This document shows positions 1 through 64,000 of a stretch of 64,000 nt of DNA, piece by piece. The notes below the pieces were generated by a model. The model was not told the origin of the DNA. It did no database searches and worked only from the letters and a program-made list of their open reading frames with translations. How positions within the stretch are numbered: the first letter of the stretch is position 1; each line of letters starts with the position of its first letter. This stretch comes from Coprinellus micaceus (lineage: Eukaryota > Basidiomycota > Agaricomycetes > Agaricales > Psathyrellaceae), in NCBI GenBank assembly GCA_951394405.1, contig OX596338.1, positions 3,844,001 to 3,908,000 of the forward strand, read 5' to 3'. The translations under genes were made by a program, and so were the position numbers.

Positions 1-1467
1 CAGACGGTCCTTCCCAATGTGCCCTAACCTCTGATGTAATAGTTCCTTCTCGATCTTGGAGATGTAGGCTGCCTCCGTTTCCGTGTTTTCGAGCGTTGTC
101 CCATTGAGAGAGCCAACAGTTCCGTCGATGGTAGCTGTTAGGAGTAGCTCGCCATTCTTGAAGAAGTCAAGCGAGTCTCCTTCAATTACGACGCGCATTT
201 TGCTCTTCTTAACAACGGAGAGGATCGAGAATAGGTTATTGCGAAGTGCGGGAACATATAGTACATCGTTGAATATCACAGTTTGGCCAACCTTTCCGTA
301 TATACGAGGCGTGAAACGTACTTCCCCCTTTCCTGTAGCCCAGACGATCTCGTTGTTGGCGAGAGACACAGCAATTTTCACCGCAACCATGTTACGGATC
401 CACTTGCGATTGGGTGTCATATGTGAGGTTGCACCTGAGTCTGGGTTCCAGGAAGTATTAGTGGGGTTGTTACGAGCTCGACGGATAAGGGGACTTGCGA
501 TGTGGGCAACACTGGCCATCATGACGCTCTCCTCAGCAGTCGCTGCTGTGGTAGGTGTCTCCGCGATCTTGGCCTTCTGGGAGTTCTGGACGCGGCAGTC
601 CTTGTCCTCATGCGTGTTCTGCCAACCGTGGACCTTGCACCTGTACTTCGCCTTCTTCTTCGGGGCAGCTGTGGCTACCTGAAGAGCGGCGGACGTCCCC
701 TCAGCAAGCTGAGTGTTGCGAGCGAGGGAGTCGGCCTTGCGAAGGTGATCGAGGACTTCAAGGGGATTGTCGTCCCCAGTGGAGATGTGGTTGAGCGTAT
801 TGCGGAGGATGGTGTCATCCTTGCCAAGACCAATGGGGATCATGCTGATTGCAAGATCGCGCGCGAGATGAGCAGCCGTGTATCCTTCCTCGAAAGCAGA
901 GGGCGTAAGGAGTTCATGTGCTCCCCGACTGGTGGATTGAATCGTCGTTGTTGCTCCGTCCGATGTCGTTTGGGAGGAGATGGTGACGGTCTGTGTTGTC
1001 TCTGGAAGGTATTCTGCTCCTTGCGGGAGGAGCGCAGTGAGACGTGAGGCGTGTGCCATGCAACGCGATCCGAAGTCGGAGTAGGTCTCCTTCTCGAAAC
1101 CCGAGGACCTCATTCGGAGTGCCATCATCTCCTGAAGGACACTGATGCGAGAGCCAGAAGTCTTGGGCTGGTAGGTTTCCAAGAGCTTCTCCCAGATAGC
1201 AGCGATGTCGGTGACTTGGATGCCAGAGAGGACGGTCTCGAGTTGGGAGTGGTCGAGAGTAGACCGGACGTAGCCGATGAGCTTGGAGCGGCGACTGGCA
1301 TAGTCGGACTTGACCTTGTCGTCGGCATTGCTCCCAGGTTTTTTCTCTTCCCCAGTGAGGATGCCGTAGGCGTTGAGGTCGAAGGCCTTGTTCTCGACAG
1401 TGAACTTCCACTGCTGCACAGTGTAGGCCGTGAGCATGATGGGCGAGGACGTAGTGGTAGAGTCCAT
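1..1467 (-). CDS. Copia Gag-protease polyprotein, N-terminal 489 codons
   Basis: The frame is open from the ATG at 1467 to the window edge. Residues 1 to about 240 form a Gag of the UBN2/copia type with a WEKLLETYQP segment. A zinc-knuckle variant follows at residues 277-291 (C277, H280, H286, C291; the usual second Cys is replaced by His). The aspartic protease motif WNPDSGATSHM is at residues 340-350, catalytic Asp343. The last residues, LLHQRLGHIGKD, match the start of the GAG_pre-integrase domain. Integrase, RT and RNase H would lie to the left of the window. The first ATG of the open frame was chosen as the start; it follows the LTR and leader. In the family this polyprotein forms the particle and processes itself. 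The assignment rests on domain order and motifs. Confidence 0.9.
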   Translation of the reverse strand, partial: MDSTTTSSPIMLTAYTVQQWKFTVENKAFDLNAYGILTGEEKKPGSNADDKVKSDYASRRSKLIGYVRSTLDHSQLETVLSGIQVTDIAAIWEKLLETYQPKTSGSRISVLQEMMALRMRSSGFEKETYSDFGSRCMAHASRLTALLPQGAEYLPETTQTVTISSQTTSDGATTTIQSTSRGAHELLTPSAFEEGYTAAHLARDLAISMIPIGLGKDDTILRNTLNHISTGDDNPLEVLDHLRKADSLARNTQLAEGTSAALQVATAAPKKKAKYRCKVHGWQNTHEDKDCRVQNSQKAKIAETPTTAATAEESVMMASVAHIASPLIRRARNNPTNTSWNPDSGATSHMTPNRKWIRNMVAVKIAVSLANNEIVWATGKGEVRFTPRIYGKVGQTVIFNDVLYVPALRNNLFSILSVVKKSKMRVVIEGDSLDFFKNGELLLTATIDGTVGSLNGTTLENTETEAAYISKIEKELLHQRLGHIGKDRL

Positions 1468-2040
1468 GATGGTAGGTGATAAAGAATGGGAGAGGATAAA
1501 ATGATAGGTACGAAACGATAAGTGATAGGTGATAGGTAAAGTGCCCGTGATTTTGTAGGTAAAACGGACCAATACGTAGATATCCTAAAAAGGAGTTGAA
1601 GTTTTACACTAAGATCCGCAGAGGGAACCCCGCTGTCACTTTGAGTACCGGTTACTGAAAGCGTTTGGATGGAGGGAGCGCTACCGTTGCGTCGTTTCCC
1701 CAGTCCAACCGAATCAGGCCTCTCAAAGAAGGATCACTACTCTAATTCCGCAGACGGTAAGCGTCTGTGGACTTCCTGATAGCTTCTTTCCCGTAGTGGG
1801 AACGCTTGCCGCGGGGTAGAAGGTGGTAATGGAAGTTGATATGTACTCCTGAGTATCAGGAGGGGTAGTGGAATGTAAGTAGCGAAACGTAAATAGCGAA
1901 AGTGAAGATAGTGAAAATGTGAAGGGAGATAGGCTTCAGGTGGAGATATCACACGAGAAGAGGCCGTAGGCTATGGGCGATCGAGGGGCAGTGGAGCGGT
2001 TACCGCGGTGTCTGATAACGGATGGCGTGATCAGAGGAGC

Positions 2041-2055
2041 CCGGGGCTCATAACT
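2041..2055 (-). promoter_or_regulatory. Copia primer-binding site (initiator tRNA-Met half molecule)
   Basis: Read in the element's sense, AGTTATGAGCCCCGG directly follows the LTR's terminal CA. It is complementary to the anticodon stem-loop of eukaryotic initiator tRNA-Met (GGGCTCATAAC), the half-tRNA primer used by Copia and Ty5. This fixes the LTR end at 2056. Confidence 0.7.
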
Positions 2056-2439
2056 TGTAGAACGATGCAAGTATGACCCACTGTAAGTGGGGAGAGTTCG
2101 ATATTAGATTTGGAAGTAAGTAGGGTATACAAGATACGCACCTGTAAGTGGGGAGAGTTCGATGGGGACTCACCCACTTACAGTGTGGACTATATACTGT
2201 GGAGAACAATAGATAACCTATATGCGGAACAATAGGAAAGAACAATAGACGTTCCATAAGCAGAGAACAATAGCAGTGAATGGAGATAAGGTGGAGATAA
2301 GAGAACAATAAGTGCGAGTATAATGGGAATAATACAAGGTGCTTGTTGTTCTCTGTAGAACAATAAAAGATAAGTAAAACGTTCGAAATAGAGGTATTCT
2401 TTGTAGAGATAGAGTTGACATGAGCATTGTCTTCCAACA
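2056..2439 (-). repeat. Copia 5' LTR
   Basis: In the element's sense the LTR begins TGTTGGAAG and ends CTACA, the usual TG...CA ends of Copia LTRs. Its outer end abuts the interrupted transposase frame at 2440. Inside it are a perfect 22-bp direct repeat (2081-2102 and 2142-2163), an inverted partial copy of it (2171-2183), and six copies of GAACAATA-like sequence between 2204 and 2367, probably promoter elements. Only one LTR is in the window, so the boundaries come from the TG/CA ends, the primer site and the host frame. Confidence 0.78.
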
Positions 2440-4057
2440 TTATCCTGCCATATTCAAACCAGACGACCCTCACTTACCTCCTGATTCAAACCACCCCGAT
2501 GTCAACGTCAGCGCCCTCATGGACACGTCATCCCCCGCTCGTCTTGAAGTCTATGAGAGCAAGCTCAAGACCGTGGTCGAATCACCCAACATGAACCAGT
2601 ACACCGTCAACTGACGCGACACTGGCATCTCGAAACCCAGTATCTTCTCTGGACTCTCCAAGAAGCACCGCCTTAGCATGCTCGGAATGTGGCCCACAGA
2701 CCTGATGCATCTCACTGGATTGAACATTACGGACGTTCTTTTGGATCTTTGGAGAGGAACGATTGACTGTGGGCCCGGCGATCATACCTCTACCTGGGAT
2801 TGGGCTGTTCTGACTGGCGACTTCTGGACCCAGCATGGTGCGGCTGTGGCGAGTTTCAAACGACACCTTGTCTCTTCGGTTGAACGTCCTCCACGGGACC
2901 CTGCAAAGAAGATCAACAGTGGGTACAAGGCCAAAGAATGGCTGACGTACGTCTACGGCATGCTCCCCGCTCTGCTATACCAGGTCCTCCCAGAACCCTA
3001 CTGGAAAAACTTTTGCAAACTCGTCTGGGGCATTCGCATAATTAGCCAGAGGACTATCACCAAGCAGGAATTGGAATCTGCTCACACTGCTCTCGTCGAA
3101 TTCGTCCAGGAGTTTGAAATTCTTTATGTCCAACGCAAATCCTCCCGCATCCACTTCATCCGGCAATGCATACATAATCTCATCCATACCTGTCCAGAGA
3201 CGGTTCGCACCGGGCCTCTCAGCCTTCTAGCCCAATGGGTGATGGAACGCACAATCGGAAATCTAGGGGAGGAAATCAAGCAACCGTCGAACCCGTACAA
3301 GAACCTCTCGGAGCGAGGTGTTCGACGAGCGCAAACCAACTGTGTCATCTCGATGCTTGACCTCCTCCCCGAAGATTCACCTCCTCATGGTGCAACAGAC
3401 CAGGGCGATGGCTACTACCTCATGAACCCCACAGCCCCTACTGTCATCAAGATGACTATGAACGAATCGGAGGCATTCTTGGACTATGCGGAGGAGCAGG
3501 AGCCTGGCTACGACCTGGGCTCAACGACTGTTACCTGCCTTCGAAGAGGCCGATTACGGCTTCCCACTCAGCAAGTTGGTCGAACGGCGTGGAAGGAGAA
3601 CCTCAAGTCTCCTGACGCACCCCTACGCATCTCACGAATGGTCAAGGTACGTCTCAATGGCACGGTATTTCTATTCTTACTAATTAAGGCCCCGTAGATT
3701 GTTGAGCACTATGAGGAGGAGGATGGGACAATTGTCAAGGATGTGGTGGTTGGCGAAGTTGCCTACTTCTTTGAGGCATACTTTAATGGCAAAAAGGAGG
3801 GCCTCGCAATGGTTTCTGTCTGCAACGACCCCGATCCTTCGATTCTGGCAGAATCAAGTGGTGTCCTCTGGGTGACGCAGCTGGAATCTGGTACCAACAT
3901 GCGTGTGGTGCATGTCAAGGACATCCAGGCGGTCGTGTCCTTACTCCCCTTCCCTGCAATTCCTGGCAAGCTGTTCCTCTTTGAGGAACTTGGGATCGAC
4001 GTCTCATATCTCAACTCCCCACTCTTCCTCTCTGATAGTGATTTAGATATCGACTGA
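2440..4057 (+). pseudogene. CACTA (EnSpm) transposase Tnp2, C-terminal remnant
   Basis: This is the C-terminal third of a Tnp2-type transposase as found in many Agaricomycetes. It has the HLTGLNITDVLLDLWRGTID segment, then a WDWAVLTGDFW...HG block, then a DUF4218-like tail with ERTIGNLGEEIKQPSNPY. One 51-nt intron (3647-3697, GTACGT...CCGTAG, branch site CTAAT) joins two exons in frame, ending at the TGA at 4055-4057. Two breaks make it dead: the Copia LTR replaces everything upstream of 2440, and an in-frame TGA lies at 2612-2614. The catalytic DDE part is absent. No CACTA terminal repeat was recognised downstream. Confidence 0.85.
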
Positions 4058-4134
4058 ATTCCTGTTGTAGATACATAGATTTGTCAATCAAACCTTCCGC
4101 GAACACATTCACGATGCCATTAAGTAAGGTATAC

Positions 4135-4498
4135 TCAGAATCGTTCGTAATCCCGGCCTGCGATGTTTATCAGTCTACGTATCCTACACATGTTCAAAAC
4201 AAGATCACTCACAGGTAAATGGGACCACCATCCATGTCAACTTCGCCGTTGGCTTCAACGACCCGATCGTAACGTTATGCGAAGCCCCGTCCGAGTGAAT
4301 AATCATCCCCGGAACTCTGAACGTCGCCTTCACACTGCCCTGAGATGTGACTTCAGCCTTCACAACCGCGAGAGGCTTGGGCTCGTGTTGACAGGCCACG
4401 GTACCCCAGTCAATGGGCCAGGTGACTCCACGTTAGTTGGGGTTGCCCGGAGCTGATGGAGGAACAGCCAGAGAAGAGGTAAGTTCGTTTGTATTCAT
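4135..4498 (-). pseudogene. Unrecognised minus-strand coding remnant
   Basis: A minus-strand frame from an ATG at 4498 reads about 21 codons, meets an in-frame TAA near 4434, then stays open through residues such as WPIDWGTVACQHEPK and VTIGSLKPTAKLTWMVV. A plausible intron (GTGAGT near 4213 to GCAG at 4158, with a CTGAT branch site) would join it to a short last exon ending at 4135. I do not recognise the protein. It could instead be chance open frame with a chance splice site. It sits just downstream of the CACTA remnant. Confidence 0.25.
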
Positions 4499-5506
4499 GT
4501 GCGCATAGGCAATGCGACGAGTGACTGACCTTGTACATATATATTTACAAGTCCCCCTGGTTATCCTCCGTCTGCCTGCTCACCCCTTGAGCTGGTGACC
4601 ATTGGACACCGTCTGCCCGTGCCCAAGCACGCAATAACTTCGTCCCCAGCTCACGCAGGCAGATGTTTCGTATGCTGGTTCCGAGGCTATTTTAATAGTA
4701 CTCGGGTACTTGTACCCGGCACCCAAAGTGCCAAGCTTTTCCGCAGAATAAGACCCAGTGATCGTGGGAGCCACCTGCTAAAAATGCTGTTCAAGTGATG
4801 TCCATCCAACTGGTCGCAAGTTCAATTCCCCTCCAGTGCATTTTCTTTTTTCGCAGGTCCCTGGTTCAATTCCAAGTGAGTGCATTTATTTATTTTTCAC
4901 AAGGTTGTGAGTTCAATTCCACCAGACCACAATGTATTTTATTTAAGTCAACAAGTCAGGAGAATTGCAGGAGAAGCCGAGGAACATGCCACGCAATGCG
5001 ATGGTCTACTACCCACAAGTGGTACGCTCACTCCAAACGAAAGAGATTGACTGGGAAAATGTGAGTAGAGCCCTGGCATATGACACACAAATACTTACAT
5101 ACCTTCTCTCTTCACCCACAGCTGCGCTCCGTTCTCCTTCAGCCGAGCCAAGTGGTGTCCGAGATCGTTGAGGATTTGGGCGCCTAATTGGCGCTGATAG
5201 CCAAGCACAGTTCCTCACGTGCATTTGGGCCTGGAAACATTGTGGATCCGCAACGTTCTGAGCGCGTTTTGCATGTGAGAAGGGGGAGCCGAAAGGGAAC
5301 CGAGATCTCGAGGGAGGAGGACGTGGTGGTGGTTGAGAGCTGGGATGTACTGGCAGTCAGGGGCGGCATCAAACTGCTGACGGTCCGTGCGCGTACGCGG
5401 TCAGGTGACCGCATATATCCAGTAAATGAGATATATTGTGGACGCGCGGCATCGAATTTCCTCAAGGCTTTCTTCCCTTCCCCCACCAGCCCCTCACTCA
5501 TACGCC
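4499..5506. other. Intergenic stretch with three tRNA B-box-like repeats
   Basis: No convincing gene. The decamer GTTCAATTCC, close to the tRNA T-arm/B-box consensus, occurs three times at 4820, 4864 and 4911, spaced 44-47 nt, each in a T-rich surround; no matching A-box or cloverleaf is visible. Around 4987-5177 a two-exon reading frame of about 46 codons (GTGAGT...CCACAG intron) can be drawn but is too short to trust. The last 300 bp are upstream sequence of the next gene. Confidence 0.4.
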
Positions 5507-8207
5507 ATGGCTCCCACTCTCGATGTCCATGATCCCAACGACTACGACTACGACACTCAGTCCTGTGCCTCGGAAACCGACAACAAGGCCACTCCCAACG
5601 AAGTCATCGACCTCGCCGATAACGCCGATGGCGCCACCGCCGAGACCACTACCGCCGATGCCGGCTCTACTTCCTCCGATGAGAAAAAGCGAGCCAAGGC
5701 CAAGGCCAAGAAGCATCGTAACAAGGAGAATAGGAAGAAGAGGAAGGACGACGACGAACTCCTTGCTGATTTCATCGAGCTCGCTACTGTAAACCCTGAT
5801 GCTGCCAAACTTCAGTGGAAGGGGCTGCAGCGTCTACAGGACTGTGTCTCTCAAATGAGGTACGCATATATGTATTCTCATCAGCGTCTTTCCCTTTCTG
5901 ATTGTTACCAGGGTGTCGATGGCCGAACTCAACGGCTCCGTAGAGCGCCTGAAGACAGAAATACTCAACAAGGCCTCGCCTGAACCCACTGGGAGCCTAC
6001 CCAACCCGCCCATCTATCCCCCTTCCCCTGAAACCCCAGATGACGAGGATGAACAGAAGCTTGTCTTCTTTTTCTGCACTCAGTGGAACGCCAAGAAGAC
6101 CGAGATGGACAACGAACTGAAGACCCCCAAGAGTGCTGCAGCTCAAGCCCAGCTCAAGACCAAGATCAACGCAACAACCCTGGCCTGGGGCTTCCTCGTT
6201 GATGAGGATGGCGACGTGGTCGCCCTTGCTACCATCGAAGACGTTGGCTCCGTCATCCGCTCTGCCCTCATCGAGTTGGAGAAATGGGGCAAGCTCGGAG
6301 CTACCTGGACCGACGCGACTGGCCTGTTCGCCAAGGTCTGGATGGTCAAGCTTCTCGAAAAGACCTTCCCCTTCCTCGCCAAGTGCCATGGGCACTGGAA
6401 AGCGCTCTACTGCACCCAGAAGATTGCTGGCGACTTCCTTCCACGTCTCCGCACTCGTATTGCCGATGCCCTGACAGCCGCCCTTGCTGCTGCTGGTGTC
6501 AACGCCCCCAATGTCCAAGTCCCCGCCAACACCACGGATGCTGCCTCTGCTATCACCACTGCCATTGTGAAGACTCCCATCGTTGCCACCCCCTCTGCTG
6601 TCGCCGCAAGGGGTCTTCCCACTCCTGCAACTGCCTCGCGGTCAGGTGCGACCACTCCCGCCGTCATCGGAGCTAGGTCCAATGCCATCTCAGGCTCCGC
6701 TACACCAGCCATTGCCCCCTCAATGTCACTGCCTGCTTCTGACCTCAAGCGCAAGCTTTCAGAAGCCTCAGGCGACGTTAGCGACACCCAGTCCAAGCTC
6801 CGCGGCAAGATTACCTATGATGCTGAGGGTAACCCACGCTACCGACGAAGGCTTACCAAACGTTCGAAGTTGGCTGGGGACGATGACACCCCGTAAGTAT
6901 TTCTTTGTTGACTACATACATCCATATATTAACCATCGTCACCACAGAAACTCTGGCACCCCTCAGGTCACCGCTCCCCCGACTCCCTCAACCATGTCTC
7001 GACGCCCATCAACTACCTGGGAGACGCCGGCAGGCCTAGCTCCAAACCTCCCCCACGCCAGCTCTTCTACATCCTTGTCGGGTGCTCAGCCTCCCCTCAG
7101 TTTGCTGCAGTTCGAGACCCCCATGCCATTGTACCATGGCCAGTCCAACGCCACCTTCACCACATCATCATCAACACCATCTCTCTTCGTCGCCCCCTCC
7201 ATCAGCCAGCCCCTCTTCGTCCATGATGATCAACACGACGACACTGGTGGCTTTGACGACTTTTATGCGAGCGACCCAGAAGACGATTCCCCACCCCCTC
7301 AGTTCTTCCAAAATCCCGCCCAAGTTCAAGCGCAGGCTCAGTTCGAGCAGAACATGACGGCATCATTCAGCACTTCTTCCTCAACCACAAACTCCCACCC
7401 TGCTCCCACTGGCCCTACTCCGCCGGCGTCCTCCTGGAACCACCCCGTTCCCACTGGCCCTACTCCGCCGGTGTCTTCCTGGAACCACCCCGCTCCCACT
7501 GGCCCTACTCCACCGACATCTTCCTGGAACCACCCCACTCCCACTGGCCCTACTCCGCCGGCGTCTTCCTGGAACCACCCCGCTCTCACTGGCCCTACTC
7601 CGCCAGCGTCTTCCTGGAACCAGCCTGCTCCCACTGGCCCTACTCCGCCGGCGTCTTCCTGGAACCAGCCTGCCCCACCCCCAGCTGCTACTGGCCCTAC
7701 CCCACCGGTAACCAATTGGAACCAGCCTGCTCCCCCGCAACCTACGAGGAGGCGCGGAAGGCCAGCTGGTAGTGTCAACAAGGAAAATATCGGAAAGTAA
7801 GTAGTCTTCCAATCTTGAGGCCCTATGCTCATCGATGCTCACTAGGGCATGTGCCTATGCGGACTACCGTAAGGCAAACTCTGGTGGATCCGAGGCTGCT
7901 GCTCAGAAGGCATTCAATCCTATTTGGAAGGCAATGCCTCTGACGCAAAGAGAGGTAAGGGCCCCTTACCCCTTCACTAACTTGCTGACCATTTTTCAGG
8001 GATGGAACACCTTCGCACTCAAGGTGCAAGGGGGTGTCCAGGGTGACATCGTAAGTACCTCGTCTATCCTTGGTTCCGTACTGACATGCCCTTGTTTCCA
8101 CATAGGCCGCGACGTCTGAAGCTATTGTCTTCGATCCCCCGACTGCCTCCAACTCCCGTGCAGGCCCCTCCAACACCCAGGCTGGTCCTTCCCATGGTCG
8201 CCAATAG
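5507..8207 (+). CDS. Uncharacterised nuclear protein with proline-rich repeats and AT-hook (six exons)
   Basis: Exons are 5507-5859, 5912-6892, 6948-7796, 7846-7954, 8000-8050 and 8106-8207, joined by GT-AG introns of 45-55 nt, giving about 814 residues with no internal stop. The N-terminus is acidic, with a strong basic stretch at residues 60-80 (likely nuclear import signal). A helical region follows (about 119-330), then Ala/Thr/Pro-rich linker. Residues about 595-708 hold seven to eight copies of a 15-residue unit, PxPTGPTPPASSWNH. Next comes RRRGRPAGS (712-720), a match to the AT-hook that binds AT-rich minor groove, then a conserved-looking tail with YADYRKANSGGSEAAAQKAFNP. No known full-length family recognised. 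The ATG at 5507 is the first in a good context (GCCATGG). The frame stays open some 50 codons past the TAG, so an altered 3' end is possible. DNA or chromatin binding is an inference. Confidence 0.75.
7393..7720 (+). repeat. 45-bp coding minisatellite
   Basis: A 45-bp unit (codons for PAPTGPTPPASSWNH with small changes) is repeated about seven times inside exon 3 of the AT-hook gene. Units differ by a few mostly silent or conservative changes, and the later ones change His to Gln. Such tracts change copy number easily, so length differences between strains are likely. Confidence 0.85.
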
Positions 8208-9243
8208 ATATTGGGCGCCATCGCTGATGCCATCGACCTCGCCGACTTCGTTCTCAGTCTAGAGTATGTGTTCCTTACCCTTTGGACTTCCATTTTCCTC
8301 GGTTTTCTTTCTCCTTGTATGTACAGTATGGTAATTCTCGGATCCATTCTCTGTTTGTATGTACATTAGACGCTTCCCTTAGATGTTGTACTTGTATGCA
8401 TTGCACTCGTCTCCTGCCGTCATTCCCCTTCCCTCCTTTTTGTTCTTCGCTTGTTCGTTCCTCTTTGCTCTCATTTGTTCTTCTTTGCTCTCACTCGCTG
8501 TCATTTGCTCTCGTGTTCTCCCGTACACTCTCACCGCTCCCGTACACCCTTGTGAGTGCTTTCCCTCGTCGTCTCCCCATCTCTACTGACGGAGTCTCAT
8601 CTCTCAGTGTGCCAGTGCCCCATACACTTCTCGGTGAGCCATACAGAACCCCTCTTCATTCATCCCATCACTGACATGCTCCCTGGCCTCGTAGCTCGCT
8701 TTCCTTCAACCCGCTGCTCTCAACAGCCGCCATCGTTCCCTTCCACCCCTTTGTCCTGTCCCGGTGAGTACCCTCCCTCATCCTCCCTTGGCGGGGCGCT
8801 AATTTTTCCTCATTTGCATTGTTTGCTACGTGCGCGAATAGGTCAAGTCAATTTCCACTATCATTCCCGTATTCGCCGCCGTGTATTGTATAGTATAATA
8901 AATGGTCCTATTGGCTCGCGACTACGATCTATTTGGGGTGGTTGTAAGCTACCAGAAGTGGTCAAGATCCCAGTGGCTAGCAGCCCGGGATCGATGAGAA
9001 TCGGATTTGCCTAGATGGGTTATGATCACGACTAGAATATGTTATGGATTAGTAGCTTCGACCGGCGTTCTCACTGGGGATAAAGCGTGTGGAATTCTCG
9101 GCAGGTTCTCACATAATTGGCGTTGAATACACTACTGGCGAGAGGTTGACGAGAGGGGGTTTGAGAAGTGAGGTTGAATCCGGGAGATTGACAGGCGGAG
9201 TTTAGCGTCGATAGTACACTTTGATGTTGAAAGGACTACTCAC

Positions 9244-9280
<37 letters not shown>

Positions 9281-9291
9281 TATCCTGGTTA
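8208..9291. other. Intergenic, pyrimidine-rich, with T32 run
   Basis: Nothing gene-like. 8400-8800 is C/T-rich with repeated TTTGCTCTC words. A homopolymer of 32 T lies at 9248-9279, flanked by CCAGG on one side and CCTGG on the other; read on the minus strand this is a poly(A) tract and could mark an old retroposed insertion. Confidence 0.5.
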
Positions 9292-10031
9292 TTGGGTGAC
9301 TTGCCATAAGATTAAAATATGTTTCCACATTATCTGGGCCTGTCATCGGAGTTCGAAGTTTGATTATAATACTCAGCTGAGTAAACCATAAGCGCCGGGG
9401 TGTCCAACCAGATTAAATCTCGAATAGATGGTTCGGCGCCGTGCCCCAGCCTAGGTTCACCACTCGCAGACACTTGACTCAAGCGTTATTGCTTCTTGGG
9501 CGGCCCTACTCCTCGATGAGGGATCACTCGCGTCATTTCCCTTCGGACCTTCAATCTCAGCGCTTTGACCGTCGGTGGTCTCCCTCAGAGGGGCCAGTAT
9601 CACTGTCGGTTTGGCTATTGGATGGCAGGTGCAGGTGCCCTGATCTCTCAGGGAACGTCGTGAAATACCTTGGTCGCACTTCAGTGTTAATCAGCGAGGT
9701 AGGAAAGACCGCCAATGGGCATGGGCGTATGCTCAGGGAGGAGTCGCTGAGGTCGCGCTGAAGCAACATCGAGACTCACTCTCACGAATGCCGGTCATGG
9801 AGGGCTCGTGAGAGGATCTAAGTACAAATAAGGCAGTTCAGGGTTTATTCGAGCGCCTCAGAATCTATTCGGGGGGTCCTGACCCTCTGAATAGATTCCG
9901 TTTTATTCAGACCCTCTCCCATCAAATTTTCAGCGCCCATGTCCCGGCATGTCGGCTTGGGAGGTCTACAGGCCCCGATTTACTCTGAATCTATTCAGAT
10001 ATATTCAAAAAGTCTTATGGCAAGTCACCCA
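9290..10031. mobile_element. MITE-like element with terminal inverted repeats
   Basis: A perfect 17-bp inverted repeat, GGGTGACTTGCCATAAG at 9293-9309 and its complement at 10013-10029, bounds about 740 bp with no long open frame. The similarity extends a few bases beyond the 17 bp on each side. Inside, GAATCTATTC (near 9858) and GAATAGATTC (near 9888) form a hairpin, and related words recur near 9985. This is the build of a non-autonomous DNA transposon. A clear target-site duplication was not found, so ends are approximate. Confidence 0.55.
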
Positions 10032-10985
10032 TTGTCCACCGGGTAGCACCCATGCGGGACATCACCTTATGTACAGGTCGTGTTTATACTGTCGCAGTCT
10101 GATTGGGGGGGATATGGGAATACGGGTTGAAGGAGCGCCGCCGTCCACTTCGGGTCGTTGTCCGGATACTTCAGTGAGTAGAGAACGTCCAGGTATTGGA
10201 AAGACCGGCGGTCCAGTGGTACGAGGATCCGAAGGTCCAAGTGTCCGGCCGTCCGTGAGTCCGTATATGAGCGGTTTTCGCATCCATTTCCATAGTCGTC
10301 CACCCATTGTTTGCTCATCAGAACCTAGTAGAGGAAGCCAAACAAGGTGAGCTGCGTTCCCTCGCATTATCCTCGAGGAACAGGCATAGCCTTCCAATTA
10401 GACGGGGAACACCGGCGAGAGCAAGCGAGGTTTAAAATTGGTGAATGGTTGAACATAGAGCTAGACGTGCAGATACGTCGAGCTGCCCATGTAATGAGTG
10501 AGAAGGGTGGTGACCTGCACATATATGGAAATGCACGCACAGAAACCCAGTTTCGAGTGAATATGGTGCTGAGGACGACGGGCCAATGCGAACAGCGGTA
10601 CGGTGGTTCGGTTTACCAAAATACGCTAATTTCTCCACGCGAGGCCCAGGGTTTTGCGTGCAGGGACATGGCTCATCAACTACCTTCCAGCCAGTAGGAC
10701 CGAAGGTACGAGGAGGGAAGCTGGGACGAATTCGGAACGAGGGTGGCCATGTCGATGGTTTAACGGCAGGAAGTACTCCATTTGGGGTGAATACATCACC
10801 TAAACTGTCGCGCAGCCCAACGTCAGTTGAGCGTGGTTGGCGCTGGGGTCAGGCAGCGCGATCGGATTTGCGACACCGGGCCTCCCATCACGCGATTCGG
10901 CAGGTGCCGAGGCTGTCATGTCTCTCGTGTAATTTTTTGAGTGGCATCCCTCCTACGCCCGGTAAGGAAACACCGTTTGACCAGG
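10032..10985. other. Intergenic, nothing recognised
   Basis: No open frame with coding character, no repeat and no RNA gene recognised. It ends at the TATA-like box of the next gene (TATATAAT, 10986-10993). Confidence 0.5.
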
Positions 10986-11031
10986 TATATAATCCGAGGC
11001 TACACGCTCCCCTTGACGGTAACTGACAGAC

Positions 11032-11626
11032 ATGCTTCCCTCTTCCCGCAGTCCTCGAATTTACCGGAATCAATTGGCACAGGGAGCCAACGAGACGCTC
11101 ACCATCGAGCTTGATGGTGAACCAGTCGGACGTCGATTGACCTTGCAAACGAGCACCGGAGCTACTTTGGTCGGTCATATTGGATAGGGGCTCACAGTCG
11201 TCTGTAGCTAAAAACTTATCCCTATCTAGACATACACAGGAGGAGGCCAGTTGGCTGTTCGCTTGAGATCCGCCACGGCGCCAACCTTGTACTCAGTCGG
11301 GTCTGGTGCGGGGCAAACGGCATCTGGGCACAGCCCCAGCGTATCTGCAATCCTGGAAAGCTATGGAGACCCTCAGCCCCCTCCCAGGTTTACCCCGAGC
11401 CCAGATGTAAGGACACCTTTATTTAAACTCTCCTTTGTCAAGCTGATAACCGACCTCCTATTGTCTTAAGGATATCCAACCTTTTACGCGTGCTCCTGGA
11501 TTGTTCAGTCGCCTCTGGACACTCGTGTGGTCGTGGTTCCGCCACACACCACCTCCAATTGCGATCAACGCCGGCGGCGAGGAAGGGACGGGGATTTGTC
11601 CCCACGGTACAAGATACTTTCACTAG
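11032..11626 (+). CDS. Small three-exon array gene, subfamily B, member B1
   Basis: Exons 11032-11169 (138 nt), 11230-11406 (177 nt) and 11471-11626 (156 nt) give 156 residues. Both introns (60 and 64 nt) are GT-AG and phase 0. Exon 1 holds NETLTIELDGEPVGRRLTLQ then TSTGATL at the splice site. Exon 2 starts TYTGGGQLAVRL, is Ser/Ala/Pro-rich and ends YGDPQPPPRFTPSPD. Exon 3 holds LFSRLWTLVWSWF, an amphipathic or membrane-apposed helix, and ends CPHGTRYFH. There is no signal peptide. A TATA-like box (TATATAAT) lies 46 bp before the ATG. Exons 1 and 2 have exactly the same lengths as in B2 and B3. The family is unknown to me; the gene model is supported by the three-way match of exon lengths, splice phases and protein motifs. 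A TTAAGCGCCC motif follows at 11831. Confidence 0.82.
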
Positions 11627-13506
11627 CTTCAGACCAGGCACAGGTTTGCAGGGCCAGTACATGTAAGGGTATGGAGCGGCTCGAGCCATAAGACCCCTCC
11701 TTCCGCGCTGTGGCTGTCCCCGTATCACCCTAGAATTCAACTACATGCATTTATTCGGGAATCTTATCCCTTTCAGCAGGATAGATACCGCTCACCGCTT
11801 CATAAGGGTGTTTAAAGCACGCACCGCGTATTAAGCGCCCGTCCTGGTGATCGCCACGTGGGGTCGGGCAAGCGGTGCCGCCGACTACCGCCGCCAGGGC
11901 CGGCGCAATCAATGCATCTTTCCTTTCAACCACCACCCCCAACCCCCGCTAAGGCTGACTTCAGTTTGTCACCCAAAGAGAATCCACACTCCTTGCAGGG
12001 CGTCTACAATGCACTCGCCGTGGTCTCCTTTATCTAGCACGCCTCCCGACAAGCAACTGACCGTGTGTCTCGCAGATCCCTGATCTCTTGTCTTCTCTGA
12101 TAAGACTGAGAACGACGGAGATAGGGTCGGAAAGAGCCTCTTCCTCTGTGTAAGCAACTCGCGCGGCACCTACCTCACCACTTCACCATTCCTGACCTCC
12201 TCCTGCATCTCACCCTCGTCGGCTCCCCAGGCGCCAAATTCAAGCACTTACACCCTACTACGCTGGGCATCGAGGGGAAGACTCTCTGCGTCGCACGGAG
12301 CTGCTGCAACGACACCGACGATCTCAACGCGCGTCCTGTGTTCGTACGGACGGCTTTGTGCAGAGATTCATAATTTTGGGCTGCGTCCCGTTCCTGTGCT
12401 GGTATGTGTGACGTGGGAGACCTTGCTCTTTGAATACCTGGGTACGTTTTACGCGATTTTTGATCGGCCCTGGTTGGCTCCCAGACCAGGCTCCTTGGCT
12501 AGCGCTCTACAAGTGGGCACTATCCCTACCTATCAGATCCCACTTGGACCCCAGCACCCGACGTGATTCGAGTCTAGAATCTCCCGTCCCTCTCAAAGTG
12601 CCTTCCTTCTCTCTCATTCGTCGACAGCACGTTTACTTAGGTAGGCAGGAATCGACCCTCTCGATTAGGTTCGACGCCTGGCCAGCGTCAAATCGCACTC
12701 GTCCTGGAGGTGACCGAAGCGAGCGGAGCCAAGGGGGAGGTGCTTCCAATGCACCCTCAGTCGGTTCTACTAGCGACGATGCCTCTTGTCTGCCGACGCG
12801 GAGCAGTATGACTTGGACCAGCCTGCTATAACTGCGTTTTTAGCAGCCGGGGTGACACAAGTCTCGCTGTATTGCTTGGTACGACCCGGGTGAGTTTCGC
12901 ATTTGTGCTGCCCGTTCGCTGGTGGTCACATTGAGATTCACTCGCGCGCACTCTCTCGCTACTCTAGGCTAGTGAAGCTAGTGCGGCAATATAGTACCCC
13001 TTGTGGAACGGCAGGTCATGCTGTTATGCCTCCATTGTGTTCGTGGGCCGGGGTATTCTCGTGCCCTCTTCCCGTAGATTAGGACGCCACTCCTGTACAC
13101 TTGGACTAATTTCGTAGATTGGGAGATCAGGGAACCACCTTTCACTTCGGAGCGAGGAATCACCCTTTATTTGGGAGGACGAGGAATCACCTACTCATTT
13201 CGAAGGTTGGGAAACCAGTCGCGTTTGTTTTCTAGGTTGCCTACTCTCACAACGTGCATCCCTTGTCGATGTGCTCCAGAGCGAACGATCCCTCCCACCG
13301 GGTTTACGTTCTTCGAGAGAATGGTGTATTGGCGCTTCGTTTGTCAGAAGACCTCGTATCCCAACTCCTAACCCAATCCCTCCATCAAACGGTAAGTAGC
13401 CAGCCACGATAAATATCATTCCCTCGTCATTTCACTGTTCGTGACCCTCATTGGGATAGGGTGGTGGGTTGACATGTCATTTACCGCTATGCTTCATCTG
13501 GGTAAG
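11627..13506. other. Intergenic, decayed sequence
   Basis: No gene recognised. TTAAGCGCCC at 11831 is one of about a dozen related motifs in the window, here 205 bp after the B1 stop. Short open frames exist on both strands but none has introns, motifs or paralogues in the window that would support it. Confidence 0.45.
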
Positions 13507-14400
13507 GTTGGCGAGAACTGCACGGTCAAAAATCAAAAATCAAAACGCGGATCGAGTCTTCGACTCAAGCTTCTTCGTGGGAGGCCCTTGTTTCTGAGGC
13601 GTTTTGGGTCACGATTGGTTGTTTTATGGCCCTAAAGCCCCATTATACGCTTCCTGGAACATATTTGAGGTCGTCCTGGCTCATTTTGTACAGCTTCCAT
13701 CGAGTCTCTGAATTGCAGGGATCGGGCTTTAGTGTACAAGAGCCCCAATCACTGTGCTACAGCCTAAAGTACGTATCTCCAGACTCCTACATGGATTGAT
13801 GTGCAACTGGGATGTCCACGAATGCATTGCAATGTCGTACTGACATACCCGAGCTCTTCCTTATTACCCAGTCACCCAAAACCCCAAGTATACCTCACTA
13901 TGAGGGGCTCGGGGATAATGTGATGGCAGTGCCCGACCCTCCTTTGAAGCTACCGGAGCAGTGTGTGGGGCATGGAAGTTTATTTCTATCTCACTATTCG
14001 AATGTTCACGCTTTGTTTACCGCATAAAAAAGGTTTCTATGGTCCACGGATATTGCTACAGGACTATAACGGGGTACAACGGCATGTAGCGCAGACGCCT
14101 ACGCCAGGGCCAGATCCGGCTGAAACGGGAGTTCGAATTCCGCCAGCGTGCAGTTCCGGCTAACACTACTCACCTCCCCCGTGTAGACCACCACCCTCTA
14201 GGGACTAATACAGGGACCAGGACGTTCAAAACGTGATCGCATTTCCAAAAGCGAGCAGGAAACCCATGCATCCGCCAAGACACATGGTATATAATGTATG
14301 CACGCACCGGGATTCGAAACCTGTGCTGGCCCATTACACTCAGGGGAATCGAAAACGAAAACGCGAAATCCAAAATTTCGACCGTGCAGTTCTCGCCAAC
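13507..14400. mobile_element. Inverted-repeat element (MITE- or SINE-pair-like)
   Basis: GTTGGCGAGAACTGCACGGTC occurs at 13507-13527 and as its exact complement at 14380-14400; weaker similarity continues inwards. The 850 bp between has no long open frame. Two interior sites resemble Pol III B-boxes (GAGTTCGAATTCC near 14130; TTTCGAATCCC on the minus strand near 14315). It is either one non-autonomous TIR element or two tRNA-derived SINE copies facing each other. It ends about 130 bp upstream of the A1 promoter. Confidence 0.45.
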
Positions 14401-14637
14401 GCTAATCTGGGTGTGCTGTGTAAGGAATCCCCACAGGGTCTTGACCTCACGGTAAAAGCCTATCGCCTGCAAGAAGGAGCTGTTACTACAGACTCCGTAA
14501 TGGCCCTCCAGAAGGAACAGGCTCCGATTCATCTATATATCACGCAGGACTTGGAGGAAAATGAGGCTTACTGTTGCATCCCCACCTCCTATAGGCTGCC
14601 CTCTACGATTGACGGCACAACGCGGCGTACCTCCAAC

Positions 14638-15167
14638 ATGTCGATTCCAATTCCAACTCCCACCGGTCCCGACAACGATGCCAAAGGGTTCTTCTTCGAA
14701 GTCGACTCGAGTGGCCGAATCCGTCTCGAAGACCACAACGCACCTTCAAGGACCCAAAAAGTGACCTACATGAAGGATGCCCTCACCGGAACTACTTTCG
14801 TATGACAGCATTGTCGCCAATGTCCTCGGGTCCTCGCAACTGATGTGTATTTCCAGAAATATTGCTCGGAAGGCGCTAAAATAACGAAGGCCGCGACGTC
14901 TATAGCGCACTTGGACGGTGTATCGATGATGAACGGATCGAATAACGCTGAAGCCCAACCTTCTCAGAATACCGTTGGGCCAAGAGACGAGCGAACCGTG
15001 CAAGTCGGGTTTAACCACGTACGTTTTTCTGTTCCCGTTCGCCATCGACGCTGATCACCGACTCATCTCAACAGTGCTGCTTCCATCTGCTCCAGCCCAT
15101 GGAGACCATCTTTGAACGCTTGAAAGAATATTTTCGATGGGAGAGACAGACGAACGAGGGAACCTGA
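14638..15167 (+). CDS. Small three-exon array gene, subfamily A, member A1
   Basis: Exons 14638-14799 (162 nt), 14857-15018 (162 nt) and 15075-15167 (93 nt) give 138 residues, with two phase-0 introns of 57 and 56 nt. Exon 1: GFFFEVDSSGRIRLEDHNAP, then ALTGTTF at the splice site. Exon 2: SIAHLDGVSMMNGSN and, at its end, TVQVGFNH. Exon 3: CCFHLLQPMETIFERLKEYF. No signal peptide or membrane span. A TATA-like stretch lies at 14534-14540. The start is the ATG nearest to the conserved core; the frame is open further upstream, but the paralogues also begin 10-20 residues before GF[SF]xE. TTAAGCGCCCG follows at 15346. Unknown function; the model rests on agreement with A2, A3 and A4. Confidence 0.82.
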
Positions 15168-16750
15168 AGAGCCGCCCAAGAATCCAGAGTCGCATAGCCT
15201 ACGATACAGACTGCGGCATGATCGGATACATCCATCACATTCGCTTCAAATTTCTATGTACTTGTTTCTGTCATTTAAGGAGAAGAACTCGGGTATCGGG
15301 CTCACTGGGGACATACGTGCCACGCAAATGGATCATGTGCGCGAATTAAGCGCCCGTTCGGAGATATTCGGCAGTTTCCGGTGTTTGCCCCACGTCGACT
15401 CTCCCATCAGTCGCTCCTTCGTCAGCGTCTGTCATCTCTAGCGAGCATCTACCAGCGATGGCCCTCTACACTTGCGCAATCTTTGGAATAGGCCTGCGAA
15501 ACAGAAACTTGGTCACAGAGAGCCCGTCGATTCTCTCGAATTGTACGCAAAGGCATCCAAGGACGACCGCGACCAGCTACATACAACGAATACGACGAGG
15601 GGACGCCGTAATAAGGAGATAGAGATGGGGAGGGAATGGAATGGGGCACCGCGAGTACGCGGAGATACTTTCGTCGAAGATCCCTTGACCATCGATCGAC
15701 GCATGCATCACTTCTTCCTCTTCAGACCTCTCTCATGAATCCTCCCGGCGCTGACCTCGCCTCATGAAATCTAGCCTAGCAAGTACGCAGCGATCCCCTC
15801 CCCACTCTCCCACTTGGCCGAGCCTCACTCACGCATCTTCCGCCATTTCAGCTCGGGTTCCACATCGACCTGCCGCACGTCCTCCCCGCCCCGGCACATC
15901 CCGCCCTCCAGAACCAACACACTCGACTCTAGACCCCCACCACCCGCACCCTTTCACCGGCATCACGCCAAGCCCTCCATGTCCAACACAAGACTCGCCT
16001 CGCCTCGCCAAATTGCCTTCGTTCGGCAGGCTAGCATCAAGTTGCCAATCTAAGCCCACCCATACTCTCACATCCCGCCCGTCCTTCTATTACCCTCCCG
16101 TTCGTCCCCCTACCCCCTTCTATCTCGTAACCGGAGACCCATCTCGCAAAGCAGCACATGCTTGACGAACACTCCTCCTGGGGTCGTATCACCCAAGCAG
16201 AGGTGCACCCCACCTCGGGTTTCTTGATACAACCCTGGCGAGTGTCGCGGTTATGCATACCTGCGACCGGGTGCATTCAAGCCCTCGGCCTCGCGTCTGA
16301 ACAATCGCAAGACGTCGTCTCCTCCAGTGTTACGCGTCAGTGGCATCGCAAGGACTCCCGGTCAGCGCAACGCTACTCGATGCAAATCCCGCTCCTCCCG
16401 CTCGTAATCAGCTGGGCCCCTTCAACCCAACCTTCTTTCGCCACCGCACCCTCACGGATAGTTCAAGACCGTGGCGAACCCCAGACCTTCCCAACCAAAC
16501 ACGTTGGTCTTACCCCCATCGCCGGACGGCGTAGACCCCTCCTCTCCGGATCCTCTCGACACTGTCCTGGCTCCTCGTCATCGTACGGTCTCGTGAGGAC
16601 TCGTATTGCGAATTTCAGACGCTCCACCGGCTCGCCTTTTCCACAGCCGGGCACTCCATCGACTCACTGTTCCAACGATCTGGCCTTGTGCCCAAGTGCC
16701 TGGCCTCAGGATCCTAGCACTAGGGTACGCTCTGCGCGATCCTTTAGTGA
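15168..16750. other. Decayed intergenic DNA with hairpin repeat
   Basis: No intact gene. TTAAGCGCCCG at 15346 lies downstream of A1. 15760-16170 is C-rich. A GGGGTCGTATCA...TGATACAACCC hairpin repeat begins at 16180. Long open frames on the plus strand here come from C-rich, stop-poor composition, not from a recognisable gene. Confidence 0.45.
16180..16236 (+). repeat. Dispersed hairpin repeat, copy 1
   Basis: GGGGTCGTATCA at the left pairs with TTGATACAACCC at the right, and GAGGTG pairs with CACCTC inside, giving a nested hairpin of 57 nt. Three other copies are in the window (17525, 17721, 46165), all on the plus strand. Identity unknown. Confidence 0.6.
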
Positions 16751-17500
16751 CCCATCGTTGACTCTTGATACCATAGCACTCGATGAAGACGCATTTGAAT
16801 ACTCGGAAGACGCATCGTCGCAGTCGGCTTCCTCTCCTCGGTCGAACCTTGTCCTCGGGGGGCCCGCAATGGCCTACGTATGCCATCAAAGCAGCGGAAA
16901 ACACACCCTCCATTCCGCTTGCCTCTCGCCCCGTCATTACCTGCCGCCCCTTCGTCGCCGACGCCCTTGGAAACCCCGAAACCGCGCAACTCATTCTTGG
17001 CGACACTTCCTATACACCATCGACCCATCCCTCTCCCCTCCTTGGAGCCTTGATCCACAACCCCTCCTCATCCACTGTCCGACCCTCATCAGTGCTTCAA
17101 GGGGCCTCCACGAATCACAGGCTCGCCAACCCACACGCAACGATCCTATCTTCACCATCTTGCAGCGTAGAGCTCTTCTGGTGCATGGAGTCGCGGCGTT
17201 CACACCGACTAACGACTATCCCACATCACCCCGTCTGCGGCATACATACGGATCCCGACCATACCCAGCGAAATACGCTACCCCACCCACAAGCTCTCTC
17301 TGCCTTTTGCTACCCGGGATCCCCCCCCCCCCCCCCCCCCCACATCCCTCGACGTCTCGACGCCTGAACGAAACCCAAACGCCCTCCCACCAGTCCAGGG
17401 TGCTTCAGACTTCCTTACCGATGGTGCGTTGGCGCTAGAGCACCTCCGCAATCGAGGATTAGAGCGAGCTCCGTTGAGCTCCGTGGCACAGGGCAGGATG
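16751..17500 (+). pseudogene. Decayed gene remnant, paralogous to 23335-23700
   Basis: A plus-strand reading contains RPVITCRPFVADALGNPETA followed by QLILGDTSYTPSTHPS. The same stretch recurs, changed, at 23500-23600 as HPIITYRPFVVEALEYPETA. Conservation at codon level in both copies suggests it was once coding. Parts lie in different frames (an acidic part around 16780 and a last part ending near 17510), and a run of 21 C at 17321-17341 lies between, so the present sequence is broken or split by introns I cannot place. Function unknown. Confidence 0.4.
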
Positions 17501-17524
17501 TAACTACTAACGGAGAAGAGGCTC

Positions 17525-17574
17525 GGGGTCGTATCAGTCAAGCACGACTTCAGTTGGGTATCTTGGCCATACAA
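17525..17574 (+). repeat. Dispersed hairpin repeat, copy 2 (degenerate)
   Basis: Starts GGGGTCGTATCAGTCAAGC like the other copies, but the right arm (GGCCATACAAAT) no longer pairs well. Confidence 0.5.
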
Positions 17575-17720
17575 ATCGCACCTCTCGATGCAACACGACT
17601 CAAACGCGGGAACCAGGAATTCTTCCGCCTTTTGGTCTCCCCCCATTCAACATGAATCACAACATCGTGGGCCGACCTGTCTCATAGCCCTCAGGGCGGC
17701 ACGAACATGGTGAGGATGTG

Positions 17721-17775
17721 GGGGTCGTATCAGTCAAGCCGGGGCGTACCCCACCCTGGGTTTCTTAATACGGCA
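17721..17775 (+). repeat. Dispersed hairpin repeat, copy 3
   Basis: GGGGTCGTATCAGTCAAGC at the left, inner GGGGCGTACCCC palindrome, then GGGTTTCTTAATACGGCAC at the right. It lies about 950 bp upstream of gene A2. Confidence 0.6.
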
Positions 17776-18715
17776 CTAGCGACTGTCGTGCTTGTGTAGT
17801 AGCCCTTCGACCGCCCACGCTCTGCATGACTTCCAGGTTCCTCGGAGGCGTGTCCCGTCGACTCAACTACATGTCGGTGACATCACGAGGACTTGCCACC
17901 ACTGCACGCACTCTGATGCAAGCGGCTCGGATACACTACCTCTCTCGGCTGTCTCTTGGCGTCCTGCTCACCAGAGGAGGGTGCGGAGCCAGTGTAGATT
18001 AGATTAGATAGTCATACCTACCTGATGTAGCCGCCAGCATGTATGTAGCGGAGTCGATATCATTCCTTGCCCTGACGCTGCACCGGGGTGCTCCATTTGC
18101 TCTAGTAATTAACCACATTCCAGCTCCCGAAGTACCGAGTAAGTGATGACTAGCCTTGGCTCCCCTTATTTCCGATTTGTTCACCTTCCTGCAGGACCCG
18201 CCGGGCTTCGCAAGGGGATGTAACCAATCGTCAAGCTGGGGTGTGGCCCACTCTCGCTTACAAATCGAGGGGAATCTCAGATATCGCTAGAAGACCCTGG
18301 ATCCAGCCCGACTTCCATATGAAACTCACCGAAAACTAGCGAGCCCACCGCGTTTTCCAGTGAGCAAGTTCAGTTAGATCTTGGAAGGCGGATGGTGAAA
18401 ATTCTTCATAAAGTATCGAATCGACTGGTCCCGAAGCACCGATGTAGAGAGAACACAGAGAGATTCCGGGGAAGACGGGTACGAGCTGTGGTGCACTATG
18501 GCGGTGCCTAAGGTTCGCACGCTCCAACAGACAGTGGCCACTGGCAATCATACAAACTATACTTAGTTCTGGTCATGGTCCCGATGTGGTCCCTTGGCCA
18601 ATTTGGTGGATCCATTCGCCAAGTCACCACAATGTAGTACATAAAAGCGGTAGCATCCGCCCAACGCCCTCCCCCAATTCCGTTTGCGAATTCAAATTCC
18701 ATTGCAGTCCCTGCC
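17776..18715. other. Intergenic, promoter side of A2
   Basis: No gene recognised. ACATAAAAG at 18639-18647 is the probable TATA element of A2. Confidence 0.45.
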
Positions 18716-19271
18716 ATGACCAGTCCGTCTTCTCTGCAAATGTGCACTGGGTTCTCTGTCGAGTTCGATTCCACGGGCGCATTTCGTCTCAATGATTACA
18801 GCACCCCGTCACAATTCCGCGACTTTACACTCCAGGCGGCTGTACCCCCTGGAACGACAGTGGTACGTCGACCATAGCCGTCACGCGCAAGAGATTGGTG
18901 CACTCATACTCACGCATTCTTGGAACATTGTAGACGTACCGCTCAGGCCGCACCACAGCGTCAGTTGCACAGCTGGAAGGCGTGTCAATGGTCAACGGCC
19001 CAAGCATGACCGGCACCGAGAATACAAGCCCGCCCCCTTCGTCGAGTACCAGTCCCACTGGCGATAACCGAAACGTGCAGGTCGGGTTTAACCACGTACG
19101 CCCTTCTCTTGGCTATATTTTCCGGCTTATACACTACTTATGGCCGTCCCACCTCAGTGTTGCTTTCACCTGTTTCAGCCCGTCGAAGCCGTCGTGGAGT
19201 GCATCAAGAGCTTCTTTGGAGCTCGCGGAAGCCCCGATGGAAATACGAGAGAAAGTTCCTATGGCACTTGA
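18716..19271 (+). CDS. Small three-exon array gene, subfamily A, member A2
   Basis: Exons 18716-18862 (147 nt), 18934-19095 (162 nt) and 19158-19271 (114 nt) give 140 residues; introns are 71 and 62 nt, both phase 0. Exon 1: TGFSVEFDSTGAFRLNDYST, FRDFTLQAAV, ending PPGTTV. Exon 2: TYRSGRTTASVAQLEGVSMV, a Ser/Pro/Thr-rich linker, then NVQVGFNH. Exon 3: CCFHLFQPVEAVVECIKSFF. Exon 2 has the same length as in A1. TATA-like ACATAAAAG lies about 70 bp upstream, and TTAAGCGCCC 252 bp after the stop. No secretion signal. Function unknown. A decayed copy of its exons 2-3 lies at 23911-24125. Confidence 0.84.
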
Positions 19272-22096
19272 GGATGCCCCTTATTCGTCACAAGGTCTAC
19301 GGTCCCAAGAGGGTGTTGGGTCTAAACGCCGAGGTACTTCTCCTTGCTCTGTGTCGTGAATCGCTCCCTTGATCAGTTCGTGCCAGTGGCCTTTACTGTC
19401 ACACGGTGGCCTGCGACTTGCCACGCTACTGCTCACGTAAATACCCTTTGTTTATCTCATCCAGAATTATATCTATCTCAGGTTATATTCCGCTGAACCC
19501 CAAGTAAGAATCTTACGCCGTTTTAAGCGCCCAACCCTATCTATTATCACGTGGCCTCCGAGCCACGCCGCCGACCGCCGGCGGCTGACCGCATAATCAC
19601 CTATTCACTTCGTTCCTCTCGACCACGACGTCCATACCCAAGGAAGGAAAGTTGGTCCCTGATTTCAGGGTACCTATAATTCACTCGAGTTCAAGGACTG
19701 CGTATGCTTCGTATCTCGGATGCCTCCCGACAGGCTACTGACCGTATCTCTTGCGGATTTAATCTCCTCCCCCTTCATCGATGAGAGTACTTCTGGCCCA
19801 GGAAAGGCTTGATATATAATGTGAGGGATATCCTGGGTATGTGTCCTCAGTCTAGGTATCTTCTTAAATTGGGTGGACATTGGACACCATTCGGTCCAGT
19901 TGACAAGGTGCGCAGCATACTCATCTTTCTCGTCGCCTCATGCTTCCTGCGTTCCAATTAGATCGCTCATTCTTGTGGGACGCGCGTATGATTGTGCCAT
20001 GGGTCAGGCTAGGGGACTGAAGGGTGCCTCACGTCTCCTCGATTGCTGCCGCGCGCTCCAACTCTCGAATGCTCAAACTCCATACTCTGGCACGGCTCGG
20101 ATACTCAACCCTTCCATACGTTTTCCACTACCAACCACGGGCCACGCATCGCTCTCCCTCGCTCTGCATACGGTTCTCGACAACATGCGATCTCCCTGGG
20201 GTCACAGGCAATGGGCACCGGTGTAGGTGGCCTAGGCCCCTTTCCGCGGGAAAGACTGCAGTGGCGCCTCCCTCGTGCTCAGTCATTCCTGGGTACATAT
20301 CCTGTATTGACACGAGGGGACTGGAATCCTTTCCAGCACTATGCACTGTGTGTTTCAATCTTTTTGGGGCAAGTTCTATGAGCTCACGCTGCACAAAGGG
20401 TCCGTTCCCCCTATTTACTACTACATCTATCCACTATCGCAAAGCGGCCACGGTTTACAGCTGTGCACGAAGCCGGCACGCTCCTCGTCGCTAGTCTTCC
20501 TGCTCGATCTCTTGGAATGAATAAGGTGCGTCTATGTTTGGGTCTCCCGAATCTCAGGCACCGGGCACACGAGTCTGTGTGCCATGGTGCGAGCGCCGAC
20601 TACTGTACCCCTTGAAGGTTGAAACATTTCATTACATTCAACATTGCCCCTCGGTGAGAACACCATCCCAGCCAATGTTCTCACCCTAGGCTCGCGGACC
20701 CCGGTATTCGGAGATAAGGCCAGGAAATCGCCTACCTCGCCGTCTTGTCATCTCCCTTCGTCCCTTGCTTTCTACACGATACGGTATTTCACTGTCTTTT
20801 CATCATCTCCATTGTCCTACTCCCATTCTATCTGGTGCATACAGTGTTTCGACGTGCCCTTTCTTCCCTCCATTGATATGTGATTGTCTCAAGCTTCCTG
20901 CTTGCAAGGGCACGTTGATCACATCGATCGGAAAGGTCCTGCTGTCGCTCGTGTCCTTTGGATTTCCTTATCTAGGCCTTTCGCCGCCTCGAGGACTCTA
21001 ACTCCCTGTCAAGCCATCGACTTCGTTTCATCCTCAAACTCATGATCAGCCCCGTGACGTATTCCCGAAAGTAATCGGAAGATCCTCGAGAAGGCTAGAT
21101 CGGCAATCCCGAAAAAGAAGCCTCAACGTTTGAAGGCCGATTATGGGGGCAAAATGTGCCCCGTGCTTACTGAGGACGCATATCTCAGTCTCCGCCGCCG
21201 CCGCTCGCTCTCAGTTTTCGACAGCAGAATTGATTTCGACTTCCCGGGTGTGCCGTAGTGGGCCTACTCCTACGCTGCGTTGGCTGTGCGCGAGATTCTA
21301 CAGCTGGTAGCATCCCTCGACGAGAAGGATCTCCCGACCGGCGTTGGGGATGAAACGCGGCCGCGGGGTCACGCCCAACTAGGAGCAGGATCGGAGGTGC
21401 GTGGCCTGATTAGAGTCTCGATCAGCCCCTGATTAACGCGAGGCCAATCAGGGTTCAAGAAGTACTCAACAGCGGGAAGGCGAAACTCCATGCTGGCAAG
21501 TCCCATTGAGTTGGCTTGGTGGCTGGTAACAGAGTTACAGTTCCATGGTGGGTCAAAGGGGCGGTTATAACCACGCCTAATGTCGGCATGCTCGAGTAGC
21601 CTTAGCAAGGAATGTTACAGGGAACCCGGCGACAAACCCCTTTGCTCAGTCCGTGTTGCGTTTATATTCTATTGACACAAATTCCAACGGGTATACCGCC
21701 ACTGGACCGTTTCTGTCTGCCTACTGTGAGTCCGCCACTGCAATTTCTCTTTCTATTCTTTGTTATTGCTCCTTTGGCAGAGTCCGCAGCTGATAGAAAT
21801 TAGGAGAGTCGCACTGCGCACGTCGTATCCCACGTCGTGTCCAGTCTGCCCTTGCATCGACGGTCATTCAAGGCATGTTCGATGAAGCGGGAACACAGTG
21901 CATCCCTGTCTATGCACGAAGCCCCCACGCTGCTCGCGGGGTTCTCCTTTCGGGCTTTCCACGGTCAGATCCACGGGCTTGGATCCAAGTTCATAAAAAT
22001 TACATGACCTACATTCGCTGGCTTTTCATTACTGCTGCGATGAGCGGGGATATTATTCGATCACTCAAACGCCCGGGGCGCGAGGAATCGTTCAGC
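19272..22096. other. Intergenic, nothing recognised
   Basis: About 2.8 kb without a supportable gene. TTAAGCGCCC is at 19523 and a second GC-rich patch follows. Open frames between 19870 and 21000 are short and lack paralogues or domain motifs. The stretch ends at the TATA-like TTTATAAAC (22097-22105) of gene B3. Confidence 0.45.
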
Positions 22097-22135
22097 TTTA
22101 TAAACGATGCAAGCTCTACGCACCCACCATAACCA

Positions 22136-22754
22136 ATGGACGCCATGCCCCCTGCTGCCAGTGACCCACAATTCTGCGTCGAGTTACGGGGGGGAAACGA
22201 GACGCTCACCATGAAGGGGAGCGAGCTCTCCGGACGCCAGTTGACCTTACGAACTAGTACCGGAGCTACGGTGGTCAGTCTTTCCCGGATGGATATCTTC
22301 TTGAATCAGTCAGCAGTGGTGGCTAACGCTCGACACTCTGTCCACATCCAGACATACTCTGCAAGCCCCCAGCCGATAGTTAGCCCGATATCCGAGCACC
22401 TGGTGGCACGGTCGCCTCCAGTCGATTCCAGAGCGGTGCCAACGCCAACTCGGCGCAGTGCCAGCATGACCTCGTGGCTGGAGGGCTACGGGGATCTTCC
22501 TCCTCCCAGAGTCAGCCTTGCCCAGGATGTAAGGCAAACCCCATCCTCACCCCCTTCTCGCTGAGCTGAGCTGATAGACAACTCTTCCCCCTTCTTAGAG
22601 TATCTTACCTTCCCTGTGTGGCATCGGGCCGCTAAACAACCTATGGGCACGTGTGAAATCCTGGTTTGGCCCCGACTCGCCCCCAGTCACGGCCAATGCA
22701 GATAGGGGAGAGGCCACGGTGCTCTGTCCTCGTGGCGTCACCTACTATCAGTGA
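22136..22754 (+). CDS. Small three-exon array gene, subfamily B, member B3
   Basis: Exons 22136-22273 (138 nt), 22352-22528 (177 nt) and 22599-22754 (156 nt) give 156 residues; introns are 78 and 70 nt, phase 0. Exon 1: QFCVELRGGNETLTMKGSEL, GRQLTLRTSTGATV at the splice site. Exon 2 starts TYSASPQPIVSP and ends WLEGYGDLPPPRVSLAQD. Exon 3: PLNNLWARVKSWFGPDSPP, then CPRGVTYYQ at the C-terminus. Exon lengths equal B1 exactly. A second ATG three codons in is an alternative start; the first gives the 138-nt exon seen in B1 and B2. TATA-like TTTATAAAC lies about 35 bp upstream. Function unknown. Confidence 0.82.
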
Positions 22755-23334
22755 CTTAGGTTCAAGTGATGAACGACCTCGCCACATGAGAAGAGCATAG
22801 GGACCCGCTGTTCCTTAGCGGCCTCATGTCGTATGCGACCTCCTCACGTCCGCCACCTAGGGAGGCCAAAGTGACTGTGATCCAACGGCACAAGGGTGCC
22901 TATCGTCCTCGCCATCCGTGTTCCAATCTGCTCGCTGTGCATGAAATTGATATTATTGTATTTATGTATTTATTTTATTTAAGCCTCGCCCCACGCTCGC
23001 GTCTATGACGTACACGCACTTCCAGGGCCCATTGTGGCTCATTGAGACACCTGGTGGAGTGTGTGATCGAGGATTGAGGTTGCCCGGTGCAGGCGACGGG
23101 CAGGGCAGACGGTGGTGTCCTCTCAAATGTTTGGTGCTACTACCACCCAGGCGATTTAACCTTGTCCGACTCACAGTGGTATTGATTTGTTCGTCTCGTC
23201 CAAAGGCCGCGGTAGCGCGTCCGCTATTCTTCATGCATCTCTCGGATGCGGTCCCTCAGAGTACCACGGTGCGTTCCACCTGTTTTATTTTGTTTTATTT
23301 ATTTCCCTTCGTTGACTCCCAATCCAGTGCTTGA
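22755..23334. other. Intergenic, nothing recognised
   Basis: AT-rich patch at 22940-22985 followed by ordinary sequence; no gene, repeat or RNA recognised. Confidence 0.45.
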
Positions 23335-23700
23335 TGCAGACGGATCTGAATAATTGAAAGACACAACGTCGCAGTGAGCTTCCTCTGCTCGATCGAATCT
23401 TGCTCCTCGCGGGCTTCGGGCTTCGGGCTTCGCAGTGACTTACCTACGCCGTCGGTGCAGCCCAAAACGCGCCCTTCATTTTCTCTCGCCTCTCACCCTA
23501 TCATCACATATCGCCCTTTCGTCGTCGAGGCCCTTGAATACCCCGAAACTGCAACCCACTCTTAGCGACGCCTCCTATACACAATCGACACATTCCCTCT
23601 CCTCTCCTTCTGGCCTTGATCCGACCACCTATGTCCCACCACGTACATCGTCGTCGTCATCTTACACTCCCTAGTACCATGAAAACTGCAGCCTAATTCT
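23335..23700 (+). pseudogene. Second copy of the decayed gene remnant
   Basis: Aligns by eye with 16780-17060 over about 250 bp, sharing the words CGTCGCAGT, CTTCCTCT and a CGCCCTTTCGTCG segment, with roughly one base in five changed and several indels. A stop near 23563 interrupts the frame that is open in the other copy. It lies just upstream of a decayed A-type gene, as the first copy lies upstream of A2. Confidence 0.45.
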
Positions 23701-23910
23701 GTCGCGCCGCAGTTCACCATTTATGCAACCTTGCAGTCGCCTCTCACCGACGCCTGAGCTCTCGACCTCGCATCTGTCGAATCACAAGACGCGCCATTGC
23801 ACGATCCTTCCCTCTAGTGTTACGCACCAGTGGCAGCCGGAAGACTCTCACCCACCATACTACTCCCTCTACACAACGCAGCTCACCCACATACGACGGA
23901 ATATTTGTAG

Positions 23911-24125
23911 ACATATCTCTCAGGCCGCACCACAAATGCCAATCGCACAGGTAGAAGGCGTGGTCAACGGCCGGGGTAAAACTGCCCCCTCGTCGTGTAC
24001 CGGCTTCCCTGACGATAACCAAACGTGCAGGTTGGGTTTACCCACGTACACTGGATACCCCGGTTATGGCTGTTCCTTTGCAGTGGTGGTTTCCCCTGTC
24101 CGAACCCGTCGGAGACACCGTCTAG
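23911..24125 (+). pseudogene. Decayed subfamily A gene fragment (exons 2-3)
   Basis: After TTTGTAG, the sequence from 23911 matches A2 exon 2 (CTCAGGCCGCACCACA, then GTAGAAGGCGTGGTCAACGG) and ends at 24045 before GTACAC where A2 has its donor site. 24084 onward matches exon 3 after CTTTGCAG, including the Pro-Val codons, but reaches TAG at 24123. The exon 2 part is 135 nt instead of 162 and carries frameshifting indels. No exon 1 is recognisable. It is most like A2. Confidence 0.72.
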
Positions 24126-25812
24126 CGCGTCCAGAGCTCCTTTGGAAGCCGCGGGAGGCCCGATGGAGCTCCATCCATCGCAAACTTGAAATTAACGACC
24201 AAAGGTGCCCCAGTGATAGGCGCCGTACCTAAAACGCCATGTGAAAAATTTCCACAGCTGCTCGCGATGACTGGGTCCCGTCCAACCATTTTAATTCGAA
24301 ATTGCCACCCAAAGACGCTTTCCAGAATGCATGTGGTAGATTAGCACTTGAGCACCGATATAAGAACAAAGGTGGTCTATTCACCGCTATTTAATTGAAG
24401 TTGTAGGCTATGCACCGCAGTGACCCTACCCTGAAGAACATCACGTGATACACCCGCCACCTTTATCTCAGTGTTCCCATAGGACAACGCGGGCTGTGCG
24501 GATACTATCACCCTCAAAAAGTCCCCTAGGACCATAACTACATCTTACTACCTGGAAAATGGTTAAGGAGCTGGGCCTGTCGACATCTCGAAGTGTTCCA
24601 ATTTCACAATGTCCGAACCCTAATGGCTCCTTCGTTTGATGCTGAATTTCTCCCAACTTCTCAGAAAGCACCACAGAGCACCTTTTCTACACACTCACGC
24701 ATCAATCTGAGCCTTCCAACATCTCACCCACTCTCAGCGTAAGGTCACCACTTAGGCGCCCATAATTCACATCACGTGAGATAATTGAGTGTCCGCCAGC
24801 GGCCAGATTCAGCGCATCATCATCAAACGTTTCACCCTCCAATGTATCGGATCCAGAAAGGGTACCCGGGTACCCCCACGTGACGCGGGTACCCCTCCCA
24901 CCAACCGCCTCCGAACGGCCCCACCTCCCCTTCCTGGAAGTCGCGCCCCTGTCTACCCCCCTCCGAGGGCCCTCCGTCGACGGGCGATCGGGCGCGTCCC
25001 CTCCGGCGCTCGCCTGTGTCCCGTTCTGTTGTAAACCCCGCGTGTTCTGAACCTTCCGACCTCCCTATCCCCTGTCGTACCTCTTCGTCTGTGCATACGA
25101 TCGTTCTGTAATGCAAATGCTTTGTTTTGTCTGCAACGATGGCGACACCAGTTCCTGGCGTGCTGAGTCAGAATGTTTGCACGTGTGGGTGCCTGCCTGA
25201 TTCGGCGCCCCGCTCATTGTCGCCATTGCACCCATGCACGACGGGCGCTTAACTCACGATTGCGTGCACCTATGCCTGCACGGGCCGTCTGCGACCCCTA
25301 TCCTCACGCCTTCCAAGAATCCAAGTCGACTCGTGCGCCCTCCCACCACAACGCTCCTCAACGCACAAATCTCGGGGTGAGAGCAATGGCGTGAGGGAAG
25401 TAACGGCGGGAGGATGACGTTCAACGAAAGCGAAAGGTATGTCCATTACTCACTCAAGACCTTAGACGCAGACTTATTTCGCCCTCTGCAGCCCATACAC
25501 GCCCCACGCGGGGCATCCCTTGCTCAACCAGCACCCTATACCAAGCTCACAGTCGCCTCGATGGCTCAATCAGACTGGTCCGGCGCATGCCCCACACCAC
25601 CCTTCCCTTAGGAAGCCACCGTCGACCTCGCCTCACCAACTCCAGCTATTCCGAGATGAAAGGGCGAAGGGACTCATACAATGGTGTGACAATTACAGCG
25701 AGGATGGATCCGACTGGAAGACCCTGCGGCACAGGTGCAAATGCCATAGGTACGTTTCCTTCACTTCTAGCCACATTAACGACATTAATCTTTGTACAAT
25801 AACCATGAGCTA
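24126..25812. other. Intergenic, nothing supportable
   Basis: TTAGGCGCCC at 24752 and its reverse form GGGCGCTTAA at 25246 are the only recognised signals. 24860-25030 is GC-rich (GGGTACCCGGGTACCC near 24858). No gene recognised. Confidence 0.4.
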
Positions 25813-27855
25813 TTAGGTCTCATGCGTGAGATCAATGACCTTGTCCTCGCACACACACCTCTTCTTCGAGGGCCCATCACCTCGGTAACCGACTCCGTCA
25901 CTCTTCAAGGCTCCAAGCCTCCCTCTTGACGGCCCTTCACCCCGGTCATCTTCTCCCATCTGCTGGCTTCCACTGGTTTCAACACCTGTCAGGTCAATGA
26001 CCCCCAGGTGTGCGGTTCCCTGGCCGTGTATGCCCCCCAGCTGCTCGAGGTCTTCAAGGGCATTTCCGGTCGGCTCAAACGATCCGAGGCTGGGCGTTTG
26101 GCGCGGTGTGGTAGTAGCAGGACCCTTCCCTTTGGACCTCGCCTTCTGCTGGTGAGTGCCAGCGACATTTTGTTCCTTTCCTTTCGCTGCAGTTCCACAT
26201 CAGGCTTTCTTACCAATCTTTTCAGCCCAGTCCGGCAACATCTCAGACGGAACCCAGACCTCAACAACCTCCTCGCCCATCTCGACACCCTGAAACGCGC
26301 CCTCGCCAACCATGGTCTCGATTAGGTCCGATTCCCGCACGCACAGGCGACCCTGGACTTGTCCAGACATCGCCTTCGACCTCCGGGTCTTCAAGCTACA
26401 CCACTCTATGCCAAGCTGGCGTGCACTCGTTCCAAATTGCCGAGTGGAGGCTGTCCAGCAGCATAGATCCTATGAGAAGGTGAGCTGCATCCCTTTGGAT
26501 TGGCAAGAACGCTTACCGAGTATATCATCCTCAGTACCAGGCCTTCCCAGAGGTTGGCATGAAGGACCTTCAGCAAGGCGGCTGGATCTTTCCAACCCAG
26601 TCGGTCACGGCAAAACCGGACAATGGCGGTGGGATTGGGCTCTTCATGCCCCACCCGCCAGTTGCGAGTGTTAGGTTGGTAGTCCTGGAAGGTTGTGGAG
26701 GTGGCGGGGTTGACGTAGTTTTTGACCACTTCGAGGGGCGGGAAATCGGTGAACTGGAGGTCACTCAGTAGGTTGTTCTTAAGCCTGGTACTGAACTGAA
26801 TCGTCCCGCTGAGTATGCCTTCATAGACGTGATCTTGCCAGTCTTCAAGGAGAACCTCGCGCTCTTCATCACTCCATGCGACCTTGATGTCTCTGAAGAG
26901 TGAGTCCCCTATCCCTGAGAGAGCTAACTCTGATGTGCCCGCACACCTGCAGTTGGAGATGCCAGAATCATAGTCGCCGCCAGCTGCGAGGGCGTAGAGG
27001 AAAAGCTGGCTGTGAGTGAAACCAACTTTCTGTGCGATATCAGGTGTGCTGAGCTGCTTGATGTTATCTGTGTTCCCTCGCTCATCGTGGGTCAAGCTAG
27101 TTTTAGTGGCCCAAACCGAGCCCAAAACGGGTCAGCCCCAGTACCCTGTCATAGATAGGGATTTAATTAAATTGCTTACCTCCTTAGAACTGTAGTCGCC
27201 CCAAAGACGAGGGCATCCATGTCTTTGGTATACACCGCATTCATTGAACCCCAGCAGTTACACATCGCCATTTCAGCCTCGGCCTCACCGGGAGCCTGCA
27301 AATGTCCTCTGAGACAATTTCCACTGAGGTTAAGGTGCACACTGGAGGCGTACCTGGTGGACTATGAAACCGAAGGCATTGACCAGGGTCTTGGCGTCAT
27401 CCACCCACCACAATGGTGCGGTGTTGACATGAACATTGCGCTTGACTTGGGGGTGATTGGGCCCATCAAAGACAAAGATGAACTTCGCCGGCACCTTCAA
27501 AAGTTTACAAAGACGGAAGAACAAAGGGCGAAATGGACCACCCGCTGAGGCAGTGTGCATTCCATTTGCGCGTGTCACCGCCATGCATTCGTCAAAGTAG
27601 GTACTTGCGTTGCGTTAGTACGTGGTTGTATTTGGGCAGAGGGGCATGGCACACCTCATGTCGATACCAATGATGGGTAACTCATCGACTATGGGGCTCG
27701 TCTCGGTGCCTTGGATTTTGGCAGCTTCCAAGGCTAATTGAGACAAGGACTTTGTCTCCTCAGCAGGGCTAACCAGCTGCGCGTTTGCAATCTTGTGAGC
27801 CATACTATTCACTTGTTTGGGGACTACTGACCTTCCAAAGTCCAGAGACACCCAT
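25813..27855 (-). CDS. Rad2/XPG-family structure-specific nuclease (GEN1/Yen1-like, 'PIN domain-like')
   Basis: Exons, minus strand: 27855-27832, 27776-27655, 27603-27354, 27295-27180, 27096-26517 and 26469 onward, with GT-AG introns of 47-83 nt. The start MGVSGLWK is the canonical XPG N-terminus. GIDMSTYF and FIFVFDGP carry N-domain acidic residues; PGEAEAEMAM, TKDMDALVFGATT and AGGDYD carry the I-domain metal ligands. All the core acidic residues expected are present. This family cuts branched DNA such as flaps and Holliday junctions, in the nucleus. An in-frame TGA at 26200-26202 lies 90 codons into exon 6, after which the same frame stays open 129 codons to the TAA at 25813-25815, ending in a disordered tail with VIDLT. 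Either the TGA is a nonsense change or it is inside a very short (27-nt) GT-AG intron. The catalytic part is intact either way. Confidence 0.82.
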
Positions 27856-28103
27856 ACTTGTTTAGATTTATGACGGCAAAGGTGGTGGTTTGTTCAAAGG
27901 ATTTGAAATCATAACTGTCTATCAGTGCGTCGCAGGTTAACTAATCTTACTCCACTTCCTCAATAGGAGATATCGGTGTCTTGTGACATTATTGCGATCA
28001 TCATTCGTTTAGACGCGCAAGGCCCGACGACTTAAGCGCCCGCACCACTGAGGCGTCATTCATAACGTAGTAACATAGAAGGTATACTTACAAAAGAATA
28101 TAT
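27856..28103. other. Short intergenic region between nuclease and dioxygenase genes
   Basis: About 250 bp between the XPG start and the 3' end of the TET/JBP-like gene, both on the minus strand. TTAAGCGCCC lies at 28032. It must hold the nuclease promoter; no TATA box is obvious. Confidence 0.4.
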
Positions 28104-28348
28104 TCATTTAGATGCAGGGGTTGGTGGGGCAGAGGCGCCTTCGAATAACTCATCAATGGTAGACCAAAGCCCCAGCCCCATCTCCCACCGAGTGGACTTT
28201 TCCCCCATCATCTTGAGGTACTTCGCCTTACTCTTCTTCTTCAACTGCTTCTCTGTGCCGAATTCATTGTCAACATAGCGAAACATCACGCCTGCCGTGT
28301 ACTGGGTAAACGAAGCGCGTGTCTCGTGATCTTGAACTGGAGTGCTAC
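28104..28348 (-). pseudogene. TET/JBP-like dioxygenase, 3' part beyond the chromovirus
   Basis: Immediately left of the chromovirus, a minus-strand frame reads TRASFTQYTAGVMFRYVDNE and ends at the TGA at 28104-28106 after a Lys-rich tail. It continues, in frame once the element and one copy of its 5-bp target duplication are ignored, from the frame at 36093-36415. It carries the Arg (codon 28317-28319) that in 2OG-Fe(II) dioxygenases binds the 2-oxoglutarate carboxylate. See the entry at 36093-37426. Confidence 0.75.
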
Positions 28349-28944
28349 TGTTACGCTTCGCTTCACATGTTTTGTAATATGCTATTATTTCTATTTTTCA
28401 TCGAGGACTTATTCTTTTTCTTTCAGCAAACTCTTTTGTATTAGTATTTGTGTTTTGGTTAAGTAGTTGACTCTCATTGACTTGTTATTACGTTTATAGA
28501 GTCATCTTATTTATGACTCATACTCGACTCATACTTAGTCTGTTCCGACTAAGTCTGACCAGTCTCTGACTGTAATCGACTCATTAGTTATATTGACTCT
28601 TAGTTATTAGTGACTCATAGCGACTAGTATCCATGGGTATATAAACCCTTTAGATTAGACCCATGTACTTTAGCTTGTTATATTTTTCCCCACCTATTGA
28701 ATAGTGCCTTGTGCCAAAACCCAAAGACAACTAAGAGCAAGCCAAGTAAAGCCAATAAGACAACGACCAACGCCTAAGTCCAAGTGAGCTATTGTCAACA
28801 TAGTTCTTGGTAGTATCAGATACAACGATCGTCAACATCGTACTCGATACCAAGCTAAGTAATCATTATAGTATTAACTATTGACCTGCCCAGAGTCGAC
28901 CAATTGTCGGACACTTGTCCAACTCCCTCATCGAGGTCATAACA
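28349..28944 (+). repeat. Chromovirus 5' LTR
   Basis: Starts TGTTACGC and ends AACA. Contains the promoter: TATA box TATATAAA at 28638-28645, preceded by many GACTCAT-like words, two of them perfect bZIP (Gcn4/AP-1) sites, ATGACTCAT at 28513 and GTGACTCAT at 28610. Transcription is expected to begin near 28670. Confidence 0.95.
28638..28681 (+). promoter_or_regulatory. LTR core promoter and predicted 5' end of genomic RNA
   Basis: TATATAAA (28638-28645) lies 27-34 bp before AGCTTGTTAT (28672-28681). That decamer is the exact complement of the site just inside the LTR (28947-28956), so the RNA's own 5' end could serve as the reverse-transcription primer. Confidence 0.6.
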
Positions 28945-28956
28945 GAATAACAAGCT
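28945..28956 (+). promoter_or_regulatory. Self-priming primer-binding site
   Basis: Two bases after the LTR's CA end lies ATAACAAGCT (28947-28956). It does not resemble the 3' end complement of any common tRNA primer, but is perfectly complementary to 28672-28681 in the LTR at the expected RNA start. This is the arrangement of the Tf1/sushi chromoviruses, which prime with the 5' end of their own RNA. Confidence 0.65.
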
Positions 28957-29005
28957 CCACTATTACGTTGCCCTCCTCAACGAGCGCAACGACGGCTCGC
29001 CCAAC

Positions 29006-30770
29006 ATGTCTGTCCCGGATACTCCAGAAACTACTTCGTCTAATCAAGAACTCTCCTGCATCGACCACGTCCACGCATTCGACTACATCAATAAAGCTGA
29101 CACTTCGTTTGACGATTCATCTCAACAAGGAGGGGCTGTCTGGTACCGGTGTTACTATCAACCGTGTCCACATAGACTCGATAACCCAATTGAAGATCAG
29201 CAAATAGAAGCAGGATCTAGACCAATAACTAAGGAAGACGTACACAACGAAGAACTTGTTACCAAATCGAAGGAAAAACATCAAGCATACTATAAGCAGC
29301 ATAAGGAATTCTCGTGATAAATTAAAGGAGATTGACAAACAAGCAAGAAAGGCTGCTCAAAGAGAATTCGACCAAAGACAAATTGTCGAGAACCTCAAAC
29401 TAGCTGAAGAACAGATCAAAAGAGATCAAGCAGCAACCAAATTAGCTGAACTAGCAGCACAACAACTCGAAGAAGGCCGAGAACAAGCAAGAAAGACAGA
29501 ACAGGAACTTAAAGCCAAACGCGAATTCGAAGCAGAACTCGTTAGAAAGCTCCAACAAGAAGAATCATCTTCCAAAGGAAAAGGAAGAGCAACTAAACCG
29601 TACAGTCGCCCTCAATCTAAGAAAGGATCCAAGACAAACACACCAGGAGGATCAAAGAAGTCATTCGAACCACCACAACAGATTCAAAGACAAGAATCTA
29701 TCAAGGAAGTAAAAGAAATTGAATCCCCACCTAAGGTTGAACTCAAAGACGAAGACGTCGACATGTCTGACCCAACTTCTATTAACGTCACTAGCACTAG
29801 CTCAGAAGCCAAAGTAAATGTCAAAAACTACAATGGAGACTGAAATGATTTCTTAACCTTCAAAGACTCTCTTTCTCTTTTCTTCGACTATTACGAAGAA
29901 CAATACAAAGACAAAGAAAGAAAGAAAATCATTTTTGTGCTATCTAAACTCACCGATGGAGAAGCTGAAGTATGGAGAAAACTATACATGGACTCTGATG
30001 AGTACAAAACGGACACCTACAAACAATTCTGGGACAAATTCCAGAAGATCTTCAAAAAGAAGTACATTGAGGACGACGCACTTTACTATTTGAAAAATAA
30101 GAAGCAAGACAAGGAAAGCGCCCAGACGTTCATTACCAACTGGAGACAAATTGCGGCTGCAGCAAACTTCTCTCTTATCAACAACGACCAAGTCGCACTA
30201 GACTATCTCAAAGCCGTACTCAAGCCGGCATTAGTTGATAAGATGAAGGCTCATTTAGATGAACCCGAAACCTTCGAAGAATGGGTAGAGAAGGCCATCC
30301 TTTCTGATGGAAAATGGAGAAGGGAGAAAGAACAACGAATGGGACTATCAAGACCATTCGCATCACAAGGGTTCAGACCAAGCCCAGGACGACAAACCAT
30401 CAAAGATCCATATGCCATGGAGGTAGACGCAATTACTACCAAAGAAAGAAGAGAACTCTTAAACAAGAAAGCATGCTTCAATTGCCGAAAAGAAGGTCAT
30501 TTTGCAAGGGACTGTCGTTCCCCAAGAAGAAATCAAGGATATCCACCACGGTACGGATCTCAATCAGGAAATCACGTACCCAGACAAAGACCACCCCCAA
30601 ATGACCAAAACAACCGACAAGTCTCCACACTTTCTACCAAGAAAGTTCCTATTCAAGAAGCAGCAGTCAACATTCACTCCCTTTTATGTCAATATACTGG
30701 AGAAGAAGAAAGGGAAATCTTCGCCAAATTCCAGGAACTCTCCATTGGAAAGATGGAGGATTTTCAGTGA
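29006..30770 (+). pseudogene. Chromovirus Gag, interrupted
   Basis: The Gag frame begins at the ATG at 29006 (MSVPDTPETT). It shifts frame near 29310 (an indel about HKEF/SRDK), meets an in-frame TGA at 29841-29843, and then stays open to 30770. The middle is a charged coiled-coil-like stretch (KLAEEQIKRD, AAQQLEEGREQ). After the stop comes a retrotransposon Gag core (EVWRKLYMD, YLKNKKQDKESAQTFITNWR) and one CCHC knuckle, CFNCRKEGHFARDC, at 30473-30514. In the family Gag forms the particle and packages RNA. As it stands this copy cannot make full-length Gag by ordinary translation. Confidence 0.85.
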
Positions 30771-33700
30771 AGGAGGAAAACTCGACTATCTCTCCATCGC
30801 TGTGCATCCGATCCATGCTGATAGCCGAAATAAGAAACCAAAGCATGCACATCCCTATCAAGATCATTCACGACGACCGAACTATCACCACTCAAGGTTT
30901 TATTGACTGCGGAGCAGGAGGAAAATTTATTGACGAAAAGTTCGCCCAAAGAAATCAATTGCCCATCACTAAACTTCGATATCCCCTCGAAGCAAAGAAC
31001 GTTGATGGAACACCCAACAAATATGGGACTATTACCCACTATGTACGACTACCTCTCACGATCAACAAGAAAAAAAAAAAACACCAGCTTTTAATTTGTG
31101 GCTTAGGAAGACAGACACTAATTTTAGGCTTTCCATGGCTTCAAGACGAAAACCCCATGATCGATTGGAAACTTGGAACTCTCACTTGGCGGGATACCGA
31201 GATTAACGCCGTTCCAATCGAAATTCCAAAGGCCGAAAACAATACTAGCATCAATATCGTCGATACCGATATAGAAATAGAAATCGAAGTCTACTTCTAT
31301 GACGAAGATGTAGAAGAAGAATACACCCACGTTCACATCGCAAGAACCACACTATCACGCAAACTCATCCTCCCCAAATACTCTGAACTCCCAGACGAAT
31401 TTGATGAGTTTGACGACTTCGATGATGAGATCGAAGAGAAAACCGAAGCAGAAATCAAGGCCAAATTACCAGAAGCGTATCATGAATTCTTCAACGTATT
31501 TAGCAAGAAAAACGCCGATAAATTCCCAGCCAGTACAAAATATGATCATGCGATCAACGTCAAAGACACCTTTGATCCAAGAAGGATGAAACCATACATA
31601 CTCTCACCAGACCAAGAAAAGGAAGTTAAAGACTTTCTCAAAGAAAATCTAAAATTAGGACATATTCGACCATCCCGATCCCCAATGGGATCACCAGTAT
31701 TTTTTGTAAAAAAGAAAAATGGGAAACTTCAACTCTGTCAAGACTATCGATACCTCAACGAACACACGATATCAGATGCTTATCCCATTCCCAGAATAGA
31801 TGATCTTTTAAAAAGATTCCAGAAGGCGAAATACTTTTTTAAGACCGACTTGAAATGGGGATACAATAATGTCCCAATCAAGAAAGGCGACGAATGGAAG
31901 GCAGCTTTCATGACTCAAGGCGGACTGTTTGAACCCACAGTCATGTTCTTTGGTCTAAAGAATTCACCACCTACCTTCCAACGACTCATGGATGACGTCA
32001 TCCACAAACACGACGAAATCAAAGAACCACCCAAAATGGAACTAACAAGGACGAACAATGTCAGGGACATCGTTCACACACATGAGGAATTAGAAGAAGC
32101 ACCATGGGTTGAAGTATATATGGATGACGTATTAGGAGCAGGAGAAACCAAGGAACAATGCCGGAAGGAAGCCAAACGCACTTTGGCCAAACTTAGGAAA
32201 GCAGGACTACCGGCAAATATCGACAAATGCGCCTTCGAAGTAGAAGAAGTGGATTTTCTCGGATTTATCATTGGACATGGGAAAATCCGCATGGATCCAG
32301 ACAAGATCAAAGGACTAATGGAATGGCCAGTTCCCACCAAACTAAAAGAACTACGATCATTTCTAGGCTTTGGAAACTTCTATCGAAGGTTCATCAAAAA
32401 CTATTCAAAAATAGCAGTACCATTACACGCCCTACAAGGAAAAGACGTTCCATTCGTCTGGTCTGACAAATGCAACGCAGCCTTTAACACCCTCAAAGAG
32501 AAATTCACATCATACCCTGTCTTACATCTTCCAGACCCAGATAAACCCTATCAAATCGAAGCAGACGCTTCTAAACACGCCTCAGGAGCCGTTTTAACTC
32601 AATTAGACGAAAATGGAGCAAGACATCCGATATGTTTTATGTCCAAAACATTCGATAGTGCTCAAAGAAACTACGAAATATACGACAGGGAATTACTTGC
32701 CATAATTCGAGCTTTAGAAGAATGGCGACCATTCATTCAAGGATCTCCTTTTACGACCACAGTATATTCTGACCATCAGAATCTTACTTATTGGAGAAAC
32801 CCACAACGACTTAGTCCCCGACAAGCAAGGGCATGTCTCACACTGTCAAAATATGACTTTGAACTAAAACATCAAGCCAGAACCAAGATGTTCCAATCAG
32901 ACGCTTTATCAAGAAGACCAGATTTATGTCAAGACAATGAAGACCCAAAAGAAGTTACCATGCTTCCAGAAAACTTATTTGTGAATTTGATTGACACCGC
33001 TCTTCAAGAACAAATTCTTAACTCCGACAAAATGGAACAAGAAGCAACAGACGCTCTTCGACTCATTTTGGAAGAAGGTCCCACTGACCTCCAAAATGAT
33101 CTAGAAGATTGGACCGTAGAAACCAAAGACAATAAACACATGCTATTTCACAAAGGGAAGGCATACATCCCTGAAGATATTGAGTTAAGACGAAAAATAG
33201 TCAAGTTACACCACGACACAGCAACAATCGGACACCCTGGAGAATTAGGAACATTCAACGCTGTCAGAGAGCATTACTGGTGGCCAGGAATGAGAAAATT
33301 CGTCAAAGCATACGTCAAAGGGTGTGCCAAATGCCAACAGTTCAAAATCAACAGACAACCAGTAAAGCCGACTTTACTCCCCATTGTTGGACCCGAGTCA
33401 AATCGCCCATTTACCCAGCTATCAATAGATTTTATCACCGATCTACCACCATCAAAGGGATATGACTCAATCATGGTCATGGTAGACCATGGGCTTACAA
33501 AGGGGGTAATTTTAGAACCCTGCAACAAAACAATTATGGCAAAACAAACAGCTGACGTGTTTATCCGCCGCGTTTTTACCAATTACGGCCTACCGGATAA
33601 ACTTATTTCAGATCGAGGCCCTCAATTCGCCGCCAAAACCTTCCGAGACCTTCTAGAAAAACTAAAAATAGACTCTTCATTATCAACCGCCTTCCATCCG

Positions 33701-34087
33701 CAAACTGACGGAGGTACTGAACGAGTCAACCAAGAGATAGAAGCATACCTTGCCATCTATTGTTCTGCAAACCCGACAACTTGGAGTCACGCTCTACCGA
33801 TATTGCAGTTCGTTCACAACTCTAGAAGGCATGCGGACAGAACACACACCCCATTCGAACTAATCATGGGTACACAACCTCGTGCCCTACCGGAAGCATT
33901 CAACAAGACAAACTTCCCTGCGAACGAAGAACGATTCAAAGACCTTCAAAAGTCTAGAAATGAAGCTCTATCAGCCCACGAACTCGCACGAAGTCGCATG
34001 ATAGAACGAACATCTAGAACATGGAAGCCGTTCAAACTCAATGACGAAGTATGGTTAGAATCAAAGAACCTCAAGCTTCCATACTGA
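30686..34087 (+). CDS. Chromovirus Pol (protease-RT-RNase H-integrase), truncated before chromodomain
   Basis: Frame -1 relative to gag, overlapping its end by 85 nt; whether expression uses frameshifting is not clear, as no obvious slippery heptamer is present. Order: protease (FIDCGAGGKF near 30899; the usual DSG is DCG), RT (KTDLKWGYNNV, FFGLKNSPPTFQ, catalytic YMDD at 32117-32128), RNase H (EADASKHASG, YDRELLAI, YSDHQN), integrase with HH-CC zinc finger (ending CAKC) and D-D-E residues in SIDFITDLP, SDRGPQF and GTERVNQEIE. It ends at TGA 34085-34087; the frame continues after it, so this is a nonsense change, probably from CGA. A roughly 24-codon duplicated segment sits just before YMDD. 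The enzymatic domains look intact. Confidence 0.9.
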   Translation: MSIYWRRRKGNLRQIPGTLHWKDGGFSVKEENSTISPSLCIRSMLIAEIRNQSMHIPIKIIHDDRTITTQGFIDCGAGGKFIDEKFAQRNQLPITKLRYPLEAKNVDGTPNKYGTITHYVRLPLTINKKKKKHQLLICGLGRQTLILGFPWLQDENPMIDWKLGTLTWRDTEINAVPIEIPKAENNTSINIVDTDIEIEIEVYFYDEDVEEEYTHVHIARTTLSRKLILPKYSELPDEFDEFDDFDDEIEEKTEAEIKAKLPEAYHEFFNVFSKKNADKFPASTKYDHAINVKDTFDPRRMKPYILSPDQEKEVKDFLKENLKLGHIRPSRSPMGSPVFFVKKKNGKLQLCQDYRYLNEHTISDAYPIPRIDDLLKRFQKAKYFFKTDLKWGYNNVPIKKGDEWKAAFMTQGGLFEPTVMFFGLKNSPPTFQRLMDDVIHKHDEIKEPPKMELTRTNNVRDIVHTHEELEEAPWVEVYMDDVLGAGETKEQCRKEAKRTLAKLRKAGLPANIDKCAFEVEEVDFLGFIIGHGKIRMDPDKIKGLMEWPVPTKLKELRSFLGFGNFYRRFIKNYSKIAVPLHALQGKDVPFVWSDKCNAAFNTLKEKFTSYPVLHLPDPDKPYQIEADASKHASGAVLTQLDENGARHPICFMSKTFDSAQRNYEIYDRELLAIIRALEEWRPFIQGSPFTTTVYSDHQNLTYWRNPQRLSPRQARACLTLSKYDFELKHQARTKMFQSDALSRRPDLCQDNEDPKEVTMLPENLFVNLIDTALQEQILNSDKMEQEATDALRLILEEGPTDLQNDLEDWTVETKDNKHMLFHKGKAYIPEDIELRRKIVKLHHDTATIGHPGELGTFNAVREHYWWPGMRKFVKAYVKGCAKCQQFKINRQPVKPTLLPIVGPESNRPFTQLSIDFITDLPPSKGYDSIMVMVDHGLTKGVILEPCNKTIMAKQTADVFIRRVFTNYGLPDKLISDRGPQFAAKTFRDLLEKLKIDSSLSTAFHPQTDGGTERVNQEIEAYLAIYCSANPTTWSHALPILQFVHNSRRHADRTHTPFELIMGTQPRALPEAFNKTNFPANEERFKDLQKSRNEALSAHELARSRMIERTSRTWKPFKLNDEVWLESKNLKLPY

Positions 34088-34458
34088 TCAAAGAAGATGG
34101 CACCCAAACGTCTAGGACCATTCAAAGTGATAGAAATCATAGGGCCTAGGGCATACCGTTTAGAACTTCAAGTCAATGGAAGATTCATAACGTCTTCCAC
34201 ATCTCGCTTCTATCACCTTTCAAGACTACCGATACCCACGGCCCATCATATCCGCAGCCACCACCTGACGTTATCAATGGAGAAGAAGAATATGAAGTGG
34301 AAGGAATTATCAATCACCGAGTCAAACGCAATGGAGAAAAAGAATTTCTCATCAAGTACCTCGGGTATGATGAGAATGAGTCAAAGTGGCTAAGAGAGGA
34401 CGAACTAGGAAACTGCCAAGAGATCCTAGACGAGTATAAAGAGGACAACGGTCTGTGA
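34088..34458 (+). pseudogene. Chromovirus Pol C-terminus: GPY/F-like region and chromodomain
   Basis: Beyond the TGA the pol frame continues with APKRLGPFKVIEIIGPRAYR (GPY/F module), then a missing base near 34167-34170 shifts the frame. In the shifted frame NVFHISLLSPFK and then a chromodomain follow: YEVEGIINHRVKRNGEKEF, LIKYLGYDENESKWLREDEL, ending at TGA 34456-34458. The aromatic residues (Y, W) expected of a chromodomain are present. In chromoviruses this domain directs integration to modified histones. Confidence 0.85.
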
Positions 34459-34544
34459 CTCTAGAGACCAACCAATCCATCCTGTCTACCCCACTCTACC
34501 ACCCAAAGCCAATTCCGTTTCATAACATCTACACCTTTTTAAAA

Positions 34545-35465
34545 ATGTTCAACTCTACCTCTACCACTGCCAACAACACTGCTTCCAACAACGTCGCCGT
34601 CATTGTCAGGGGGATCGTCATCCCTCCCGTCAATGAAAACGACTTCCCCATCCTCAACAAACCCGCTCCAGTCCCCGACTACGGCTACGCCATCGCTCCC
34701 GACGTCATCATGCTACCTAGGCGTGCATTCCCCGCCGACCTCAATTCCTGCAACCTCAGGACCGCCTTCACCCCCGCCGAAATATACATAGCCGAGGCCA
34801 AGATTAGGGAGATGAAGACGGTGAAGGATGTCATCAAGCAAACGGGACCAACAGGGGTCCTGTTCGGAGCGGCCAAGTACAACAACCCCGACGCCCACTG
34901 GGGGCATGTCTTGGAGGAGATCGAGTCCGCGGAGAGATGGGAGGAGGAGCTGAAAGAGATCAAGGAAGCGGCTTTCGAGCTGGCTGGCAACCCCCCCCAG
35001 CAATTCCTGAATTTCTTGGAGATGAAGTTGATGTGTGCCTAATCGAGGAGGAAGCTCGCCGCCAACACCATAGAAACCAACATCGCCGCCGTCCGTCGCG
35101 CCCACCTCATGCTCCGGGAATACGACTACCGTAATGTCACATACGGACAAGTCAAATACTACAACATCACCACCGAAGACAAGGCCTGACACAAGCTATC
35201 CACCTGCACTGCCTGCAAGCAGCCAGGCCACTGGCAGGTAGACCACACCAAGTGGTCGTGCGTTCACTGCAAGAAGACGGCTCCCGGTCACTACCCTTTC
35301 GACTGCCCCAACAAGCCGAAGCCAGTTCGCCGCTCCAACCGCCTTCGCAACCGCCGCAACAAGAAGAAGGAGGAGAAGGTTGAGATCGACAACGAGTGGA
35401 AGTTCGAGACCGGTTGGGGAGATGACGGGGATTGGGGAGTCGACTACCCCACTGGTTCATTTTGA
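34545..35465 (+). pseudogene. Extra 3' reading frame of the chromovirus, zinc-knuckle protein
   Basis: An ATG at 34545 opens a frame of 307 codons ending TGA 35463-35465, broken by TAA at 35040-35042 and TGA at 35187-35189. Both stops are one C-to-T change from CAA and CGA. The N-part has GIVIPPVNENDFPILNKPA; the C-part has two CCHC-type knuckles (CTACKQPGHW... and CVHCKKTAPGHYPFDC) and a basic patch (RRSNRLRNRRNKKK). It lies after the chromodomain and before the polypurine tract, inside the element. It is GC-rich with C-ending codons, unlike the A-rich gag-pol, so it may be a captured host gene. A nucleic-acid-binding role is likely from the knuckles. Confidence 0.75.
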
Positions 35466-35496
35466 ATCAGAGTTTCAAAGTTTGTAAAGGGGGTAA

Positions 35497-36092
35497 TGTT
35501 ACGCTTCGCTTCACATGTTTTGTAATATGCTATTATTTCTATTTTTCGTCGAGGACTTATTCTTTTTCTTTCAGCAAACTCTTTTGTATTAGTATTTGTG
35601 TTTTGGTTAAGTAGTTGACTCTCATTGACTTGTTATTACGTTTATAGAGTCATCTTATTTATGACTCATACTCGACTCATACTTAGTCTGTTCCGACTAA
35701 GTCTGACCAGTCTCTGACTGTAATCGACTCATTAGTTATATTGACTCTTAGTTATTAGTGACTCATAGTGACTAGTATCCATGGGTATATAAACCCTTTA
35801 GATTAGACCCATGTACTTTAGCTTGTTATACTTTTCCCCACCTATTGAATAGTGCCTTGTGCCAAAACCCAAAGACAACTAAGAGCAAGCCAAGTAAAGC
35901 CAATAAGACAACAACCAACGCCTAAGTCCAAGTGAGCTATTGTCAACATAGTTCTTGGTAGTATCAGATACAACGATCGTCAACATCGTACTCGATACCA
36001 AGCTAAGTAATCATTATAGTATTAACTATTGACCTGCCCAGAGTCGACCAATTGTCGGACACTTGTCCAACTCCCTCATCGAGGTCGTAACA
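35497..36092 (+). repeat. Chromovirus 3' LTR
   Basis: 596 bp, same ends as the 5' LTR. The five differences from it are all transitions; four fall at CpG sites. It is preceded by the polypurine tract. Confidence 0.95.
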
Positions 36093-37426
36093 GTTACCGT
36101 GTGTTATGGTCGCCGATGGAAGTATGATATGGGTGCCCGAGGGGAATTGAATGATTAGTTTGGGTTCCTTGAGGACAATATGTCCACCCTTCGTGTAGTC
36201 GTACTTGCCGACAGCATGGACGACGCAGAACCCAAAGGCAAGGTTGTGGCAGTCACGGTGGAAGCAAGTTGCAACTCGCTTTCCTGCGTTGCAGGCTGCC
36301 GCACAGAAGATAGATCTCTCCCAGTTGGGGAAAAGATCCCCAAGTCGCTGCTGGACAGGGATGGTATGGGCATGGTAGTAGTTGTACAGCTTTGGCATGT
36401 AGAACTTGAAGGAAGCTAGTAGATGATAATCAGAAAATGCGTGAGGACGTCCAAAGGAATGCTGAACTTGCCGCTCTGGTGTAACGCAAGCCGCTCTAGA
36501 TCAGGGCTACGACGTAGAGCTTCAGCAGCGCTTGGATGCTTTTCATCCCTTAAGTTGTATGGCCGAGGAGGGCCATGACCTGCGCCAATACCGATGCGTA
36601 TGGCAGCAAACCCATTACCTCGCGTATGCGTGTACTCGTTTGGTAGCAGCTCTCTGTTCAAGTTGTCGCCAATCTCGACCAACAGATTTGCCACGGCGTC
36701 GCAAGCAGCATCGTAGGATGGATCTTCTGGTTTGGGTACGCCAACGAAGAATATCTTCTTCGTCTCACTATCCTCCAAAATGAGAGGCTCTCTATGCCAT
36801 GGAATTGAGTCCACTTCAGCTACACGAGTATCCAGTGTGACTAAACCCAAACCAGCTTACCGGCCATCCCACTCGATTAATGTGTATCCCTCCGCAAGCA
36901 ATCGCTCCATGTCCAGCACAGAGTCGACCTTGCTGTCTGGATTCCTTGCCTCGTATCCACTTGAATTGGTCGGCAAGTCGCCAACAGGGAGCTCAACTGG
37001 GATGGTGGTCGCTGCCCCGAGTTGCTCACCCACATCAGCCTTGCTGGATGCCGATGTATTCTGGAAGAAGTCTTTTTGTTGCTTAGCCTTCCGTTGAGAG
37101 ATCTTCTGCCGTTTTTTGTACGCTTTTCTCCCACTTGGACGGGTGCTTGATCCCACGATGGAAGTAGCAGACCTTGGGTGCCTATCCAGTGATTCGAGCC
37201 CTGTCGAATCTGCCGCAGTCGGAGATTTGCGTTCCAAGGCTTCCTCATCTGAGAGGCAGTCATCAAGGTCAACCTTTCGTTTGCAGGGGAGATTCGAGGA
37301 CTCGCCGTTGAAGTCCTCGCAGGCTTCAGTGTCCTGGAGCTCCCGGGACACTGCATCCTGCAGAGCAGCGCGCAGTGAGAACACGGCGGAAAACTGGAGA
37401 AATTTGAAGGCGCTGAGTGATGGCAC
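36093..37426 (-). pseudogene. TET/JBP-like 2OG-Fe(II) dioxygenase, 5' part, disrupted by chromovirus
   Basis: Minus-strand exons: up to 37426-36861 (5' end unresolved), 36791-36472, then 36415-36093 where the LTR cuts in. The first intron is GT-AG (69 nt); the second is a GC-AG intron (GCAAGT donor, 56 nt). The first exon is charged with basic clusters (likely nuclear) and ends GYTLIEWDG. The last part holds the double-stranded beta-helix: CFHRDCHNLAFGFCVVHAVG has the HxD iron ligands (His-Arg-Asp), GGHIVLKEPKLIIQFPSGTH follows, and ITHGN has the distal iron His at 36099-36101. This pattern matches the dioxygenase family expanded in mushrooms and described as TET/JBP-like, which oxidises 5-methylcytosine. 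The chromovirus lies between the distal His and the 2OG-binding Arg, so the enzyme is disabled. A more general 2OG-Fe(II) oxygenase is the alternative. Confidence 0.75.
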
Positions 37427-38549
37427 TACATGCGAAAGTAAGATTGGATCCTAAGGGAAAAGTATTCGCTTAAGGTAAGGTGGTGAGCATAAACGAGGGT
37501 GGCCCACCTTGCTGCAGGAGGTACCCATATCAGCGTCCATGGCGCAGAGGTGCACAAGTGGGGAGGCAAGGTTGGTTGGCCAAGGAGAATGAGAAGGTGA
37601 CCACTTGTTGAGTCCGCACCCCCGGGAGTGAAGGCACTGGGCTTTCGGAGCTGCAAGTGAGCAGGTTGAGGGCACAAGTTCTGCGCTCAGACTTGCATGT
37701 GGAGGGGTGAGAGAAGGTGATGGAGTAGGGAGACCAGCGACACGTAGAAATATGATAGAAAATTTCAATGAAACTCAGAAATAATGAGGGTTTGATATTA
37801 AATGGATGTTGTGATAAAATGAAATTCACCTATGGGTTTACAGGAGGGCGCAATTCCTCGATCTAGTGAAAAGTGCGTCGCGACGCGCTGATTGCAGCCG
37901 TTTTGGGTGTTAAGCGCCGAGCACGGTGATTGATCTGGCGGGTGCAAACATTCTTGATATCCAACCACCACGATCTACTCGCATTCGAGCTGTGCTCTTC
38001 TCCCTCCCTCTCTTCCACCCTCTCTCTACATGGCAGCAACACAGGCCATCATGCAAGCACAGACGCCCAATGGGTTGGGTGACTGCTCGACGTGTCCCCG
38101 CAGCGCCTGTGCGTAGCCTGCCATCCCCGTGTGTCCATTGGGCGCTGAAGGCCGACGTTCTCAGCCTGTGCCCACCCCTGTCTACAGCCTCGTCGGCGGT
38201 AGCCACGTGTCGACAGGGCCTATTCAGCAACACCCATCTCACCCACTCGGCAACCCCACCCTGATGTCCTGTCCCGATGACGGCCCACGTCCCCTCCCCG
38301 AAACGCGACCTCCACACATCCGCTTGCCCAGCCCTCATCTATCTCCCGTCGTTCCCACACACACCTCCGACCTCGTGTTTTGGCGAGCAAGCGTGCGACG
38401 CACTGGTCCTGACAAGACATCTCCCCTACCTATTTGCCATGATCCCCAACGAAGGCGACACCTGCGTCCCCTTGGTCGGCCCTCCGCCGCAACCCCTCCG
38501 CTCGGATACCCGGAGGGTCTTCTCTGCACCGACACCTGTGCACCCACAC
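37427..38549. other. Upstream region of the dioxygenase gene, then intergenic
   Basis: The first few hundred bases probably hold the dioxygenase 5' exon(s) and promoter: a likely acceptor (CATGTAG) lies at 37427 on the minus strand, but the exon that joins to it cannot be fixed. TTAAGCGCCG is at 37910. The rest shows nothing supportable. Confidence 0.4.
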
Positions 38550-39690
38550 CTCCACACCCACACCTCCAGCAGCCTTCGACCACAGCACCACACACTACGT
38601 CCTCCCCCTCAATGCTCATTCGAGCAACGCACGATCAAATCGGGGTACGACATGACGATGGCGATGGCGATGGTGACGAGTCACAACATCCTCCTCTCAT
38701 CATGCCGACGGCTATGATAACGGAGGAACAAGGAGGAGGGGTGGGAGGAGTGGAGAGGAACAAGGAGAAAAGAGGGGGGAGGAGGTAGTGGATGGAAGGG
38801 TGAAGGAGGAACGGGATGGGGGAATAAGCCCCACTCACAGACCTAGAAACCGGGGAACGGGGTGAGCAAGATGCCATCTCGTTCACTGAATCACAACTAA
38901 CACATTTTATACAGACTTCGTCGTTCGAACGACGTGCCTATGGGGACCTCTCGTCGTACCAACACCTTCGACGCGTGCGGGCAAATCGCGCTCGCATTTT
39001 CCCTATCTTCAGTAAGCACCGCCCCACTCCTACTCAACAAAGCTGTTCTCACCTCGTTCCATTTTCTCCATCCTCTCAACAACAGGCTCCGCTTCCAGCC
39101 CCTGCCAACGCGACCTCAAACGTAGTCGACCTCGACCACGATCTCAGCCTCGATGGCGGAATTGAGTCGAAAGGTCAGTGAGGGCTTTGACTAGTGGATA
39201 GAGATACGACAAGCTGACGTACCTTGTTACGTAGAGGCCAAGCGAAATTGAGGGAGAGAGATGTGGAGGGAGTCGGACTGGATGGCCCAGGAGGCCACTG
39301 GAAATGGGTGAACGCGAGGTCGGTACCTTGTTTCTTTGAATCTACGCAATGCACTCACCTTCCCCCAGCCCTTGCTTGCGCATCCTCCTCTTCCCTCGAA
39401 CCCCTTGACCTACTCACACCGTTCCCCGACCACCCAGCGCCCATCCCTGGGTCCTCAAGACCCCGGCGCCTCTCAAAAACCAACACTGTATCCCACCCCT
39501 TCGTTTACCGAAGCTTCTCGGCACACACGCCCACCACCCACCCCTGGTCTCATCCCGGATAGTGCGACCCCAATGCCGCACACGCACTCGACCCACCACC
39601 ACCACCACCATCTCCCCCTCCTACTCACCCTCCACAAGACTCGAGAGTCGAGACGCGTCTCCGCTGGGGATCGTGTTTTCAAAAGTGCAG
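38550..39690. repeat. Low-complexity segment, duplicated copy 1
   Basis: C/A-rich and G/A-rich tracts with CCACCACCACCA runs. Sub-blocks at 38640-38870 and 39410-39690 recur in the same order and orientation at 40111-40335 and 40555-40890, with about 10-15% change by eye. It has no supportable gene; long open frames here reflect biased composition. Confidence 0.65.
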
Positions 39691-40019
39691 AGGAGGTCGG
39701 GGTCGGGGCGCTCGAGTCTTCACTCCAACGAAAGTGGGTGCCACAGATTGTGTCAGCGGGAGGGGAAGGGAACAACAAGGGCTGGTGAGACTCGAGGATG
39801 GCGCTCGAGGCGGGGGGTTGAAGTGGGTGGTGGACGAGGAGGGAAGAGGGAGGTCGAGGAAAGACCCTCACAGGGAAGGGACGAGGAGGGTGTGAGGCAG
39901 AGTGGAGGATGTGACGGTGTGAAGAGAACCAAGGAGCCTCCACAACGCCCGCATCTCCTCCGCCTTCCGCTTCACAGCGTACCCGCCTTCTCCATCCACG
40001 CCCCTGGTCGCTGTCTCCG

Positions 40020-40890
40020 CCTCCCACCCGCGTCTTCGTCGTCGCCAGCCTTCACCCACAGCACCACATCCCACGACCTTCCCCCCAACGCTCAAACGAG
40101 CTACGTACAATCGAATCGGGGTACGACGTGACGATTGCGACGGCGACGACATCCTCCCCTCATCGTACCAACAGCTATGATAACAGAGGAGCGAGGAGGA
40201 GCCTCAGAGAGGGGTGGAAGCAATGGAGAGGGACAAGGAGAAAAGGGGAGGGAGGGAGGACGTGGTGGATGGGAGAGTGAAGGAGGAATGGGATGGGAGA
40301 ATAAACCCCACTCCCAGACCTAGAAACCAGGGGGCCTCTCGTCGTACCGCCTGGGCCCTACGCCTTCAACACCTCAAATTCAGCAGTTGGCACCCCGATA
40401 ACGCGACCCCAGCCTCACCATTTTCACCCATGCGCCCCGACAGCAACCTCCTACTCCCAAAGACAGACGCTCTCTGCGATTACAGACGCAGTTCAAGCTT
40501 CCGCCCAACCTCCCCCAAATGGCAATGACCATGAAACACGCTCCTGGCATGACGTTCCCCGACCCCCAGCACCCGTCCCTGAGTCCTCAAGACCCTGGCG
40601 CCTCTCAAAAACCAACACCACATCCCACCCCTCCCTTTACCGAAGCTTCTTGACACACACGTCAACCACCCACCCCTGTGCCGCTCCCGATGCCCAATGA
40701 ATTGACTGCTAACACCTTCCCATCCCAAGCTCACCGACAACCTCCCAACGAAATCCCCACGTCTCGTTAACCTCCCTGTACCCCAACTCGGCCCACCACC
40801 ACCACCACCATCTCCCCCTCCTACTCATCCTCCACAAGAGTCAAGACTTGAGGCGCTTCTCCCCTAGGGATCACATGTTCAAAAGCGCAG
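40020..40890. repeat. Low-complexity segment, duplicated copy 2
   Basis: Second copy of 38550-39690, shorter by about 270 bp. Shared landmarks include CTATGATAACRGAGGA, GACCTAGAAACC, CTCTCAAAAACCAACAC and TTTACCGAAGCTTCT. Confidence 0.65.
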
Positions 40891-41017
40891 GACACCCGAC
40901 ACGACAAACGTGCAGGGCTCAGATGAGAGGACAATGAGGATGGGCAAGGAGGGGGACAAGGGGACAATGAGGATGGGCGGGGAAAGGGGACGTGGACGGG
41001 CATGCTTGAACGGTGAT

Positions 41018-41157
41018 GGACAGACGCGCATTTGAGAAGTGGGAGGGACAGACGTGCATTTGAGAAGTGGGAGGGACAGACGTGCATTTGAGAAGTGGGA
41101 GGGACAGACGCGCATTTGAGAAGTGGGAGGGACAGACGCGCATTTGAGAAGTGGGAG
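41018..41157 (+). repeat. 28-bp minisatellite, five units
   Basis: Five head-to-tail copies of GGACAGACGCGCATTTGAGA plus AGTGGGAG, differing only at one base (CGCG or CGTG). Non-coding as far as can be seen. It lies about 300 bp beyond the 3' end of the Crypton gene. Confidence 0.95.
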
Positions 41158-41470
41158 GGATGGGAACGAGGAGGAGGGGAGGGGACTTGACGCGACAATG
41201 GCGACGGCAAGGGGACGAGGACGAGGATGACAGGATGGTGAAGACGACGAGGACCGGAACGAGATGAGGATGGGGGTTGGGGAATGAGGGTGATGATGAA
41301 AGAGGACAAGGGCGACAGGGGCGAGGATGGGGACGTAAGGGACTTCGAGGAGGGGCAGTCAGGGAGGGCGGGTCTGTGTTGAGACACTTGAAGAGAGTGG
41401 GAGAGTAAAGAGTGTATTCTTGTTGTAAGTAGTGCATGAACGTAACTATATACAAGGTTCAAGTAAAGCA

Positions 41471-44451
41471 TTACAATGGAATATGATCAGGGGTGAAAGC
41501 TCTCGAATCTACCAGCACCTTGTCTCTCTCCTCATCACCTTTCATCCAGTCAGCAAAGGATCGACTGCTCCGGAAGTTAGTGTTGGCATTTCCAGGGGAG
41601 AGGGGGTAGCTGGTGGCCAGGAACTCCAGAGCATCCTCAGGAGACCACCCAGTGTTCTGCTTGGTGAGGTCTTGAATGAGTGTGACAAGCTTGTATTGGC
41701 GGGTCCATTGGCTCTTGATTGAGTTCTTGTCGCGCTTCCATAGCGCCTGCCATTCCCACACAAGTTCGAGGATTGAGAAGCGATGACCGATACCAACATT
41801 CCACTCTCGCCAAATATCTGAAATTGAAGGTGCCATATCCTTTGCAGGCGCCCACCACTCGAATTTTGGGAGAAACATCCACTCCTTTTTCTTGCAGACC
41901 CATTCAAACTCGGAATACCTCAGCTTCTCTGCAGGGAATATGCTTTCCAGTTTGGTGATATACTTCATCTGAAGTGCTCGAGTATCCGTTGCTTGGCTGA
42001 GGGGGAAGGTTTCAACTGAGAATACATTCCCTGCACCACTGACAAATTGAGAGAGGGCAAGGGAGGTTGAAGCCAGGGAGGGAAAGGTCTCCAGGGCGTC
42101 CGAAGGGGGAGTGGTTGGGTTTGTGGTGGTCGGTACAAGTGGTGCTGCCTCAGGTTGAATACTGCAGGGTCCATGGCCACTGACTATGGTAGGACTTGCA
42201 GAAATCAACCCCCCAGCATATCCTGCAGAGAAGGGTGAGGCACGGTGTATAGCCCCTGGTAATGTATATCAGCTCAGCTAATAAGAGAAGTATAGGGGGC
42301 AGTTGCATACCTGTGTTGAATTCATCCAGCAGCTTTGGTTTTTTGGAGTTGGAGGCTGAAGAGGAGCCGATTTGCATCGCCATGGAGATCCATGCGTCAA
42401 TTCTATCCTCAAAGTCTTGGAGGCGACACTGTTGGAGAAGCTGCTGTGCGTAGACAGCCTGCATGTGTGCAGAAAATGACTGGACAAGCATCTCCGGAAG
42501 GTCGTTCCGACGCTGCTGAAATTCTGCTTCAGCCATCTCCAAAATCGGACCAGTCCTATCCTTGAATGCACGGAAGCTTGAAGAGTTGAAGGGGGCATAA
42601 TCAAGAATTGTGATCTTAAGCTCGGGGTTTTTGTAGGCAAGGACTGCAACATCTTGAAGGAGAACACGCCTAAAGAAGCGCAGGACATTCAGGAAGTTTA
42701 CCAGGCTCTCATCCTTGGCTGTGTTTCCTAGCTTTGCAAGCCTTGCATGATATGCAGCCTCCTCCTCCTCAACCCATGGAAACAGGAGTCCAAGGAGTTC
42801 AGAGGGTGGCTCTGGATGTAGCAAATCAAATTAGGGATGGCGGAGCTGACATTAGGTAGCATTCAGAGGTGTACCCAAGAAGTCCCGAGGAATGAAGTAG
42901 TTGTCCTTCTTCTCCCCATTGAAGTATGCACATGCCAGCATGGCATCGATTGGAAGGGACCTGTCGTAAACCTTGAAGGCACCACCCTGTGACCACAGTC
43001 CAAGAGCCATGACACCTTCAACAGTTGCACCATAGTCCTTTCCATCACAGACAGCAGTGGTCCTCCCAAGGTGGGTCACCTTCTGCGCAAATATATCAAA
43101 TGCCAACTTGAATGAATTGACCCGCTTCATGTGGCCTTGGGGAGAGATGCGTGTCAGTAGGTGTTCCATCAGGATGGATGGGCGACATACCCGCAAGACT
43201 CAGCTCAGTCGTTGGCCCATCCTGGCTTGGAAACAACACCCATTCATACCATGGTCGAAAGCCAATATCGGTCGCCCTGGGGTCATCATATACAGGAGCA
43301 AAACCAGGGTGTTTTCCACCTTGCACATGGAAGTAGAAAAAGAGTTGCATGGCTGCAGCTCCAATAGCACAAAGCTCTGGATGTTGGTGGCGGAGCGCAG
43401 CATGGAGGTCGATTTTTCCGTCCCGATTCATTTTCCCTTGGTTGCTAGTAATTACGAAGGCCTAGACATGTTGTTAAACACATAGATATACCCGGTATAA
43501 TTGGTGTACGCACTGTGGTCCTGTAGTCTTCACCGATGTTGATAAGGGTGCACTGCTTGAGGATGAGGTCTGACCATAGGACAGCTCTAACGTTGTCACC
43601 ACGCATCGCCGTGCTCACAGCAGTCAAGAGCATCCCTTGGTCTCGGTTGCGAAGGATGGATGCTTTCACACCACCAGGCTTCGCAGGGTCTGGGGCAAGC
43701 AGCCTGAGAGCGACCTCTTGAAGCTGGTCCCGAGTGATGGTTTCTACAGCACAGGTCAATAATGGCTATCACAAATGAAGGCGGGGCACAAACGTGAGAG
43801 CAGGCCATTGGCCTTTGCCTTCTGCGCTTTATCCTGACGATTGGCTTCATTCAGGTGCGACGCTTGGATGATCGAACAGACATTGGCATCGTCCCTGAGC
43901 TTGTTCACCTTGGTATTCGTCTCCTCAAACCGAAGCTCTTCCATCGCAGAGACGATTTGGTTGATGGATGCTGGGGCAAGGAAGGTGTTGGGGATTGGCT
44001 TTCCATTTGCACCGAGCTACAAGTATTCCTTTAGCCTATGCAGCAAATATGGGTGTAATGACATGCATACTGTGTTCCTCGTAACCTCATGCTTCAAGAA
44101 GATGCAGGTCTTTACAGCAGTAATAGGACGAGCAGGTACAGGGTGGTATGGTGTCCCTGCAGTGACAGCCTCTTCCGCACGCCACGCTTGGTCCTCCGCC
44201 CAGAAAGCAAAGTACCAACGTTGATGGCGAACATAGTTGTTGACTTTGGACCCCTTCTGCTCAGTCTGGGCCTTCCGTTCCTTCCTGTCGGCATCCGCCT
44301 CATTCTGGAGGTGCATCAGCGACGACTCGAGCGTGGGAAGTGTGTTCAACATGGGCGTTGTCGAGATATCCTGCTGGGGCGGCAGGGATGCAGGTTCTCC
44401 GGAGATGGTGTAAAGTCCCAGATCCTCTGGGGGCTGCGCCTCGATGTCCAT
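41471..44451 (-). CDS. Crypton tyrosine recombinase with GCR1_C-like DNA-binding tail
   Basis: Seven exons, minus strand: 44451-44071, 44016-43794, 43743-43514, 43461-43191, 43135-42875, 42811-42311 and 42255-41471, with GT-AG introns of 50-63 nt, giving about 883 residues without an internal stop. The first in-frame ATG is at 44451; the frame is open further 5' to an acceptor near 44569, so another short exon may exist. The core has box I Arg in AMRGDNVRAVLWSDL (43586-43606), box II HLGR (43062-43073) and the Tyr of YDRSLPIDAML (42966-42968), the R...HxxR...Y set of tyrosine recombinases. The last exon has the WREWNVGIGHRFSILELVWEW pattern of GCR1_C. These features define fungal Cryptons, which move by recombination without terminal repeats. 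It looks intact. Element ends could not be recognised, as Cryptons have none that stand out. Confidence 0.85.
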
Positions 44452-44667
44452 AGTGTATGGACACTCTCCTGGTGCCGGCGGCCCCCTGTCCCACTTCAAG
44501 TCGGGTCGGAACGAGCATTCGTCGGGGTGGGTCGCCAATGAGACATAAAAATCTGAACATGGGTCTGGAAATGAAGGAAACACGTATACACGCAACAATT
44601 GAGCATGTGAAGCTTTTAAAATTGAGGGATTAGACTTACGGTAGTTCGTGTCCAGGAACAGGTCCAC

Positions 44668-46164
44668 CGTTCACCGCCCTCCAGTCGCTCGATGGCCGTC
44701 ATGGCAACGGTCACTAGTTTTCAAATCCGGTTAGACAACGGCACAGCGTTTATACTTGAAAAGCTCGCCGTACGATTAAAGGGGAAGGGGTAGGGGTAAG
44801 GGGCACACAAGGGTCAGACAATTATAAGTTAGATAGGTTAGATTATCATTTGGCGGGTGGGGGAGAGAGGAAAGAGGGGACGAGGCGCGTTCAATTAGGC
44901 GCCACGAACCAAAACGCGTCGGCCGGCGTGAGTCAGCTTCACACGGGTGCCGAATCGGGTAGTACCTACCCAAAGCGGTATCCCTCCTCATGGTACGCGT
45001 CTGTGGCTGGGGGGGACCTTATGGCTGCATCTGCTAGCCGAAATACATGCCAAGGCATTTATATTCTGCCCCGGGTACGTACCCAGAGCCAAACGGAGAG
45101 GGTACCCAGGGCAAGCGGGCAGGTGGAATACCCTCTATATCTCATTGCCTCACTGAGTCACTCTGCCACCCGATAAGAGGTCACGGTGCTCAGTCGTTCA
45201 AGGCCAAATGCATTCTTGACCACATTCTCGACAAAGTGGGATGCCGTTGCACTACACCAAAGTCGTCGTAGCGTTGGAGTGAGGGACGAGCCGTATACGA
45301 CGCGGCGGGATGTTGAATACAGTTATGTTCCCTCGTAGGTCGACCCGTCATTGAAGGCAGTGACTCACATTTTCAGGTCTTGTTGCGACACCCGAGGGCT
45401 ATCAATGTGATTCCAGCGGAGAATTCCTGGTATCCCTTCTCACCCAAGTACTCAGCTCCAGCCCGGCCTTCAAAGCTTCGACCTTGAACGTTTGAGCGCC
45501 CTCAAGGAACGCAAGCCATCAACTATGTTCAATGCATGATTCACCATCTCAGCTGCTACGACGATATGAGCTCATCGTCCAGCGCGTCCCCTCCGGACCC
45601 CCCGCAATTTTCGGCCTTGCCTCATCAAACGCGATGGCATACACTATCTAACCCACGGGATGCCCTCACCTTGAATTTCTTGGCACCCATCACCACTTCG
45701 CCATCGCCACTCTCGCTCGCCTTTTCTATCCGTCGGCCAGCTTCGCTCAGATCGTCAGAGCGTCGACTGTGCTCCTAACCCGACTCCTTTCCCTCATCGT
45801 CCACCACCCGTTCTCGTCCACTCTCCTCCCAAGCCCTCAGCACTGCGCCAAAGCACTGGCTCATCATCGTCCCTCACTTGGTCTTGACAGGCCTCACCAA
45901 TCCGCCCAGAAGATCGACATTCACCTCGGGGATTGACCAGCCGACGGACATACACCAGAGAGTCGGTCACCCACTCATATTCTCCTCTCATAACGCATAC
46001 GCTGTCCTCTCATCGTCCGTTCCCTACCCTGCGCACCCACCTCAGTGCATCCGCCGACAGTACATCCATGAAATCGCCCACGCATCGACCCAGTGTCGCC
46101 ATGGAACGGCATAGTCTCCCCGATCCATCTTACAGGGCGGTATAAATTGGACGAGGGCACCGTC
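44668..46164. other. Intergenic, nothing supportable
   Basis: The Crypton promoter should lie in the first few hundred bases. TTAGGCGCC at 44897. The rest is decayed sequence with C-rich patches; no gene recognised. Confidence 0.4.
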
Positions 46165-46221
46165 GGGGTCGTATCAGTCGACTTCAGGTGGTTCTCACCT
46201 CAGGTTTCTTGATATGACCCT
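46165..46221 (+). repeat. Dispersed hairpin repeat, copy 4
   Basis: GGGGTCGTATCAGTCGACTT at the left, GATATGACCCT at the right, inner AGGTGG/CACCT pairing. The following 100 bp also resemble the sequence after copy 3 (TGTAGCCC). Confidence 0.6.
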
Positions 46222-48131
46222 GGTGCGCTCCGTGTTCATGTAGCCCACTGACTAGATCGGCCACACAGCGAGATAGGGGGCTTCACCGACTGGGCTCATC
46301 GTCACGCTTGATATGGCCTCGAGAACCACCCCGTCTCGCATTCCCTGACGCTCAGGCTCAATCCACCCCATTTCTTATCAACCCCCAGCCTCGACTTCGC
46401 ACTTGGACAATTGGAATACGTGTTGTCACAGCATCCACTGCCCAAGCCTTGCGTGACCGTGACATCGTGAAACTCTCTGCCCTCATCGTTCCACCGACAC
46501 GGCACAGGTCAACCCCAGAGTCGCCTGACCGCTGCACCACCCTTACACTTCGCCTCCCCTCATACCCTCGTCAACTCCACCCCCCATTGGATACCAACTC
46601 CTTGAGGTCATCGCAAACCCCAGATCATCCCCATACTCCCCACACTCCCCCAGGCAAAGGCGTCACCCTCGCGATCACTCGTCACACCGCAGCTCATCGC
46701 TTGGTCAACGAGCAACTCGAGAATACCTGGATCACTCCAGCTTTCTCTCCATCACCACTCTCCGAGCATCTATTACACCAACTATGGGCACCAAGGGTCG
46801 TGCCGTGCCTCGTGTCGTGTGCTGCACTATCCCTATCGATAATCGCGAGGGCAAATGGAAATGTCTTGGTCGTCACGAGTCGCGAGCGGCCAGACAATTG
46901 GGTCCGTAAGTAGACCTTTCCTTCCAGTGTGCTGAGAGATGACTTGGCCATATACCACCACTCTGATTGTTGTGCAATGACACTGAAGCTCTTCTCTACC
47001 ACAGTGCCTAAAGGTGATTGGGGGCTGTCACTGTGGCGGCACCCACGCCGTCTCTCTCGACACGTTGACACCCTCGCTGGGGCGCCGGCACCGACGAACG
47101 TAACGCATCGGTTTTCCTTATCGGCTACCGACTTCATACCTTCTCCGTCAACGTCTAGATATGGCCTCGGGAAGGACGCCCTCGTGATACCAGGGTAAGT
47201 TCTGCGTGATCCTTGGGTGAGCCATCATTGATCGTCGAGCCAGACCTCACCCAGCGCTGAATGGAGAGAAATTGCACTCTGGTGCCTTCTGCTAGTCGGG
47301 TATGTCGCATCGGCACGATTTCGACCTCCTTAGGCCTCAATGACGCCCAAGAAATCAGAACCCGCTCTCTACCATTTCAACACCGTCTCACTCCTCACCT
47401 CATCATCGCCCATCGCCTAGTATCGAATTCTTTGGGCACTTTGAATCCACAATTCACTCGTGATGCTTTCGTACACCAATTATTCATCCTCCCTCCTCTC
47501 CTTCCCGCCTTCACTTACCTATCCATCCATCCATCCATCCATCCATCCATCCGATATCGACGAGCCCTATCCCAGAGACATAACCGCGATGTTCAAAAGG
47601 GGGAGGGGACGACAACGTAAGAACGCCACCCTCCTACTAATGGTCAGAATGGACAATGGTATCGTCAGCCACCAAGGGAGGCGGTTGAAAAACCTCGACT
47701 AAAATTCGAGGTGATCAACTACCGGGAGATAAGTAAATGAGGGCTGAGCTATACGGGTTACGCATGACAGACAGAAGGTGGCTGGTCACCATTGCGATGG
47801 AGACTACACGGAGCCAGAGCAATAAAACAGTTGACAAACCTCGACTAGTGCTTGAGGTGGAATGCGGAGCTACCCGCGCTGCGTGTGGACGGTAGAAGCC
47901 GGATATCAAGCACTGGTGACCGTGGTGTGTTCAGGAGCCAGTGCGCGCAATCATAGTTGTCGGAAGAGCGAGAGAATAGAGACTCAGGAAAGAGATCAAC
48001 CAAGGTATGCACGGAATTTTCAAGTTCCTTGTAACCGCGTTAGGCAAGTGCAACCCTGCCCCGCGACTGAATTTATTATGTAGCAGTGTTTCTGCCCGTC
48101 AAGTGTCATGTGTACCTGTATAGTGGCCAAT
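46222..48131. other. Decayed intergenic DNA with ATCC microsatellite
   Basis: No intact gene. An (ATCC)8 microsatellite lies at 47521-47552. The stretch from 46300 to 46700 has distant similarity to 16300-17000, part of the same decayed repeat family. Confidence 0.4.
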
Positions 48132-48479
48132 CGTACCGTCACAATGTGATACAACATTTTCCCCGCCGGCCTCAGTACATGTCGCTCATAATCAAGCAAG
48201 CATGTACTCGCTTATTCGTACATCACAATGTGATACAACATTTTCCCCGCCGGCCTCAGTACATGTCGCTCATAATCAAGCAAGCACGTACTCGCTTATT
48301 CGTACGTCACAATGTGATACAACCTTTCCCCCACCGGCCTCAGTACATGTCGCTCATAATCAAGCAAGCACGTACTCGCTTATTCGTACGTCACAATGTG
48401 ATACAACCTTTCCCCCACCGGCCTCAGTAGACCTGGTCACTACATGTCGCTCGCTCAAGCAAGCAAATACTTCCTTATT
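48132..48479 (+). repeat. 84-bp tandem repeat upstream of gene B2
   Basis: Four direct copies beginning at 48132, 48217, 48301 and 48385 (84-85 bp each, the last diverged). Each contains TCACAATGTGATACAAC, with the palindrome CACAATGTG, and CATGTCGCTCATAATCAAGC. The array ends about 70 bp before the B2 TATA box (48551), so it sits where an upstream activating region would be. Confidence 0.95.
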
Positions 48480-48593
48480 CGTAGTCACAATCCGGAAGAC
48501 TTCATCCCGCTTGCTTGCGCAAGCACCCCAGGTGTGAGATGTAGATCGGATATATATACCATGCAATTTCCACACCTCCTTCCACAATCAGCC

Positions 48594-49200
48594 ATGCCTC
48601 TCTCTTCTAACACTTCTCGATTCCATCCCCAGCAGCCGGAAGGCGCCGGCGAGACGCTCACCATCGAGCTTGACGGCGTTGAACTGGCCGGGCGCCGATT
48701 GACCTTACAGACTAGCACTGGAGCTACCCTGGTCAGTCTTTCCGGACATGTGTCTTCCTGACGCAGCCTGCAGTCATCTGCAGCTGATGCCCTATCCGTA
48801 TCCAGACATACACAGGAGGTGGCCAGTTGGCTGTAAAGCTCATATCCGCCGCTCCACCAAGCTTGTCCTCAGTTCAAGAGTCCGGAGTGGTACAAACGAC
48901 GACTGGACATAGCCCAAGCATATCCACGGTCCTGGAAGGCTACGGTCTCCCTTTTCCTCCCACGTTCAAACCGAGCACTAATGTAAGGACAACCTCATAT
49001 TCAGCTGGTATTGGCCGAGCTGATCGAAGATTTTTGGTTCTGTTCAGGATGCCCTACCCTCCCCGCGTGCTGTTGGGTCATTCAACAATCTTTGGACTCT
49101 CGTTAGGTCCTGGTTCCGTCGCCCAGGTTCAATCACAGCCAACGTCGCCCGTGGAGAAGTCACGGAACGATGTCCTAATGGTGTCATGTACTATCAGTAA
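48594..49200 (+). CDS. Small three-exon array gene, subfamily B, member B2
   Basis: Exons 48594-48731 (138 nt), 48806-48982 (177 nt) and 49048-49200 (153 nt) give 155 residues; introns are 74 and 65 nt, both phase 0. Exon 1: GETLTIELDGVELAGRRLTL, QTSTGATL at the splice site. Exon 2 begins TYTGGGQLAVKL as in B1 and ends YGLPFPPTFKPSTN. Exon 3: SFNNLWTLVRSWFRR, then CPNGVMYYQ. It is the closest relative of B1. TATATATA lies 43 bp before the ATG, directly after the 84-bp repeat array. Function unknown. Confidence 0.84.
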
Positions 49201-52200
49201 AACGGCTCCGTCAAGGCCCTCATGCCCTGGCATTAACGGGCGAGCCGGATGTTTGAGAAGGGGAACATGACTGAGACGACCACCGGGGCAGTACTGGGTC
49301 TCCTTACTATCGCCCTGCATTGTTTATTAGTCGCACCCTAATTATCATCCGTCCATCCCGAGGCAGTGAAGGCACTGCCCGCGGCCACCGCCATGAGTCC
49401 ACGATTTCATCTTATGGTCCCCACTGCACTTCCCGCTTCGTATCTCGTCCTTTCTCCGCTGTATTTTTGTTGTATGCACTAAGTAGTATTGGTAATTGAT
49501 CCTGTCATTTTACATCTCGTGGTAGAACGCTCGGGAACTTGCCAGGGGGAAGGTGGCATTTTTAATACGAATCAGTGGACGTGCACGACAGAAGCGACGG
49601 AAATGGCATAAGTGGATCCTTGTACCTGTACCCGCTACCGAAGCGGTTGGACCAAGGTAGAACATTATCATGCAGGCAACGTGCAGGTAGGCAGGTTGAG
49701 CTTCAATAAGCGCCCGTTCTGCCGAAGGTGCCGCCCTGATCCGCTGGTCTGCAACCATGTGGTCGGACGAAGCGGGCTGTTTCCCCAGTCAATTTTTCCT
49801 TTCCACCACAAGACACCACCGCCGAAATCCCTCTCCCTGAACGTAAAGGTCTTGCGACATGATGTGATAGAGTCGGTGGGCCAATCCTCGAGTCTAATTG
49901 CATTGGGCGAGACGAGGGGGATGCCAACGCACTGGAATAGACGTCGGCACGGCTCTCCCAGCCCCGGAGACCAGTTTGGGATATGGGATGGGTTGAAGCG
50001 CTTTCCCTCAGCGGTAGCCGCTCGCGCTCCTGCCGCCATGAGAAGCGACGTGGACCACTGGATTCGGGCGGAGCTGAATGGCACAGGGGTGGAATGATGG
50101 GTTCGGTTTCGTTGCATCTTCATCGTTCTCGACTTGCATCTAGGAATCGTAGCGCCTCTCCCAGCCGAGTGAAGCACGCAGCACCAAGCCGCTCATTGGG
50201 CCCTGCTCTACCCGGTCCTTCGATCAGAGGCGTAAGACGCACCGCCTCCAAATCTTACCTCACTCGCTCGCCAGCGTCCCCCGGATTCCAACCAACCATA
50301 TCGTCACCTGCGCAATACCAGGCGCCCCCTCCGCTCCTTGCATTCCGACCACGATAGAAAAAGGTGATCGATGATGGCCACCGGAGCGACTATGAACACA
50401 GGAAAGGTGATTCGGTCCCCGGTCTAGCACACGGAACCGCGAATGACGTTACGATTGGGCTTCGGGTCGGGAATACCCAAGCTCTCCTCTCGAACAGCTG
50501 CAACGTCTTATCAAAGCAGAAATATCCCCTCCTCTCTCGCCCTCGCCTTTCACTGGCGCAACCGCACAGGCTCCTCCCATCCTTCGAACTTCCAACACGG
50601 ACGCTGCTCACCCTTGGACACCATCAGCATCCCCGGCCATCGCCTTGTACTACCTAGCTCCCACATCAGTTTCATTCAATGCGGCAGGCCCTCAACTTCT
50701 ACCCCTTTAGAGGAGCTACGGCTGTCTATACTCGACCCCCCGGAATCTCGCCGAACGAGCACGGACGCACGAGTCGATCAGCCAATTGTTCAGCCACACC
50801 TCGCGGGCCCTTCTCATCGCCTTCCCCCTGGATTTGGTTGGGTACCACCCTCCTTATCGTATCGGGTTGAGAATCCCTTATTCTCTGGACTAGGCTAACA
50901 TCTGAACCGAAGCCCGCGATGACAGTCGCATGTTTTCTAGGCTGTTGGCGTCTGCCGTTGCGACACTTGCCTGGTTTACCACTCCATCGCACGACACTAT
51001 ATCGCTTGCAACCCCCTCCTGGAGGCAACTCAGGCCGACTTGGCCTATGCTCTGGGATTGTCTCATCAATGGGGCCCGTCTTCCATGGTCGAAAGGCAGG
51101 TATTGCACGGCCCGTCCTTCGCTTTGTGTGGCCCTTATGGCAGAGACGACACTTGTCTCTATTACTTCTACCTAGCTCTCGAGGACGCGTCGGTTCCTAG
51201 GTAAAGCGGGAGAGGATTCGCTCCCCCGCCGAAGGAACATATGTGACGGCCTTCCTTGCTTGCTCGCTCCTTTGCACCGCCAGGCGCATACCGTCGTTCA
51301 GGGGCCTGCCGGGACCTGTCTCGCTGACCTCCAGTCCTCGTCTTCTTATCACTGCCCTCTTATGGTTCTTTGGGGAGATGGACACGGTGGGGCATCTGCG
51401 GTCTGCTTTCCAAATCCACCCTTCTCGATACTCTGAACTGAAGGTTGTGCGGCTTTGACATGTGGCTTCCGACTCTGGATAGGCAGCTTGAGTGCCCGTT
51501 CAACGAGTTTCCTTCTGGCCGGCGGTGACTTCGAGATGACCTGCCAGGTGGACGAAACGTGGTTACTGTGACGTTCCGGCGGTCGAGTTCATGCGCTCTC
51601 CCGCTGCGGTCGGTCTGCATTAGCCTTGGTTTGCTACGTGTCGTAGCTGTATTCCACTTGGCGCATCTGTGGTTCGAGAACTAGGCTCGAGCCGTCATTG
51701 TCATCGGATATGTGGGGAAGGTTCTGACTAAGGTAACCTGCACAGCACCTTTCAGGCTTTCGCAACCTAGGCATCGACTGGCTTGGCACAAGACCTTGTT
51801 CTCCGACAAATTTCCCAGAAGCTCTGAACCTTACGGTGATCCAAACCCTGTAACCCCCGGCCAGCCCGATCTCGAGGCTACACGACCTAGTGTCTAGATC
51901 CTGGTGACTTCTGTGTGCTCCTGTTCTCCAGTTCAAAGTTTCTGTCGTCTGCGGGCTGATCCCGCATCTTGAATGTATATCTCTACGTCGGGTATTCGGA
52001 GCCTACGTCGACGGATCAGGTTAACCTAGCACTCGTGCTGTCGGACAAAGCTTCAAAATGTGTCCAAAGAGGTATCAAACCACTGGGAAGGATGACTGAT
52101 CCTCGGATGACGCTGTCCGGGAGATGTATTGGCAGAGATGCATCGCCCGATTTGCTGTGGTGAACACTTGACTCTAGTATCTGCGGAGCTCGAGGAACTC

Positions 52201-52519
52201 CCGTAAGACCCACGAAAAAACTCGAGTGTGTCTCCCGAACGCCTCTCAATGTTCGACACGTTTGATACTGACAAATCATTTAGTTCAGTTTGGGCCCATC
52301 TCGATTTCCCTCGGCCACCTCTCCGAATAGGGTAGTGTGCGGTTGGGCTACTGGGGTGAGGATGGGAATGGGAATGGGAAATTTTCATACCGCGTTTACG
52401 ATACTCGGACACCTATAACTACCCGCAGCGTGTGGGGCGCTCATTCAGCATTATGTATGCCTCCATACAATCTATAAAGCCAGGAATTCCACTGCCCAAC
52501 AGCACCCCCACAGTCCAAG
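49201..52519. other. Intergenic, nothing supportable
   Basis: AATAAGCGCCCG at 49704, 504 bp after the B2 stop, is a variant of the dispersed motif. A Ser/Pro/Arg-rich open frame around 50100-50360 and others near 50700-51200 lack introns, motifs and paralogues and are not called. TATA-like TATAAAG at 52473 belongs to the next gene. Confidence 0.4.
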
Positions 52520-53065
52520 ATGCACCCCATATTCTCCTTTGAACTCGACTCTAGTGGAGGTATCCGCCTTGAAGACCACGACTCGGCGCGGGATTCGAAG
52601 GTCCGGGAATTCACGTTCCAGCGATCCTTGGTCTCAGGAGCCATATTGGTGCCATGCTCGACTCGTAGGGCAGACATTGATTCACCTACCTTCATTCAAC
52701 CTTCGCGCAGAGCTACTCTTCTGGAGACCCTACCAAACCCGGCCCAGCATCAATAGCCCAACTTACTTGAAGGGATATCAATGACGAACGGCTTCGGACA
52801 TCCTTCCCCCGAGCCTTCTCAAAATATTGGGATTGAGCCAAGGAGCGAGCAGACACTACAGGTCGGCTTTAATCATGTACGCTTCTTCCACGGGTCGATC
52901 GGAGATCTCATAAGTGGACCAGGACTAAACCTTTCTTAGTGCTGCTTCCATGTCTTCCAACCACTGGAGGCTATCATTGACCACGTCAAAATTTACTTCC
53001 AGCGCGGGACAAACACCACCGAGACCATGAATCGACAGGCTGGGGAGCAGCTAATATCCATATGA
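52520..53065 (+). pseudogene. Small three-exon array gene, subfamily A, member A3, frameshifted
   Basis: Exons 52520-52648 (129 nt), 52711-52876 (166 nt) and 52940-53065 (126 nt) with phase-0 style splice sites (introns 62 and 63 nt). Exon 1: IFSFELDSSGGIRLEDHDSA, REFTFQRSLVSGAIL. Exon 2 begins SYSSGDPTKPG, and after SIAQL an ACTT tandem duplication (CAACTTACTTGAAGG near 52757-52771) makes it 166 nt instead of the 162 nt seen in A1 and A2 and gives an early TGA. Beyond it the family motif LEGISMTNG and LQVGFNH are intact in the shifted frame. Exon 3: CCFHVFQPLEAIIDHVKIYF. A TATA-like box is at 52473. Everything else looks functional, so the break is recent, or a sequencing error. Confidence 0.8.
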
Positions 53066-55221
53066 ATCCAATGCCCACGCTTTTTCCACAATCATGCCTC
53101 GTATATATTGGACCTTTGTTGTAATCCCTAGACCGGACAATATACTAACAACTAGGTTGTGCAGTATACAATTTAATTTGTTGGCTCTCACCTTATACGA
53201 GCTCCTCATATTGGGGCTCTGATTCTGCGTGCGTAGGTAGCCTCGATAGTCTATCTCCACGCTCAGCCTGAATCAAGTCCGGCCCAGCTGAAGGGAATTC
53301 AAACATTTTATATGACCGTACCCCCCTCTTTTAGTCTTTGTGTCGCCACTGTCATTCTGGTTTGCACAGTTATAATACAAAGTCGCAGTCTTTTAGACGC
53401 CCGTTCCAAATGTTCGGCAATGCCCGCTGTTTGCGTGATGTTTGGCGCCTTGGCTCGCCATCAATCGTCCGTAGCTTCTTCGACTCCAACCCTCACCTCC
53501 CTCGGCTAGCACCACCACGACCGGTGGAACTCTGCCACCACATCCGGATCCACCGCCAAGCCTGCGCTTCGTAGGACATCAGCCATCCGATGAGGTCGCC
53601 TTGATCTCCTGGTGTGGAAGTATATTCCACGATTTCATTTCCGCAATGCTGACTGCCCGTGCGTTTTCCAATTCGAACCGTGGATGGATGATATACGGAT
53701 CTAGGAGCGTGTGTCATCTTCTCCTACAGCTTTACCCACAACCTCCTGTTGTACTCGAAAATATGATCCGTACGATGCATTCTTTGTGGACGAGATATTG
53801 GAATCTCCGGCGGCTGGCATGCTCTTCAGGATCTAACGGTCGGAGGCTTCCGCAATTTAGGCCCACAAGGCTGTCTGACTGGACTTCGGTGGACGATGGC
53901 TTTGAGAGCTTGTAGACCTTACCCGCTCCCCGACCCCTCTTGATCAGCCGGCGACATCTCACTGTAGCACCCGGTATGCGATGTCTGAAGCGTTTTGGCT
54001 CTTGAATGGCCGTCTGGGTGACGCGATCGCCCACGCATTACGTGTGGAATCTGGATGCAGCCTAAACGCGCTGCATAGGCGAACGAACCTTCTTGCTGCA
54101 TTCGCAATATACGGACTGGGGAATCGCCGGTTGAGTAGGAATGGGTGAAACGATAGTTCACCCAAGCCGGTACTCTCGCTTCCTTGAACGCGAGCGATCG
54201 GCCACTCCCGAAACTCGATGCCACGCGCGTTCCGCATGCCCTAGTAGCCTCGAAGGTGTATGATATTATTGACAGACTACATGGAACTACCTGTTGCGCA
54301 ACGCTGGTCCCGACTCCCCAGGGCTTCTACCATCGATCGTGTCCTTCTATTTCAAATCGACCCTTATCGATTCAAACGATGGCTTTATCACTCGGCAGAG
54401 GCTTTGCTATTTGAAAAGGGAGGCACCCCAGGTTTCATTCAGCACAGCTGCCCCAACGCCTCATGGTGAAAAAATGCGACGTCACTCGTTTTTATCGCTC
54501 GAATGGAGCTATAGATCGTGTGCGCGCAGTTTCTGGGGTAAATGTTTTCAGATACCTCATTTTATCCCGCAACTCATGGCGTTCCCAAAGCAAATGCCCG
54601 TCCACTGTCAGCTTGTTCTGGCCCTTTGTAGGGGTTATGCGGTTGCATCAGACCGAATGCCCATGACACGGTAAGCTTTCTTTGAGTCCCTGCGACTTCA
54701 ATGACGCCTTCACTTAGGACCTACTATTCGCCAACTTGGTCGAAGTGTGATCCCCGCATGACCTCGGGATCGATACGAATCTTCATCCCAGCCACACGCT
54801 GGCATGTTGAATTTAGGTTTACGTTTCTCAGACCACTGGCTGACTGCCATAATCCCAGGCCACATTTGGAAAGCTTTCCGAAGCCTTTCTTGGCCTTACC
54901 GCCAAAGTTTCTTTTGTCTAAATTAATTGCTAATCCCAACCCGCGCTCGCTAACTCCCAGTTGCGTGTCCCCTCGTGTTTCTATTCCATTCGAATTATAG
55001 GGGCCGTCTCTCCTAGGTCCGTTTATAGAAGGTAAATTACGCTGCCCAGATTTGAAAGTCGGGACATGAAGTGGCGTCACTTCTAGCCTAACTTCATATG
55101 AACTCGGTCAGTTGGGTATTCTTCTGCAGCCGGTGTTCTCCCAATGCGACCCAGCGACATAAAACCTGGTCTGTGTCTATACAGGCCACTTAGAACTCTA
55201 CAGACCATCGCATCCCACAAA
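53066..55221. other. Intergenic
   Basis: TTAGACGCCCGTTCC at 53393, 328 bp after A3, followed by TGTTCGGCAATGCCC. Otherwise nothing recognised until CATAAAA (55158), the likely TATA element of A4. Confidence 0.4.
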
Positions 55222-55727
55222 ATGCCACCTTCCCCTTCTCCTGAAAGTCGCCCAGGCTTTTCCGTGGAGTTCGATTCCACAGGGAGATTCCGCCTCGATG
55301 ACCACAGCATCCCAGCACAGCCGCGCGATTTCTCGTTTCAGACAGCCACCCTCTCTGGGACAACTGTGGTGCGTCCATCACGATTCACACAGGACGATGG
55401 CGGACCCAAGCTCACCTACAACTACTGACATCCTCGTAGTCATATCGTTCGGGAGACCAGGTGGGCCGTGCGGCGACATCAATCTCTCAGCTTGAAGGCA
55501 TTTCGATGGTAAACGGACCTAGTAGGGCCGGAACGGAGGAGGGAAGCCAGGTCCATGCAAGCATGAGCCCACCCGGTGACAACCACACCACTCAGGTTGG
55601 GTTTAACCAGGTACGCCTTCCGCAGTTGTCGAGCAGGCATGGGCCGTTGATACTTCCTCAGTGTTGCTTTCACCTGTTTCAGCCTGTTGAAGCAATCATA
55701 GAGCGCATCAGGGGATACCTTCGATAA
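55222..55727 (+). CDS. Small three-exon array gene, subfamily A, member A4
   Basis: Exons 55222-55368 (147 nt), 55440-55610 (171 nt) and 55662-55727 (66 nt) give 127 residues; introns are 71 and 51 nt, phase 0. Exon 1: GFSVEFDSTGRFRLDDHSIP, PRDFSFQTATLSGTTV. Exon 2 begins SYRSGDQVGRAATSISQLEG, then ISMVNGPSRAGTEEG and TTQVGFNQ. Exon 3: CCFHLFQPVEAIIERIRGYL then Arg and stop, the shortest tail in the family. It is the closest relative of A2 (exon 1 the same length). TTAGACGCCCAAGC follows 183 bp after the stop. Function unknown. Confidence 0.84.
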
Positions 55728-58700
55728 GAGACGCAGGGAACTCACGCTGCCCCGTATTACTACCAGTATTGCCTTTTCAATCGTATGATGACCGTTGCTC
55801 GGCGCTCCTTTTACCTGTGTACCCAACCTTGATTCAACCCCTTGTAGTTCCGATAATTATCGTATTAATTCCTGTTACACTTCGAGCATGTCATGGGTGT
55901 CAATCCGTTTTAGACGCCCAAGCTCGATACTCGGCAATTCCCATTATTTACTCGGTGTTTAGCCCACATGCTGAGGCAGAGTCACCATAAAAACAACCGA
56001 TTGTTCTTGCATTAACTTTTCTTCTCTGTCTGATGTTCAACATTCTCGGTAGGCATCATCTTGGAATTTGGCCGCTCCAGCCACCCTTTCGAGGTTGGGC
56101 GCTTCTCGATTGCTGGCTCGAGAACCCCGACTGTGTCCGGGTACCGATGGACCAGCGATAGCGCTTCGTACCCTTTGTATAGTAAAGAATTCACACAATT
56201 AAAATGCCTGCTTGATGCTATGTTCTTGGGGCTCACAGTTCCTGAGCATCACCGACAGAGGTTCGAGCCTGGGGGAGCTGTAATGCTGGCCGTTTCAACT
56301 TGTGCCGCAACCTCAACGTGATAGATAGTTCCTAGTCACGAGCACCAGCTGTCTGGGCATCCTGCGTGCTTCAAATTTTTCACTTGGCCAACCCCAGGTC
56401 GTCGTTTCGTGCGATCAGGTCGTTCTCTCGGTCAGATACCCGCAGTTAGGCGCCCGTGGTTGTGGCGATGATGCCCTATTTGACCGTGATTGGACAATCA
56501 CGTGGAGATCAATCCGCGGTCCGTGTCGTTCGCCCAGGAGGTTGTTGAACCGGAACGATGAACACACCGCCCGCACCCTCGTCCCTACCCCTTGGCTCTG
56601 AACCCACCTGCGAAAAATCGACTGAATGTGCCCCAGGTTCAGTTATTTGAGTTAGCGATGGTCACAACCACATCACGATGCTAGAGAGCAGAGCAGTTGA
56701 GAGCAGTGCATCCGGAGCATCGAAGCTTTGAAGGTATGTATGCGGCTCCTTTCTTGCAACGAGCTCTCCCCTGAAGATAGTCATGTCATCTTTAGGGAAT
56801 CGATCATCAACATAAATCCCCTCTCTTCCAAAAATTTGGAGGCCAATGCGCTTTGGAAGACTCGGGAAAGTACCAATACCTCGATCAAACACGAGAGCTG
56901 AGCGTCCCCTGTGGGCCTCAGGAGACCTCAGCGTTGTCAGTGGAGACTGGGTTTCCATAAGGGTACGATATGCCGAGGCTGGAGTTCGCGAGTAATAGCC
57001 TGACTATTGGAGGTGAGTTCAGTTCCATTTCTTGGGTTGAAGGTCGACGCTTACCACTCGTCCATGCATAGGGGAGCGATGGCGCTCGTGCACCACTCCA
57101 AAACGGATATAGCTTTACATGCACGCAGCCCGTTAGATTCGAGTAAATCGTTCTGTCGAACGAACCCAACCTGTCCAGCAGATCCTTCTCGAAGCGCCCA
57201 CCGCGACACACCCCTTCCCGTTTATTTCCCCTTCAGCTACCCAGCCCGGTCTCTAACCATCCCCCCGTGAACTTCGCACCCCGAACGCCTCTCCGTTAGT
57301 GAAGGCCAGAACCACGGGAGGGAACATGGCACCCAGTTCCATCTCATGTGGGAAGCGCCCATAGTCTCCGACCACGATGGTCGGGATTGAGGTGCTCGCA
57401 CTGAAGCGTGTTGCGTGAAGCGTGAAGGGGGAGGGTTTGAGGGCAAAGGATCCCTAGCGACTGTTGAGGTTCGTGTTATGATAAAACGAATCCCTTGGGT
57501 ATACGATTTTGTGCTTACCTGATTCTTACTAGCACGACCCCAGCGTCAGAAGCCTTAGCCAAGCTCGTAACTCCGAACGCGAATCTGCAGACGATCAGGT
57601 TTCGCACCCTCTGGCACCACCGTGTTGTAAATTTTGAAGGACGTGGACGGCGAAAGCAAATTTATGAAAGCGAGCAAGAAAAGGCGATTAGTAAGGTGGG
57701 GGAAGGGGGAGAATCCTGGCGCTGGACTTCCTTCCCCCTTAGTTCATGCCAACGGTGCCTGCAGGCAGCAGGATGGGCGAGGGACCCTCTAGGTGAGTGA
57801 TCGTCGAGCATTTTTGCTTCTTGAAATTGATCACACTGATCATCTTCAGCAGCCCCGCACGTCCGTCCCCTCATTAGCCACCCGCTCCGAATAGAGGGGT
57901 TGCAGCGCCCTGCTACATCTCGGGACTGCGGCGGCACCAGCGCTCCATACAACTATGATAGTTCTTTCCTTTTTCTTGCCCGCGAATTAAAGCGACGTGT
58001 ACAACACCCCCATAACCCTTGAATATAGTGTCACTTCCTAGAAATCCGATTACTGAACCAGTCTGCAGGGCCAGGGAGCAAGAATTCTGTCTATGAATAC
58101 CTCGTGGCGGCCATGCAAAGAAACGGACGCCTTTCAGCTCGGGATTTTGCCGAATGTTACCTAGGTATGTAGGCCGAGCCGACATGGGTGCTTTGCATTT
58201 TGCCTAATCCAGTTCGTTTACAAGGAACCTTGAGGCATCAGTGGTGTAAAGGTGTGTCATGGGTGAACAGGTTGCTCCCGTAATCTTTTCACGGCTCCGG
58301 TTTGGTCGCCGAGATGTCCAATTCGTGGGGAGGCCTCAGGGCGCCATGCCGCCTCGTGGTGCGTCGGCCGGTGCGTTTGGTACGAGGATGGCGCAGAGCA
58401 GGTAGCTGTGACATGCTAATTAGGCAGGAACAGGGCGGGCGCTGGCTTCCCCGAGGTCAAATCTCCCCTTCCGCTCCTGAGAGAGAACTATAATCTGTAT
58501 GGAAAGAGAGGTAATCCTGCCTCGATGCGCTGCCTGTCATTTGGGTCCGAAAAAACTTAGCCATCAGTATATTCAGTACATTGCTGTGGCATATGACTGC
58601 CGCAGGCATGCAACGATGCCATTGGACCCTGGTGCGCGGATGCCCAAATCAATTGGCCCACAGAACTGGTGAAGTTGAGTATCGGAATGGTGTGCGTATT

Positions 58701-58798
58701 TCCAATTTGACAGGATCATCTTTCTCGATGTCGCACTCACTGATTTGGTTAGATCAGGCTAGGTCATACTTGCGGCTGAGATGTCCGTTGGCTTTGCA
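55728..58798. other. Intergenic, unclear minus-strand open frames
   Basis: TTAGACGCCC at 55910 and TTAGGCGCCC at 56446. Minus-strand open stretches at 56662-56958 (with GREGIYVDDRFPKDDMTIFR) and around 57300-57440 (GDYGRFPHEMELGAMFPPVV) look somewhat coding but I cannot join them or name them. Nothing else recognised. Confidence 0.35.
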
Positions 58799-58838
58799 TA
58801 TATAAGTCTCAAGGCGTCTTCTGTTATCCCAACTTTCT

Positions 58839-59380
58839 ATGCCTCCACCTCCCCCAAAGCAGCGGTCTGGATTTTCCTTTGAGAGATCCGACGCCGGGGG
58901 GTTGCGTCTGGACGATGATGACTCGAGTCCTTTTTGCAAGGCTCGAGACTTCACATACCAGACAGCGTTCCTGGCCGGTACCAAGCTTGTGAGTCCTTAT
59001 GATGTCCCTGCTCTGCCAGACATATTCTCACACGTCACGAAGAACTATCGCACTGGTGATCGTCAGAATTTGGCGACGGCGCTGTCAGAAGATGTGACCT
59101 CCACTGACGTCGCTCGTTCCTCTGAGTCCGCATTCGCCCGGGTGTCCAACCGGGCCCGCAGGGGCTGTGGGGTCGTCCTGGCTAATGTAAGTGGTTAAAA
59201 CCTCAACGGGGCGGTCACGGAATGAATGTTCAACACCATTTTCTAATCTCCTAGTGTCACTATTACGTCTTTTACTGCCCTTTCGAGATGTTCGAGCATC
59301 TTCGCCGGCGCTTATTCCGTGCGCCAGACGACGATACCAACCGAGGCAGTGAAGTCGAGGCAGTGGCGACGGAGCATTGA
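58839..59380 (+). CDS. Small three-exon array gene, subfamily A (diverged), member A5
   Basis: Exons 58839-58988 (150 nt), 59043-59186 (144 nt) and 59255-59380 (126 nt) give 139 residues; introns are 54 and 68 nt, phase 0. Exon 1: RSGFSFERSDAGGLRLDDDD, ARDFTYQTAFLAGTKL. Exon 2 begins NYRTGDRQNLATAL, matching the TYRSG start of A2, but lacks the LEGxSMxNG motif and ends VVLAN. Exon 3: CHYYVFYCPFEMFEHLRRRL, aligned with CCFHLFQPVEAIIERIR, then an acidic tail. TATATAAG lies 40 bp before the ATG. The same intron positions and exon 1 motif place it in the family; exon 1 is nearest to that of C6. Confidence 0.8.
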
Positions 59381-62300
59381 TGGTCTGGAAGGCGGTTGTA
59401 GTTGAGGTGGCGATCGTATTTACGTGTACCTCTCGGGAATGATGATGGTGACGATGTTTTAGATGCGGCTCGCCATTCTCAACATGTTCCAGCGAATCGC
59501 TGTGTGACTTCATCTTCTACTCCGATGGATAAAGAGAGTTGGAACCCTAAGGTAGTCCTTAACCCGACCCTTCCACTGTGAAAGGAATCCCCTGCGACTT
59601 CGCCTCGCGAAAGGACGGGGGACCACCCCAGCCGAGCAGCAAGGCATGTCAATGAGGAGATCTACAACCCCATCCAGAGTTGGGGGACTCTCCATCATGT
59701 CACCGGCCATTCAAGTGTGACGGGTGAGAGGAGAGCAACGTTACCGATTGCTTTGAGCATCAGAATTAAACTTGACAGCCACCCCTTAACAGGTCCCGAT
59801 TCCGTCACATTATGATCATCCCTCCTTTCCCACTGGGACTGGCGATGGCCCGTCCCGTTATGCACCCTTCAGCTGGGCGATCCCCCAGCCCTTCGCGACC
59901 ATTTTTAACTCAATCACCCCCGTCCCACCCATCTCGCAACGCCACGAATGCCGAATTCGCGCATCAATATCATAGCAAGGTAGCGGTCGTCGGTCTTCGT
60001 CCACGCGCAGCCTAATTTCCTCCAGGCATACCAACAGCTAGCTCGACCGTGTGGCTCTTCATCTCCATGCCATATCTTCGGCCAGGTGGGAGGGCGGCGA
60101 ATCGCGCCTGTGCGTCAGTGGGGTTGGGTCGAACGATGTTCACGTTTTCGTGATGTTCCCGGATAAGCGGCCGCCCCATTTCATCGCTTGCCGCACAACC
60201 CCGCAGCTCACGGCGGCATGCACCCTCATACCCGAAAGCTATGCTCCTTCACCCTTTGGGCTGGAGACTTGCGCGTCTCAGACCACGCGAGAAGAAAACG
60301 AGAAAGTCTCGGGTTGCCCTATTCCTTCCCCGATTGGAGCGGGATTACAACTTCCTGTCGGCATACGCAGTCGATCTCCTGAACTCAGGGCCAGTGTCGC
60401 GCACAGGAGGTGACCGCCAGGAATCCGGTACGCATCCAACTGCTGTGAGTAGGGGCTGTTTATTCCATGCCCATTGCCCATGAATGAGCGGGTCTGCTGT
60501 TAATGGAGGGATCGGAGTCGGATTTGGAGTGGCGCCGAGCACTAAACGGTCCGTGAGGTGATTCCAAAGCGATGTGACCGAACACAACCTTCTGGTTGCC
60601 TTTCAGAGTCAACATAATACAGGGCCGACCCATATTCTGAAACGAAAACGTGGGCAGTGAGCACCAGTCTTGCTTCGAGCCTTGGAAGCTGTTTGTATCT
60701 GTCCCCGTATACGGTGCTACAAATGTGACGGGTGGGTAGACCCCTGGAGCCTGTAGGCTTTAATACCAACATCTCCGCCCTGCTCAACTTCTAACTGATC
60801 GTGCGTTCGTCTTTCTCAGGAAAAACATCATTGACAGCCCCAGGGTCGATATGGCAACGTGTGTTGCTATTGGTGGCCGTGGAGTTTCGAATTAAACTCG
60901 TTCGGTACCTACAAGCAGAATGGGTCAACCTTCGTATGCTTTCCAGATGATTTCCATCGTGATCGGGGCAGGTCAAGGCCCACACAGGGGGCATGCAAAA
61001 TGGCCCATATCGACACCGCATGTCGATCGATTGGCCTGCCTCCAATACCCACATCCCTTACCCAGAGCGCAACCTTTCTCCTAACTCGATCCAGAGCCTA
61101 CCCCGTTCATCGTGGTAGCGATCCAGGTAAAGGGCACGTGTAGCGCACCAAAGGGCGCGCGGCTTCAACGTCTGCAGCCCGCAGGGTTACGTTTTCTTCT
61201 CTTTTGTCCTTTCCTGGGAGGCGGCGAACCGGGTACATCAATCTTATCGGGTACCCCTATTCAATGTTGCTCATTCTGATATGGGGATTCTTTCAGCCCT
61301 AAGGTACTCGACGATGGTAGAAAGGTCGCATCTCAGCGTAATTCTTTGTGGGCGGAGGGGATGAAGAAAGATCGCTTGACCGATGAGCCGAACACCTAAT
61401 TCCCGGGTGCGCTGAGCGCGAGTCATGTTCAAGCGCCGTAAAGCTTGGAACGAAAGAGATGCGATAGATGGGGGGTTGTTCGGTGCATGCCGCAATCATG
61501 GCTGGCACCTGGCTTCGGACCCTGGACCGCCACTTGACAGCCATCTGACAGCGCAAGGGATTCCACCTCGCAAGCGCGTAAGCGCCCACCGGGAAGTCCC
61601 GAGTACATACAATTGTTGAAGTTTGAACCCTCGAATTCATTCATATAAATTGAGGTGTCTGATGGACTCAAGGGGGGCATACTCAGAAATGGGCAAACTG
61701 TACGAGACTACATCAAGTTCGCCGCCTTTGTGACAGGAGGGTTCATTCATTTCGATTGGGTCCGGCACACCCATGTCGCCGTCTCGCGGTGGAATTTTTT
61801 CAAGGTGACAAGAGGTTCTGCAGGGTACCTCCCCACTCCCAACTCCCTCGAAGTGCTGTGCGCTGCCTCTTTGTGATGACCTCGCTCCATAATAGTGGAA
61901 GAACACGAGGCCTACAGCGTATGTGATAGAGCTACGATCCCAAAGCCCACGCCTTACCCCAAGGTTTCAACCGACTCCTGGAGACTCCGACATACTCATA
62001 CGTTTGTGGGAGTCAACGTTTACTGACCAACTTGAAGGGGCGCCCAAACTCTTTTGGTTCTACATTGAGCTCGGGTTGCTGCCGAGGTGACCGCAATCCC
62101 CGCGGTGGTGGCTTTGTCATGCCCAATTGACTCTACTGCTCGTTGAATGGCCGGTAAATAAGTATGTCATCGTCGGGGGTAGAAACGGCGTGCAGCGTTT
62201 TACGTCAAGTGTTGTCCTCGCCATTTGCTCCGGGCGGAAAACTCACGGCCGCTTACAGCTCCCCAAAGATTAGATATCCATGGCTCTTGCCCGTCTTCCA

Positions 62301-62701
62301 AGCTAGTCCCGTCTGTTCTAGAACGCTGTTGAGAACATTCCGACGCGAATCATCCCTCACCCTCGAGCCGCACTGCTATTGACGCAATCCCCATACGGGG
62401 ATGCTTATGAGCTACGAGTGAATACATCGAGGAGCCGCGATAATGCACTTGGTGCCTTGAGGCTTTACAGCATCGCGAACAGGTGGCGATTTCCAGTTTT
62501 CAGGGTCGGTTGGCCCTGCATAAATTACGTGTAAACGGGATCGGTGCGTGACAGGTCCCTATATCGGAAACACCATTTATGGAACCCCGTATTGGCGAGC
62601 GGGAAACTCAAGAAGATATGATCGGGAGTCTTTGACGAGGGACAACCTCCTGTAATACATAGCCTCTCTCCTCTATCCCGTGTATCCATCCCATCCTCCC
62701 A
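59381..62701. other. Intergenic, nothing supportable
   Basis: About 3.3 kb with only short open frames. GTAAGCGCCC at 61576. No repeat longer than a few bases, no RNA gene and no family member recognised. Confidence 0.4.
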
Positions 62702-63343
62702 ATGCCCCTCTTCTCTCGCAAGCATCACGGATTCTCCTTCAAACGCGAGGCCAACGGCGGCGTCGACATCAAAGACGACAGGACTGCGCGTCGCGACTTC
62801 AAGTTCACATCAAACCTCTTTACTGGGACGTCTGTGGTGAGTCGAAGCAGTAGTCCTATGCGATCCCACGTTGCGCAGGCTTCGATCTTGGTAGAGCCCT
62901 GCTGATATGCCTACCACCTTCCTAGATGTACCAGACCGACGGTGATCATAAGCCGGCGCATACACCGACGCCATCGCCGCCCACACCGCTCACCTGGCCC
63001 CCGCCAACGCGGCAGGGCACAGGCTCCTCCATATTTGACGCGTACAACGCTCCCCCTACCCCAGGTCCGTACCATGATCTCGAGGTACGCAACTACACAC
63101 AGGCTCGTTCGGATATTCCGAGCTGACCAGCGATTGGACCGTCTGGATGATCCGTTACAGCCCTCCTTCGGCCTCACCGAGTTGTTTCGCCGCATATGGA
63201 CGCTCGTCGGGGTCTGGTTCAGCTACACTCCTCCTCCCCTGCCCATTCCCTCGCTGACACCCCTCCCCCCGATTGCGACACCCGCGGGTGAACGAGCAAA
63301 CCTGTCGCAGTCCTGCCCCGGTGGTACATACTACGTTAACTGA
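62702..63343 (+). CDS. Small three-exon array gene, A/B chimera, member C6
   Basis: Exons 62702-62836 (135 nt), 62926-63084 (159 nt) and 63161-63343 (183 nt) give 158 residues; introns are 89 and 76 nt, phase 0. Exon 1 is A-type: HGFSFKREANGGVDIKDD, RRDFKFTSNLFTGTSV at the splice site, closest to A5. Exon 2 is proline-rich, TPTPSPPTPLTWPPP, and ends SSIFDAYNAPPTPGPYHDLE, like the B pattern (SISTVLEGYGLPFPP). Exon 3 is B-type: LTELFRRIWTLVGVWF, a proline-rich insert, then CPGGTYYVN as in B1-B3. No clear TATA box. This gene links subfamilies A and B. Function unknown. Confidence 0.82.
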
Positions 63344-64000
63344 TAACGTCTAAGCCCGTTACCTTCCGTTGCTCCCGCAGTAGGGTACTGCGACAGTAAC
63401 ACCTTCCATATATACCCCTCCGGATAAGTGCTGCCTGAGCGAGTCTAGATAATGTCCCTGAACGCCCTGTGATCATGCCTGCCTATATGCGCATGTACCT
63501 CGTGTTAATATGACCGCTTCCTCGTCGACAACAGCTGGAAGCCCCAAGCAGAGTCGGGCGCCAACTCGGACTCGACTCGAAGCGCCCCCGACCAATTTAG
63601 GTAGCACCCCACCCTAAACGGGGAACAAGGGGGAGATATAGTTAAGGCGGCCTTCCGACGATCAGGCGCTACTTAAAACCAAAAGCACCTTTAGGTATTA
63701 GTAGTGACGTTGGGGGGCTCGGTGGCTTAGGCTTGATTTGCGGGCGGGCGCCGAGCGCTTCGACTCCTCGAGGGAGGCTGTAGATGTTCAGCGCAGTGCC
63801 GCGCATGTACCTGCGACCCTCGGTTCTGATTCAAGGCCGAGCGATGTGATGTGTGAGTACTTGTGTTGAGTTGCAGTAGCTTCCGGTTCTACAGATTAAT
63901 TAACATATCATGGGGGTTATAGGTGGTGTGATCTAAGATAGTCTATGGCAATAACTGATATGAGAGCAACACAACATGGCACGACGAGCGTTGAGATAGT
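63344..64000. other. Intergenic, window end
   Basis: No gene recognised; GAAGCGCCCCCG at 63580 is a weak variant of the dispersed motif, about 240 bp after C6. Confidence 0.4.

Follow-up and report, generated by a model that had tools for sequence, protein, structure and literature searches.

A cluster of nine three-exon genes

The window (the whole stretch of DNA analyzed, 64,000 nucleotides) contains, at positions 11032–63343 of the plus strand, a cluster of nine three-exon genes (A1–A5, B1–B3 and C1) and one A-type fragment. The cluster opens with B1 (11032–11626; exons 11032–11169, 11230–11406 and 11471–11626; 156 aa), followed by A1 (14638–15167; exons 14638–14799, 14857–15018 and 15075–15167; 138 aa), A2 (18716–19271; exons 18716–18862, 18934–19095 and 19158–19271; 140 aa) and B2 (22136–22754; exons 22136–22273, 22352–22528 and 22599–22754; 156 aa). 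The fragment (23905–24167) is devoid of exon 1 and is 66% identical over 315 columns to positions 18928–19241, corresponding to exons 2–3 of A2. Further along lie B3 (48594–49200; exons 48594–48731, 48806–48982 and 49048–49200; 155 aa), A4 (52520–53065; exons 52520–52648, 52757–52876 and 52940–53065; 124 aa), A3 (55222–55727; exons 55222–55368, 55440–55610 and 55662–55727; 127 aa), A5 (58839–59380; exons 58839–58988, 59043–59186 and 59255–59380; 139 aa) and C1 (62702–63343; exons 62702–62836, 62926–63084 and 63131–63343; 168 aa). The second exon of A4 has a later start than its counterparts in the remaining A genes. The nine genes and one fragment, all on the plus strand, that an earlier note on this DNA had described were thus recovered; every one of the nine models opens with ATG, ends at a stop codon and is free of internal stops.

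All 18 introns start with GT and end with AG, are 46–108 nt long and lie between codons, in agreement with the phase-0 introns proposed in that note, and in-frame read-through is impossible for 15 of them. The exon lengths given there also match the rebuilt models (138 nt for exon 1 and 177 nt for exon 2 of B1–B3, and 162 nt for exon 2 of A1 and A2). Exact conservation of exon length is confined to the B genes; in the A type, exons 1, 2 and 3 span 129–162, 120–171 and 66–126 nt, respectively. Exon profiles run against the window with 20 kb to its left and 30 kb to its right retrieved the same nine genes, all on the plus strand, with the next best match at an E-value of 0.066. Across the 50.3-Mb genome, all convincing matches fell inside the cluster, and the searches found no dispersed copies elsewhere.

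TATA[AT]A is present upstream of six of the nine genes, compared with 4.0% of random stretches, and either TATA[AT]A or ATAAA[AG] upstream of eight, compared with 7.8%; the gene without a TATA-like box is C1. The sequence TA[AG][AG]CGCCC, located 180–507 bp downstream of six genes, was considered as a family element and rejected: its short form also occurs in the flanks, and its longer form with CACGTG has 12 occurrences on eight contigs and hence is not family-specific.

The genes are surrounded by transposons and local repeats. One of these repeats (16158–17480, without an assigned strand), with partial copies at 23305–23884 and about 9 kb to the left of the window start, served as the control in the substitution test. 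An open frame within it (16158–17438, with local copies) was examined as a potential partner gene and discarded. Because its substitutions are equally distributed over the codon positions (0.30/0.29/0.30) and the lengths of most of its gaps are not multiples of three, it was taken as a non-coding repeat. Self-matches with starts in 7300–7850, 38300–41500 and 48100–48440 were left out of the listings of repeats and fragments. In the gene family, the differences between paralogues concentrate at third codon positions in each of the 12 pairs computed, and dN/dS, although dS is saturated, is 0.14–0.48 in the eight pairs with finite dS, and so not near 1. Set against the flat pattern of the control repeat, the third-position excess and the lower dN than dS support coding-type selection on the family, in line with the view in the earlier note that these are real, selected genes.

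A- and B-type exons and the hybrid gene C1

The modular design proposed in the earlier note is borne out by C1, a natural hybrid in which an A-type exon 1 is combined with a B-type exon 3. The two exons score 25.8 bits with the A exon-1 profile and 25.2 bits with the B exon-3 profile, while the best shuffles reach 8.5 and 7.0 bits, respectively. Exon 2 of C1 has no convincing match to either type (the best P of 18 comparisons is 0.026, uncorrected). A hybrid of the C1 type is present in C. micaceus as well (P0005, a relative of C1).

Direct similarity between the two types is marginal against shuffles. With the B exon-1 profile, P0001, P0003 and A2 score 11.8, 9.8 and 8.4 bits, compared with best shuffles (of 2000) of 11.2 and 7.6 bits. 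With the A exon-1 profile, B3 scores 7.3 bits against a best shuffle of 8.5, and with the A exon-3 profile 5.4 bits against 4.5. These values may reflect remote homology, and because they are marginal, the A and B types are joined mainly through C1. Exons 1–2 of the B genes were left out of the alignment of the B and C pieces.

Relatives and predicted protein features

Eleven relatives were found among 5.8 billion proteins: six from C. micaceus (FA13DRAFT_1777737, _1292733, _1714500, _677020, _1804037 and _1797031), one from C. aureogranulatus (NMY22_g6673) and four fragments that carry no species name. The named relatives have E-values of 4.5e-3 to 2.2e-47, and both intron positions are kept in the relatives. 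The earlier note had counted the lack of homologues with the same intron positions in other mushroom genomes as evidence against its reading; such homologues were found. In the tree, A2 pairs with its C. micaceus orthologue P0001 (support 95/93), and A5 with its orthologue P0002 (100/100). All seven named relatives belong to Coprinellus, so that the family appears, as far as searched, to be restricted to this genus. The searches depend on shared 5-residue words, and far relatives outside Coprinellus may therefore be overlooked. A plasmid search with P0001 gave no match.

The earlier note had also called the family undescribed, which holds for the libraries and searches used. Among the 15 members scanned, there was no credible Pfam match for the family, and no transposon domain, HeLo-type domain or known killer or incompatibility domain was detected; the best PDB match was an antibody chain with an E-value of 0.42. 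No paper was found for the three of the seven accession names that were searched, and searches of the available literature returned nothing on this Coprinellus three-exon family. The hypothetical proteins of Coprinellus (the FA13DRAFT_ entries and NMY22_g6673) are homologous to the cluster genes by sequence and share their exon junctions, but they are single database entries that carry no family description in the papers searched.

AlphaFold models of P0001 and P0005 have a disordered middle part and a C-terminal helix (residues 108–127 in P0001, and residues 104–120 in P0005 with block means of 81–86), and are weak overall (mean pLDDT of 50.9 and 55.5). In 14 proteins, no 19-residue window reaches a mean hydropathy of 1.0. 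Amphipathy of the helix varies: the shuffled-half P is above 0.05 in five of the 14 proteins (A2, 0.084; A4, 0.21; A5, 0.066; B2, 0.77; P0002, 0.052), and it is exon 2 that holds the best amphipathic stretch of A5 and P0002.

Origin and possible function of the cluster

Many diverged copies in the same direction at one locus, accompanied by a fragment, local repeats and transposons, are also consistent with a conflict locus for self-recognition, incompatibility or spore killing, in which the proteins would be renewed by duplication and by exon exchange as in C1, and the amphipathic terminal helix would be harmful. We regard this as unlikely, as dN is lower than dS among the paralogues, which is not the pattern of positive selection, the orthologous pairs A2/P0001 and A5/P0002 persist, and known killer or incompatibility domains have no Pfam match here. 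Fungal small secreted proteins are often small and orphan. The size of the products (124–168 aa) and their orphan status, a combination usual among such proteins according to PMC7105643, would suit an effector-like role, but across the 13 proteins with an exon 1 the best 11-residue mean of N-terminal hydropathy is only 0.99, and none has the hydrophobic N-terminus typical of a signal peptide. Secretion is thus highly improbable, and the observation in the earlier note that no secretion signal is visible stands on this hydropathy criterion. The least probable explanation, that the units are transposon remnants or repeated non-coding DNA, draws on the transposons and local repeats around the genes. 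It is already largely refuted by the absence of transposon domains from the Pfam matches, the lack of dispersed copies in the genome, substitutions of coding type, unlike those of the neighboring repeat, and independent gene models among other Coprinellus entries.

The A-type proteins offer a lead to amyloid signaling, for which the tests run gave no support. A core at the exon 2/3 junction (e.g. VQVGFNH) would template assembly in the manner of RHIM or PP motifs, with the adjoining helix as the output. The form [VLMT]-Q-[VIA]-G-F-N is present in A1–A4, P0001 and P0003, resembling the Q-[VI]-G-x-N core of fungal PP and mammalian RHIM motifs. The expression [VILMT]Q[VIA]G.N has four matches in 199,848 six-frame residues, all in these genes, but it was chosen after the motif had been seen. 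The PP core is printed as NxGxQxGxN in PMC9815663; by eye, four of its five fixed letters are present in A2 and A3, and three in A1, A4, P0001 and P0003, although the first G is absent from all six. The core is also missing from A5 and from the B and C proteins. The Pfam RHIM model PF12721, of low sensitivity because it is only 22 positions long, had no match in the genome at E-values up to 10 and none among the 15 members. The coding pattern for Q[VIM]GFNH occurs three times in the genome, always in the cluster, compared with once for a control pattern, so no receptor appears to share the motif. Among the matches listed (150 of 425 candidates scored), there is no NLR-type NTPase within 380 kb, and the cluster further differs from PP/RHIM systems in having no HeLo-type domain. 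According to PMC7889193, a RHIM may act from a central position, and NLR-independent fungal amyloids are an open question. A genus-specific family that paired a RHIM-like amyloid core with an amphipathic output helix within a single small protein, had no NLR and gained new combinations by swapping entire exons would amount to a self-contained and rapidly evolving mushroom system for cell death or self-recognition, which we consider very unlikely.

We favor, with a probability of about one half for the reading as a whole, a Coprinellus-only tandem family that diversified by exon exchange and encodes small, probably intracellular, regulated proteins that would dock through the terminal helix. 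The gene-family part is close to certain; helix docking is tentative, at slightly less than even odds. Intact models, selection, kept intron positions, orthologous pairs and the hybrid C1, all read directly from the sequence, point to growth by duplication and exon exchange. The family would have expanded in place at one locus by same-direction duplication, with whole exons exchanged across phase-0 introns. The products would be small, soluble and probably intracellular, with exon 1 forming an N-terminal β-strand module that would give specificity, exon 2 a putative disordered linker, and exon 3 a predicted amphipathic helix at the C terminus, close to conserved cysteines. This helix would dock onto a partner protein or the face of a membrane. 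The TATA promoters would make expression condition- or stage-specific. Proof of activity for either the terminal helix or the VQVGFN core would add a new small-protein module to fungal development or self-recognition.

Lineage-restricted tandem gene families are a kind known in fungi, and the cluster resembles them in being genus-limited as searched, clustered, composed of small and partly disordered proteins, and located in a transposon-rich region. As a compact case, with complete gene models at one locus and orthologues among C. micaceus entries, it opens the birth of orphan genes, through duplication and the exchange of exons, to direct testing in inkcap mushrooms. It differs from such families in its fixed three-exon plan, its phase-0 introns and its natural A/B exon hybrid.

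Gene models and coding evidence

The window corresponds to C5:3844001-3908000 of a 50.34-Mb genome assembled in 17 contigs; C5 is 4.6 Mb long, so the gene cluster lies away from the contig end. Nine ATG-to-stop models were rebuilt, each with two introns and all on the plus strand. The introns are GT-AG in 18 of 18 cases, measure 46–108 nt and all fall between codons, and read-through is ruled out for 15 of the 18 by length or by a stop. The nine plus-strand genes and one fragment of the earlier note are thus borne out by these models and by a tenth, A2-like piece at 23905-24167 that lacks exon 1. The lengths it gave for exons 1 and 2 of the B-type genes B1–B3 (138 and 177 nt) and for exon 2 of A1 and A2 (162 nt) are also correct; exon lengths are more variable in A-type than in B-type genes. 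Exon profiles run against 114 kb of sequence (window plus flanks) recovered the same nine genes, with the next best match at E 0.066.

In each of the 12 paralogue pairs computed, third codon positions carry the most differences (positions 1/2/3: A2/A3 0.31/0.16/0.55; A1/A3 0.40/0.28/0.65; B1/B3 0.27/0.27/0.48), whereas a non-coding control of similar divergence, the local repeat at 16158-17480 compared with its copy left of the window, is flat (0.30/0.29/0.30). The genes are therefore real and selected, as had been proposed. In agreement with this, dN/dS is not near 1 but 0.14–0.48 where dS is finite (A2/A3 0.14; B1/B3 0.25; B2/B3 0.33; B1/B2 0.38; two pairs containing the hybrid-type gene C1 0.45–0.48), values that are indicative only because dS is saturated, and infinite in 4 of the 12 pairs. 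Six of the nine genes have TATA[AT]A in the 130 bp before the ATG (4.0% of random stretches), and either this motif or ATAAA[AG] lies upstream of eight (7.8% of random stretches); C1 lacks both.

Relatives, age and genomic distribution

Successive searches of 5.8 billion proteins yielded 4, 4 and then 6 rows; in the final search three rows were repeats, which leaves 11 relatives (P0001–P0011): six from Coprinellus micaceus, one from C. aureogranulatus and four unnamed fragments. P0011 is a weak match (E 1.1) yet readable as B exon 1. Judged against the window exons, P0001, P0002, P0003, P0005 and P0006 are spliced at both junctions. P0007 and P0010 are spliced at junction 1 and read through at junction 2; P0009 is also read through at junction 2, and P0004, P0008 and P0011 are read through at junction 1. 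P0009 matches P0001 except for 20 extra residues placed precisely at junction 2, so intron 2 is present in its DNA. Both intron positions accordingly recur in relatives elsewhere. The longest contig listed has 275,009 bases for each of P0001, P0002, P0005 and P0010, and from this equality the four probably share one contig. In a tree of eight A-type proteins, A2 pairs with P0001 (95/93) and A5 with P0002 (100/100), so these duplications predate the species split. The species of the window is most likely itself a Coprinellus. Between the C-type proteins P0005 and P0007 of C. micaceus, exon 1 is near-identical and exon 2 less so, and the listed contigs differ in length; the two are possibly alleles.

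Genome searches with single proteins placed 6/6, 5/5, 8/9, 7/8 and 4/10 matches in the cluster, depending on the query; the remaining matches had E 0.69 (one), E 3.5 (one) and E 0.027 or worse (six), respectively. Only the best candidates were scored, so very diverged copies could escape. As far as searched, the genes form a real family restricted to the genus Coprinellus; in evolutionary terms it is of an ordinary kind, and its modular plan is unusually clear. Pfam scans and literature searches uphold the suggestion that it is undescribed and so far unnamed.

Exon modules and predicted products

The modular design noted earlier is supported by C1. The A exon-1 profile scores 25.8 bits in C1 and 22.8 in P0005 (best shuffle 8.5), and the B exon-3 profile 25.2 and 27.1 (best shuffle 7.0); C1 exon 1 reaches 0.2 on the B exon-1 profile, and P0005 0.4 on the A exon-3 profile, for which C1 exon 3 is unreported. 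C1 is therefore an A/B hybrid, produced by exon exchange and older than both species. Recognition between A and B is marginal (on the B exon-1 profile, P0001 beats all 2000 shuffles, and P0003 and A2 all but one), so the case for a single family depends chiefly on the hybrid and the common exon plan.

Pfam gave chance-level matches only (best E 0.13; in a further scan of 15 members, one reached 0.034), and the PDB search a single match, to an antibody chain (E 0.42). Across 14 proteins, every 19-residue hydropathy window stays below 1.0. The structural model of P0001 (mean pLDDT 50.9) contains a hairpin (14–18/24–28), a low-confidence region (39–105) and a helix (108–127), and that of P0005 (mean pLDDT 55.5) a single helix (104–120; block means 81–86). 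The helix is amphipathic in most, though not all, of the 14 proteins: the shuffled-half P is ≤0.05 in nine, 0.052–0.084 in A2, A5 and P0002, 0.21 in A4 and 0.77 in B2; the best amphipathic stretch of A5 and P0002 is located in exon 2. We favour a model in which these small proteins are regulated, reside inside the cell and would dock by way of their terminal helix; exon 1 would then confer specificity, and exon 2 would serve as a flexible linker.

A RHIM-like reading of the A-type junction core was also considered. The motif [VLMT]-Q-[VIA]-G-F-N lies at the exon 2/3 junction in A1–A4, P0001 and P0003, and the published PP core, NxGxQxGxN (PMC9815663), fits A2 and A3 at four of five letters and A1, A4, P0001 and P0003 at three. 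The corresponding expression, chosen post hoc, matched four window genes only in 199,848 six-frame residues, and the junction peptide pattern occurs three times in the genome, always within this cluster. The RHIM model matched neither the genome nor the family members scanned, and no NLR match lies within 380 kb among the matches listed (best 150 of 425 candidates scored). We regard this reading as improbable.

Neighbouring elements

Five plus-strand copies of a 55–90 bp element containing a long inverted repeat (resembling GGGTCGTATC...GATACGACC) lie near the gene cluster, at 16180-16269, 17721-17811 and 46165-46251 and, in the flanking piece L016, at ~525-600 and 1112-1199. Two copies fold better than 200 of 200 shuffles, and in the genome the strict pattern has two matches, each immediately left of the window. 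The motif TA[AG][AG]CGCCC, also found genome-wide, lies on the plus strand at 11832, 15347, 19524, 24753, 49707, 53394, 55911, 56447 and 61579; the genome holds 12 copies of a longer form containing CACGTG, 11 of them on the contig plus strand, versus none in the reversed control.

Between B2 and B3, a Ty3/Gypsy-type LTR element has inserted recently at 28346-36093; it carries gag and pol domains, and its 600-bp ends are 99.0% identical. Minus-strand frames at 41474-42824 carry GCR1_C and NDC10_II domains, a pair known from Crypton-type tyrosine-recombinase transposons. Two 384-bp direct repeats, 100% identical and 5.8 kb apart (2056-2439 and ~3.4–3.8 kb left of the window start), probably mark the two termini of a young mobile element that spans the window edge. 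A mitochondrial carrier domain lies in the right flank at L017 2355-2807, ~2.4 kb beyond the window end, next to repeated DNA.
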